Of a DNA stretch of 64,000 nucleotides, positions 1-64,000 are shown piece after piece (the first letter of the stretch is position 1; every line of letters starts with the position of its first letter). The position numbers were made by a program, and so were the translations under genes. Below the pieces are notes generated by a model. That model was not told the origin of the DNA. It was given only the letters and a program-made list of their open reading frames with translations, and made no database searches. The stretch covers positions 18,395,062-18,459,061 of the forward strand of contig NC_049984.1 of NCBI RefSeq assembly GCF_000003815.2, written 5' to 3'. This stretch comes from Branchiostoma floridae. Its lineage: Eukaryota; Chordata; Leptocardii; Amphioxiformes; Branchiostomatidae.

Positions 1-376
1 ACTAACTGACCGCCCTTCACGCTGCGTGTAACAGTGTTCTTATTTAAGATGCTGCTACAGTTTCGCCCACACGCCCACGCGACTTGCCATGGCAACAACC
101 AATCAAATTTTTAAAAAAATGAATGGACTACGGTGATGCTGTGATGTGGAAGAAAATGCAAAGGACGATACTCATTGAATAGCTTGGGGTATGCGTGTAA
201 AAGAAAATTAAATTTGGTGCAAACGAAGTTACCAAGCACCTTCCTGACACACATGTAACAGTTTGCAAATTGGTCGTATCTGGAAAATCAAACTTTTCGC
301 CTTTTTTTCTGTCTAAAATCAAATGTGAAAACGCATTCTGGAAAGTACCACATCACGTGTAGTTGTTAACGAGAGC

Positions 377-400
377 TACACACACACACACACACACACA
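377..400. repeat. CA microsatellite
   Basis: An uninterrupted AC dinucleotide run of about 24 bases. Confidence 0.9.
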
Positions 401-1196
401 TCTAATTGAATGTAACTAGGGCACAGGACTCGAAGCATCATTAAGATATCTCAAAGGACGATTTCCCATTACTGACAAAAAATAAATTTAGAATTAGTAT
501 ATCATCATCCAAATCTGAGTGATATTTCATCTCTTTCACAAAGGTGACTTTTTAACACTCAAAATGCCCTGTGTCCTTTTCTTTGTCAAATTAGACATAA
601 GATTATAACGTTAAGAAGTCAAAAGAGCGTCCAAAATACCACCTGCACACTTTAAATCCATGTCCTGTTCAAAATTCAAAATGTTTTAAATCTATGTCCT
701 GTCCAGCGCGATGAAATCTTGAATTAAGTATTTAACCTGAGGAGTACCAAGGTCAAATCAAGGTCAATGTGAATTCAAGGTCCTCATCGACTCCCGATGG
801 ATGAACAATATCACCAAGGTCAACGGTGTGACATCGCTGAAGCGCCCGGAAAGATGTCAATTTAGCCAATTTTTCAACCTCCTTGAATTAGCCCACTTCA
901 TTAAAAGTACCATTACCACATTTGCGGCTCGAGAGTTGCTACAAAAAGCAATGATACCCCGTTACGGAGTCGCTATAATACTGTTACTAATAAAATGTTT
1001 TTACTCTGTCGACTCAGTTAAAAGGCCACCAGACGGATCACATTGCACGGAAATCGGGGTTTACCACGGCGCTAAATGTCATGTAACGGTCTTGTATTAC
1101 ATATATCAACCTTTAATGTTAGATTAGTCACGGATTTATTGCTTAAAGCATTGACCTTTTATCACAACAGGATTACTTAGACATATCGCTTTTAGC

Positions 1197-1303
1197 TAGC
1201 CTCCATAGCAGGCTAAAATGGGCGGCTATGAGAGAGGCCAGCAATCAGCGACCCAGTACAAAAAGTGCCAAAAAATCCCATAGAGAGCCTGCTATGGAGG
1301 CTA
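1197..1303. mobile_element. MITE, TAGCCTCC ends, 9-bp target duplication
   Basis: Perfect terminal inverted repeats TAGCCTCCATAGCAGGCT, with GCTTTTAGC directly repeated at 1188-1196 and 1304-1312. 107 bp, non-coding. Confidence 0.85.
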
Positions 1304-2186
1304 GCTTTTAGCCGCCTTTCTCTTGACTTTACACTTTGATGTTTTTAAACTTGAAAGTGGCTTGGTGAAGATTTATTATCCTATTAGCTACTTAATTTCT
1401 CTATTTACAAATGACACAAATCGGTTTGTCACAAATAGTTCCCGCGTTTTAATAAAATTCGTTATATCTATTAAATAAGATATTATCATCTCCAATTATC
1501 TATGAAAAACATTGTCCAGTTAAGTCAGTGAACGTTCACAGATAAATAAATAAATAAATAGATACACAGTACATTCATAGAATGTGTAGGTTATGGCTGG
1601 TATATCAAATACATTACAAGACGGGAAGTTAACAAAGTTGTTAGAAATCTTTGCATGCTGTATTATCACAACAACATTTCATTGACTGCATTTACAAAGG
1701 AATTGCCACTCACAGTAGTAGTATTTTCGATGCGCAAATGTTATTGAGTATCCAGTCGTCACGGCTAGTAAATAAAAGAGATCGAGATGGACCAAAACGT
1801 GAGGTATATGTAAAGAAGTGTGAATCGTACCGATAACATTATTCAAATTAGCTCTTCTACCACTCGTGACACGCCTTCCTATTCTGTGAAAACCTTATGT
1901 GAATAAACCCCATACACGTATGCAACATACAAAGTGAGGGTGTTTTCCGAATATATCATATACCCAAGATGTCCGATTTCTACTACTTCTACGACCGTTG
2001 AGAGCAATATATGGCCTATCTCGGTCAATATGGACCATGGTAAAATCCCAATTGATATCAGCCCTACAGCGTCGACTGTGGCTAAACAGCCCTATACAAG
2101 AATGACAGTCTGTGCCACATAGGGCACATCTGTGAGAGCATCACAAAAACTACAGTATTCACATTCTTCACTATCTGTAGTTTCCT

Positions 2187-2393
2187 TTACGTTGCTCGAT
2201 GTTTGATCAGCAGTAGATGTAGATTTTTGACGTCACAAGGATCGACCATCTCGTCCCATTTGGGCAGGGCTCTCCAGTCTACTTCGTTCCACTGCAGACC
2301 GCACCGCTTGGCGGCTTGGTAGATCTCCCACTCGAAGTTGTGTGTCTTCTTCCGCGTCCGGTCCTTGTACGCCAGGACAAAAACTGCAGAGGG
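2187..2393 (-). CDS. Methyltransferase (-) exon 6 with stop codon
   Basis: Begins PSAVFVLAYKDRTRK, contains AAKRCGLQWNEVDW and ends HLLLIKHRAT then TAA. It parallels the last exon of the paralogue (PSSVLLLSYNDRAK ... ECGLEWTDI ... HLHLMVFMKG). An inverted-repeat element lies only a few bases upstream of its acceptor. Confidence 0.8.
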   Translation of the reverse strand, partial: PSAVFVLAYKDRTRKKTHNFEWEIYQAAKRCGLQWNEVDWRALPKWDEMVDPCDVKNLHLLLIKHRAT

Positions 2394-5300
2394 CTGAAAA
2401 ACAGTTTCATGGATTAACTTGAAAGTTCATCTGTGTTGGTAGAAGTCATTATTGAATAGTTAAACTGTAATATCCAAGACATAAATTGGACTCACCCACA
2501 TTTTCGACTGAACACCACAAGTTTTTGTCAAGGAATGAACAATCCACTGCTGTCGTGACGTCACATCCCTGAACAGAGACGGTGGGTGCCATAACGTGAC
2601 GTCACGACAGCAGTGGATTGTTCATTCCTTGACAAAGGCTGGTGGTGTTCAGTCGAAAATTTGGGTGAGTCCAATTTTGTGTTGTATATGACAGTTTAAC
2701 TATTCAATAATAGTTTCATGGATTAATTCCTCGTTGTTGTGTTTTGTTGTATGTTCAGTTATTTTCCCATTCACTTATTTAGTTCAATTTGGGGCATTGG
2801 GAGAGTCCCTTACAAGGATGAAAGTAACTAGAAAGGCCGACATTTGCTTGAGAGCAAATACAGCATATTTCAGCCATCTCCCTCAGGCAACAATAGGCCT
2901 TGAGGTCGTTGACCCCTTTGGCCATTGGAAAATGACCCAAAAAATTCCCAAATAGTGTTCCATGCCAAAAATTATACATGGGTCATTTGGATAAATATCT
3001 AGAGCACCCCTTTACCAAATGTCGGGTCATTTGGTTGTTAAACGAGGGAACAGGAGCCAAAAATGTCAAATTTTTGTCTAAAAATGGCCATAAAATTGCA
3101 ATATTAAGCATCATGTTGTACTGTATGGAAAAACTGTTATTGAATTCATGCGCACAAAATTGAAGGGCACTTTAATACCAAATTTCAGGTCATTCGGTTG
3201 TAAAACGACGGTACAGGAGGCAAAAATGTGCTTTTTTGGTCAAAAAATGGCCAAAAATCGCAAAATCAAGCATTTTGTTGTACCGTATGCCAAAACTGTT
3301 ATTAAATCTGGGTGGGCATATGATCAGGGCACCTCTGTACCAAATTTCATGTCATCCGGCTGTAATACCAGGGTACAGGAGCCCAAAATATACATAAAAA
3401 TTGACAAAAACCTCAATAAAATCATTTTAAAGGCAGATATGAAAAAAATGAAAAAAGTACCTGAGGGTATTGGCTTACTCTATCTTTGTGCCAAATTTCA
3501 AGTCAATCGGTTAAAAAACGGCGGAGTTGATTTGAGTTGAAGATTTGGCAGGAGAAAGAAGAAAGAAAGAAAGAAACATTACGAATACAATATATTTCAC
3601 CATACCTATGGTATGGCTGAAATGGTATGGCTGAAATATAATGATGTAGACGTGAAAGTAATGATGTAGATATGTATAGGATGTGTTTTCACCAAAAGAC
3701 CGATTAAGGAACATGAAACTCATATAGCCACTAGCCACAAATCTGACCGACGCCTATATAGAAGTGCTACCGTGTAGGCTAAAACAGACTTCCACCTGTG
3801 CATTTGTGTAACGAAGGATTGAATTGTTGGTACGCGACAAAATTTCTTATTCTAGTTTTCTTTTTAGATAATATATATACTTCAGAAACAAGCATGTTGG
3901 GGCAGGCAGAGGAAACTAAAGGTGCGTTACCACCGCACTTGTGTCAAGCTTGCGTCACTGCGGGGTTCGAAAGATACTCAACTCAATTTCAGAGATAAAG
4001 AACGTATTTTCTTTCTTTTTGTGTATTTTGTCGTTTTCTTAATCATACTTTTACGTATTACGTAATATCTAAATTATAAAAAAATCGGAGAAAAATTAAA
4101 AAAAAACAGTGACGCAGTGAACGAAGCCCGCAGTGACGCAAGCTTGACACAAGTGTGGCTTGACACCGTTAGAGTAACTGTTTTTATTTCTTTTCTCCGA
4201 CGTCTTTACCACATGAATATGGCAGTTTTGAATACCTTTTCGGTGAGCAGTTCTTTGGCCGTCTCTATAAGTAGAGGGATGTCGGGACGGAAGTACGCCA
4301 GGTCAGCGCCAAGGATGACGTCAAACCTGCCGTGCTTCGCTCTGAAGGAAGTGACGTCATCACCCCACTGGAGGTGAGCACATTGGAACCGAGCTGGAGG
4401 GCAGATGGGTGATGGGAGGGGATAATCATAATTGTACCTTATCACTAGCGCTACGACCTGTACTTAGCTTGTTTGAGCACAAATGTACAATAAAGGTCAT
4501 GCATTCATTCATTCATAAACATGCATCTTTTTTTAAATATATATGTCAAGGAATGAACAAACCACTGCTGTCGTGACGTCACGTTATGCAGATAGAACAC
4601 GTGACTCAGTGAACAGTGGATCATAGGTTGCACGACTTCTACCAATACAGATGAACCTTCAAGTTGGATAGACGTAATTTTTTTCGCGAGAAGACGACGT
4701 TCTCACCATCTATGTGTATTTTTGCACAGCGTTGGTACCTGCGTTCTAAAAATGTGGAATCCGATGTATTTCAATATCGGAAACAAAGATTGAAATTCTG
4801 ACGTGGAAAATGCGTTGACGCCCTACACTATTCAAACCTGTGAGTCTAAGTGCTGTAACAGGTCCACTGGCCAAACGTTATTTGGGTTACCAGCATCATG
4901 ACAGTTGATCCCACTTTCATGCACCTACATCAGAGGAAGTTGTATTTCTGCGGATGTGTTTGATGTTTTTATTTGACTCCGAAATGATAAAACATATATA
5001 TGCTGTGTGCAGGTTTTCAAACCCAGGCAAATATTTGAGACATTCTCCTACAGCAGAGTACCGTCAGTCATTTATTCCTGAAACAGATGGAGTCCCTCTG
5101 ACGACTCTGTTTCGCCTTTGCGTAGGAGAATGATTTGAGACGCAAATCGACGATACAGAAAGACGGACATTTTGTCTCTATTGACAGACCTCTCTCTTTG
5201 GGGAAGTTTTTATCGATGTTCTTCCTCAGCAGCTTCAGCACGAGGTCCTTGTTGTCCGACATGACGACTTTCTCGGCCTTCCTGCAGATCTGGGCGGCGG

Positions 5301-8300
5301 CAAGACCGGGCAGCCCCGGGCCCGCCCCCAGCTCCAACACCGACCCGGCAAAGTCAACCACATCGGGATGTTCTGCGAGATACAGTGTCAACACCTAGAT
5401 GTACAATGGAAAACGTCCGTTACACACTGAATGTGATACATCTTCTGAAAACAACTGTTACAGTAACTACTCTAATGTGTTATCCATCAAAACTTACGCC
5501 ATTGTAAAGATATCCCAGGAAGATTGACAGGAATCCATCAGGAAACAGGCATCTGAAATAAAATTCTCCCGCTTCCATGATCATGCAGATTCAGGCCCCA
5601 AGTCTACCCACGTCGCTTGTCGTCAGTAGGCAGCTATTTTATGTAACTCGACAACTATCCTATGAATAAAATCATTTTAACATGACGATTCTAGATCTGA
5701 AATCTCATCACAACGGAGAATGGTCAGCCCTTAATTACTTAGAATTCTAAAGTTATTAGTTATAATCTTTATATCAATGACTAAGCATGTGCATGTGCTG
5801 CATAGATGCTTTTCCCTGTATATGTACAACCGGTAAGTAGAAGAGTGCCTTTCACATGCAGTGGCCTGAGTGCAGGCTTAGATTGTATATACGGAGGTCC
5901 ATCCGAAACCCGACCACCCACACGACGATCTGTTGCCAAGTTTCCAATTATAATAGTTCAGATGTTTCCAAGTCTTGTTCCAGTCAACCTACCCCCGGTA
6001 TCTAGCCTACCGAAGCAGACGACTACGCGTCTCTGGTACAGCCAACCCGTTTCTGTCTGCATTCTACGGCGTTTTTTTTTTTTTTTTTGCTTTTTATCAG
6101 TCAAAAATATGGTGCCTGTAAATTCATCACAGGGTGACAGAAAAAAAAGGAAAAAAATAAAAAATCAATTTGTCTTTTCATTTATCTTCCCTTCCTCATA
6201 GTTTTTATACTTCCTTTTTCATAAACCAGGTAAAAATTGTGACGAACCTATGAATATGTAAATTTAATGACGTCATTAGATATATGATGGCCACGTCATG
6301 CCATTTTCAGCCATCCGGCATCCCTGAGCGCAAGAGGCAATGACGTCAAAGCAGTCATTTTGTTCAGTTTGGTTGATATCACATTGCAGACAGGAAACTT
6401 GTAATGCGGTCCCAAAGACGCGTTCCGCCGCCTACCTGGGTAGGTTACGGTTGATAGATACCTTGGCGGCGGACCAAATCCTTTGTCCTGTCAGTATATG
6501 GTGGGCTGCGAAACGAGAGGTCGAGAACGATACAGAGGTTATCTCTCGAGCCACACGTCTGTTTGCCACGTGATTTTCCTGAACCATCCCAACCTTCAAG
6601 TGCTGAGGACCAAATCGAGCGCGTGGCTCATATTTTTTTCGTGGTCTAAAATGGGCCCATAGATCTTGGAGATCGGGGTGGCTGACAAAAGACAACATGA
6701 ACAGACATGAACACATCATGACGTTCTTTTCAGGGTCATCCTCACTCATTCGGGTCCGTACAGCACACTGTGCTACCTCTGACAGCTCAGCCAGTCTCAG
6801 ACAACTCTCAGCCAATCGGAGTTCCGCGAAAGGCGAGGTGGCTGTTGATTGGGTGGAAACTAAGGCCATACGAAGTAAGGGCATTTACCACTACTTGCTG
6901 ATTGGCTGGAAACTAGGTTATTATACCAAGTAAGCACATTTACCACCTCCAGTTGATTGGCTGGTTACTAGGTCGCACCAAATAAGGCATGTTCGCGAAT
7001 GTTGACAACCGCGACGACCACGAAGTAAAGTGTGGACGAGCTGACGTGTCGGGGTGGGCACAGCGTGCTGTATATACCTCAATGGGTGAGGATATATATT
7101 CAGGGCATGTTGTGAAATTTACGGTTGACAGAGACCGACGTGGACAGCATGCGTGGATCAGGGACATCCGAGACCTGCAGATCTCTCTTGTTTACAACTT
7201 GATCCCGATAGTTTTTTCCATTGAAGAATTGGCTCAAAGCAGGGTAAATTCATTCCATGATCCTCGCTTGTGTGAATACATGTACGTACACACTAACGAC
7301 TTAACGTACGACGCACATGCCGACTCTTAAAAACTGAATTCCGACCATGCTTAAGCTAAAATTTTCGTATAATTATGTAGTGGACGGCTGACCAAGGGTG
7401 GAAAGGTATCTCTTGCAAGCAACTGGCTAACTACTAGTATGTACTATGTCCAGTTACTAGCTAGACACTAGTCTGATGTATTTGTCTACACTATCAATGT
7501 ATAAGCACAATGTAGTATCTCTATACTATACTACACCACACTACATTACACTACACTGCACTACACTATACTACACTATACTACACTATATCATACTATA
7601 CTATACTACACTACACTACACTACACTACACTATAAAAGCCGTCGTAGCAGGTCGAAGCTAGGTTGTTTACTTACACCAAACACACATAGTAGTGACTGA
7701 TTTGTCACGGTGACACAGCGACAGACCGACACTACATTCCACAATTATAACATATTCCTTGTATGATAGTCTAGTGCTACGTAACTGGTTAGGTCAGGCC
7801 ACGGGTCTACACATGTCCTATACATATATGTATTCAAATAAACAGTTAAGTGACGACAGCAGTGATCTAGATGCTATATATAAATCATGTGGAGCTGAAA
7901 ACACGAGATCATTATGTACATGTATGTCATAATATGGGCATACAGGTTATGTGGTATGGCATGGTGATTTTCTAAAAGGATAGCGGACATTTATAACATT
8001 GCAAATGGCAGAATTTACCTCCCTTAGGAGAAATTTCACGCAACGATCTCATGCAATACAAATAACAGATACATAATTCTACTACTGCCACTAATGGCAG
8101 ATATTACCACCAGGGTGGTAGATAATAAAGGTCGGATCTAGACATACCAATAGGCAATTTTTTTGCAAAAGAATGCATACAAGCAGAGCTTTGAAAAACC
8201 GTAGTCACAAACGTCCTACGTTTTTTGGTCGAAGGATTTTTAACACGCTTGCATCAAAACTAACTGTTGACTAAATATACGACAACATTTTCCGTCACGA

Positions 8301-9140
8301 ATGCCGCCTGACGTTTGTACGACACTTTCCCAATGTGGTGTGAAACATGTGGTGCGACGTTTGTGACAAGGGTGAAAAAATATAACGACAATCTATCTGC
8401 CATTGCTGATGTTGTCATGTATCATACTAGATAAACATGGTCACAACTAACCTTCTTCGATGTTCAGATCGTGCACCGCTTGAATCTTCAGATGAACATC
8501 TCGGACAGCTATTTCTTCCACTGTGTACCTGTCAAAGGAGCGAAATGGTCAAACAAATGTACTGCAGTACCTGATGGAACCGCAACACCATTTTTCATCT
8601 CCATCTCAGGAATGTTGAAATTGTAAAGCCATTAAATTGGTTCGTGCTCTACCTTACTATCACGAGCTAGTCCGATACCGCTTTGAAAATATGATCAACT
8701 GTAAATTAAGGGTAAATTTTAATAGCAATCCTTCATACCTGGGGCAATCAACAACATGACTACATTTGTATTTTCATGTATAAGAGCAGGGTCACCAACT
8801 AAACCAAATACGAGAGGAAGAGAACAATTAGGCAAAAAGGGAAGCCGTCAAGGATTATCATTGCATTTGGGGTTTTAAAGATAAACTAAACGTCAAACTG
8901 TAATTCATTGCCGCCATTTTGTGTATCCACTTGGGACTATAAATAAAAACCTATGTAACCTGATACCAAGCAGAAATCCCGCCCCCGAGTAGAGACAACC
9001 GCAGCAATCTCCATAAACATTCTCACATGAATGAGGACTTCAGTATAAAAGCAAAAGGTTTATAAGCATACACAAATGTACCTCTGATAGGGAGGGTTTT
9101 CGGCTTGAGCTGAGGGGCAGGCTCCTTGATAGATAGACAT
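2187..9140 (-). CDS. Methyltransf_16 (METTL21-like) methyltransferase, six exons, complete
   Basis: The spliced model uses 9140-9082, 8528-8452, 6505-6462, 5394-5190, 4393-4236 and 2393-2187 (750 nt, 249 aa plus stop). Every junction is GT-AG and the phases join without a break. Seen in the protein: the family's entry motif LTGQRIWSAAKV (about residues 50-61), the SAM-binding glycine loop VLELGAGPGL (79-88), an acidic SDNKD after the second strand, LQWG, and FDVILGAD followed by FRPDIPLL. Order, spacing and length fit class I SAM-dependent methyltransferases of the Methyltransf_16 family, whose studied members mostly methylate lysines of proteins such as elongation factors and chaperones, usually in the cytosol. 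Substrate and exact orthologue cannot be told from sequence. It is a paralogue of the gene at 19431-26620, which reads away from it. The start was chosen because it has A at -3 and gives a short first exon ending in a good donor. The donor of exon 4 (GTCTGT) is weak. Confidence 0.85.
2418..2711. mobile_element. Long palindromic element in methyltransferase (-) intron 5
   Basis: Inverted blocks are 2448-2468 with 2691-2711, 2485-2519 with 2641-2678, and a perfect 39-bp pair 2526-2564 with 2596-2634 that ends in GTGACGTCAC. The word AGTTTCATGGATTAA is directly repeated at 2403-2417 and 2712-2726. A second partial copy lies at 4544-4670. Confidence 0.75.
2960..3540. repeat. Diverged tandem repeat, period about 160 bp
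   Basis: Roughly four units each carry GGGCAC..TTTACCAAATTTCA, GGTCATTCGGTTGTAAAACG and GTACAGGAGGCAAAAATG with substitutions. Incidental open frames across it reflect the repeat, not a gene. Confidence 0.7.
4236..4393 (-). CDS. Methyltransferase (-) exon 5 (LQWG, FDVILGAD)
   Basis: 158 nt, exactly the length of the homologous plus-strand exon. Key residues are AHLQWG, FDVILGAD and FRPDIPLLIETAKELL. The LxWG and DxILGxD patterns are diagnostic of Methyltransf_16. The paralogue has ASDVIY where this copy has GADLAY. Confidence 0.85.
4544..4670. repeat. Partial second copy of the 2418 element
   Basis: TGTCAAGGAATGAACAAACC, CACTGCTGTCGTGACGTCAC and, further on, GACTTCTACCAATACAGATG (inverse of 2430-2447) match the element at 2418-2711. 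It is in the next intron of the same gene. Confidence 0.7.
5190..5394 (-). CDS. Methyltransferase (-) exon 4 (SAM-binding motif I)
   Basis: Begins VLTLYLAEHPDVVDFAGS, then VLELGAGPGLPGLAAAQ (Rossmann motif I) and VVMSDNKDLVLKLLRKNI (the acidic loop that binds the SAM ribose in this fold). It aligns along its whole length with 23576-23789. The donor after KER is GTCTGT, poor at +3 and +4. Confidence 0.85.
6462..6505 (-). CDS. Methyltransferase (-) exon 3 (LTGQRIWSAAK)
   Basis: A 44-nt micro-exon encoding AHHILTGQRIWSAAK. Length, phase and most residues match the 44-nt exon at 23040-23083. This is the conserved segment before the SAM-binding fold in Methyltransf_16 proteins (W followed by AA and a hydrophobic helix). 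Confidence 0.85.
7522..7634. repeat. ACTAC/ACTAT microsatellite
   Basis: About 110 bases of CTACACTA/CTATACTA words in a methyltransferase (-) intron. Confidence 0.9.
8452..8528 (-). CDS. Methyltransferase (-) exon 2
   Basis: Encodes YTVEEIAVRDVHLKIQAVHD and five further residues, aligning without gaps to YTLEEVKIKDVALRLVAVHQ of the plus-strand paralogue. The acceptor has a good pyrimidine tract ending in TTTGACAG. The frame directly upstream meets a stop, so an intron is required here. The donor is GTTAGT, phase 1. Confidence 0.8.
9082..9140 (-). CDS. Methyltransferase (-) exon 1 with start codon
   Basis: Encodes MSIYQGACPSAQAENPPYQ plus the first two bases of an arginine codon. The donor reads AG|GTACAT, phase 2. 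It was recovered by asking for a phase-2 donor upstream of exon 2; no other start in the region fits. This N-terminus does not resemble that of the paralogue, so it is the least certain part of the model. Confidence 0.6.
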
Positions 9141-10543
9141 CGTCGGCGAGAATGTGACAGGCTTGTGTATCTCAGAGGATGCCGAGAATTTTAACCACGA
9201 ATACCTTCGTCCAAAAGAGCGGGAAAGGGCAGTTGCCCCCCATGTGTTTCCAAATCAAGAAATCGCCTTCCCTGTAAATTTTGGTCCAATTCGTGCCTCT
9301 TGGGAGTTTCAAAATGCCATATTCATGAATAGCATGGTCTTCAGTTCAGCACTAGTGGGGGATACGGACGTGCACTGGCAATGTGCCCTCGCAAAGATCA
9401 CAACATTGAACACAACGTTGAACAGCCTTGAACACAACGTAATATGACCGTTGTTATCATGCGATACCCCGATTCCTCTACCCTTTGCAGTTATTAACCT
9501 ACCCTGGGGCCAAGAACTTGAAGAAGGGTTATCTACCATTTGCCGTCCGTTCTAAGCCTACCAGCTGCAGCTGATAATTACAGATGACAATAATTGCACT
9601 GGGTTCTACTTCTAGACTTTTGTTTTGTGAGAGGAAAAGAAATGGCGTAGCTCTAATTAAAGACAACTAAGTCTATAAACGTTTTATGACACAGCAAAGG
9701 CCACAAGCGATCCGTATTTCTGCAATCTTTGTTCAATCTAAAAACAAAAGACCTACATACTCTAACATTCACAGCAACCTTACGTTAACCCAACGCTAAC
9801 GTTGAACTTGTGTTTACCTTTGTAACCCAATCTTTCCGAGGTTGGAGGTCCAAGGGTCTTTTGTGCCAGACTTCTTGTCATCTTTCGCCGTCATGCTTAT
9901 ACTTGAAAAACGTTCCTTCAGACGAGTCGATGTGTCAGTATACACGTCAACAAGATGGCGGGTGTACTGACGGTATGCAGAACACCTTCCAGTGTGCGCT
10001 GGAGCACCTGTAAGGCTTCAGAACCCAGCAGAAGAAATGCGACGACGGATCCGTATAGGATCTAACAAGAAGACCGCTCCTCTTCGTTTCTGAAATAAGT
10101 TCTTTGAGAAAACTTTCTGCACGTCTCGTTTGGCCAGTGGTCTTTCTCCGGCGTGTATGCTATAACCGCGAAGACTATGAGGTCTGTTTTTATTTAAGGC
10201 TCGAATTTCAGGGATGTCAGCTATGCCGGTGGGTTAGATGCAGTAGGTCGGCACCGCAGCATATTGTAAACCCCATCGGTATATCTGTCCCCAAGCCACT
10301 TTACTCGGTCAGATGCAGGTGACGAGGCCGTGGAATGTACGGGAACCTAAAGTGGTACAGTGGTTGGCAATCCAGCTTCAGGACAACACATTCGATGCAA
10401 GTGTTCTTTACTCCTATGTAAACCGATGCTAGTAGCGTTAGGGACTACAGTTGTGAGCTATCTTTCCCGTGACGTGTTACGGAACAATACGCACATGTAC
10501 GTACAAGACGTCTAAAGCGTCGACATGCCACGTGATCCCAACA

Positions 10544-10773
10544 TACAGTCAAACCTGTATTAGGGGCCACCTCTACAGAGGGGGCACCTGTCCATAGTGG
10601 CCACTTTTTGTCGGTCCCTTGATTATTTTATCTACAAGTTGTCACCTCTATACAGAGGCCACCTGTCTACAGTCAAACCTGTATTAGGGCCACCTCTATA
10701 CAGAGGCCACCTGTCTATAGTGGCCACATTTGTCCGGTCCCTTGAGTGGCCACTATAGACAGGTTTGACGGTA
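10544..10773. mobile_element. TIR element with CAGTCAAACCTGT ends and internal duplication
   Basis: CAGTCAAACCTGTATTAGG opens the element, a second copy of the same start lies at about 10671, and ACTATAGACAGGTTTGAC closes it in inverse orientation. CACCTCTATACAGAGGCCAC words repeat inside. Intergenic. Confidence 0.65.
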
Positions 10774-13620
10774 ACTGAGATTGCTTGGTAATACCGGTTG
10801 TGTTAGTTTCTTCTTTCCATATATTTCACACAATTCCCTTAAGTCAAAGACATTTTTTTCTTGTTTGTTTTTTACTTCCCATCTTAGCTATTTTCTTCAA
10901 GGTTACCAAATTTTCCTCATCAGTTGTCGAAACACCTGCTAAAAGACAGAGGGAGCCGCGCCTCCGTTCTAAGATAAAATGGCATGATCTATGTGAAGAG
11001 CTAGAATTAGCAGTACGCGTTTTCTAAGTCTTACGGTAACAATTTGAAATATCACATAGGAAAAGATGACAAAGAGCTCACTTGGGTGGAGACAGTGTTT
11101 AGAACCTGCACGCTTGACTTTACCGTGGGGAACACCGAGAGGTATCCTGCGATATCCTGCGGCAGTCCACCGAGACAAATTTGTGGTTTTGGAGCCCGAT
11201 CGGGGGCTACATCCCTGACGGGCACCGGTGTCTAATTAGCCTTCCAGTCCACAGATTTCACAGATTCTGATATAGCCTACTGTGGTGAATCCTACCCTAA
11301 ATATGCACTCCTGAAGGTCTGTTTCAAATGTTTGCTGATGTCAGGCATGCGATACGAAAATGTGGTAGAACATCTGTGGGGGTGACGTCACTGAGCATTA
11401 CCGAACTCCCCCTGACAATGCCAGAGTATTGCCCTGTGATTGGTCAGGCTGTTCCAAAAGGTATCGGCAACCATTTACAGCATTGGAGACTACTAGTGCT
11501 TTGATGTTGAATTTTAACAAACATGCAACACATAGAAACATTTTTTTGGTACGGTTAACTATGTTACATTATAAAAGGATAGTACTACATAACTGCGTGC
11601 ACTAACTTTTATGGGTATATTTTGTTTTAAATATCACTTTTGAAATTTTGCTCAGCCCGACATGGATATAGCCGGGGAATTTAGGCGACCACAAAGGTCT
11701 CTATGATAGTCCTCGTTCATGATGCAAAAATCAAGCCGGCTTAAACTTGGTAGCCTTTCAATCTGCAGAAAACATCCATTGTACGGTTAGCAATTTGACA
11801 AGGAATAAAGGCCCAATTCGCCCGTTAGACCATGTTGATTTGACATCCATACGTGCTTCAATTTTCGACCGTTTCCAAAAAAAAAAAAAGAGAGAAGTTT
11901 TCAACCATACTGTAAATCGTACAAAGCAGCTTCAATATAAGCAAATATACGCCGTGGATTGCAAAAACAAATTTCGGAGAACGTATACTAATGTCATAGA
12001 ATATTCCATGGTCAAAGAAGATCTGACAGACCAAAAATGAAGAATCTATTGGTGGTGTACTTTGACGATCATAAATGGACAGGATTTGGAAAATGAAGGC
12101 CTTTTTGGTGATAGTGGACTACATGGTAAATGAAGCGTGAACTCGTTCAAACGAAATGGAAACAAATAGAATGACAAAGTATTACTGCAGCTTTTATCTA
12201 CTTCATTCAATTAATCATTTTTTTTGATAAGATGAATTACTAGAGACTGTAGAATACGAACTTACTTCTTGATGTCATACAATACAATTATTATAGTGAA
12301 CCATTGCATGCGTTTTTTCGTGCTAGATGGAATATGACTGAAACAGTCACAACTGTGGTCCATACTTGCTACGTGCAGTTGTCACCTCCACTAGGATTTG
12401 AGTTATATAAAAAGATATGTTATCTCATTTCATAAGCAGAGGTCTCATACTACAGCCATACATGTCACAAGCAAGCACATGTCTAACTAGGAAAGACCAG
12501 GACACATACTTCCGCCATACCATGCCCATAAGGACTCTTCTTCATCAATTATGTTTGACAGCTTCGCAAGCCTTTTAGGAAACTGCTTCGCCTCGTACTG
12601 GAATGGCAACCATGGTCTAAAACTGAGCTACAAGGAAATCTCGATGAACAGAAACAATAACATCACCAACGCTTCAACACACGCCAAACCGCAAAGTAGT
12701 CAGATCCGGGTATATTTTCATTCTGCGGGTTGCTTTGCATTGGGGTCTCGTATTTTCTGTCCCATCACGTATCAGTTGTTTGGATATGCCTCGGCAAAGA
12801 TTGATAAGCTGTAACCCCGGTGCTAAATGTGGGTGCCACAAGCCCTGTCAAACCGCCACAGTCTGGCCTCTGGCATGTTACCTCACCACCTGCTCGCTCA
12901 CTCTCAAGAACCGCAACAAAACGCTTGAAAAGTCAAGGGTTGTCTGCCACGAATCTGCTGCATCGTAGTGTTTTATTTAAATCCTGAAATGGTTCTACCA
13001 GTAGCAGTTTGTTAACTTCATCGTTTGTATTGCTTTCGAAGCCTTTGAAACTTTGACAGACAGCCCTTTTGTAGCTAAGCTGCGTACTTCAACCGTTTCC
13101 CGCCATTTCTGTTTCAAACGGTTGTGACAGAAACAAGAATTTGTGGAAAAAAATTTTCGACCAATAAGAAACCAGGCACGGGAACTAAAAAATCCCGATT
13201 GGTCCAAAGAAGGGGGAGTGTCCCTGACGACGACTTCTCCTTTCTAGGAAGTTATTTCGGCCCAGTATCTAGTACTGACGTGTTAGCATTCAGCAAACAG
13301 TGGACACCAAAATAACCTACAAGCATCCCCGGTGGAACCAAGTTTCAAAAAGTCGTAAATACGCGTGGAAAAAGAAGCTGTCAAAATCTTCCCTGCTTTT
13401 GATATCATTGCCTCATAAACAGTACTGGGTTACCGTTGGAGGCATTTTGGATTTCAACCTTGTGTGTTCGGTGGTGAACTTGTGGATTGTAACGCTGTCT
13501 GGGAGCAGAATTGTACAACATGACATCCACGGGGGACGAACAACCTGATGTCAAGCAAAACCCTTTGGATAAGAGGACAGGAACTCTGGGTCTTCAGAAG
13601 TAAGTAAGGTTATGACAATC

Positions 13621-13755
13621 ATAATAATATCGGGTGTATTTGCAGCCAATAGGCACCCATTGTTTTTAGTAATGAGGCTGATATACGTGATCTAGGCGCC
13701 TCCTCGAACACAGGACCCCCGTTATACGTCCCTTCCAAAAGACGAATTCGTGAAT
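13621..13755 (-). repeat. SINE body, copy A (headless)
   Basis: A diverged copy of the body at 17335-17484, sharing the AATGAGGCTGAT, GCCTCCTCGA and GGACCCCCGTT segments. No 5S-like head lies upstream on its strand, as expected of a 5'-truncated SINE copy. Confidence 0.6.
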
Positions 13756-14793
13756 TCTTGGTTATAATCTTGACTTGCGTCCGCATGTAGCATTTTAAAA
13801 CCTTGACCTCCTTCAGGCATGGTTGTTTGTAGAGTGAATGCCCTTCTTTAGCCTTGGCATGGAGGCTTGCGGTATCTGCAGACTCTCTTATCTCTAGTGA
13901 GGAATTCAGATTAGAAAACTCATGACGCACTTGCGCCACTCTTGTCTTTCTATTGGGACTGACAAAGGAATATGTAGGGCTGTGTGTAATCTTGTTTGAA
14001 GTGACATATGTCCGAACCCTGTGGCTGATAACAGTAAGACTAAGAGAAAGTACTAGTGCCGGTTTCGGCTACCACTTTATCTAGAGTATCAAGTTCAGAA
14101 GCATTCGGATCGCATTTGTCAACACGTTCATATGAAATTGACTATTAAAACAACAGCAGGGGAAATGATTAGGTCCTGAGTAGGACCACATGTTCTTAAC
14201 GAGCACTGAAATCACTTCTGATTATTAGTCTTAGACTTGGCCTCCATAAGATGTCTGTAGATTGTCACATTCGTATGAAATTCTGAAATTTAAAGTGTTA
14301 CACGTACGTTAGTGTTGTGTTACACGTTATGTTAGTGTTAAATGTACGTTACTTATGGGTTATGCAATGACCAAAGTGGTACAGCAATAACTGTAAACAA
14401 CGATTAGCTTCATGTATCATAAAATCATTTGAAATGTCAAACAACGAAAAAACAGTATCTGCCCTAACCCTAATCAACCTATGGTAAACAAAAATGCAAA
14501 TGCCTTTATTGTCAAATTTTACTTATTTCGAATGCTAATATTGTTCGAATGCCAACTGTATCCATTTATCAGATATCAGGTTTCGTATCGTCTGACAGTG
14601 CAGATAACCTTGAGATATCGGTGCTAAAGTTGTTGGTGCTAAATCTCATTAAGGCCACAACAAGTAAATTTTATGGATGACATCCTATGCAGAGTGAAAA
14701 ATAATGATATAGCGCGAAAAAAAAAAGAGGGTATAAAAACAAGATGGCTAAATTTTCAAAATAGACACCAAAAACGTCGTAACAAAGTTTGAA

Positions 14794-14825
14794 CAAGGAC
14801 GTTATATCATGATATAACGTCCTTG
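14794..14825. repeat. Perfect 32-bp palindrome
   Basis: The half-site CAAGGACGTTATATCA is followed at once by its exact inverse. See the finding on the recurrent ATAACGTCCTTG motif. Confidence 0.9.
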
Positions 14826-16974
14826 GTTTGAAGTAACAAAAGGTGGCATCACAACTAACAAGGCATTCATTCCTGTATTATAAAGAAGTGAACTAGTGTA
14901 GTAAAAGTGTGGTACACTGGTATCACTTGCTAAGCTGGCAACTAGTCATGGCTTCCATATAGGCGGCCCTTTTACAACAATCCCACAAGTTTCACTTCTG
15001 CAACTATAGTCATGGCTGTACCCTCCCTGGTGTCACTTCTACAAGTATGTTTATTAGGCAACAACACAACATGTTTGCCTACTTTGGTCTATGTGGCCAT
15101 CCCCAAAGAGGGAAAAAATCTTGTTGTTTTTTTCTCTGAAATCAGGCAAAAATGAATGAGCGCGCTGATGTTATCCATAAGATTTACTTGCTGTAGCCTA
15201 ATCGTGGTGTGGTGGTGTGGTGGCTTTCGGGTGGTTTCGCGCCATTAGCTTGGCATTTAGAGTGCAGATAATGAGACATCTAATTAGCTGAAAACACTTG
15301 TTACAGACAAGTAACGCCACTTGTAAAACAGCTCGATCTAATTATAAGATTAAAAAGAAGATACTGAGAATTGGCCATGGGCAAATCTAGTTCAATTTGC
15401 CGCTAAATGGACAGTCGTGTAATATAACTTTTCAATAGAGAATGCAATTTATCCTTTATTGGTCATGCAATTAAAATATGATTATATTACTATAGCTAAG
15501 CAGAGCATTTCCGAATGCCAGACATGTTTATTCAAAGTGGTCAGTGCTTCAAGGACTATCGCGGACAAAAATAACGGTGCTAAGTATGATCCCATTTACA
15601 GCACACTCGCTATGTGGTCATGACCTCCGGCTAGACCGAACGCTGGTAAGCGGCTTGTTAGTCCAGACCGACAGAAAACTGCGTACGCTATTCAACGTCA
15701 AAACTTAATGTCGATGTTACCAAATTTTGGCGCTCAGTTGTAGAACGATATCCCTCTAGAACACCTTCACCCTTGCTTAAGTTCAGCATATTTAAATATA
15801 GCCTTCTCAATAGTAACCATAGCTGATTGCCACCATAGTAAATTTCCCACGCTTTTCTAATGTTCTATTATATTTATGATACAAATGATAATTGTTATTG
15901 ATATTTTGTAGACGTATGTAAACATTTGGCGTTAAAGTGTTAACATTTACTATGTTGCTATTTAAATGCAATGCAAAAAGCTGTAGATTCCTGTATAGAT
16001 GACTAAAAAAAGAGATAAGAAATTTGCAATCCGTCTATCTCTTGAAAAAATATAATATCAGATTACATATCTATATATGTAATATGTTTTATACAAATCA
16101 ACAATAGCAGCGTTCAACTATATTCACAGAACGTACGGTCAAAGTGTATCCAATTTCCTAGTATATCAGATCGTTTTATCCTAATGTATTACGGTGTGAG
16201 TACCGTACCATGGTTTAGTCATGGGAGGGCCGGATTTAACTTCAGGATGCAAATTTTATCTTTTTATTTATCTATGATACAAATGATAATTGTTTTGATT
16301 TTTGTCTTCAGTGGATTGCCAAAATATATCATACGCGTCTTTGAGCAGCATTTTGTACGTCTCTTTTTATTGGTGACGAAACGTTTGAATTTGTCAACAC
16401 TAGGAGACCAAACTGATGATGCCGCAAAACACTTCTACAAATTAAAATCAAGACGGGGAGGAACATGCTTTGAGACTATGTTCCAAATGATGTTTTGACG
16501 AGTAACAGACGTACCTCCCAAACGTAAACAGAGATATGAAAATTATACAGTGACCTCGCTTCACCCAGTAGGGCGGGTGTGACAGTATTCCCCCTAAATG
16601 CTGCTCGGTGCTTTTCGTAGTATTAAGAATGTCGGTCAGACATTCTGGTCGTCTCCGATGACAGCCGAGCGGAGCCGACGGGGCGACCATGTCCACCTCC
16701 GAGCGGTTCCTGATCATCGTGCCTGCGTCGGGCCCGGCTAAACCCCGCTTTCCTCGGTAACTATGCTGCTCATGACGACAAGATAACACTGCATGGTATT
16801 CACCTTGGCACCCGGCCAGGCCTTCTTGGGACTTTTGGCATTATACCCGTTTTAGTGGAGTGACGTTTCAGTAGCGTTACACAAGGGGACACTTCTATTT
16901 TTGACTGACATGGTATGATCTGGCCACGCATATGCGAAGTCAAAACAAGTTCAGGGACAGAACACGGTTACGTT

Positions 16975-17147
16975 TAGCCTGGGTACCACCCGAATGGTAG
17001 CTCACTTCAACTTTTATTATATACTAGTACAGTCGCTTCTCGCTCTGACATTTATCATACACTATATACAGTCGCTTCTCTGCTATTTGACGGGCAGCAG
17101 AAGCGAACATAGGAGCGAACTACTTTATCAGGATGGTACCCAGGCTA
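16975..17147. mobile_element. MITE, TAGCCTGGGTACC ends, 9-bp target duplication
   Basis: Inverted ends TAGCCTGGGTACCA and TGGTACCCAGGCTA. Direct GGTTACGTT at 16966-16974 and 17148-17156. 173 bp, with an internal pair of AGTCGCTTCTC words. Confidence 0.85.
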
Positions 17148-17334
17148 GGTTACGTTGGCACTGCATGTATTATCATCGTGTTGTTTTCATCTTTCTGTTT
17201 GAATATCAGTAATGAAATGCCTTAATTCTGGGCTGCCAAATAGCAGTGACAAGCTACCCAATCATGGCTACTACAGCCTCGGACTAGTCACTAGTTATTC
17301 GTAGTAACCGCTGGGTATGAGTGCATGAGGCCTA

Positions 17335-17484
17335 GTTTAATAATAATCACCAGGTGTATTTTGCCAGCCAGTAGGTACCCAGTATGAGTAATGAGGCTGA
17401 TTAACGTGGTCGAGGCACCTCCTCGAGCACGGGACCCCCGTTTTACGTCCCTCCCGGAAGACGATTTCGTGGAAAGCTTCGTGA
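17335..17484 (-). repeat. SINE body joined to the 5S head, copy B
   Basis: On the minus strand this follows the 5S-like head, separated only by a later insertion. It shares GGAGGGACGTAAAAC-GGGGGTCC, GAGGAGG-GCCTCG and CATTACT...GGGTACCTA with 13621-13755. Bodies of this kind occur in broad animal SINE superfamilies; the superfamily assignment is inference. Confidence 0.6.
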
Positions 17485-17492
17485 GGCTACAG

Positions 17493-17682
17493 TAGTCTCT
17501 ACCAGACTCCGAATCGCTGGAAAAATCGTAGAAATGGAACAAATAGAGGGGTAAGCCGGCCAGAGGAATATAACCGACCAGGGAACAGCACGGGATCGCG
17601 AGCTGTTCCCTGGCCGGTTATATTCCTCTCTATTTGTTCCATTTCTACGATTTTCCAGCGATCCGGAGTCTGGTAGAGACTA
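17493..17682. mobile_element. Palindromic MITE with 9-bp target duplication, inside the SINE
   Basis: Ends TAGTCTCTACCAGACTCCG and its inverse; the whole element folds on itself with arms of about 85 bp around ACAGCACGGGATCGCGAGCTG. It is flanked by direct AGGCTACAG (17484-17492 and 17683-17691). That sequence is the 3' end of the 5S-like head, so the element jumped into the SINE. Confidence 0.85.
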
Positions 17683-17684
17683 AG

Positions 17685-17803
17685 GCTACAGCAATCCGGA
17701 CGTCCTTGGTTGGTCTCCCATCCAAGCACTGTCCGGACCGTCGCGTTGCTTAACTTCCGAGATCGAGGGATCGGGTGTACCAACGCGCCACGCGGCCGTA
17801 GCA
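17685..17803 (-). repeat. 5S rRNA-derived SINE head
   Basis: Read on the minus strand this is a diverged 5S rRNA: GCTACGGCC at the 5' end, CACCCGATC, GATCTCGGAAGTTAAGCA, GCTTGGATGGGAGACC and GCTGTAGCC at the 3' end, in the right order and close to full length. The internal control region (box A and box C) is largely kept. Substitutions in the middle, and a SINE body downstream on the same strand, show it is a 5S-headed SINE and not a functional 5S gene. Confidence 0.75.
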
Positions 17804-18289
17804 CGAAAATGAACTACAACCTAGTGCAAGTGGTCTACGTAAATTATAAATCAAATCTTAAAACATCTATGATCTAGTTAGAGAACGCTACGTCTACAGT
17901 GATATACCTATGGCCTTCAGCTGGCCAGCAGGCGGATCTGATCATTAGATCCTCGTTTATAGAGCTCTACTGCGGCATGTTTCCCCTTACTAAATATTTG
18001 CTGCCACAGTCCTAATCAGCTATGACCACATCTCAAATATCCTTCCCGCTGCGACGATCACGTGTAATACAAACAAAACGGAGGGACGTCTGAAATCCGA
18101 AAATTCGTCAGTCAACATGCAACCGTGCAAGACGTTTGCGATATACAATGCTAGTATATTGTGGACAGTACCCAGCCAAAAGTTCATTCGGAAGAATAGT
18201 GCTGCCCAGGATTTCTTACGCGTACGGTTCCAAGCAGAGGTTTCAGTCTGGTGGGGTGGGGGGCTATCCTCTACCACTACCAGGCTCGG

Positions 18290-18440
18290 TGAGGAAATGA
18301 CTAGTCGACTCCTCTGGCCGGCCGACTCTAGCCTGGAATCCAGCCTTGTTAGCTTTGTTCCGCTCCCTACTCGCCAAGCGACTAGGCTAGCTAGGGGAGT
18401 CAGTCGGCCGAGTAGGGACATTCTCCTAGAGGCTAGGCCG
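18290..18440. repeat. GGCCGGC-rich inverted-repeat patch
   Basis: GACTCCTCTGGCCGGCCGAC on the left, then CTACTCGCC...GGCGAG-like and GGGGAGTCAGTCGGCCGAGT on the right, with TAGCCTGGAATCCAG in between. It looks like nested remnants of the TAG-ended elements seen elsewhere. Confidence 0.45.
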
Positions 18441-19430
18441 ACTCCCTTAGCGCACTATTGACTCTGTCCAATTTCTACAATTACTAATTAGACCACCAAC
18501 GGAGGTGGTAGAGGCTGGGGGGGGGGTAGGGGGCGGGTTGGAGCTGGATGGAAAAAAAGAAGAGACGTGTTAACTGGATGGAAAAAAAAATTGGCCAAAT
18601 AGGCCAAGTAAGTTGTCATGGGATTTCAGTCAGTCGTTTGCAGTCTATCCGGCCAAAGTCCCTTATTACAATTCGGCCAGCCAGAGACTAGGGAAAAGTA
18701 GAGCCAACCACCCAACCACCGCGACCGACACATCTGCTTGAAGAATACAGTATGGACGCCACATGAACAATGTTGTTACATTGAATTTTGCGATCAGTCA
18801 CTGTCGTAAGCAGTTTCATAATTCACAAAGCTTTAATGGTCCCCATACTGGGAGGAGTTTCATTTAGTAGCTTAAATCGACATATTCTCCCTAGACACTG
18901 CTGCAAATATCCAAGATAGGGAGAGTTGATCTTATCAATTTTCTTCTGGTCGTTTCGGATAACGTTTCTTTAGATGCAGCAGAAATTTGTTTATCTTTAG
19001 TTGTAAACAAGAAAAACGCGGCCAGCTTGGAACGCCCATGTGTACATGTTTAGCGAACGGCATGCTGGGAAATTACTGCTAGCAGGGAAAGATTGAAGTA
19101 TCACCTTTCATTTGTCTTTGCAAAGATGTATTGAGCAACATGGTAAAGTTTGTCTGTGACTAGTATTTTCGTATCACTAAGGCAATTTTGACTTTGTACT
19201 TCGGACGTATTTCCACAAAGAAATACTGTATCAATAGCGTGAAAACCCACCCCGGATTAAATCGTGCTACAGATTACTGAATTGTTACCGCCCGCTAGTG
19301 TGAAAGCTCCGCCCCACCCACGATCAACAAAAACAAAACCTTGCATGCATTCGACAACAGAACACAGCTGACGAGAACCATGTACTGTCTGTTCCCCCCT
19401 CTGCTCTACCGTAATACGGCTACCGATAAC

Positions 19431-19584
19431 ATGGAGCCTAATGATGAGTTGTTACAGAGTGTGGCGAGTGACCGGTTCCAGCATAAAGTCCATCATTCTC
19501 CACACAGGTACACGTTAGAGGAGGTGAAGATCAAAGATGTAGCGCTGAGACTGGTGGCCGTTCATCAGATGGAGATGCGGGAAG
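19431..19584 (+). CDS. Methyltransferase (+) exon 1 with start codon
   Basis: Starts MEPNDELLQSVASDRF and ends VALRLVAVHQMEMRE plus one base, with donor GTAAAT. The second half aligns with exon 2 of the minus-strand gene. The first half has no counterpart there. Confidence 0.8.
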
Positions 19585-22500
19585 GTAAATTTATTATTGC
19601 AAGGCATAATTTTTGTGTTAGCATGGATACCAGACTCCGGCCCGATCTAAATATCTATATCTTTATTTTTTAACCTCCTTGGTCTAACTCAGTAACTCAG
19701 GGGGCCTGGTGTAGAAGTTCCTTGTGGGCACGTTGTACCTCCGGAGCCGAAAACTCTGTAAACAGTCTGGCATCCAGGCTATAGTAATCTCTGCGAATAA
19801 GGTACTGTTTCTGGTATGTTTGTGTGCTAAGTCAAGATTCTCTCTCTCTCTGTGTTTGTGTGTGGTAGGTAGGCTATTGTTGAGTTATCAATGAAAAATG
19901 TCGATTTGGGGCATCGTACAGCAGTATAATTTTTCAAAGTCTATTTTATTTTTAATCCAGCGGTGCAGGTTACGATTTACGCTGAACTCGTATCTGGCTG
20001 CAAAGTTTCAGCGATGACTGGCGTGATTACGCCGCTTCAAGTTTTAATGATGTAAACTGTAAACTGTTATATACGTTGTCTGACCCTTGCCTCTTCCCTC
20101 ATGCCTCAATGAAAAGCGGTCTGCAGGCCGATTTGAGCTTTCATGAATAAACAAAGGTTCAAACCAAACAAACAAAATATATTGTGTGATTTTTCTCCAG
20201 AACACACGCTTGCCGAATGCTTCTTATCTATAACAAATTCTAAGACATTTTTTCACTCCATCACAGTCTACTAGTATCTCCTAGTATTTCAAAAGGCGAT
20301 CAGCATAAATTATGCGCTAAAGGCTTCACTTCATATGTATTTGATTGGTCACACCAAGGAGCTCCTTGGTCACACCAAGGAGGTTAAAGAAAGAGACCTC
20401 CTTGGTCACACTGAGGGGCATTTTTACATCCCTTGGTTACACCAAGCATGAACAATGCTTGGCAAATGCAGCACAAAACCTCCTTGAATGATCAACAAGA
20501 TCTTGACAAGATCAACCATGTAGCTGTCAACATTTGAGATGATGTGTCCATAGTCTCCGTACTATAAAAAGTACCAGCTTTCATTCACGATATCTTCGTT
20601 GTTTGTTTAGGCCCCCATTCCACTAGGCGATCGCTCTGCAACCTAGTCTCCAAGCAGACCCTACGGTGCCTTAGAAATAGTATCAAAGCTGGCAAGGCAC
20701 CAGGTGCCCGTTTGACTCCCTTAGCCGGCTATCTCCCTTTGGCCGGCTATACTCCTTTGCCAGCTTTGATATTGTTTCCAAGGCACCGTAGGGTCTGCTT
20801 GGAGACTACTGCAACCTCGCTGTGAACTCAAATCGGATTCGTGTCACAATTGACTTACTTGCAAAATGTAAAAGGGTGACTAAAAGTAAAACGACAACGA
20901 AGCACACAAAACGTGGAAGTATTCGTTATTCATGTACGAAAGTCGTTGAGCGCTCTGTAAAATTTTAGATTCGATTCGATTTGGATGAGATAATCTGATC
21001 CTAACTTCCTGCTGAACTGGTACGGGGGTGTTGGGGGATTTCAATAGATGTTATCATTGCAAATTTGCCCAGTCGCACCCATGAAAGAAAGTCCAACCGG
21101 GTCATGAATATTCCCCGGGCAGTGCCTTTACATCAAGCTGTGTAATTGCCGTTTTTTTTTACTTCATTACGTCCATTTTCTCGTTAGTCAATGTTATGCA
21201 AATGTGACAAATCCCTTGTCAATGTTGACATTTTACACAGAAAAGACATATAGAAAAGCAACAGAAATCGACACTGTATACTAGTAATTCTAACTGATTT
21301 TCCCGCCACTCACTGAACACTGTAATTGCACCATGCAAGACACAAAGTTTACCCATTGGATTTGTGGTTCGCAAACAACATCGGTGCTAAAACCACTGTA
21401 ATGGAGTTCCATATAAACAGACAACTACCCTCTTAAACAACTCATTCGTGATAGGATTAACAAAAAGAACGGTCTCTATTGTATTATAGAGTAACTCATG
21501 CACACTCTATGCGTGCATGGGCTAGAGGAACATATGCATGGATGAAACGAAGGGATATTTCCGTTACAACCTGTCAATAAAAGTGCATATACCTGTCGAT
21601 AAAAGTGTACACGTGCATTCACTTTTATACCTGGCACTTCTAGGTGAGATGTACCAGATCCACTGGTTTGTAAAAACATAAACGACTGTAATAATTGGAG
21701 ATCTAATCTGTCCTAATGAGATCAATTAGGGCCAAGAAAAGTAGTTTCATGGATAGCGTCAACGCGCGCATTGATTTTGCACAGTACTAGAATCCAAAAA
21801 AAAAAGGAAATCACTTCTTTCAGACGAAAAGCAACGACTTACGATCGACAAAAGTCGTACAGCGATAACTCAACTAGCGGTGACAATCCGTGAAGTCTCC
21901 GTGGGTGGTATTACAGCTATTTCTAAATACGGTGTAGGCTACACTAATGTGTCAAGGACTTCGGGAATTTCATCCATAAAATTATTGTTATGCGACTTTT
22001 GGACCATGTGGGGTTCGATGCATAAAGCTATGCATATAAAATCTGCAGCACAGCTGTGTCCCTCATCTTCGAGCAGATGTTGACTTCAGCGTTCAGCCTG
22101 CTTGCTTTGCAAATAAAAATGCATGTGCTTTTGTTGAACGTTTCAGGCGTACCCTACCTTTTGTATGTATATAGGTTCCGATCCGCATCCACTTCTCGAC
22201 AAACGTGCAAAATGCTGCAAAACACGAATATTATTAAAGCAATTCAGAGCTGCCTGGAGATTACAGCATCCATACATAAAGATAATACAACTCAACCCCA
22301 GTCCCCTAGTACCCCCTATTCCCCATGTATCTGGGTCCCCTAGCATCCACCAGGCCTTCCTACGGGGGGACGGGGATCGTAGAATTCGGCAAAAAAAACA
22401 TAGAGAAATTGGTCAGGGGAGTCAGTCCACGCTATATTAAAGCTCCCAGTTTCTTGCGCGGCCGGCCAAATCCTCTGGAAGCAAAACTCCCCTGGCAAAT

Positions 22501-25500
22501 GGCCAGCGTAGTCAGTCTGGTACAGACTGTGAGTCCCCGGCAATCTGGACAAAATAAGACTATGGAGATGTTGTCAAATTCTTCCTTATAGTGCGACTTG
22601 CCTCAGATGACCTACAGTGCCAGTTTGGTGCGGAATTCTTTCCGTCACCCAAAAAGAGAGGCATGTTTGTGTGACAGTGGCATTCCTTTCCTATTCTAAG
22701 TATGGAGCCACCAAATCAGGAGCTAACAAACTTAAAGATAAACCTCTGAAAGATGTGTGTCGTTAAAGGTATCATTAAAGCTAAGCACTGTAAAAGTCCA
22801 ACATAATGTGCTCAAGATTTCTTCTGTACCAAGAGTTTTTTCCGAACCACGGACCTCAAGGTTTTGTTGGATTTGTGTTATTTGGTCAGGTGTTGCTTAT
22901 ATGAGCCAATGAATGGGTGGATGAATTGATGGGTGAATACAGATGGATAGATATGGATGGATGAATAAATAAATAATTGATCAGTGATTGAATGAATGAA
23001 TGAATATTTAAACGTCTCAACTTTCTGTTTCACTCCCAGCTCACCTTGTGCTGACGGGACAGCGGATATGGCCGGCTGCTAAGGTAGGGGAATGTGCGAG
23101 ATTTGAGGGAGATGTAGTTAGAACGTGTACAAGCATGAAGTGTGGTACATTTAAGTTGCAAGTTTGTATGAGCGTCCTTGCTTCAGCTCTGGTCATTCAT
23201 AAGTAACCTTACAAAATCTTGCTTCTATACTATCGCGGTACGCCTGACTACTATATATGACCTATACACATTTTCGGGGCTCTCTCGGGTAAGACCTACG
23301 CCACATTTCCAAACCGGGGCCCGGCCGGGCAGCTTCCGGGAACGAAAAGTATGATATAAAAACACCAAACTACACAAGACGTAAAAAGAATAGGCATGGG
23401 AATTATTTGCGTATATTTTTACGTATACATTTCTACTTTTCGCTTCCACATGTACATTAGCCTTGAGTACTAGCTATAGTTGTCCTCGCCAGCGAGAGAT
23501 TTTGTAAACTTAGGCTATATGTCATAAGGACAGATTCCAGATGCATAGAAAGTTGTTTGTTTCCTCCATCTCCAGGTCCTGGCGTTGTATCTCGTGGAGA
23601 ACCCTGACATCCTGCAGTCTGCGGGGTCCGTGCTGGAGCTCGGGGCGGGCCCGGGGCTGCCCGGACTGGTGGCGGCAAAACTCGCGCCCCAGCCCGACCG
23701 GGTGGTGCTCACAGACAACAAGGACCTGGTGCTCGACCTGCTGGACAAAAACATCGTCAAGAACTTCGACAACGGAGACCCGATGGCAGGTGAGAAGATT
23801 TCAACTTTATTTCAAAGACACACACCACAGTTTTAACCATTTTTAGCCACCTTCAGGAGTACTGACCCACTCACTTATGTACTAGCACGTGACCGGATAG
23901 GAACATGACGTCAGTAGTGGGTAGAAAGTGATGACAGACCACGTCAGAGTAATCCCTTCTTATGTTTCTGTGCCAGAATTTGCATTAGAAATTAAAGTAT
24001 AAGAGAAAATTTTCGGTAACTTTGTGCCTTCACAGACAAACCGCGCTGTTGCCATCTAGAGTGGGGAAAGGGCGTGACCGACTTCCGGGACCAATATGGT
24101 GGTTTTGACGTCATCCTAGCCTCTGACGTCATCTACCACCGGCCGGACATTCCGCTTCTACTTCAAACGGCCAGAGATCTACTCAACGACAAGGTAAACT
24201 CTATGCTAGTCGGGACAATCGCCAGTGTTGTTTGTTACCTATAGCTAAGTCACACCTTGAAAACTTGGCTCTCTTGGGTCGCGGCTGTTTTCTATGTAAT
24301 ACACAAATTTATCCTATTAACAGTACTTAGGCTGTAATGCTGCAGTATATTCACATAGAATGTTTGTACATTACGACATAAGACCAGTATATGTACTAGT
24401 GGGTTGTACCTAAGAGAGTGAAAACAATGAATTATTACCTGACAAAAAGGCACAATTACGTGACTATATTTACATACAATTACATACAAGTGTACATGTA
24501 CAGATGTAAAAATTTACTTGGTACCTTCTAAGTTTACCTATAAGTTTAAACAACCAATATGGCGGACGATACTTACGTCATAATCACGTGAGTGAAAATA
24601 AATCTCCAAGCAGATCCTACCGTGCCATAAAATAGTATCAAAGCTGACCTAGGAGTATAGCCGACTAAAGGGAGTCAAACGGGCTCCAGCAGGTACCGAA
24701 ACACACTTCTACACTCGTAGTACACGCCGGCTTCACTCCTCTGCCAGTTTTTGATATTATCTTATGCTATCGTAGGGTCTGCTCGGAGATTAGAGCTATG
24801 TCCAGTATCAGGGTGAAGTGCACGAAGTTAGGGTGTACGAAGTTGTACTAAGTTACAACCGTTTACCACTGGCTTTGAGGCTATATCAGGAGTCACAGAT
24901 GACGTCAAAACATTTATTGGATGACGTAATCTAACTTCGTACAGTAGGCAGGGTAGGGTGTCAAGTGTACGAAGTTGTCCGAAGTTGTGCAAAGTTACGT
25001 GACGTCATCTAACTTCGTACAGTAGGCAGGGTAGGGCGGCATGTGTGCGAAGTTGTCCTAAGTTGTGCAAAGTTACGTGACGTCATCTAACTTCGGACAG
25101 TGGGCAGGGTAGGTCAACAAGTGTGCGAAGTTGTCCTAAGTTGTGCAAAGTTACGTGACGTCATCTAACTTTGGACAGTGGGCAGGGTAGGTCAACAAGT
25201 ATGCGAAGTTGTCCTAAGTTGTGCAAAGTTACGTGACGTCATCTAACTTTGGACAGTGGGCAGGGTAGGTCAACAAGTGTGCGAAGTTGTCCTAAGTTGT
25301 GCAAAGTTACGTGACGTCATCTAACTTTGGACAGTGGGCAGGGTAGGTCAACAAGTGTGCGAAGTTGTCCTAAGTTGTGCAAAGTTACGTGACGTCATCT
25401 AACTTACATACAGGGAGTCACAAAAATAAAGTTCCGAAATTACGCTACTCAAGACAAACACTACATTCAACTCATTTCCTTACGTCGGTATTGACTTGTG

Positions 25501-26620
25501 AATGTTGACAAGGTAAATAAACAGGGCATGTCAATCAAAGTCATTGTTACTCTTTATTCAGGCAAACGATTTGAACCGAGGTGTTTAACCGAGTGCTAGC
25601 CATAAGCCTTATGAAGGCTATTCCATCATAAGACTGTACTCGAGTACTCCAGCATCGCATCCTGGAGGTTGCCTGCGTGTTCCTTGCTCTAGTGAACAGG
25701 TATTGTAATCTTGCAAAATGATTATAACATTTTCTATGCAATATTTCTATGCAATATTTAATAGTGACTATTAAGAGAAAATTCTTATCCCTATACGACA
25801 TAAGTACTTACCATTTTTGTTAAATTAAGCCTCGGTACTCCCACTGGTAGGTGAAGGCTGGTTATGTCCCACCAAAAATACAGACTTTTTAGATCTCGAT
25901 CTAATAACTTTTATATTTACGTCATAACTTCCGACAACTTTGGTAACCTCCCGTCTTCTTATACAAAGTTTGGATGACGTCATAATTAAGATGACGTCAT
26001 AACTTCGGACAACTTCGGACAACTTCGTACACCCCCCGGCTGACTGTCCAAAGTTAGATGACGTCATGGTTAGGGTGACGTCATAACTTTGGACAACTTC
26101 GGACAACTTCGTACACCCCCCGGCTGACTGTCCAAAGTTAGGATGACGTCATGGTTAGCGTGACGTCATAACTTCGGACAACTTCGTACACCACCCGGCT
26201 GACTGTCCAAAGTTTAGATGACGTCATAACTTCGGACAAGTTCGTACAACTTTGGACAAGTTCGTACAACTTTGGACAACTTCAGACATCTAACTCAACT
26301 TAGGACAACTTCGTGCATTTCACCCTGATACTGGACATGGGTGGGAGATTAGGGAAAAACACCATAGTTCAATCGTTCACTTATTCGAATATTCATCCCT
26401 TCACATTCCCGTTCTTCCCCAGCCGTCTTCCGTGCTGCTGCTGAGCTACAACGACCGCGCCAAGATCTTCCAGCAGACGGTGAAGGAGACCGCGCAGGAG
26501 TGCGGGCTCGAGTGGACGGACATTCCATTCCGAGAGCTCCTGCCCAACTTCTCTCAGCTCGTACATCCGGACGAAGTCCGACACTTACACCTCATGGTGT
26601 TCATGAAGGGTGTGAGCTAG
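19431..26620 (+). CDS. Methyltransf_16 (METTL21-like) methyltransferase paralogue, five exons, complete
   Basis: The spliced model joins 19431-19584, 23040-23083, 23576-23789, 24036-24193 and 26423-26620 (768 nt, 255 aa plus stop). All introns are GT-AG with phases 1, 0, 1, 0, the same as the minus-strand paralogue. Motifs: LTGQRIWPAAKV (56-67), VLELGAGPGL (85-94), LTDNKD (111-116), HLEWG (144-148), FDVILASDVIYHRPDIPLL (161-179). This is a full class I SAM-methyltransferase domain with catalytic-fold residues intact, so it should be active, probably on protein lysine; the target is unknown. The start at 19431 has a strong Kozak context (AACATGG). Two upstream in-frame ATGs (19341, 19380) are alternatives. 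The CAG|G at the arginine codon near 19509 sits where the paralogue has an intron acceptor, so a different upstream first exon is also possible. AATAAA lies 343 bases after the stop. Confidence 0.87.
20644..20808. mobile_element. Palindromic MITE, TAGTCTCCAAGCAGACC ends
   Basis: Arms of about 28 bp begin TAGTCTCCAAGCAGACCCTA and return at the right end. CTGCAACC is repeated directly on both sides (8 bp). The interior holds GTATCAAAGCTGGCA and its inverse, and GGCCGGCTA. It sits in intron 1 of the plus-strand methyltransferase. Confidence 0.8.
22918..23010. repeat. Degenerate GGAT/GAAT tetranucleotide tract
   Basis: GGATGAAT, GGATAGAT and TGAATGAA words just upstream of exon 2 of the plus-strand methyltransferase. 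Confidence 0.8.
23040..23083 (+). CDS. Methyltransferase (+) exon 2 (LTGQRIWPAAK)
   Basis: A 44-nt micro-exon, too short to appear as an open reading frame. It follows a pyrimidine-rich acceptor (TTTCACTCCCAG) and ends in AAG|GTAGGG. It joins phase 1 upstream and phase 0 downstream and reads AHLVLTGQRIWPAAK. Confidence 0.88.
23576..23789 (+). CDS. Methyltransferase (+) exon 3 (SAM-binding motif I)
   Basis: Encodes VLALYLVENPDILQS, VLELGAGPGLPGLVAAK and VVLTDNKDLVLDLLDKNIV. The acceptor is CTCCATCTCCAG and the donor GTGAGA. It is GC-rich compared with the flanking introns, as expected of coding sequence. Confidence 0.9.
24036..24193 (+). CDS. Methyltransferase (+) exon 4 (HLEWG, FDVILASD)
   Basis: 158 nt. 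Encodes DKPRCCHLEWGKGVTDF, then FDVILASDVIYHRPDIPLL and TARDLLNDK. The acceptor is TGCCTTCACAG and the donor GTAAAC. Confidence 0.9.
24600..24795. mobile_element. Decayed relative of the 20644 MITE
   Basis: TCTCCAAGCAGATCCTAC on the left and GTAGGGTCTGCTCGGAGA on the right, with TAGTATCAAAGCTG and AGTTTTTGATATTATC inside, follow the element at 20644 with many substitutions. It directly abuts the composite element starting at 24798. Confidence 0.7.
24798..26338. mobile_element. 1.5-kb inverted-repeat element built of TGACGTCA satellite arrays
   Basis: Ends ATGTCCAGTATCAGGGTGAA (24798-24817) and its exact inverse (26319-26338), followed inward by TGCACGAAGTT on both sides. The left array (about 24830-25405) has a 78-bp unit with GTGCAAAGTTACGTGACGTC; sites repeat at 24997, 25075, 25153, 25231, 25309 and 25387. 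The right array (about 25960-26300) is a related inverted set with CCCCCGGCTGACTGTCC. A unique centre of about 550 bp separates them. It lies in intron 4 of the plus-strand methyltransferase. Confidence 0.8.
26423..26620 (+). CDS. Methyltransferase (+) exon 5 with stop codon
   Basis: Encodes PSSVLLLSYNDRAKIFQQ through HLHLMVFMKGVS then TAG, the C-terminal strands of the methyltransferase fold. The acceptor is CGTTCTTCCCCAG. Confidence 0.9.
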   Translation, partial: PSSVLLLSYNDRAKIFQQTVKETAQECGLEWTDIPFRELLPNFSQLVHPDEVRHLHLMVFMKGVS

Positions 26621-26962
26621 TGAACACGGTTGTGTGCTCCTTTTTTAATTTCGTAAATCGTTTCGAAAGGTCACAAAATCGTCATTTTATGGACGGCATA
26701 CACAAGTAAGTGTTAATTGGGAACATTTTGTTGACACGTAATTGCTAAATGTAAATAACGTTGGACCAGAGATTTGTGGTGAAATATTTGTCTGCTTTAG
26801 CTTGTGCGCCATGTTTGTAAATTGTTTTTTTTTTAAACAATGCAAGGTTGGTTATTACCATTCAAATTTTAATGCACTGCCATTCTAATGTCGATATTTG
26901 TAAGTACCTAAGTTATAAGGGCTAAGAAAACTACTGAAGTGGGCTACAATTACTTTCTGTTC

Positions 26963-26968
26963 AATAAA
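26963..26968 (+). terminator. Polyadenylation signal AATAAA
   Basis: A canonical AATAAA in TTCAATAAAAGTGAGC, 343 bases after the stop of the plus-strand methyltransferase. It is the first AATAAA after the gene and gives a 3' UTR of ordinary length. Confidence 0.5.
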
Positions 26969-27925
26969 AGTGAGCCGTACACTCAGGATCTGTCCTTTCT
27001 TACTACTATAATGTCTTGTAATCATTAATAGGCATATTCTGTATGGTTTTGTTCATTAGGCCTAGCAAAATGCTGCATTTTTGGTTTCAGTCCTGAAAAA
27101 AGTAAGGTCGGTAGGTAGAGATTTTAATTATTCTTTTTTCAGTCTAAAAAAAGATTTCGACCGATTTGACACACCAGATATACAGTTCAACAAAATATGT
27201 AAAATGAAATTCATCAGGACACTGATATTTTCAACACCGTATTGTAATTATCATGCAGATAAACGTAAACATTGAATAAACATAGTCTGTACAATGTTCA
27301 CTACACATTTTTCATTCAATTGTTAGAAGAATTTATCTGAGTGTAAAGTACACGAAGTCTGTATTGAATTTTATCACTCAGATCGAAAATCTTATGTCTT
27401 GCCAGCGGTCAACAACCAAAAAAAAAGGCCAGGGTCGGAAGGTTTTTGCTAGAATCGGTCGGGTACCCGGAAATACAGCATTTTTCCTTAGCTGGAGGAA
27501 AAATGGTTATGACGTCTTTCACTGGTATACCTTAATCTGTATCCTTAGCCTTAGGAAAAAAGATTGATTATGTGGTCATCATAAGTAATATAGATCTGTA
27601 TCTATTGTATTTTTATGTCGGGGCGAGGGCTAGCAAAGATACCACCACCTGTTCCCCCGCCCCACCCACTCGAGTGGTGAATCTTGATAAACAGATAATA
27701 AACAAATACATGAAAATGTACATCAATCAGCCGAAAGGTGACTAAAAATCAATCACCTTTATCAACGTAACACCTCGGCTGGATGGCCCATTCGTCATTG
27801 ACAGCTATAATTCAAATTAGTAAGCAGCACAGTAAAATGTACCAAATATCGGTGTAAAGAATAAATATATTACGAATAAATGTATGAAGAAATATAACAA
27901 GAATAGATATACATGTATTAGGAAA

Positions 27926-28190
27926 TATTTCTGATTGAAGAGACAATGTATCTATCTTTCCCCCTCTCTGTACCGTCGACCAAAAAGAGCACATTGAGTT
28001 ACGGATTGTGCGATCAGCACGAAGGAGAGGGGCAGTGCAGCGGTTTGATATAAGAATAAATATATCAATAAACATTTCTGATTGAAGATATTCATGTTTC
28101 CCTCTCTCTGTACTGACTATCAAAAAGAGCACATTGAGTACGGACAAGTTGATTGTGCGTTCAGCACCAAGGTGAGGTCCTGTGCAGCGC
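27926..28190. repeat. Tandem duplication at the 3' end of the 218-aa gene
   Basis: Two diverged copies about 146 bases apart share ATTTCTGATTGAAGA, CCCTCTCTGTAC, CAAAAAGAGCACATTGAGT and GATTGTGCG. The left copy repeats the final codons and stop of the gene: the terminal LHRTSPWC-stop has a counterpart reading LHCPSPSC-stop. Confidence 0.75.
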
Positions 28191-28610
28191 TCCAGCCCCG
28201 TCAGGTACGGGTGTTATGTTGTCTGGTACTGGTGTCTTATCAGCGGACTCAACATCCGTGAGAGAATCATGTTTCCCGGACCCAGATGTAACCAGACCCT
28301 CACCATCTTCTTCTTCTTCCCCAAACAGCAACTTTAAATGCATGTCATCCCACGCATTCAAATCATCTTCCTGTAGAGTTGTGCACGGTTCGCTGCAACA
28401 ACGACAAGTATCGTTGTTGTTGCGCAGTACAGAAGCGTCCTCTTGTGTTGGAGAGGAGAAGTGCAGGTAGTCTTGTTGCGTTTTTGGCCGTGGATGGGCG
28501 ACTTGGTGTTTCGGGAAGTACCCGACAACACGAGGGGCGAGTTGAACGGGTCTGAACTGTGCTCCGATGTAGGTGTCCAACCAAGCCTGGCCTTTTGTGA
28601 TATCGCTTAC
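28161..28610 (-). CDS. Unrecognised protein, exon 2 with stop
   Basis: Starts VSDITKGQAWLDTYIG and ends GALHRTSPWC then TGA. The reading frame is open on the opposite strand too, but only this strand has matching splice sites and a partner exon. Confidence 0.6.
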   Translation of the reverse strand, partial: VSDITKGQAWLDTYIGAQFRPVQLAPRVVGYFPKHQVAHPRPKTQQDYLHFSSPTQEDASVLRNNNDTCRCCSEPCTTLQEDDLNAWDDMHLKLLFGEEEEDGEGLVTSGSGKHDSLTDVESADKTPVPDNITPVPDGAGALHRTSPWC

Positions 28611-29269
28611 CTGAACATGGTAGGGGGAGTATATGTGGAAATGTTGTACGTGCGTTGTAACAATGGTTGCTAGAGTATTCTACTACAACTTTCTGTCAGT
28701 CTATACACACTTATAACTGCGCGAACAAAAACTACAATACAGAATGTTTATAAAAAAACTGTTCCGACTTTTGTAACATACAACTCAGCAGTTCAAGAAT
28801 CAGTTCAGAGCTCAATTCCAGGGTTGACCTCAACATATAAAATGTATGTTTGAGTTTTCAAGGGATGTTATGTGCCCGGGCTTATCAAGTCATGGCAGAC
28901 AAAAGGGAAAAACTAGAAGGTAAATCTCTTTCAGAATTCTGCGATTCACTACCCTTTACATTCGCAAAACTTGTGAACGTGTTTTAAAAAAGTTCGCTGA
29001 TACAAGTTGATTTATCTTACAGCGCGAGCATTGGCGCTCACGTACAATATGGCACAACTTACTTCTCTGTCGAGCTGCCTTTGGTCCACCCACTCCTTAC
29101 CGATTAACCTACACGCCAGACTATAACATGCGCCTCCCAAGGTCTTTTCTGGGGAGAGATTTACGCCTTTGCCTTTGAGCAACGATAGCGTACCGCCGTC
29201 CACTCGCGGAGCAACTGAGAAAGCTCCTTTCTTCCTCTTTTGAGCAACAGGAGCGCTTGCACAGGACAT
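28161..29269 (-). CDS. Unrecognised two-exon protein, 218 aa
   Basis: Exons 29269-29063 (69 codons) and 28610-28161 (149 codons plus stop) join in phase 0 across a GTAAGT donor and a pyrimidine-rich acceptor (CCCCCTACCATGTTCAG). The first exon starts MSCASAPVAQKRKKGAFSV: a basic patch, then a segment with GGTLSLLKGKGVNLS and GACYSLACRLIGKEW. The second exon begins VSDITKGQAWLDTYIGAQF, then RPVQLAPRVVGYFPKHQ, a CRCC cysteine cluster, LNAWDDMHLKLLF and an acidic run (GEEEEDGEG). The C-terminal tail is rich in S, T and P. No signal peptide or membrane segment is visible. Codon-like composition, clean splice sites and ordered motifs argue for a real gene, but I do not recognise the family. The start could lie further upstream, since the frame is open to about 29310. 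Confidence 0.6.
29063..29269 (-). CDS. Unrecognised protein, exon 1
   Basis: 69 codons from ATG to DRE|GTAAGT. KRKK near residue 10 could be a nuclear-localisation-like basic patch. Confidence 0.55.
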
Positions 29270-32200
29270 TTGGTCGGAAAAGATTGTCACAGATGAAGTT
29301 GTAATAGGCAGGTACGAAAAGCTGCACTTAACAATAAAATCTCAAGAGGTCGCTCGTAAACCAGTCTCCTCTGATACTCCAGTACGGCTGCAAAAAATGC
29401 CACTGACGCGAAAGGAGGCTTGGAAAATGTCGTTAGAAGGAGAAAGGAGTGAAACAAAGAGAACAAACATGCTGTATCTACGCACAACGTCACAGAAAAG
29501 CGTTCTGGAACATCACACGTTGTTCAGTTAGGCTTGTTTCGTAGCGTGGCAACAGGATTGTTGTCAGGTCCTTGGTCCAACAAACTAACGTTGTGTCCAG
29601 CATGAAAAACACAACACGTTGTACACAGCTACACACCAAGCAGAGGTTGATGTGGGAAAGCGTGGCCTTTTTTTCTTATATGCGGACTTTTCTGTAGGTT
29701 ATCCTCACCAGAAAAAGACGGCATAAAAGAAAATGGTCACGATTTTCCCAATCAACCTCTGTATGGAGAGTAGTACACAACATCCTACGGTATACCGATA
29801 CGCTTTCCCCAATTTGCTTGATGTCCCGTTGCCTAACTGTTCCAACAGACACTAGTACTGGGCCAACCTCATGTTGCCTAACTAATCCCCTACTTCCTAC
29901 GAATACCGTCAGAAAGCGCCCCCTACCTGCAACTCCAGATTGTATGCACTGCATGTAGATGAGATGCTACTACACTACAGGCCCCTGGAGCTTCTCCTTG
30001 ACTGCCATGGTTGGGATTTCTTATCCTTGCTTTTCACTTTTATACAAGTCTGTTCTATTCTACACTAGGATTGCAATAGTTTTTTTCTTTCTTTCAAAAA
30101 TCAAGTACAATTTGTACATTTATTCAAACCATTGAAAGGAACATGTTTAATCTTTTCTTTTGCACAACTTTTAAAAAGTCTAATGCTAGTTAGAGTCCCT
30201 GTACTCCTATTTTCTTTCCAAATCCATTTGGTGCTAAATCGGTTCCATAAGAAATAGCAGTCAAAGATATTGGTGCAATTCAAGAACAAAATATTTGAGC
30301 AGGAAATAATTTAGGCAAGGAAATTCATAGCTCTCAGTGAATGTACACTGTCCTAGATATTAGCGCATGGGAACCCAATTTAAAACTGGCCTGCTTTGAT
30401 CTTGAGGAACAGAATTCATAGAATCTAGCTGGGAGAAATTGAGGTCAAACCAACAGAAAATACACTGCATTTTATGCAAAGTCAACATATCTTGGAAAAC
30501 AGGTTGTGAACATATGTTCATAACTCACTGTGCAATGGTGACCAATGGCAATGAATATCTGTGTCGGTACATTACAGTCTTTTGCATGTGCTGTTCCTAA
30601 AAAAAATATTGGATGCCCTAATACACTGGGGAGAAGAATTGTCTGACAAGCATAAAATTCTGATTGACCAGGGATGCTACCAGGTCACTGACTCTTTAAC
30701 TGTAACCTCTCTGACAGTGACGTTGCCCATCAGGATACCTTAGAATGCACCTGTTAACTTCAAATGCTCTAAGACTCTGCACCATAGAAGGTGTATGTCT
30801 CCAGAACCTCCTACAACACTTGTGCCTACATTGATCACTTTTCGTGACTGAGACCAAGAAATTTGGACCCCCTATTATAAAATAACACAGGAAACTTATA
30901 TCACTTTTATATAGCATTTGGGTGTAACATTACAGGTGTATGGGCAAGTTGAGTACTGTCATTGTCATAGTCATTAAAAATCCAGTGTCATACACACATT
31001 TTTATTCACAATTGTCCAAATCGCAAAACTTGTGAGGGAAGATTGTTGGTGTGCAAAAAAACAACTTTACTCAAATGGTGTACCAACCCAATAAGTTGGT
31101 GACAAGATTTCATTAGTTGGTGCTTTGATAAATCACAGACTTTGCTTGAATAAACATTGATTTACAGAGCTTGATGCAATAAGAAATGCAACCTGTCAAG
31201 ACCACTGCCCACCTCACACTGCAAACTAGGGCATGTAAATAAACTATTTGCCAAGGGTTATAATCAGACCAGGAAGGAATCTTGGGTTGCGTCTTAAAAA
31301 GAAACTTGAGACGTTCGACCTGGGTTGTTGATAGAGGATATGTCGGCCACCTTGGGGTGTAATGTACACCATTTCACTGCAAAGTCTATATTTGGCTACA
31401 GCGTGTAACACAATACCTTTCACTTGCGAGACAAGGACAGTCAGAAGCTTTTAAAAGGCGTTTTCTGGGTCAGCATGTAGGTGCAGTGGACTACAGTATT
31501 GGGTAATTGGTGATTTATTATGTCCAGACCAATCTACCCTTAGCTCTCAGGCCAAGGCTTTCTTTAAGTTTAACCTCCTTACTCAGACTAATGTAAAACA
31601 TAAGCATTAACTTAAAGATGAACACTGCAGATTTAGAGAATATCATGAATTTGACTTCCTGTGTGAAAATTTGCCCGTCCCGGACTAGTCCGAACCGGCA
31701 TGAACCGTCAGTTCGAACCATGCAATAGTCCGGGGGTCGGACGGGTCGGTCGGACGGGACGGACGCTCGACAGTTCGCAGAACGGTTCGGACGGCCAAAA
31801 AGCGTCCAGATTGGCCGCTTGGACTAGCCCGGACTACGTCCCGGACTGGTCCCGGACGGCATGGTTCGAACGCTTTCGGGCGGCGGCCTGGAGCGGGCCG
31901 TTCGAACGGTTCGAGCCAGTACGGCTCCGCCCGGGCCGGACGGCCGAACGGGCGGTTCCCATAGCAACAAAGCGATCCGAACCGTCTGGGGGCGTGCAGA
32001 GCACCGCGGGGCGCCGGTTCGGACGTCTGCGGACGTCTGCGAACGTCTGCGAACCACCAATTTACATGGCAACTGCACCTCCCAAACACCCGTGGAATGC
32101 GTAAAATCGTGCTGTTGTGAGGTGGAAATCGCTGCCCAAACAGTTCGGACGGTCTGAACCGCCGGAATGCCGTTACAAAATAGAAAGAATTTGAATGCAA

Positions 32201-33358
32201 TTCATCCCTCTGCCGCCAGTGCTCCTATAGACACTGAATGTGAAATCATTAATGACGGCTTGAAGTTACAGAATGACACCAGCCGCAAGACAATCAATGT
32301 AAATCACATGTGCCCTCACTTTGACGTTATGTGCGTGCGGAGTCCCAGGAAACATTTGATTGCCCGCACAAACCATGTACAAAGCGTAAGTAATGGATTT
32401 CTGATGTCTTTCCGACTGAAGCGTGGTTACCAAGCATGTGTTGGAGACACTATCACTAATATATGATATACATTCAAGTCCATAATCTAGAAGATTCATT
32501 TATAAACATCATTGAATGCCCTAATATATTCATGCCAACGCTAGGCACGTTACGCACCCAGCGGCGGCGAGGGTTCAGTGACCCCATCTCAAACGTAAAC
32601 AAGAAGACGATCCTATGAAGAAGCCAAACATTTTGTTGGTGTGTGTTGAACTTCATTGTATTTTGTTGAAAGAAAGTTGTATCTAAATATTGAATGGTAA
32701 TATATGTTAATCTAATGCCACAAAATATTATTCTACGTGTCTAAAATAAGACTAGTTTTGATATAGGTGCTGGCCCCCATACGTGAATTGAACTCTCCCA
32801 CACTTGATTGAAGCCTCCCGGTCCTTTGGGACAGCCGCCCGACAAGTGCGCACATGTCTATAACTCGTTGTTTGTTGTTTATTTTACGTTCCACATGTTA
32901 ATTTTTGGCACAGTTTGCACATCCATCGACAGGAATACCACTAAGAATGATGTCGTCATTATACCCATTTCCTTTGTGTTTCTTGCCTTTTTTCACGAGC
33001 AAGTTATTCAAAGACAGGAAAATACGATCCAGATATCAATTTGCGAGCCAGTGGCTAGGCCACACCCACACAGCGCGAAACGTTAGGTATAGAGGCGTGC
33101 CGCTGTCCATCATCGCGTGGCGACCGACAAAATAATTAGCAACCATCTCCGCTAGCTGGGTGTCATGCTGTCCGTATTATAAAACGTCTGCACAGTTATT
33201 ATTGGAATCTTTCGTCAGTAAATTTACTTTGCGCACTTGTAAGCGACTTTTGACAAGACTGGCCGGTGTTCCCGTAAAGCTTTCCTTCTGTCCTAATCCC
33301 AGCAAAACTGGTCTCCGGGGACAGCCGCCTACCAGACCGATTCGTAGGGCAGGAATCA
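29270..33358. other. No supported gene; GC-rich repeat block inside
   Basis: Contains ordinary AT-rich sequence to about 31350, then the GC-rich block. Open frames in the block occur on both strands and are compositional. Confidence 0.5.
31360..32165 (+). repeat. GC-rich repeat block rich in CGAACGGTTCGG-type words
   Basis: It opens with GTACACCATTTCACTGCA, has CTGTGTGAAAAT further in, and then about 480 bases of CGGACGG, GTTCGAACG and GGACGTCTGCG words. A shorter relative lies in opposite orientation at 37915-38285. Long open frames on both strands come from the lack of stops in this GC-rich sequence. Confidence 0.5.
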
Positions 33359-33440
33359 AAATGTCACACTACAACGGGTCTCCAATTTCTGGAAGGGTGG
33401 CAAAATCACCAACGTCCGGCCGCACCTTTGAGCTTCGGCC
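33359..33440 (+). CDS. Possible first exon of an unknown gene
   Basis: ATG in good context (ATCAAAATGTCA) opens MSHYNGSPISGRVAKSPTSG and RTFELR, then a consensus donor CC|GTAAGT (phase 2). The composition is protein-like and the donor is strong, but no matching next exon was found. Confidence 0.35.
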
Positions 33441-34105
33441 GTAAGTCTAGAATCTACTTAAATTATTCAGCAAAGCAAATAGGATGTAAAATCTGCTTGT
33501 CTCTAGTGTATAGTTATTGTGCATGTGATTTCATTAACTTTTGTAAAACCAACGATATTCAGAAGGCTTCAGAAGTACCACGAGTGTTATCATACAATGT
33601 TGATTGAATGAGTAGAGATTAAAAGACGTCACCCTAGAGGATTATTGTTAACCTACGCCGTAGACGTTTCAACTTTCACATCGCTTGATAGATTTTTATG
33701 CCCGTCAAAGGCACATGTGTGAATAGCAGGCGAAATCTTTACTTGCGGCACAAGTGAATAAACGCTTTTTGAAAAGTTGGTAAGGAGGAACAATATTAAA
33801 CGGGGAGGATTATTGTCGAGGAAATTCGTCCTTGGGAGGAAGTTACTAGTATGCCATGGTGAGGAGAAGTAATTCTATGGAACGTTGATATTAATATTTT
33901 TCAGTTGTAGTTGTACTCTACTCTCTTTACTCTATATGAAGCATGGACATGGACACCTGACGTGCTAATTCAGATTACGCTTAGTCTACAGTTTAGTCTT
34001 TGTTCTGTGCGTTTAGTTGTTACACAACATTGTGCATGTACACAGCCAAGATACGCTACTGAAGTACAGAGAAGAAAACAACTTCGCTGGAATTTCACAG
34101 GTTTT

Positions 34106-34245
34106 ATCCCCAGGGGCAGGCAGGCGAGTTTCTAAAGCTTGACTCCCTGCTGACAATAATCCCGATAGCCCGTCCGAACGGTTCAAACGGTTCGGGATTT
34201 ACTGTGGCGTGTCCAGAGATCCGCCTGGCTCCGACATGTCCGACC
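34106..34245 (+). repeat. 140-bp repeat, copy 1
   Basis: TATCCCCAGGGGCAGGCAGG, AAAGCTTGACTCCCTGCTGA, CAATAATC, the CGTCCGAACGGTTC word and GAGATCCGCCTG are shared in the same order with 35010-35150. Confidence 0.7.
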
Positions 34246-35009
34246 CGTGAGAACGTTGCCCCCAACCAGGGAGGTTTTATCAAACCCGGGACATTGAGGA
34301 AACAACTTCGTTACCTTCGTCATGGATTTAAAATTACCTCCGATCAGTGGTGTATGCGGAAATTGTAAGACGATCATAATCACATCATTATCTTCGCCGA
34401 GAAGGTTATATTTATGATATAATTTGCAACGGTACGTGGAAACATGACTTCCTCTTTGATGCAACAAGTGAAAATTACGTCATACCACTGTGTTTCCACG
34501 AAAATGGGCGCTGGAACAACATTGTGCATAATACAGCCCCCAGAAGTCCCAGTAAGTGCGGAAAAAATACATGGATACTTCAGTTAGCCAGGATTTTGAC
34601 TGTGCTGTTGATAATTTCACATCTAACACACTTGGTAACACAGCTAAACGATGTAAAACAGTTTCTTACCAGTTCAGTCTTGAACAAGAAGGGGTGTTTG
34701 TATTCCAGTCCGTTCGTATTCCACGGAAGTTTCGGCAGTCGGTTGGAACAGCACCAGAACATAATTCCACACAAATTGTTTGTGTTGCTAGTCCTTTTCC
34801 ATCTCTCCATGGCAGTTTGATGCATCCTGACCCGAAACGACAACGTACAAACCCCTCACGCGACACCTCTTCCAACTTATCCATGATAGTCTGTACATTT
34901 AGCCTAAGTATAAGACTAAAAAGCGGAAAAATAACACAGGACATCAGGAAACGGTTTAGTGATGAGTTTTCAATTTGAAATGACCGCGACGCACGCGCAA
35001 TGCTCATGT

Positions 35010-35150
35010 TATCCACAGGGGCAGACAGGGGAGTCTTTCAAGCTTGACACCCTGCTGACAATAATCGTGATAGCCGGTCCGAACGTTCAGAACGGTTCGG
35101 GAGGCACTGTTGCGTGTCCTGAGATCCGCCTGTCCCTGGCCCGATCCAGG
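35010..35150 (+). repeat. 140-bp repeat, copy 2
   Basis: A direct, diverged copy of 34106-34245 about 0.9 kb downstream, again including GGTCCGAACG and AACGGTTCGGGAGGC. Confidence 0.7.
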
Positions 35151-35563
35151 GCAGTTCTCAGTCTAACCTTTCATCTTACGAAGGATGAAGCGTCCAAATT
35201 TCTCAGGGGAACATGACACCGACCCCTAGATTGTGCGTCACCATCCCCAACCCCTATCAATTTACGACGCACGGGTAGTGCATAGTCTCTCCTTCTGTAA
35301 GTGTAACGTGCTGGATGCAGCCATCCACGGCGTTTCTTGATCCAGTCGTCGCTTCGACTAACGAGTAATATATTTTCGAATTTTTATTGTACGTTTGTGC
35401 TCTTAAAGCTAAGTACAGGTCAAAATGATAAAGTAGTTCTAACGCTTCTAACAACAATATGCATGTAAAATGGTGGCGTTAGATGTTCGGCTAACCGTTA
35501 CCCGTGTCCGAGGCTGTTTTGGATACCGTACTCCAGCGTGACACAGCACTGTACTTGTTTTTA

Positions 35564-35767
35564 GTCCCACTTTCTTGATATAATGTCACTGGTCAAACTC
35601 AACACGTTTTCAGCGAGTCGATTGAAGTCTCGCTGCTGCAGGTCGTCCAACAGGTGATCCAACCAGGTACTGCTCACAAGTTCCTTTCCGGCCAAAGCAT
35701 GCGCTTTGACTCCAAACGATGGTGGAAATTTTGGTAAGTGAGAAACATTCAAAATATTGCACTTCAC
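35564..35767 (-). CDS. Possible terminal exon of an unknown gene
   Basis: A minus-strand frame ending in a stop reads FPPSFGVKAHALAGKELVSS, TWLDHLLDDLQQRDFNRL, AENVLSLTSDII then SRKWD. The amphipathic helical pattern looks like protein, but no convincing acceptor lies in front. The plus strand has a consensus-like donor (GTAAGTGAG) in the same place. No family recognised. Confidence 0.3.
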
Positions 35768-36659
35768 AAATCATGTTAGGTATTGTCCACAAGGCGAGAT
35801 AATACCGGACGTCATGAAAGGCAATAAAGATGCTAAATACATTTTCAACATTATCTCCCGTATTATTGCACATTTGGACAGAATCGTCGCTTGGTACAAT
35901 GACAGTCAATCGAAACGTAGCGCTACTCAATGTCGTCTTATTTGTAAAGCGCCAGAGACAATTATTTAATCATAGGGTAGAAAGATTATATTTAGTTCTA
36001 CAGAAAACAATGGTGGTCTGTAACTTTTCCCCGCCCGTTTTAACGCCGTGCGAGCATGATCAATCCCGAGTCGTGTGGTGAAGACCTCAGGTGCCAGGGT
36101 GACCTACAATAGCATTGTCGTTTATTCTTCTTATAGTACTTTATTACACTGCGCTTGGAAGACAACGATTTTATTGGCGTGGGCAATGTAGTTAGCAAAT
36201 CAAACACGGCAGCAGAACGGACAATATAGCGTTCGTGTGATTTAGAAACGAAATACGGCGTGCCGAATTCTTATTCGCCATGCCACTGCGACTATCCGAG
36301 CGGTATCTGCTGTTACGTGTTTAAGACTTTTTTCTCATTTATCGCTAGAGAAAAATAAAGAGACAAACAGGACTAAAACATATTCATTCTTCATGAGAAC
36401 AGACTTTGTAACAATGACTTGTTCATACCTATAGATATTCATATGTCTGTTTAGTTATAGACCTTACGAAAGTCGCTTTACTTCTGTCGTGTCAATAAAG
36501 ATTTTATATGCTGCATGCACGGCATTTGGTAGTGTACGATATACGATGCAAAGACTGGTACTTCGTGGCAGATTACCCTTTAATAATGGTCGAGAGGATA
36601 AACATGTAGGTGTGATCCGCGCACTCAACGCTGCATGGGCGTGATGGGCAATCCAAACT

Positions 36660-36770
36660 GTGCAGGTCGCGTACTGTTCCCTGGCCGGCTACACTCCTCT
36701 GGCCGGCTTACTCTTCTATTTATTCTATTTCTACGGTTTTCCAGCGACCTGGAGTCTGGTAGAGACCAAG
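36660..36770. repeat. Half copy of the 17493 MITE family
   Basis: GTACTGTTCCCTGGCCGGCTA followed later by CTATTTCTACGGTTTTCCAGCG and GAGTCTGGTAGAGACC matches the right arm of the element at 17493-17682. The left arm is absent. Confidence 0.6.
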
Positions 36771-37914
36771 GACATTCTATCAGATAACGTCCTTGTAGAG
36801 AGTAACATTTTCCTGCAAGGAGAGAGCAGGCCGACTTCATTAGACCGCCCGGCGGTACCATAAACAGGCATTTGTAGCAGTTCTCCCACTCGGACGTATT
36901 TTCCCGTCCATAAAACTCGGACAGGGCCCACAACCTAAATTATGTCACAAAATGTGGCAATATGTAACTGCGAAAATGTTGGCAATGCCTGAATCACTTG
37001 AATTTATCGTAAAATTTCTCCGTTTGTCACATTTCTGCGTATGTTTAAAACTTCTTATTGACGACCAGGGGGCTCAAGTACGTGGTTGAACAACGTGTTT
37101 TGGCTCGCCATATTCAGATGAATTTCCAAGAAACTTGAAAGTGGGGCATAGGATTTCAGTTTCAGTTTCTTACAACCAATCATGTTGCTCATTATTTGCA
37201 GTGAAAATCGATGTCTCCGGCTCATTTCGTACAAATCGTAGCGATTGGCTAGCCAGTAAATAGATTGTCACACACTGTACACATCAAACGGCTGCCGCCA
37301 GAATGGCGCCATGGGAACGGCCAATGTGTGGTGGGAAGACCACCAGAGCGCCGCTCACGTGAGCCTCACAGGCAGGATGTCAATCAACCCGCTGTTTATT
37401 TCAGCGGGTGTGGCCTGGAACTGGGATCGCCGTGTTTGTCAATATCATCTTGCGCACTGGACAGTCGGCTTTCCGAGCAACGCTCGCGCATGCTGAAAAA
37501 CTGCACTGAGTAGCGGAGTAGATTCTTCAAAGGGGGACTCAACACTGTAAGCTGGAAATTGGAAAATGAACAGCATTTTATAAGTGTATGTAAACTTTAC
37601 TAGAAGACCCATCAGATTGTATTATACTCTACTCTTTACTTCAGATAGCCGTGCGTGGTGAACGAATATGCAAGAAAACACATCACCCGTTTATTAGTCG
37701 CGGCCAACATATAATATAGAAGAAAAGTTGTAGATTTGAAGGTAGAAAAATCTCATTTATATTTTATTTTCATAGGATTACTTACCAGGCTGTTGCCCCG
37801 CAATAATGGACGTAATGCATGCCTCTAACAATGTCTAATAGTCTCACCTACGGACTGTACCGCTCTTCTGGTCGCTGTGCTTAGTGTACGGAAGGGGGCG
37901 CTGTCGCACGGCTT

Positions 37915-38285
37915 CGTACAATTTAGGGACTTAGACAAAATTTGGCCGGGCGGCGGCAATTTTTTCTAAGTGTTTTACGGCGCCCAAAGCGTCCGGCGGT
38001 CCTGAACTGCCGAACGTGCTGAACCACTTAATGACGGTTCACCGCCCGGCGCGCGGACCGGCAGCCTCGCGGGCCGGACGGCTTTCACGTAGGCGGACCG
38101 TGTGGACTGCCCTCGGACCGGTCCGAACCGTTCGGGGCGAGTTGATTTTCACACAGGTTGAGTACTCTCTGAAATCACCTAGTACATGTTAAATATTTTA
38201 CAGGTTTCATGTTCAATGCTAGGGCCAAATAAAGACATTGTTACAGTTACTGCAGTGAAATGGTGTATACTGCATCCCAAAGAAC
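37915..38285 (-). repeat. Inverted relative of the GC-rich block
   Basis: Read on the minus strand it has TACACCATTTCACTGCA, later CTGTGTGAAAAT, then CCGAACGGTTCGGACCGG and further GC-rich sequence, the same order as at 31360-32165. Confidence 0.5.
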
Positions 38286-40130
38286 AAGTGGTAGTTAAAT
38301 TTTACGTAGTCATCAGATGCTGAAGAAGAGTGATGGATGTCATTTTACTTATTTTTAGATGTCAAGGCCAGTTAATTTGTGAATTTTTAGATGTCCAGAA
38401 ATAAATCTCTGAATTTCATCCAGTTGTTAAGAGATTGAATTGCCTTAAAATGTTAACTGTTATTGTAAATGCACATCCTTGTTGAAACTGTCATTCTAAC
38501 AACTAACGTTATAACTTTTTCATCTGAATCATTCATAAGTTTGCCCCCCACCTCCACTCCAATCCATATACTGTTACAGTGTTAGTACGTGTCCAATACA
38601 TGACGTCCTAATTAACAGCTCCCCGGCCCGCTGTGCCATGCCAACAGCACTATTGAAAATCCTTGGCAACCCCAACACTCCATAATCATCTTTTGTTCTG
38701 GTCACTGCCTTCAACACTCATCAAACAGTGTGAATGGTCTGGAGCAGGCACAGATGGTCTGGTCAGTCTGGCAGAAAATCAAACTGCATTTACCGCAAGG
38801 CATCGGTGCTCGGTTCAGTGGTTGTTCAACTGACTCTGTAAAAGCCACAAATTGCTTTTTTTGGATGGCTGGAAATCGGGCTGTAACAGTTAATCAATGC
38901 TTCTTCTTCTTGCGCTGTCTTACAAGAAAGGCAAAAAGGAAACGTGAAACTTGCACTTGACTCTATATATTCATGGTTCCTGAAACTCACAGTGCATACA
39001 CAAATTGATTTCCCCCTCACTCTGTTGATCTTCATGTTGAGAATTGAGTGTATTCTCTGTACACCAATAGGTTTTAGGATCTGAAATAGGACTCTTGGTA
39101 CAGTTTTATTCCAGTAATAGCTGCAGCCTTGTGATGGGAATGGTTGTCATAGATGCTAATGTTGACAGTTGGTTATGTCATAGTCATGCTGAACATTCAA
39201 CAATAAAAAAATTAAAGTGGACACGCCTCAAAATACCAATACCATACTCTAAGCACATTTCAGATAATGAACCAAACATAGCACAGCTGCACAAAGCTTT
39301 TAATACGCCTATATTTTATCTTCTGTCGGGAGGAGATAATCGGATCTAACAGGGGATCAGTAAAATTGGTTTTCTGTAAAACGTGCCATTGATCTCACAG
39401 CTAATGGCTGAGAACCACACGCTGTCGTCTGATTGGCTGGAATTTAGGCTGCAATTCCTGCTACGTGACAGAATTATCTGCACGTGACAGTCCTGTGATG
39501 TTTTTCTTGGCTCTGGGCAAACAGTGCTGGCAGTACAAAGTTTGCAGTACAAAGATTGCACAATCAATCAATCAATCAATGACCACAGTGACTAGACTTA
39601 GTCCGATGGACGTGTCTGTACATGTGTATGATGTAATCTAGACTCCAGAAAAGGCCCTGAGTACCCAATGATCTGATTTTTCTAACAGCTGTAGGCTTAT
39701 AATTAGCTAAGGGCACAATCAAGAGAATTTGTTCTTTCTTGGATTCATGTTTAGCAAAGTTGTTTCAGGGAGATGCTTTTCATTTCCCTTGAACTTCTAC
39801 TGCAGCACTGTAACAAATTTTTAGCCGCTAGCGGGCCCGAAATCTACTCATTTCAGGACTCATCAAGACCTACCAACATACTTAATATCAATACAATCTT
39901 AATTCAGGCATTCTCGAGTTATGCTCGTCTTCTACACACACACATACATACATACACACATATATACATAGTACATAGTATTACATACATACAACACTAC
40001 CGAAAATATACCCTTCTTGGCAAAGGTAACTAGGCAATTACATTGCAAAGACAAAGTTTTTATTCTTACTAAAGTCTGGTACAGTTAACTAATTATTTTA
40101 TGGGTTCACAGTCATATAGACATTTTTTTG

Positions 40131-40210
40131 TCTTTCGCCGCGCTTCCGCGGCGAAAGGCAATCAGACTGATATTAGATTGCTGTCCGTCTGTCCGTCCGT
40201 CCGTCCGGGT
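40131..40210. repeat. GC hairpin followed by GTCC tract
   Basis: CTTTCGCCGCG-CTTC-CGCGGCGAAAG is a perfect 11-bp stem with a four-base loop (40132-40157). TCCGTCTGTCCGTCCGTCC follows about 30 bases later. This looks like the end of a dispersed element; its other end was not located. Confidence 0.5.
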
Positions 40211-40912
40211 CGACCATGCCATACCGTGCTAGCGAGATATTCTACCCTGCAGATTCGATGGTATTGCCAAAGGCCATGCAAGTACTAGTATGTATGACAT
40301 ACGTATCGGCCTGCCATGAATGTGCTGCTTGGTTTATGCATGGCTTATTAGCAGGAATAAAGGACCTGCAATGTGCCCTGCACAACGTATTTGTAGACGT
40401 CTATTCAACCAAAGACCTCCGCGATTCAACTTGTACTATATCTGCAAGGTAAAGAGAAAACATTTAAGGTATCTTTGCGTAGGTGTATTCGATGGATATC
40501 AGTCACACTTCGTTTCTCTTAGTGAACGCGGCACGTACGAAAGGGTCCAAACGTTGTGGTGTCTTTCCTCCCAGTAGGTAGGGGTAGGTTGGACCTTATG
40601 ATTAGGCGGTCGAGAAACACTGGGCAAGTTCCAAGGACGTTATCGTCCTTGGCAAGTTCAGAGCATAACAACGTTACAATGCCAGCAGTTGAAGGAAATC
40701 TTCATCTCAAAATCTGTCACTACCACACGGCAATATTGCAATGTAATTGTGGAATATAGCGTTTTTTGTGTGCGTAGAAATGTAAAAGAAATTTTCTTTG
40801 ACACGGGTGGGCGCAAAGCATCATGGGGCAGCAAAGAAAGTAGATAGCGGGGAACCCCCTACAGCTGTAGGATCAACCAATCAGAGGTGCGTATTGCGAT
40901 CACGTGCACGTC

Positions 40913-41105
40913 TTAGCTAGCTGCAAGCGTAAAAAATCCTGGAATTGGGCGGGCAGTCTTCAATCCCAGTGTCAAAGATATTTCCACGGCTTGCGGAGCT
41001 AGCGGCAATGCGAAAAAAATCCTCGGCTTGCGCTGAGGAACTGGGCGGGCAGTCTTCAGTCCCAATGCCGTCGACTGGACAGCGGCAAGCACGTCGCTAG
41101 CTCGT
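40913..41105. repeat. Imperfect tandem duplication with GGGCGGGCAGTCTTCA
   Basis: GGGCGGGCAGTCTTCAATCCCA and GGGCGGGCAGTCTTCAGTCCCA lie about 90 bases apart, each preceded by AAAAAATCCT. GCTAGCTGCAAGC at the left and CAAGC..GCTAGCTCG at the right suggest weak inverted ends. Confidence 0.5.
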
Positions 41106-41480
41106 GAAACACACAATGACGTAATTGCTGTTTGTTTTACTAGGGGTGAAACCGTCATTTCACCATGTTTCACTCTTTTGTCACGTAGGTGCAATATTTG
41201 CTTTCACCCTTCCATATTTACATGGGAACAATGCGAATCCGGGTGACACATTTTCACCGTGTTTCACCAACATTCACCCATTATGTGCCATTTTCACCGT
41301 ACGCCGTGTGGTAATGATCAAGGAGGTTAAAAAGAGATGGTAGTTGCAATGGAAAGAGATCCTAAAATCTTCCTAAACTTCAACCTACACAAGAATAGCA
41401 TCGGCTGTCCCGACATAGACAGGAGAAAAGCAAGGTAAGGGGTGGACACAATAAACTATACAGCAAAATATGACTTTTAG

Positions 41481-43060
41481 CAAGGAGGTTAAAGGACAGC
41501 ATCAGAAAATTTTCAATTCTTTATTTTCCAGTAGTTTACTCATTAAAAAGTTGATGTACGTCAATTTTTACATTGATCCGCCTAATATGACCCTGTAGAC
41601 ACGTTTGAACTTCGCGCTCTCCTCCTCTCCCCGCCGCGCTGGCCGATGACGTAATGGCCTCGTTCTGATCGTCTGAGATTGTATGACGTCACGGATCCAA
41701 AACTTCTAGCCAGCCATTTTTCTCGGTGAACCTCGGTCCTCTCAGCGGTGAATAATCACCCCGCCATTCTGGAGTTCAGTTTGTTGTTGTTGAAAATTAC
41801 TTTCGTGGACCTGTAAGTCGCATTGTGAGCTGTCTACGAAGCCATAGTCCCCGGGAGACTGAACATGAATAAGCTTGCCTGCGAGTAAACCGCGCGGCGA
41901 CGGGACGAAATCAAAACAATGGCGGTGGGGGAGGTTCACGCACCGTGCTTTTCTGGACTTTTACAAGAGCGAGTTCGGGTCAGTTCTTACCTTCTCCTTT
42001 CCGGACAGCACAGCGATAGTTACACGTAAGCTTCCACGAATTTTGGTTGAATTCACAATTGTCCAACTGGCAGGGACATTAAAAAAAACCATTTTTCCTC
42101 TGACAACATACCCTTGATCGCTACATATCGAACGACCCCCTTTTCGCGCCGAAACAGATAGCACCGCAACTGTACAGATCGTGCGAGTTACGCCTCGCCT
42201 CTCACTTTATTTTCTGTTTCTCGGGTAAATCATCCGGACTGGTCGGTTTTTCAATCATGTAGCTTTGGCAGAGCCCCCTTGGGGTTCATTCAAAACAAAT
42301 CACGGACTCTGAAACGAAGCCGACATTTCGCGCCATTCACAATGCCGGCCTGTGTTGTATGTAAAGACAACAATGCTGTATGTATGTTTCGGCGCGGAAG
42401 GGGGATCGTTCGATATGTAGCGATCAAGGGTATGTTGTCAGAGGAAAAATGTTTTTTTTTAATGTCCATGCCAGTTGGACAATTGTGAATTCAACCAAAA
42501 TTCGTGGAAGCTTACGTGTAATTATCGCTGTGCTGTCCGGAAAGGAGAAGGTAAGAACTGACCCGAACTCGCTCTTGTAAAAGTCCAGAAAGGCACGGTG
42601 CGTGAACCTCCCCCACCGCCATTGTTTTGATTTCGTCCCGTCGCCGCGCGGTTTACTCGCAGGCAAGCTTATTCATGTTCAGTCTCCCGGGGACTATGGC
42701 TTCGTAGACAGCTCACAATGCGACTTACAGGTCCACGAAAGTAATTTTCAACAACAACAAACTGAACTCCAGAATGGCGGGGTGATTATTCACCGCTGAG
42801 AGGACCGAGGTTCACCGAGAAAAATGGCTGGCTAGAAGTTTTGGATCCGTGACGTCATACAATCTCAGACGATCAGAACGAGGCCATTACGTCATCGGCC
42901 AGCGCGGCGGGGAGAGGAGGAGAGCGCGAAGTTCAAACGTGTCTACAGGGTCATATTAGGCGGATCAATGTAAAAATTGACGTACATCAACTTTTTAATG
43001 AGTAAACTACTGGAAAATAAAGAATTGAAAATTTTCTGATGCTGTCCTTTAACCTCCTTG
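41481..43060. mobile_element. Large foldback element with arms of about 680 bp
   Basis: 41481-42159 and 42382-43060 are near-identical inverted arms around a spacer of about 220 bp. The ends are CAAGGAGGTTAAAGGACAGC and its inverse, and CTTTTAG is repeated directly at 41474-41480 and 43061-43067. Each arm holds the same 65-codon open frame (MNLPHRHCFDFVPSPRGL...), with no recognised domain. The spacer opens a short frame MPACVVCKDNNAVC that runs into the right arm. No transposase is present. Confidence 0.85.
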
Positions 43061-43568
43061 CTTTTAGTCCTTCTTTAACCTCCTTGCTTTTAGTCTTCAG
43101 ATGCGCCATATGCATGACGGGTAAAATGTTGATTTGTACCTGTTTTTACAGATTTCATGTTTTTAAGAAACTGACAAATGTCGTAAGTGTTGTCCAAAAT
43201 TTAACATTATTTGGCGGATATCCACAGTATTTGTTGTAGCATTCTAAAGCTATGAAAACTTCATAACTAAATAAAATGATAACATGCTCTTGGCCACAAA
43301 AGAAGTGACCAACAGTAATTATATTGTCTGGCTATGTTACATTTGCTATTTGACCTGAAGTCCAAATTTCTGGAGAATCATTATTTGTTTGGTTGTTTGG
43401 AGGTTTGGTTGTTGAACCTCATATTTAAAACAAGGAGAGTTTTCGGTTTTTACAGTGAGTAGGTTAGTTCCAGTGCCACAAAGCCTGTGTCTACATCAAA
43501 CATGTGTCTAGTTGTAACATATTTTGATTACCCCACAACTCGCTCATTTTTGCATCCCCTTTCCTTAC

Positions 43569-43719
43569 AGAGAGAGCATTAAGCAGGTAGCTAAGCTGTT
43601 GGTGCAGATCCATGCCTTGGACCACGCCCTGCAGGTCGCCAGAGAACACAGCCTCAAGGATCTCAAACAGATGGTTGTCGGGCGGTAGCACATGGTTACC
43701 ACACAGGATACTATACATC
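43569..43719 (-). CDS. Possible internal exon of an unknown gene
   Basis: Reads MYSILCGNHVLPPDNHLFEI, LEAVFSGDLQGVVQGM, DLHQQLSYLLNALS then GTAAGG. Acceptors fit at TTTCTGAAG or seven bases later. The helical, protein-like pattern and consensus donor support an exon. It is on the same strand as the candidate at 35564-35767, but phase continuity could not be shown. Confidence 0.4.
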
Positions 43720-45858
43720 CTTCAGAAACTTGGGAACATGGGCTTTCAAAAAACTTACCACCTGTAGCTTTTACACTGGTCAGCTTGTGGTCATCTCATA
43801 TGGTAAAGGATATCTAGTCCATTGTATAGTAAGTCCTTTCATGAACTAGTGATATTGAGTAGCACAAACTTAGATGGGGGAGGGGAGGACCAGGTCGGAT
43901 CAAAGAAATCTCCAATTGTTTCCATCTCATGTGAACTGGGTTGACAGACATGATGTAAGATTTTGGTGTAGAAATGGCCATTGTAACAAACCTATAATTA
44001 CCGGTATGTAATTTTAGTACGCCTTATTCTTATAAAGGATTCATACCTTCTGTAACATCTGGAGTCTGTACATGTTCATAGTGTGTACTGGTGCAGTCTC
44101 TCTGCTAGCAGGTAGTGAAGAAATACAGTCAGAATATGATGTCCTTTCCACTTTTACATTGTACAACTCAAGTGATGGCTATCATGAGGAAATATCTGCC
44201 TTTGATCAACATTCATTGAACGGAAAAAAAGCATCCATCCTGAATCTTAGCACATTCTAATCGTGTTTGGTGAAGACTGGTGACAGTGTATAGATTGACT
44301 TGAGTAGGGAACTGTGAGCATTGTACATACAGGAAAGATGTGAAAGCTATATACAATGTATCTACTGAGTTTTGTGGAGGTCTACTGTCAAAAGAGTCAA
44401 ATAAAACTTGACTTTTTTTTTTGCATACAAAAATCGTTACCGACTGAATTTGTCACAGTTATTCTATTTATGAATCTCCTAAAGGCACAGCATCAAGTTC
44501 TCTGACGAGGTCTTTTTTAACCTCCTTGGTGTTATTAAACAGCCGTCGGGGTCTCGCTGGCGGCGTCTCGCGTCCTCCCCAGCCATGTGGAAATTTTGGA
44601 AGGTCGGTGACCGGAGAGAGCTCGCCCGGAACGTCGCATGTATAGACAACTACTTTTGTATAGTTGCATATGTTGGAACAAATAGCAATTTATTACAGGC
44701 CTGCGATAACAAAACCTACTAGTATATTGTTTTCGTTGGCGTCCATGGGCGCCACCATTTTGTCCCAAGGGAGTGTCGCATGTTGGGAAGGGGTGTCGCG
44801 ATTTTGATGTGTTATTACGATGTTACAATTTTCGGACCATATATCCGTGCACAAAATAAAGCGCTTATATACCGACGCTTTCGATCAGTCCTCTGATCCT
44901 TCTCAAGTTGAAATGACCCAGAGCCTAAGTCACGATGTGGAGAATTACCTCTATGAAATCCAGAATTGTGCAGAGATCTGACGTGGGGTGGGAGGCGGTT
45001 GCATGTGGAAAATTGCTTACTACTCGAAATTTCAAGGGATCTTCGTGGAAGAAACTTCAACAAAAGTGTATCCCTCTTTGATATATGTAAAATACACTGA
45101 CTAATATTTTATCTAATTGATTTCAAATGAGAAGATTCCAAGCTACCCCGATGGAGTGAGTTTGTGGCCCATAACCACTGACGTAATGAATCAAAATCTC
45201 AATAATTTTGCATTCCGAAAAGAAATGAAACGTTCCTTTCAACATACCACAATGAAACTGCATTTGCATTTTGAAACTCATTAAGTACAATTTTATTAAC
45301 AGACCTGACAAAAATCAGTAAACTGGATGCTGCACCAATTAGAAAATGAACACATTATATCAGCAGGCATCTATACGTTTAAGGGCTTACTGGTGCAATA
45401 AATTACGAGAACAAATTGAATAAACTTTGTACGTCAACGTACAGAACAAGTGTTGTTCACATGAACATAGGACTTTATAACACCAGTGGTAATCAGATAC
45501 TCCACTAATTCCTTAGTAGCGAAATGGACAATTGTTTTGAGTATCGCCCCTTCAAAAGTTTTCACAGACCATCAAGTCCGGACCTGCACCTGATCCTTTG
45601 TACCTGTACCTGAATTTTCTGTTCCAGTACCCACCCCTAGTTCATACCATTGAAACTGTTCTGAAACTCATCTGGTAAAAGTTTTACCTACACAATATAA
45701 GTAAGCGAAAGACCAGCTTTTTTTAAAAGCTCTTGTTTTCATTCTAACAAAGTTTGGTAGAGATTTATTGCTAATTATTTGCTGCCAAAAGTGTCAGGTA
45801 TAGCCTGAGTCACGCTAAGTCTTCTTATCTAGACTTAACCGATGTCTTCCTATTCCAG

Positions 45859-46002
45859 GCAATCCACCAGGTTAATAAAGGTGCTTCCAGTGCTTTATTT
45901 GGCCTGACAGTACGAGGACTATTTAAACCCGCAGGCATTAGCGGGGGACTAACGGACCGTCGTACCTGCGTCATAAGGACAGTAAAACGTGCGTCACCGT
46001 AA
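45859..46002 (+). CDS. Possible short terminal exon
   Basis: After a good acceptor (CTTCCTATTCCAG) 47 codons run AIHQVNKGASSALFGLTVRG, LFKPAGISGGLTDRRTCVIR, TVKRASP to TAA. Kept only as a weak candidate because the opposite strand is open as well. Confidence 0.2.
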   Translation, partial: AIHQVNKGASSALFGLTVRGLFKPAGISGGLTDRRTCVIRTVKRASP

Positions 46003-46102
46003 TGACCCAATGATTGCCAATCTTGTGTGCACCTGGGACACCACTGTATGATGTCAATCTAAATTACAGCTGCAGTATTCCGCCCTACAGGCGGCAGTAA
46101 AA

Positions 46103-46305
46103 CTACTGTGAAGTGCAGAAAATTTCGCAGTGGTTTTATGTTCGATGTTTTCGCATTGCCAATTCACAGCGAACTTAAAACCATCACGAACATGTTTCCA
46201 TGGCAGTATTAGAGACTACAGTGCATGGTGCTACTGCGAACTTAAAACCACCGCGAACAGTCCTTTTCCTGCTACAGTAAAATTAAATGCCTGCGAACTT
46301 TTTCC
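46103..46305. mobile_element. TACTGTAAATGCA MITE family, copy 1
   Basis: TACTGTGAAGTGCAGAAAAT, then TTCGCAGTGG, CAGCGAACTTAAAACCA and GCGAACTTAAAACCACCGCG. It lacks the typical right end, so it is decayed or truncated. Confidence 0.6.
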
Positions 46306-46644
46306 AGTTTCAAATGTCATCCTAAGGCCATATGACCTTGACATAATGTGAGGGTAGTGTTATGATTAAAAAATTGTCAGTGTACAGTTTTCTGCCTCAA
46401 TCCTTGGCCCATTGGGACCCTTTTGTAAGTTATTCAGTCAATTGAAAATTGATCATTCATTTTGTTCCGAAATTACATCGGAGTGAAGTATAGGGTTTCT
46501 GGCTATTCAAGGCTGGAGGAATGAACAACAGTTCCTGTTCTTTGGTCTACTATGTAAAGTTCATACCGTATGGCAGTTACAAAGTCAAGTGATAAGGTTT
46601 AGCAATGGGTTACTGATTAGCCCTTTGAACATAATAGATCCATT

Positions 46645-47190
46645 GAAATGGGCCAGTCAAACATTATTGATAAATTCATTGAGGTTGGTCAGTTAAATAT
46701 TACTGATAAATCAATTAAACTTGCACAGTTAAACATTACTGATAAATCCATTGAACTTGGACAGTTGAACATTACTGATAAATCCATTGAACTTGGGTGG
46801 TTAAACATTACTGATAATTCCATTGAACTTGGGCAGTCAAACATTACTGATAAATCCATTGAACTTGAGCAGTTTTAAACAGTACTGATAAATCCATTGA
46901 ACTTGGGCAGTCAAACATTACTGATAAATCCATTGAACTTGGGCAGTCAAACATTACTGATAAATCCATTGAACTTTGGCAGTTAAAAAGTACTATCATA
47001 CATCCACTAAACTTGGGTAGTTAAACATTACTGATAAATCAATTGAACTTTGGCAGTTGAATGAATGAATAAATGGTTTATTTACCTCGAGTGACATACA
47101 ACAACATACAGTGGCAGCCTATATTTGGCTGAATTGCAGTATTGCAGTAAACACTACTGATAAATCCATTGAACTTGGGCAGTTAACAAT
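46645..47190. repeat. 36-bp minisatellite
   Basis: About 12 units with core ACTGATAAATCCATTGAACT then TGGGCAGTCAAACATT. Because 36 is a multiple of three, part of it reads as a 12-residue peptide repeat (NITDKSIELGQL), which is a by-product. An unrelated insert lies at about 47060-47150. Confidence 0.9.
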
Positions 47191-47332
47191 GACCAAAGTC
47201 TTCCTATTTACAGAGTCACTCCTCATGAAAATGTTCTCAAACTTAGAATAGCCTGCCATATTCATTACCGGAAATGTAGATCAATAAATACATTCATCAT
47301 GCTTTTACATTTCTTGTTGAGCGGCCGTCTTC

Positions 47333-47432
47333 NNNNNNNNNNNNNNNNNNNNNNNNNNNNNNNNNNNNNNNNNNNNNNNNNNNNNNNNNNNNNNNNNNNN
47401 NNNNNNNNNNNNNNNNNNNNNNNNNNNNNNNN
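47333..47432. other. Assembly gap (100 N)
   Basis: Exactly 100 undetermined bases, the usual placeholder for a gap of unknown size. Confidence 0.99.
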
Positions 47433-48088
47433 CTAGGCTGAGTCAGTTACTATAAACCTTTATACACTAATAGACTGTCTTTTAATTTCACAGTGCAAGC
47501 CATCCAATTATGCTTGTGCTGCTTTGGGCTTACACTTTCAGCTAACATTAAACGACTGCTGATACACTAAATACTAATCGTCTGTCGTGAGGACAGAATA
47601 CATAACGAGTGCAGTAAAACATCATCGTTTGTAAGTTAAACTGTGTCCTAGATTGAGATACAATTTGCAATTGACGTGTTCTTCATGAATAATTCAAAGG
47701 AGAGATTATATGCAGGGTTTAACCTTTTCTTGAGGGCAGCGTGCAGTTTGCAGAGTATCTTCTTTGTGAATCTCACCCAAGGATCTTAGACTAAGACTTG
47801 ACATTGGTAAAACTGAGCTCGATGCCCCTCGACCTTCCAACAAATGCAAAGGTCAAACACAACTTACCGTCTATAATGCTTACTAGTAAGTAAAAGTTTA
47901 AGCTTTATTTCGTATTTCTATTTTGTAGATGACCGTATAAAAGTCATGGTTACTGTACTTTTTGACGATAAATATTCTCAGTCTGTACTTTACTCACACT
48001 GCAGAAATATAGTGTGAAATGCTGTAGAAATATCATGTGAAACAAGCCCAACCCTACATCTGCTTGGAGATTAACCTATTACAGTAAG

Positions 48089-48310
48089 TACTGTAAATGC
48101 ATTTAAGTTCGTGGGGATTTGATTTTGCGGTAGTGGGAAAAAGGACTGACAGACTGAGGTGGTTTTAAGTTCGCGGTAGAACCATGCACAGTGACAGTGT
48201 AGTCTCTTACTGCCTTGGTAAAATGTTTGTGGTGGTTTAAGTTCGTGGTGAATTTTGCAACGCAAAAGCTGCGAACATAAAAACACCATGAAAATTTCTG
48301 CATTTACAGT
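48089..48310. mobile_element. TACTGTAAATGCA MITE family, copy 2
   Basis: Ends TACTGTAAATGCATTTAAGT and TTTCTGCATTTACAGT. The interior has GGTGGTTTTAAGTTCGCGGT and GGTTTAAGTTCGTGGTGAA, a set of direct and inverted TTCGCGG words. Confidence 0.8.
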
Positions 48311-48887
48311 TACTGTACCATATGTCACAGTAGATTGAAAAGAAAGAGGTTTACTAAAGCTGCATTATAGAATCTGATTGATAAGCTGCATGATTAATTT
48401 TGTACCACTCATGGTTCATGTATCGCATTCCAAAGATGTGAAAGAAAGATAGCATTATGATAACACTCATTAAATGCCAGGGTTGGATGGCAATAAATTA
48501 TTTATCGCATGGATTGTAACTGCGTATGTTGTGGACATTAATATTAATAATCATACCGAGCTTATGATTGAAACTGATGAACAGTCACGAAATACAAATT
48601 GACATCATTACTTGACGAGTACTTAATTCTGATTGAAACTGACGACCCATCGCAAAATGAAAATATACAGCAGAGTTTGTGATCATCAAATATGTTTCAG
48701 GAATGCGCTGACATACTAAATAAATGATGTTAATCTCTCTTATGTTTCATATCTTGCACACTGAATTAAAAATTAATACACAGAAATGTAATAGGTTTTA
48801 GAGGTAGAACATTTAATCCAGCCTATCTATTTACAAGTGTTTCTCCATGCAGTGATATGTCATAGATATGAATAGTGGTAATGAATA

Positions 48888-48936
48888 GGTCAATACACTC
48901 ATCTGTTGAATAGACCAACAGATGAGTGTATTGACC
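48888..48936. repeat. Perfect 21-bp hairpin
   Basis: 48888-48908 and 48916-48936 are exact inverses separated by the loop AATAGAC. The stem includes CAATACACTCATCTGTTG. Intergenic. Confidence 0.85.
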
Positions 48937-49074
48937 CAAATCTCCAAGAGTTACATGGTGAAAGGAGATATGGGACATGTAATTTCTTAAAGTGTTTTCT
49001 CCCAGGCTATTGAAATTCACCTCCCATCTGTCAAAGGTATTAACTAGGTGGAAAAATGACTTTTAATAGAAATT

Positions 49075-49453
49075 CAGGGCTCAAAATACCACCTGCAGGT
49101 TAGTGCAGGTAAAATTGGAGCTGTGCAGGTATTCCTGATATCTACCTGCACCTAACCTGCACTGGTTAGTACATATATGTCATATGATGTAGGTGTATAT
49201 GGATTGTTACTAGCTGCATTGACTGTTACCACCTATAAAGTATAAAATAGAATAAAAATAGCAATGGTTTCTGAAGAATTCTAGCATGATCCATTCTGCC
49301 TAAATTCAGAGTGGTGCAGGTAAAATTTGTCTGGTGCAGGTAATTTTCCTTGTTACCTGAACCAGTGCAGGTATGCAGAAAAAAGTATTTCGGACTCCAA
49401 TAAGAATAGTGCTTAAATGGAGATCCCAATAAACAAACAAATTTTGAGCCTGA
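49075..49453. mobile_element. CAGGGCTCGAAAT-ended element, GTGCAGGT word
   Basis: Left end CAGGGCTCAAAATACC, right end ATTTTGAGCCTG, with AAATT directly repeated on both sides. The interior repeats GTGCAGGTA in both orientations. It shares AAAATTGGAGCTGTGCA with the element at 58263. Confidence 0.7.
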
Positions 49454-52161
49454 AATTGCATCAATCTCTTCTCCTTTGAATTTTCATTCAAATGTCATTC
49501 TGATGCTTAGTTTAATGAATTGTAGAGTAAGATCTTAATTTCTTATTGCATTACTCCAAGCTGCATGACAACTGCAGCAATTTGACAAATGTGCAGAAGG
49601 GTCAGATCACATCAAAGCCCTTTAAGTAATCTAATGTTCTTCCATCAGAATGATTGATAACCGTAGTTGTGCTGAAGAAGATCGCGCTATAAATTGGCCT
49701 GGGGCAGATCTAGAGATGGGGAAACCATGATGGTGATGGGAGGAATCTGGAAAGAGCTATTATTGCCGCCTTATAAATATTTCAGTAGGATCAGGAAGAC
49801 CTAAATTGATATCTAAGTCTTAGTGAGAGATGAGGAAGGGCAAACCTAACAATTAAAACAGGCAATTTTTCTTTCACCTCTGAGATTTTTTACCTCTTTG
49901 GCAAGGTCACAATTATATTTTTCATATAAATGTTCTTTAAATCTCCAGAGGCCATGTTGATTTCATTATATGAATGACACAATTGATGCGAGCGTGCGAA
50001 TAAAAAAACGTTCGGCAAAAAAATTACCTTCATTAACAAATCTAAGTACATATAAAAGTTGAACAAATGACTAAACACTTGAGTGAAGTATATACTAAAC
50101 AATTCAAATTTTTGTTCTTTCACAAAAATCTTCTTTGATGTTGTAATCTAGTTTGGCATTCTATATTCACTATCCGTTGTATGATTTACAGTGAGGTTCA
50201 AAACTTTTTTTTACTTTATTTTAGGAAACGGACAAAAATTGATGCCATCCATATTAAATCAAATCAACATGGCCTTAATGCAAAGCCATTTCCGGATCCA
50301 TACCTAGATTTCACCCAATGACTCAGAAAACTAAATGTTTTCACAGGACATGTTTAACCACAGTGCCGTAAATGTAATTACTGTATGGATGTATGCATGG
50401 ATGGATGTTGTGGGACAAGTACCAGTATCAAAGACATGAATGAGGGAACTTACACGACATTTGTGTTAAAACAAATGGGGCATATTGGCTCATAAAGCCT
50501 AAGCTCTGCATGGTTGAAGAGGTTCATCAGTCACGTATGAATACAGTAACTATGAATTTTAATTTCATCCAACAGCAACAGTTTTTAAAGGCATTGAGGT
50601 ACATACCTCCAAACGAGTCTCGTGCTCTTTCGTGAGATCGAGACTAGGTCACTCTCGGTGAAAAAGAATTGTGCTGTCAGACATCGAAAATTTAATAACT
50701 GTCACTGTTGGACAAAAATTAGTCCTGTTTGACAACTGAAGTGGTCTGGAAGTAGGACAGTGTGGACATAACTGCCCCAGTTAGTCATCAGTATGAGTGA
50801 CATGGCATGACCACATCAGCTTACCCCCAATCTCCTACCACCCCATGGCTCACATGTAATCCCATCTCCTGGTCAGGGACAGCCTAAATCGGGGGGTCTG
50901 ACCCCATTGCTAACAAAGTCTCTTTCAGCTAGCTGCTGACCGCCTTGGCAGATCTCAAAAGACATGAACATGCTTCAGTGAAAGCCCATTTGCCATGAAC
51001 TGGTGCCTTTACACAGCAATCTTTGGAGTAAGGATGAGCTCCACTCTTTCCAAATCTAGCCTGGTCACCATTCTCCTTCTTTTGGTTTTACCTGCTACTC
51101 TGCTAAGCAAAGGCCAGGTGTTTCTGTCAGCCTGACTGTTTTAGATTTTCGCAAAAGAGCAAACCAACCCCGTAAATGACCACGAAGCGCACCAATGAAC
51201 AGGACAGCAGGCTACAATTCCAAGCATGGTAGAAACAGCGGCGAGTGATGGTATGGTAATCCAATGTCTTACAGTTGATTGTTAGCACAATCATGTGGCA
51301 CGGACAAAAAGCCTTTTGATTTAATCAGTGACATACAGTTCAAGCATACTGTTAGGCAGTTTACAAAGCAATTCCTTTAATCGTTTCCGTTAAAATATAG
51401 CACAAGGTTGCATTTAATAGGAGGTACTATCTGCCTGAAGCAGTGCTGAAGAAAGGCATTGAAAGCTCACAAAGGAGTCATTAACGAATGCATCAGACAG
51501 TAAAATTAGTTAGGTCAGGAACTTATGCACTCAGACTGTTGAAATTCAACAACATGTACTTAATGCTTCTGCCAGAGTACTGCAATTAACAACACTACTA
51601 TGCTGAGGTCAGCACGAAGGCTATAAAAGTACGACTCTCATCCATTTGATGCAACAATTGAAAAATTAAATGACTAGCTCTCCGCCACTGTTCAGTAAAA
51701 TGATGCACAGAGCGAGGTATGCTTATACAAGGTGACTCTGGAAGTAGGAACTCGAACTGAATAGTCGAACTGTCTCTAAACTAAAGCTGGAACTGCCAAT
51801 CACTTACTGATTACAGCAATTAAAATAGTTACAGTAATGAAAAGGATAGTTAGCACTAATACCACAGACATTAACTACACCTCTAGCCTTTAGTAGGACA
51901 CTGGAAGTCCAAATAAACATCACAATTATCTATTTCTCGCTTCTGTCATCATTGTAGACAACAGGTCATACATTGTCAGTGTTTTTCAAGTTGGTTTTCT
52001 TTTAGTTTTAGTTCACCAATAAACTGCAAGTTGTCTTCACCTGCAAGGCTGCAACTAACCTTTTCTGCAAATACAGCTTTGCAGGTGGGCATGTCAAGCC
52101 CTGGTCAACTGTCACCACAGGCAAGATTAATTGCCATGGGATCAGCAGTGACAGTGATCTG

Positions 52162-52256
52162 GGAGCCATCAGCATGTGTCGGAGCCATCAGCATGTGTCG
52201 GAGCCATTAGCATGTGTCGGAGCCATCAGCATGTGTCGGAGCCATCAGCATGTGTC
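52162..52256. repeat. 19-bp tandem repeat, five units
   Basis: Five head-to-tail copies of GGAGCCATCAGCATGTGTC with a single variant (ATTAGC in unit 3). Confidence 0.95.
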
Positions 52257-55200
52257 AGCCAAAACCTGACAACCTTCAGACTAAACATCACTGCTACCAA
52301 GGGATGTGTACCCGTGTACCCTTACAGTACTGCGAAAATCACTATAATATATTAGGAACAGGTCCAAATTACCGGTATTAACGTACCGGTACTTATACCA
52401 ATATACCAATACTTCTCAAGTGTGGGCAACTTTTTGACTGATTTTGTAAAAAAACTCCGTATTACCTGGTATTTTTAAAACAAAGAACAGAATTCAGAAA
52501 AGAGCAAAGAACAAAAAATCGGTCTACTATAGAGCCATTTGAGGTCATTTGAGGTTTGTTTGTTTGTTTATATGTACCATGAAAGGTGTACCATGAATCA
52601 TGATAAAAGTATGCCTGCAAGTAATTTGCTACTGTACAGGTTGTTTGTCTGAAACTCTGATACTTTGTGATATATCCTGATCCCTGTCCACAGCTGTGTA
52701 TGAAGCGCATTCAGCTTAAGCGCCTGGCTCATGTCCAGGCATATAGAGCATGTATGCAATGTCCCTCGCCATAAATATATCGCGCAAACACGTGCAACAA
52801 ATAGCTCGATGCCAAACTGAGAACTGGAAATATGTCAGTCATATGATGATGCCTAGAGGTTGAAGAGAAAGCAGAGAGTCTAGTGCAATAGCACCTCATG
52901 AAATGCCTTGTTTATTCTATTCATACAAGCGATTGCGATGATGTCACAGTGATGCAGTGGTAGCTGGTGTTTGGCAAAAGATTAATTCACGTACGCGTAT
53001 TAAGCAGTAATTTGATCTGCTAATATCAATGCCAATTTTTAATCCAGTCTACTGACGTACTGATAAGCACCAGCCGTCAAATACCTCAGATATTAACAAC
53101 AACAGCGATCAATTGTTACAGTATTGCATGCTTTTTTGGCTGATGAAACTATCCAATAAATTGTGTTGTCTATATCAAGGTGATGATCTTTATTTCCAGC
53201 ATTAGAATTTTGGAGTATCTTGCTAAGTTTTTTGAGCTTCTGATTTTTTGTTCACAAAATGATAGCTATGTTGGCATACATGTAGCAATCGTAAACAAGT
53301 TGAAATCTAGCATGTCCCCTTTTGTCATATTTACATTGCCCATATGCAGCATGTACTTGAACCCCTTGGACATGCCACTGCCTAAAAATACTCCCCACAG
53401 CTTAGATCAAAGGTCAAAAGACATACATCTTCTTTCTGTCACAAAGTCGGGTTAGATAAGGACATCTCTTAGTCTCAGGAAGGACATAACGTCCTTGGTC
53501 TCAGCATTGCTTATCTGACACACTGGCACAGTGGTATCTATGGCGGCTTCTACTAGTATTAGCATTAGTACAATGTCATACAGTGTTGCAAGCTGATTGT
53601 AAATCACAAGAGCTTCAAAAGGCCCTGGACTCTGCTTATCATACAAATACAAAAATAACATTGGTCTGGGGAACACAACAGCTAGGAACATGTTTATCAC
53701 AATCAACAATCATACAGATCATGAAAAGCTCTTGTATCATTGATTATCAAGTCTTTAGTTGTACTACAGTATGTATGTATGTATGCTCAATCTTTTCAGA
53801 GTAAAAATCTGTAAAAAGTTAACAAATAAGTTTAGAATGACACTATGTTCTGTTATTTCGTATCAACGTAATCAATCATTATGGCTATAACAACGTATGA
53901 CAAAAAGAATATACACATTTTAAAAACACAAATGATTAAGCAAAATATTCCTATTTTAGGTATTCCTGTTTTAGGAATGGACCAACAAGCAGAGAGGAGG
54001 AAGGTTTTGACAAAGTGATAAAGCTCTTGACAGGAGTAAAGAAGTAGCTGATACGAAACTGACACACTAGACAGGCATAGTACCAATTGACATTCATTAA
54101 ACCTAATTGACAGAAAATACAAACAATTCTAGTAGTTGAATGCAATGTTTACTCCAACTTCTCATAATCTCATCTGAGATATCTCACAAATGATCTCAGG
54201 CTGAAACTTTACTAGGAATAGGTGAGAACCAAGAAATTAAATTACTGTAGCCCTTAAGAACATTTGAAACATCATCCATAGTTTCCCTGCAATTTTTCAG
54301 TAAGAGATGCACATTGGCAGCCCTGTAACACACAACTCCACGCGTGTACAGCTGGTAATGTCATGATGACATGACCAGTCCAAAGATAGTCCCTACAAAA
54401 TGCCTTGCACATATTAGCAGGGATCTGCATCTGTGGAAACACTTCTGGCATGTGCCATGTAAAGAACCTTTGGACACATTATAAATCAAACGTTTGGTAT
54501 TACAGTCAATCAGCTGACAATCAAATGGTCAACAATTAATTAATAGCTGCCAGCTCTATCCTTTGACTCTCTTCCTGCTGTCAACACTCCCATGATAATA
54601 ATATATTAGAACCCATACAAACTTGGTGCCAAAAGGCATTCTCATAATAGGTAACACTTAATTACTTGCAGGATGCTGCCAGACTTAAGACATAGGAAGG
54701 CTACACCAATTATCTACCTCCTTGAATTTATTCTATGGTTCTTTCAAAGTAAAAGTGTCTTAACTTTAAAACCCAACTTTTGTGTTGAACTTGAAGGTTG
54801 GTGACTGAAAACAGAGTGTTTGAATCAGACTATATTCAGTTCCTTAGACTGTGTAGCATTAGCAATGTAAACTCCCCTCAGAATCTGCTTTGCAAGGCTT
54901 CCTATATGGACGTAAAAAAAGCTTATCACATTTCTTTCTCTCTATATGTTGAGGCATCTCTATGACTTCCTTCTTTTCACAACCATAATGACAATCAATC
55001 AAGTGCTTGTGGTTCTTATCTTTTTTGCTTAGTCACTGCATCTACTGTCGCTAAATATTAGATTATGCCATATGTAGTCTATTCATCTTGCTTGTACCAC
55101 ACAATTAATCATGGTTTGAGGCTTTACTTATTTATGAGAGCTTGGCTGCAAATTGCCTCCCGCTTGCCAAGCCACTGGAAAATAACTTAACAGATCATTG

Positions 55201-55489
55201 CAAAGCGTTAAATGACAAGAACATGACCTATGCTGGGATATCGGGTATTCCACAGGTCTTGACGTCAACGCATGCGATGTCCTATTACTCATTCTGGGAA
55301 CTGCGTCAAATGTGCCTTAAATATCCTCACAGCTGATTCGGTATGGGATCTCAAAAACACTTAGATATTAGTCTGAGAAATAACAAGGTCACTTTCTTAA
55401 GTTGTATAATTATAACCTATATAAGTCAAGAGATCACCTGTTTTAACCAAGGATTGATGCAACTTGGGAGTTGGAGTCATAAAAAGCAA

Positions 55490-55693
55490 TGTTACCGGTG
55501 TCTTTATGTTCATGGTTTTTGTGGTGGCTGCTTCACCGCCAAATCACCCGGAACTCAAAATCACCGCAAAAAGTTTTCCATATGATTACAGTTTGTGTAT
55601 ATGGTGCTACTGTCAACTCAAAACTGCCGTGAAAACTCCATTTTCCTGCTGCCGTAAAATTAAGTCCCTGCAAACTTACATGCATTTACAGTA
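55490..55693. mobile_element. TACTGTAAATGCA MITE family, copy 3
   Basis: The right end CATGCATTTACAGTA is clear. CACCGCAAAAAG, CTCAAAACTGCCGTGAAAAC and CTGCCGTAAAATTAAG show the family interior. The left end is decayed. Confidence 0.65.
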
Positions 55694-55806
55694 ACATGAA
55701 ACAAATCTGGCCACCCCATGGCCTTCAAAGTGGGAAAAATTCAGGTAAAATTTGAACTCTTTTCTTCAAAACATCAAAAAGTTTGTACAATGATGAGGGT
55801 CCAACA

Positions 55807-56142
55807 TAGCCTGGAATCCAGTCGTACTGTGCGTTGGTCGCTCTGCTCCTGCCAGTACGTCTGGCATTCGTTAGCATTGGAACGATTGGCATTTGAATAT
55901 TCGCACACTTTATGTGCGCGATTTCTGATTGGCTGTTGGCTCCAAGCCCCCTTCGCAAAGCACCACCAAGGTGGAAATCGAACACACAGAATCATGTTTA
56001 CAGTTCGTAATCGAACGGAACACTACTTCTATCTTTCCCGCATTAGTGACGTAAGGACCGATCTTTCCAATGCTAACGAATGCCAGACGTGTTCGCAAGG
56101 AAGCAGAGCGACCAAAGCACAACACGGCTGGATTCCAGGCTA
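55807..56142. mobile_element. MITE, TAGCCTGGAATCCA ends, 9-bp target duplication
   Basis: 336 bp with inverted ends of about 75 bp (TAGCCTGGAATCCAG... including GGTCGCTCTGCT and CATTCGTTAGCATTGG). Direct GGTCCAACA at 55798-55806 and 56143-56151. Open frames in it are incidental. Confidence 0.85.
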
Positions 56143-57342
56143 GGTCCAACATCTCTCTCTGTCAGTCAGCCAACATACAAAGGAGGATACATACAACATG
56201 TACTTCTGAAATCAATGAGTTTAAATAAACATTGACACTATCTCTTCATGTATGCAGTTTTAATACGCATTACAGTTTGTCTACTTTGTTCTAAATTCTG
56301 TATGCTTGAGAAGATGAGTGGGGAAAAGGATTATACTATTATTTTTTTTTTTATACTTCTTATACTAATTTTTCAGTCATTCACATAATCACAATTCTTC
56401 TTCGATAGAACTTTTTTCTATGAGTGCGCGGGTTTCGATAGCTATAATTATAAAAGTTGTAGCAGTGGATTTCAATGCAGTAACAAATTATTTTGTATAT
56501 TATGATAAATGTTTTTAAAAACTTTGATAATAATAAAACCGCCTTCCTTTTTCTCAGCAGAGACAACGTTAACTGTAAAGATATTATATAATGTTCATAC
56601 TTTAAGGATTGAGCGTACGTAAGCAGATACCTCCATATCGTTCACAAGCTACTCCATGTATCTACAAAATGATGACAGAATATCTGAAAGCTGATATAAG
56701 AGACAACGTTAGTGATACCCCCACCTTCCCTTCCAACCCCCCTCCCCGCCCACATCACTCCAAACTCAACCTTCACCTCAGCGCGTTTGACCGAGTTATA
56801 AACTGAGCAATGTTTTCCACACTGAACCTCGAATATGTATACAACCTACCTCTTATCAGGTTTAAGATAATAAACGGTGGTCTTTACCATCATAATTATT
56901 TCCCCCAACTTCAGTAAAAATCTAAAAATTGGAAAATTCACGAACTTGCTTCTCGAATCTTCGTCGAACATCGTACAACTTCGGCTTCAGATCTCGTGAT
57001 CTCTCGTTCCATGGATAAGCGTGATCTTAAAAAAATTCAGCCAGAAACGAGGAAATACAAGGCGATAACTGCTCATTAATGTATCTTTGTGTGGTTTATT
57101 CAAACTTTACCGCCCCAACTACAGAAATTTTCCATTACGATCTTAGATTATTGTAGAAAAAATAGAAAATAAGGGGATCCCCCTGTCACGTGAGTTTGAC
57201 TTCAACGAGATTTGGTTCTATTTTAAGCGATGACGCATAAATTATGATAATTAGCTTATCTCTGATTGGTTCTTACCTATAAATAGAATAATTAGCTGAT
57301 GACGTTTTATGACGTCTTCGAATCAACTACCTTGTATGATGT

Positions 57343-57350
57343 AATTTGCA
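57343..57350 (+). promoter_or_regulatory. Octamer motif upstream of NFAT5-like start
   Basis: ATTTGCAT, an exact POU/Oct octamer, lies 157 bases before the start codon. CRE-like TGACG-containing sites lie at about 57299-57316 and 57229-57236. The position fits a proximal promoter, but function is inferred from motif only. Confidence 0.3.
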
Positions 57351-57506
57351 TACAGCAAGGGGTAATGCGGCTGCGCGCTTTTTCCTCGTCAGTAGAAGGA
57401 AATATTTTCTGGCGGACGGTCGCAGCAACTTTGATCCGCTGAATCTGATAAGCAGTCCCATAACTTACTAAGGAACAAGCAAGAAAGAACATTTGTAGCG
57501 TTTATA

Positions 57507-57582
57507 ATGCCTTCTGGGTGTGAAGACTCCTTCTTGTACGAAGAGGTCGAGCTGAATTCCCCCGAAAGCTTGTACGGCAAAG
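57507..57582 (+). CDS. NFAT5: NFAT5-like exon 1 with start codon
   Basis: 26 codons: [25 protein letters not shown] and one base, then donor GTGCGT (phase 1). It aligns with the vertebrate NFAT5 start (MPS... L..SPKSLYS), which fixes the start codon. Confidence 0.85.
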
Positions 57583-60500
57583 GTGCGTATTGCTTGGAGC
57601 AACTGCCGCCGCCACTGACTAGGCCATGGCGCGTGGCATTTTTCTGTTGTCTGGCATGTCTGCTCGTCTGAAAACAGTAAATATCGGCTTTTGGTACATT
57701 TTGTACCGCCAGTTTGGTCAGTTTTATCATCCTAGTGACATGTAGTCTCCTCCAAGCCAAGTATTGTCAAAGCTTACCGGCACATTTTGGGAATTTTAGC
57801 AAATTTTGCTGTTTCCTTGTGAGAGAAACCGCTACGGTCTGGTGTTATGCAAATTAGCTATCACCACGCGCGAGCTGCGCCTCCGCCTATATAAGGGAAC
57901 TGAAATGGGCGTTTCTTGAAAAAACGTAATTTCCTGGATTTTGAAACCCACCTTTATTGTCAACTACATCTTGTACTAGAGTTTACGCTAGTACAAGCCT
58001 TGTTGTCTAGTCTGGGATAGTGGGCGTTTACAAGGCCGGACTTGTGTCTAGTTTGCCGGTCGGTCTACTGAAAGCGAGATCGGATTTGTTTGTACAAGCT
58101 CGCATTTCATTGACGTCAATAAAAGAAAGGCATGTTACTAAGGCACTGCTCTAGCGATAGGGCTGTTGGCAGACTCTCCTTTGTCAAGTTTAATGGGTTT
58201 ATTTGCAGCGAATTGACAGTTGTTTATTATTTTAGACAAAAGAAGAAAATTTAGTCTGGTAGCAGGGCTCGAAATACTGGGTGCATGTGCACCCAGGTGC
58301 ACCCAAAATTGGAGCTGTGCACCCAATTATTTTCTGTGGGTGCACAAGGTGCACCCAAATATTTTCTTAGGTTTATGTATGTAAAGATATCTAGTATATG
58401 ATGTATACTAGTATACATCATATTCTTGACATCTAAGCATTTGATAGATAATAAAAATATCTGTCATGGTACTTGTTTAAGAATTTGATATTAGATTATT
58501 ACTTTAAATCAAATCTAAAAAGTTTAATTTAAGTGGTGCACCCAAAAATTTTTTGGTGCACCCAATTTTTTAAGCTGGGTGCACCAGTGCACCTAATCCC
58601 AAAAATGAATTTCGAGCCCTGGGTAGACACCTTTTGTTCTTTATAAGTTATACTGTATGTGGAAACCTGTATGTGTCCATTTACCACCCTATCCCCAGTT
58701 TTCGTTGGCTATGTTCCAGGGAAATGAATGCAAGACTGTTAGTATTACATTTGAATACTTATTTTGCTTTATTCTTTTGCTATGTTGTTATTGCATAAGT
58801 CTTAGATTATTAACACCTTGTAGCTGTTACATAATTATTCCCACAACACTAAATAGCTTGTGTAATAGCAAAAGTATTGTTTGTAGCATTATAAACAATA
58901 TTTTGATTTATTTGGATTGTGAATGTACAAATATTGCATTGAAAGTCTTGTACCATTTTCATTCAAACATGCCTGAGGAACCATGCAACATCATCATCAT
59001 GAGCATAAATGCAACATAAATTCTGTATTTCATTGTGTTTATTGATGTTGAATGTATCTTACTTAGTCAAAATGTATCTTAGTCTGATTTCTCTTTTTCC
59101 AGATCCCTTTCTCGAGCTGTTACCCAAAGAACTTCGCTTGATGAATGGTGGTCAGCCTGCAAGGCACCCCCTTAGCCCCACTGAACATCCCTTGAAAGGG
59201 TCCGACTTGCTGGGCCTATCTGGTACGAAAATGACTTGTTTGTGTCAGACTTTGATTTGATGCCAATCTTTTACTCAAGTTGAACTGCTTATCACAATCC
59301 CTCCCTTTTTATTAAGGCCTTTTCTATCATACATGTTTTTATCATATGGAAATGGTTAAATGCAGAAGCTCAGTCATGGCAACATCTACAATGAATTTGT
59401 GAAATGAAATGGTTTGTGATGGGCAGTATGAACTTGTACCAGGGTACGAAATACTTTTTTTTTTCTAGTACCAGCAATCTTTTAGGTACCTAGAATTGTA
59501 CCTGCAATTTGGTGACATAGTTCTCAAGGAATAGAGTATGTTGGAAATTTTATGGAACAAAGTTTTGTATTGTACAGCCTTAGACTTTTGCTTTTCTTTA
59601 ACAAGCAAAAATGGAGATTCCTAGTGTCCTTCCCATTTTTGTGTGCAATTTCAGCAGTTGGCAAATTGCAGGTTGCAGGTAAGTATTTCGTGCCCTGTTG
59701 AATGTATTTGTGTATGTTGAAAGGTTTTACCTTGGCACAGAGCTATGTAAATATCGTACAAAGTATGATATTGCTGACAATGTATGATTGTACAGAAAGC
59801 AGCAAACTTTGTATAAAGCACTCGACATGTAAGGCTGAGTTTTTGTTTCCTGCACTAGGCATTGAAATTTTTTTTCACCAAACATTGTACTGTGAGTTCA
59901 CTACCCCATGACTGCTTGTAAATGGCCAACTCACTTGTAACTCAAACAAAAGCTTACTCGTGTGTACAATATATTGTGAAGAGAGGCGTTCAGTCAAACA
60001 TGTAAAAAAGCGTACAAAATTGTCGGACCAGAAAATGCTGGCATAGTGAAAAGGCTGATATATTGTATCGGAAGCACAGAGACTTCATCACAAACTGTGA
60101 TAATGTTGTACAGCCCGTGATTCATGAAGAAGATAAAAAGTTAATTGTTGTGAGAGAAATCAACAGAATGGAAGTAAAGAGTGATTTTTCCCTGACACGT
60201 GAGATGTCGCTGTTTTCTTTTCTGTTATTAACAATAATATGTCTTGCAATCCCATCACCAGGTTTTTGGGGGTGTTCAACAAATGAGAAATTACGGCAAA
60301 GGTACTTGCAAAAACTTGCAGCAAAAAGATACATCTAAAGTTGACCTTCTGATTCCTTTGGCAAGAAGCAAATTGCTGACTGACATAACTAAAAGTTACT
60401 ATTTCACAAAATTTATAAAAAAAATGATTAACAAGGCTTTTGTGGCTCAACAAATTGGGTTGGCAAATTTATTCTTGTAAAATGAACTTTTCCACTTAAC

Positions 60501-63500
60501 TTTTTGACTTCAGCTTTAAGCTAGCCTGGAAGCATCATTGATGTTAATTCTTTCAAAAGTCATGACTGAACATTTTTAACATCAGACCACATGATTCCAG
60601 GCTAGCTTTGGACATAGGTATCCTGGAGTCTTTCCAGAAGGGAAAGGGAAGTTTTACATTGAAGTCTGCCTAAGGCAAAGGTTTGGTCGATGGACCGGCA
60701 GTTACTGGTATGACTGATGTGACCATTTTGTGCAAATGGCTGACAGAACTTTTGATTTCGCTTGAAGCACCTGCCTTCTTTGAAACTAGTAGTAACCACT
60801 GAAAAGCTTTTGCTTTGAATTCAAATTTTTTTAATTTCCATACTAAATAGTCTTGCTGCAATAATTTTGTTCAGCTACATCAACATGAGGCCAATCAAAC
60901 TTTTCAATTACAAAACATCTGTCTTGTGTGCATGAATGTGTTGAGTGGACATCTGTGTTGTTGCAAATGTTTAAACTCGCACTTTTACCCCTAGCCCTTG
61001 GGCAAGTGGTATGTTGTGAACTCATTCGAGCTGCTTCGTTCAGACACCTCAAATGTAGGTTGGTTTGTTCAATGCTAGTATTTCTTATGTTAGAGATATG
61101 AAAAGGCATTGACTGTAGTATAACATGTTTCATGTCGTTGCCTTGTTTACCCGTGATGTTCATGTATTGTATAGGACAAATGTTGCATGTTATGTGATAT
61201 GTAATTTCTGCCCATTATGCAAGTAAATCTAGTATTTGTAACGTAGGAAAAGATACCTAATTTCAGAAGTGATTAAGATACTGAATGACAGTTTTGGTGG
61301 GTATAGCATAAGGTGCAGGGGATCTTGGAGATGGTGATTACCTTAGAGCTATCTTAAAACAATATCCACTGCGTCTAAATTCTTAAAGACGGTCTGTATG
61401 TGAAGTTGTACACCAACAGTTCTGTCTGAAGTCTAACCCCCTCTCCACAGCGATAAGTTATAGCTAAGCTGACGAAGGCCCACTGCCGAGGTGTCCTGAG
61501 GTCTTACATTCATGCATGGCTCTTGTTGTACGATTCAGATCCCCTGAACCTGAGCATGGGGCCGCCCAGCATCACCACAACCACTACTACCAGTACCCCT
61601 ACGTATGAATCAGCTCTAAGCATTAGTACGTCAGTGCAAGGGGTAAGTAATACCATGGTAAGTGGTGTCCTAAGCCCATCCTCTCTCTCCCCCTTGGGGC
61701 AAAGTGAGTTGGCTACACAGCAGCGGCAGCAGTTGTCGCCATTGTCCAGCCCGGGTGGGTCGCCGCTGGTCAGCGTGTCGGACTCCAGCAACCTGATGTC
61801 GCCCAGCGAGTTGAACACGTCCAGCAGCCTGCTGGTCAGCACCAGGAAGATGAATCTTCGCGGCGACGACAGCTCCGGATGGATGGAGGACGACGATTCG
61901 TCCTCCAGTAACACCAGCAGCGGCGGAGTGGCGCGCTCCATCACTGCCAACGGCCAGCGGAAGTCCCGCAAAGTCTCCGCTAAGCAGAGTCCCTCCAGCC
62001 CGAAGGAAAGAATCAACATGGAGCGGCTGTTTGACGCCGATGGCAGCAGCTGTCAGCCCCAGTTTGAGTTCAAGAAGTTCGGCGCTGACATTGTCAGCAT
62101 CAAGGCGAGAGACTCGCATCAGGGGGTGCCAGCAGACATGCAGAGGTACATACCTGTAGTTGTTGCAGTCTTGTAGGTAGATAGAAAAATCAGACACAAG
62201 TCCCTGTATCTGTGGAGGAAATATGGTTGTTAAAGTACTGTTTGCTTTATATTTTGAAAGACATTGGAAGTTTTGCCTTAAAAGATCAGCAACATTTCAG
62301 AAATTGCATAAAAAAAGAGGGAAGCATGTATTTTTATTAACATTGAACTGTACTTTTCATTGTGAAAAATGAAAAGAAATGCATCAAGTTACATGCATTC
62401 TCCAAATTTCCAACTGTCTTTCCAAATGCAAAGTGAACAGTTTTTGTATCCTGTATTGCATATGTGTTGACTATAACATGAAAAGACGAGACCTGATCTA
62501 CCGCATAGACATTAATCCTTTTTCATCTTCACCTATGTTCCTCTACAGTGCATTGTCCGCCCCACCAACCCTGCTAACGTTGGTGCCAACATCTACCGTG
62601 CCATGCCAAGTCGTAGAGCTTGCACACGTCAACTCCTGCCCAGTCCCAAGGAGGCAGGCTAAAGAACCGAGCCTCAACATGCCAAACTTGAGTAGTAAGC
62701 ATGGCAGCATGCAGCTCAAGATCCTGAAGCAGCCCGAGGTCCACCACAGGGCTCGATACATGACGGAAGGTAGCCGTGGGTCAGTCAAGGACGAATCTGG
62801 CCATGGCTTCCCCACTGTGAAAGTAGGTCACTCGTAATCTCAACCAACCACGGCTTGTAGTTGTAGGTTCTTTACCTAGGGATAAGGCAGCTTTTAGGAG
62901 GTGATTGAGCAACCAAGCAGGGCCCTCTGTTAGTACTGTCTTGATTGCAGNNNNNNNNNNNNNNNNNNNNNNNNNNNNNNNNNNNNNNNNNNNNNNNNNN
63001 NNNNNNNNNNNNNNNNNNNNNNNNNNNNNNNNNNNNNNNNNNNNNNNNNNTTTTATTCAACAGCTTGAAGGCTGCAACAAGTCAGCCACTCTTCAAGTGT
63101 TTGTGGGAACAGACACAGGGAAAATCAAGCCCCACGGGTTTCTACCAGGCCTGCAAGGTGACTGGCCGTAACACAACTCCCTGCACAGAGAGGGACATCG
63201 AAGGGACCACAGTCATTGAAGTGCCATTGGATCCAACAAACAACATGACACAGAGGTGTGTGAAAAACATAAGCTGCAAGCTGTCACTAAAGATATCATT
63301 ATTGTACTATGACACATACCAACTTACATGGAGATACGATTGCCTTACATTGAGCAGTATCATTGCAAATATATCTGTTTTGTATGTGAAAAGTGCCTTC
63401 TTTTTGTCCGTTATGGCTAATGTCCTGTTTAACAGGTCGAGGGACAATTCCATCCAAGGGTAGGCCAAAGATAGATGAAGTGTATATTAGAGCACTTGGT

Positions 63501-64000
63501 GTTATGCGTCATAAGCATTTTGTGAATTCAGGAAATGGCAACAACACACCCAGTTGATGCATCGCTACAAGTACATTATAAGGCAGAAGATCTTTCCCGC
63601 CATATAGGCATGCAGTATTCTGGAAATGTAAACAGCTATTAAGAGCTACATCCAAAAGAAGACTTGTTTTGAACAAGCAGAAAGATAGGTTAAACATATG
63701 ACGCCATCCTTAAAAGATTGATTTGTTAAGCAAACAACCTGACATTGTCTATTACTGTAAATGCATTTAAGTTCGCGGGGATTTAATTTCGCGGTAACGG
63801 AAAAAAAGACTTTTTGCGGTGGATTTAAGGTCGCGGTAACACCGTAGACTGCAGTCTAATACCATTATAGAAAAATGGTTCGCGGGTGGATTTAAAATTC
63901 GCAGTGATGTCACCGCGAAAACCGCGAACATTAATCCACCGCGAACATTTCTGCATTTACAGTATTTTTTTGTGTGCAGGCCAGGATCGGGCTGGCGCGC
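57507..64000 (+). CDS. NFAT5: NFAT5-like transcription factor, 5' part (gene runs off the window)
   Basis: Exons seen: 57507-57582, 59103-59222, 61539-62145, 62549-62822 and 63064-63255, with a possible further exon starting at 63980. The N-terminus [24 protein letters not shown], then LLPKELRL, a [11 protein letters not shown] motif (about residue 180), RKSRK and LFDADG, matches the order of the NFAT5 N-terminus of vertebrates. The Rel-homology DNA-recognition segment [15 protein letters not shown] (about 335-349) and GFPTVK are the NFAT5 form. NFAT proteins bind GGAAA sites; NFAT5 is the tonicity-responsive, calcineurin-independent member, and no PxIxIT calcineurin site is visible. The last two pieces of the domain are damaged in this assembly: a placeholder gap at 62951-63050 and one extra T at 63139-63141. 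The dimerisation domain and C-terminal activation region lie beyond the window. Confidence 0.9.
58263..58621. mobile_element. CAGGGCTCGAAAT-ended element, GTGCACCCA word
   Basis: Left CAGGGCTCGAAATACTGG, right ATTTCGAGCCCTG, flanked by direct GGTAG. The interior repeats GGTGCACCCA about nine times and includes a 28-bp palindrome at 58396-58423. It lies in NFAT5 intron 1. Confidence 0.75.
59103..59222 (+). CDS. NFAT5: NFAT5-like exon 2
   Basis: 120 nt encoding [17 protein letters not shown] and a P/S-rich tail with [12 protein letters not shown]. The LLPKEL core is conserved in NFAT5. The acceptor is CTCTTTTTCCAG; the donor GTACGA is phase 1. Confidence 0.85.
59440..59697. mobile_element. CAGGG..CGAAAT-ended element, GTACC word
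   Basis: Left CAGGGTACGAAATACT, right AGTATTTCGTGCCCTG. Inside are CTAGTACC, GGTACCTAG and TTGTACCTGC near the left end and GGTTGCAGGTAAG near the right. It lies in NFAT5 intron 2. Target duplication unclear. Confidence 0.6.
60522..60604. mobile_element. Small MITE, TAGCCTGGAA ends, in an NFAT5 intron
   Basis: Inverted ends TAGCCTGGAAGCATCAT and ATGATTCCAGGCTA enclose 83 bp. Flanks GCTTTAAGC and GCTTTGGAC look like a decayed 9-bp duplication (6 of 9 positions). Confidence 0.6.
61539..62145 (+). CDS. NFAT5: NFAT5-like exon 3 (Ser/Thr-rich regulatory region)
   Basis: 607 nt. A Thr run followed by Ser/Pro-rich sequence typical of the disordered NFAT regulatory region, then [33 protein letters not shown] and [17 protein letters not shown]. 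It ends at AG|GTACAT, phase 2. The opposite-strand open frames here are shadows. Confidence 0.88.
62549..62822 (+). CDS. NFAT5: NFAT5-like exon 4 (DNA-recognition loop)
   Basis: 274 nt after acceptor TTCCTCTACAG. Ends [38 protein letters not shown] then GTAGGT, phase 0. RxRYxTEGSRGxVK is the NFAT recognition loop that contacts DNA bases; KIL.QPE..HRARY is the NFAT5 form of the preceding strand. Confidence 0.92.
62951..63050. other. Assembly gap (100 N) in NFAT5 intron 4
   Basis: Exactly 100 undetermined bases ending 13 bases before the acceptor of exon 5. Open frames drawn through it are meaningless. Confidence 0.99.
63064..63255 (+). CDS. NFAT5: NFAT5-like exon 5, carrying a one-base frameshift
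   Basis: The first 25 codons read [20 protein letters not shown] then IKPHG. From 63142 the family sequence continues only in another frame ([35 protein letters not shown]). One surplus T in the TTT at 63139-63141 explains the shift. The donor is AG|GTGTGT, phase 2. The error lies about 90 bases from an N gap, so a sequencing or consensus error is more likely than a real mutation. Confidence 0.85.
63753..63964. mobile_element. TACTGTAAATGCA MITE family, copy 4, beside an acceptor
   Basis: The best-preserved copy: TACTGTAAATGCATTTAAGT, TTCGCGGGGATTTAATTTCG, and at the right CACCGCGAACATTTCTGCAT then TTACAGTA. It ends 15 bases before the possible NFAT5 exon at 63980. Confidence 0.85.
63980..64000 (+). 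CDS. NFAT5: Possible NFAT5-like exon at the window edge
   Basis: Directly after TTTTTTTGTGTGCAG the window ends with seven codons reading ARIGLAR, close to the ARIGIAG segment that follows the LKLRN strand in vertebrate NFAT5. The match is short, and the roughly 17 residues expected between this and the previous exon were not found. Confidence 0.35.

Follow-up and report, generated by a model that had tools for sequence, protein, structure and literature searches.

Short TAG-ended transposons of a lancelet genome and their longer relatives carrying a RecQ-like helicase exon

Elements in the window

A 64,000-nucleotide stretch of the Branchiostoma floridae genome (the window; G000:C6:18395062-18459061, within a genome of 513 Mb in 431 contigs) holds several small elements that begin with TAG, end with CTA, and differ in their interiors. 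What kind of element are they, and which enzymes move them? A sequence-only reading of the window had described six, with TAG(C/T)CT ends; four had perfect 9-bp target duplications, one had a decayed duplication, and one had an 8-bp duplication. It took them to be the products of one system acting on many interiors, and it favored a Mutator-like source over hAT. All six were confirmed in the sequence of the window, with ends and flanks as described, the perfect 9-bp duplications being those of 1197-1303, 16975-17147, 17493-17682, and 55807-56142. A scan of all TAGYCT...AGRCTA pairs in the window detected a further element at 18329-18435, and there are two decayed relatives. The elements are listed by position in the window; no strand is assigned to any of them.

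1197..1303: 107-bp element; ends TAGCCTCCATAGCAGGCT; target duplication GCTTTTAGC at 1188-1196 and 1304-1312
16975..17147: 173-bp element; ends TAGCCTGGGTACCA; duplication GGTTACGTT at 16966-16974 and 17148-17156
17493..17682: 190-bp element; ends TAGTCTCTACCAGACTCC; duplication AGGCTACAG at 17484-17492 and 17683-17691
18329..18435: 107-bp element, additional to the six; perfect 9-bp duplication GGCCGACTC at 18320-18328 and 18436-18444
20644..20808: 165-bp element; ends TAGTCTCCAAGCAGACCC; perfect 8-bp duplication CTGCAACC at 20636-20643 and 20809-20816
24603..24792: decayed relative of the 20644 family, additional to the six; mutated end motif, no duplication recognized
36667..36766: decayed half-copy of the 17493 family, additional to the six
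55807..56142: 336-bp element; ends TAGCCTGGAATCCAG; duplication GGTCCAACA at 55798-55806 and 56143-56151
60522..60604: 83-bp element; ends TAGCCTGGAA; decayed duplication GCTTTAAGC / GCTTTGGAC at 60513-60521 and 60605-60613

The decayed duplication of 60522-60604 has mismatches at 3 of 9 positions. The element at 16975-17147 shares its first 14 bases with an end of the 118-bp element nested in locus L061, and the two ends of 18329-18435 are alike over TAGCCT only (6 bp). When empty sites were sought in the window only, no relative inside it spanned any insertion point; the SINE that surrounds the element at 17493 has a relative at 13621-13752, which ends about 20 bp before the insertion point.

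The window contains 59 TAGYCT...AGRCTA pairs spaced 40 to 2000 bp apart. Exact 9-bp duplications flank 5 of these 59 pairs, and an exact 8-bp duplication flanks 1. No exact duplication of either length was obtained in 1,224 order-3 Markov shuffles, which averaged 16 such pairs each, fewer than the 59 of the real window. Exact 9-bp duplications were likewise found in none of the 1,877 window pairs defined by the 63 other end trinucleotides. The sequence TAGCCTGG occurs 10 times in the window (both strands), against 1.2 expected.

Copies across the genome

The search for such ends that the sequence-only reading had suggested was run over the 513-Mb genome with three end patterns, giving 389 matches to TAGCCTGGAATCCAGNC, 1,400 to TAGYCTCTACCAGACTCC, and 748 to TAGTCTCCAAGCAGAYCCTAC, versus 0 for the control of each; the duplications were mostly 9 bp. 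Among the first 100 matches listed for TAGCCTGGAATCCAGNC, paired ends were spaced 98, 102, 111, 144, 155, 249, 326 to 342, 419, and 548 to 570 bp apart. Ten TAGCCTGGAATCCAGNC pairs were fetched. Six (98, 102, 144, 155, 419, and 568 bp) had exact 9-bp duplications; the other four comprised two with one or two mismatches, one with 8 bp, and one in which no duplication was recognized. Elements with such ends range in size from 63 to 1,044 bp. The smallest unit, met once (63 bp, locus L069), has a perfect 9-bp duplication and a matched end of 7 bp.

For the family of the 336-bp element at 55807, a genome search gave 199 candidate places, of which the best 40 (the window copy and 39 others) were scored. 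Both ends were kept at 25 of 28 loci (window copy counted), and 24 of these 25 copies had an exact 9-bp duplication, the remaining copy having one mismatch. Among the 3 loci outside the 25, L016 proved to hold a copy that is interrupted by a nested 2,009-bp insert and whose 9-bp duplication is intact. Because the 13 closest copies, window copy included, are 97.9 to 99.7% identical, this family must have moved recently. The elements are real, abundant, and recently active, and the occurrence of copies with duplications genome-wide bears out the earlier view that they look like nonautonomous transposons with enzymes encoded elsewhere.

A 2,348-bp unit with both 336-type ends (L106) had the look of an autonomous copy. 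It was rejected: it is a 336-type element with a nested 2,009-bp insert, which has ends CACGRTGGTCC and a 3-bp duplication, AGT. Four unpaired ends (L111, L112, L116, and L117), with no partner within 0.7 kb, were followed for about 5 kb (L126 to L129), and no partner was found over that distance; L126 is a 568-type copy without the other end, and L127 to L129 match over the last 35 to 62 bp only.

Length of the target duplication

Duplication length was tabulated by end type. At 15 loci with 17493-type ends there were seven exact 9-bp duplications, four of 9 bp with one mismatch, one with two mismatches, and one exact 8-bp duplication; two loci had none. The pairs without a good duplication were L076, L078 (whose flanks are mutually inverted copies), and L080 (two mismatches). 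L077 enters this count as a 106-bp element with the same left end; the 1,315-bp pair at that locus has no duplication. The 20 loci with 20644-type ends divided into exact 9 bp (10 loci), exact 8 bp (4), 8 bp but for a single mismatch (2), 9 bp but for two mismatches (2), and none (2), the pairs without a good duplication being L156, L158, L162, and L164, with two mismatches in the last two. For TAGCCTGG-type ends, a sample of 59 loci (55 distinct places), picked partly for unpaired ends, gave 24 exact 9-bp duplications, 4 exact 8-bp duplications (L065, L113, L115, and L144), and 31 loci with no exact duplication of 8 to 10 bp. Eleven of these 31 have 9 bp with one or two mismatches, and 20 have no recognized partner or duplication. 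A 10-bp duplication was met once, in a biased sample of 59 elements chosen for having a duplication. The 45 exact 9-bp duplications that were tabulated have no fixed target sequence.

The duplications are mainly 9 bp, with 8 bp as a regular alternative, and the length is not wholly constant. Duplications of 8 bp are common in the 20644 family and its 1-kb relatives and occasional at other end types. Since 20644-type loci mix 9 and 8 bp, the 8-bp case at 20644-20808 is an ordinary member of its family. The proposal of one system with many interiors stands as to the common end architecture, the main duplication length, and the unrelated interiors, but not as to a constant length, 8 bp being regular.

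These counts also bear on the alternative that members of several named superfamilies (hAT, Merlin, Zisupton, etc.) are mixed here and share TAG ends by coincidence. hAT elements have 8-bp duplications and ends of the type YARNG. Here the duplications are mostly 9 bp and the fifth base of TAGYCT is C, so that hAT does not fit, in agreement with the doubt already raised about it; the 5 hAT places examined of 33 had no such ends in their short (1.5-kb) flanks. The 8-bp duplication in one of the six window elements is like that of hAT or Zisupton, but its source is the 20644 family, which itself mixes 8 and 9 bp. Merlin is described as having ends GG and duplications of 8 or 9 bp (PMC8101967); by that description the duplication length alone would fit, but terminal GG is absent and the ends are TAG. 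Zisupton/KDZ elements, for which PMC12730594 gives 8-bp duplications (7 for Kyakuja), were also rejected, since exact 9-bp duplications were found in 24 of 25 336-type copies and at 7 of 15 17493-type loci. With, in addition, zero 9-bp pairs in the window for the 63 other end trinucleotides, a coincidental mixture is very improbable.

A helicase exon inside longer copies

Copies of 0.8 to 1.0 kb with the same ends carry the first exon of a RecQ-like helicase; none of the copies read encodes a complete helicase or a transposase. Two pairs of 20644-type ends, 1,044 and 2,551 bp long, have perfect 9-bp duplications and carry the open stretch ...FEPKKAQLDSILATLEGKDVFVGIATGQGKSLCYQ, in which the 2,551-bp copy differs from the 1,044-bp copy by one substitution. 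This stretch is RecQ-type helicase motif I. The exon matched Pfam DEAD with E=3.8e-5, under that family's cut-off, and RECQ5 PDB chains with E=2e-6. A genome search gave 66 similar places, at 8 of which the translation was 100% identical to the query. Twelve exon loci were fetched (L171 among them is the same place as L147). Eleven are elements of 1,026 to 1,044 bp with 20644-type ends and perfect duplications, 8 bp in 6 and 9 bp in 5; the twelfth is without a right end. These 11 copies are 98.1 to 99.6% identical. Copies that are 98 to 99% identical are thus present in two families, which means recent activity.

A diverged version of the exon, 44% identical to the 20644-type exon, was found at L179, flanked by 17493-type ends at a spacing of about 799 bp; the L179 read lacks the duplication and, at the left end, the first three bases. 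This exon reads ...DVFVGLPTGAGKTFCFQ...VISPLTALIDDQ and runs to a splice-like GT. It matched Pfam DEAD with E=3.9e-10, over the cut-off, and RECQ5 PDB chains with E=4e-9 (phmmer). Three ubiquitin-bearing chains (E of about 4e-11) ranked over RECQ5 for this exon and were discounted as tandem-repeat sums, with no stretch passing singly. The helicase motifs covered by the first exon are motif I and, in L179, also Ia. A third, broken version was found in L076, which is 1,045 bp with 17493-type ends and no recognizable duplication. In all three versions the exon starts about 230 to 360 bp inside one end and reads inward.

The short elements at 17493-17682 and 20644-20808 match only the two end regions of the longer copies. 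The first matches those of L179 (94% over 104 bp and 98% over 88 bp), and the second matches those of the ~1,044-bp family (95% over 106 bp and 96% over 57 bp). For this reason both appear to be internal deletions of helicase-exon elements. Only the elements with 17493- and 20644-type ends are tied to the helicase directly; those of the TAGCCTGG and TAGCCTCC types are tied to it through the common motif and duplication.

Could the elements instead be Mutator-like (MULE) MITEs, and the helicase exon a captured host gene fragment, as in Pack-MULEs? Duplications of 9 bp are typical of MULEs, whose range is 8 to 11 bp, and both the length and the variable interiors are as seen here. MULE domains are present at 27 places of the lancelet genome. 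Maize Mu, too, is described as having 9-bp duplications (PMC2774946). However, no TAGYCT pair with an 8- to 11-bp duplication was found near the 27 MULE-domain places (flanks up to 1.5 kb), and when 5 of the 27 loci were extended to about 10 kb, 3 had other terminal repeats and none were found in 2. TAG pairs around the MULE loci L036/L037 and L055 were rejected as unrelated sequences without duplications. To our knowledge, a helicase exon is not expected in Mutator-like elements, and it is the longer copies with the TAGYCT ends that carry one. Moreover, there are two to three diverged versions of one kind of exon; because they sit alike in differently ended elements, a chance capture would hardly have been repeated. 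The Mutator-like source that had been favored was not supported by the loci scanned (27, of which 5 were extended), and we regard it as distinctly unlikely.

AcademH as the probable source

We conclude that these are probably nonautonomous, MITE-type DNA transposons of one group, moved in trans by an element with a RecQ-like helicase, most likely a lancelet AcademH. The group is marked by ends of TAGYCT(G/C)..., in many cases next to a short hairpin whose sequence varies, and by duplications of 9 (regularly 8) bp. AcademH, of the Academ lineage, combines a helicase with a DDE transposase. The parent element would supply a RecQ-like superfamily-II helicase and a DDE transposase; the transposase would cut at TAG/CTA and make the staggered target cut, and the helicase would assist, perhaps via opening of the ends. 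Very short, dissimilar interiors would be tolerated since the terminal motif alone would be read, as is suggested by the minimal shared end and the widely varied interiors.

AcademH, a part of the Academ superfamily (Kojima 2020, Mob DNA 11:15), is reported from animals and fungi (PMC10045372, PMC10799480). It is described as encoding a helicase and making 9- or 10-bp target duplications; AcademX duplicates 3 to 4 bp, a contrast that seems tied to nuclease versus helicase (PMC10045372). The assignment to AcademH rests on the helicase first exon and the duplication length, AcademH being set alongside by description only, and on both points the lancelet elements are like it. The superfamily-II helicase is represented by its first exon in two end types and, broken, in a further copy. 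Exact 9-bp duplications were found in 24 of 25 336-type copies, 10 of 20 20644-type loci, and 7 of 15 17493-type loci. There are also differences. The reported lengths for AcademH are 9 to 10 bp, whereas the lancelet elements regularly have 8 bp and had 10 bp once. Fungal AcademH is described as low-copy (PMC10799480), whereas the lancelet end patterns number in the thousands and lie mostly on short derivatives where examined. Most likely, these elements are new members of AcademH, a known, sparsely described group.

The frequent 8-bp duplications in two families, the terminal hairpins of changing sequence, and the lack of a transposase in the copies read would also suit a new superfamily, with a transposase and a RecQ-like helicase, that is like AcademH in helicase and duplication length only. 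We think this unlikely, however, given that a helicase together with a 9-bp duplication is the combination reported for AcademH (PMC10045372). With AcademH as the preferred source, thousands of transposon-end matches in one lancelet genome would be tied to a RecQ-like helicase.

Known lancelet MITEs include an unclassified Repbase type with 9-bp duplications and LanceleTn; these are likewise small, nonautonomous, and from the same host group, a likeness of description, not of sequence. Kolobok elements insert at TTAA, in contrast to the 45 exact 9-bp duplications here with no fixed sequence. KolobokH is also a DNA transposon with a helicase (PMC10799480), and LanceletTn-2 is named in PMC5802833. 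In the literature, nothing was found under the name LanceleTn, and TAGCCTGG plus transposon gave unrelated work only.

Terminal hairpin and minimal end

Next to the terminal motif, many ends can form a short stem whose letters vary between families (AGTCT/AGACT, CTGG/CCAG, AGCCT/AGGCT, and TGTG/CACA). A stem of at least 4 bp was present in 11 of 22 distinct ends, whereas 2,000 shuffles averaged 16% and never exceeded 41%; because many of the 22 ends are related, this excess is suggestive only. It is conceivable, though doubtful, that AcademH-type machinery reads little beyond the terminal TAGYCT and an adjacent hairpin kept in shape and not in sequence, that the RecQ-like helicase acts on this hairpin, and that new mini-transposon families arise continually. 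If end recognition were so minimal, almost any stretch between two such motifs would be mobilizable. The extremes that bear on the minimal end are the 63-bp unit, met once, and the window element at 18329-18435, with its 6-bp matched end. Natural substrates this small (63 to 107 bp, down to a 6-bp matched end) would make a helicase role in cut-and-paste transposition testable.

A profile search of the genome with TIGR00614 gave 33 RecQ-family matches (best 32 of 254 candidates scored). They include, besides a likely two-exon helicase at C7:9434235-9436190, two pairs of long open reading frames (708 and 684 aa) on different chromosomes, at C1:28786577, C7:14754683, C2:29693607, and C12:21941095.

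Long RecQ-family open frames and other loci elsewhere in the genome

Long open frames of the RecQ family occur in two pairs, one of 708 aa (n = 2) and one of 684 aa (n = 2), at the following positions.

G000:C1:28786577, C7:14754683, C2:29693607 and C12:21941095, long RecQ-family open frames

The paired frames have nearly equal scores and lie on different chromosomes; they are perhaps transposon-borne helicases. Among the long copies that share the ends of the window element 20644-20808 and carry the first RecQ-like helicase exon, L146 (G000:C1:9869020-9871700) is ∼1.5 kb longer than the 1,044-bp copy L147, and the extra sequence contains many inverted GGTCCGGCCGTGAGAATCGGTCCGG-like stretches and a run of N.

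At L106 (G000:C11:17295100-17297600), a relative of the 336-bp window element 55807-56142 is interrupted by a 2,009-bp insert, which has CACGRTGGTCC ends and a 3-bp duplication, AGT. L078 (G000:C1:25100880-25101500) is a TAGTCT-ended unit of 438 bp; its flanks, CCTTGACATC and GATGTCAAGG, are mutually inverted copies rather than a direct duplication.

Other features of the window

24798-26338, tandem arrays in inverted arrangement; their repeat units, 78 and 84 bp long, include TGACGTCA
41465-43076, 1.6-kb fold-back element with 692-bp arms, 98% complementary
61457-62176, 239-aa open frame rich in serine

CTTTTAG repeats lie close to both edges of the fold-back element. The serine-rich frame, for which a Pfam search gave no match at an E value of 0.001, is perhaps a host gene exon.

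The 190-bp TAG-ended element at 17493-17682 adjoins a 5S rRNA match.

17683-17803, minus strand, 5S rRNA match (Rfam RF00001, 51.7 bits)

Together with its flank, this match looks like a 5S-headed SINE, and the tail of the putative SINE has a relative within the window at 13621-13752. The target duplication of the TAG-ended element lies on the 3′ border of the 5S portion.
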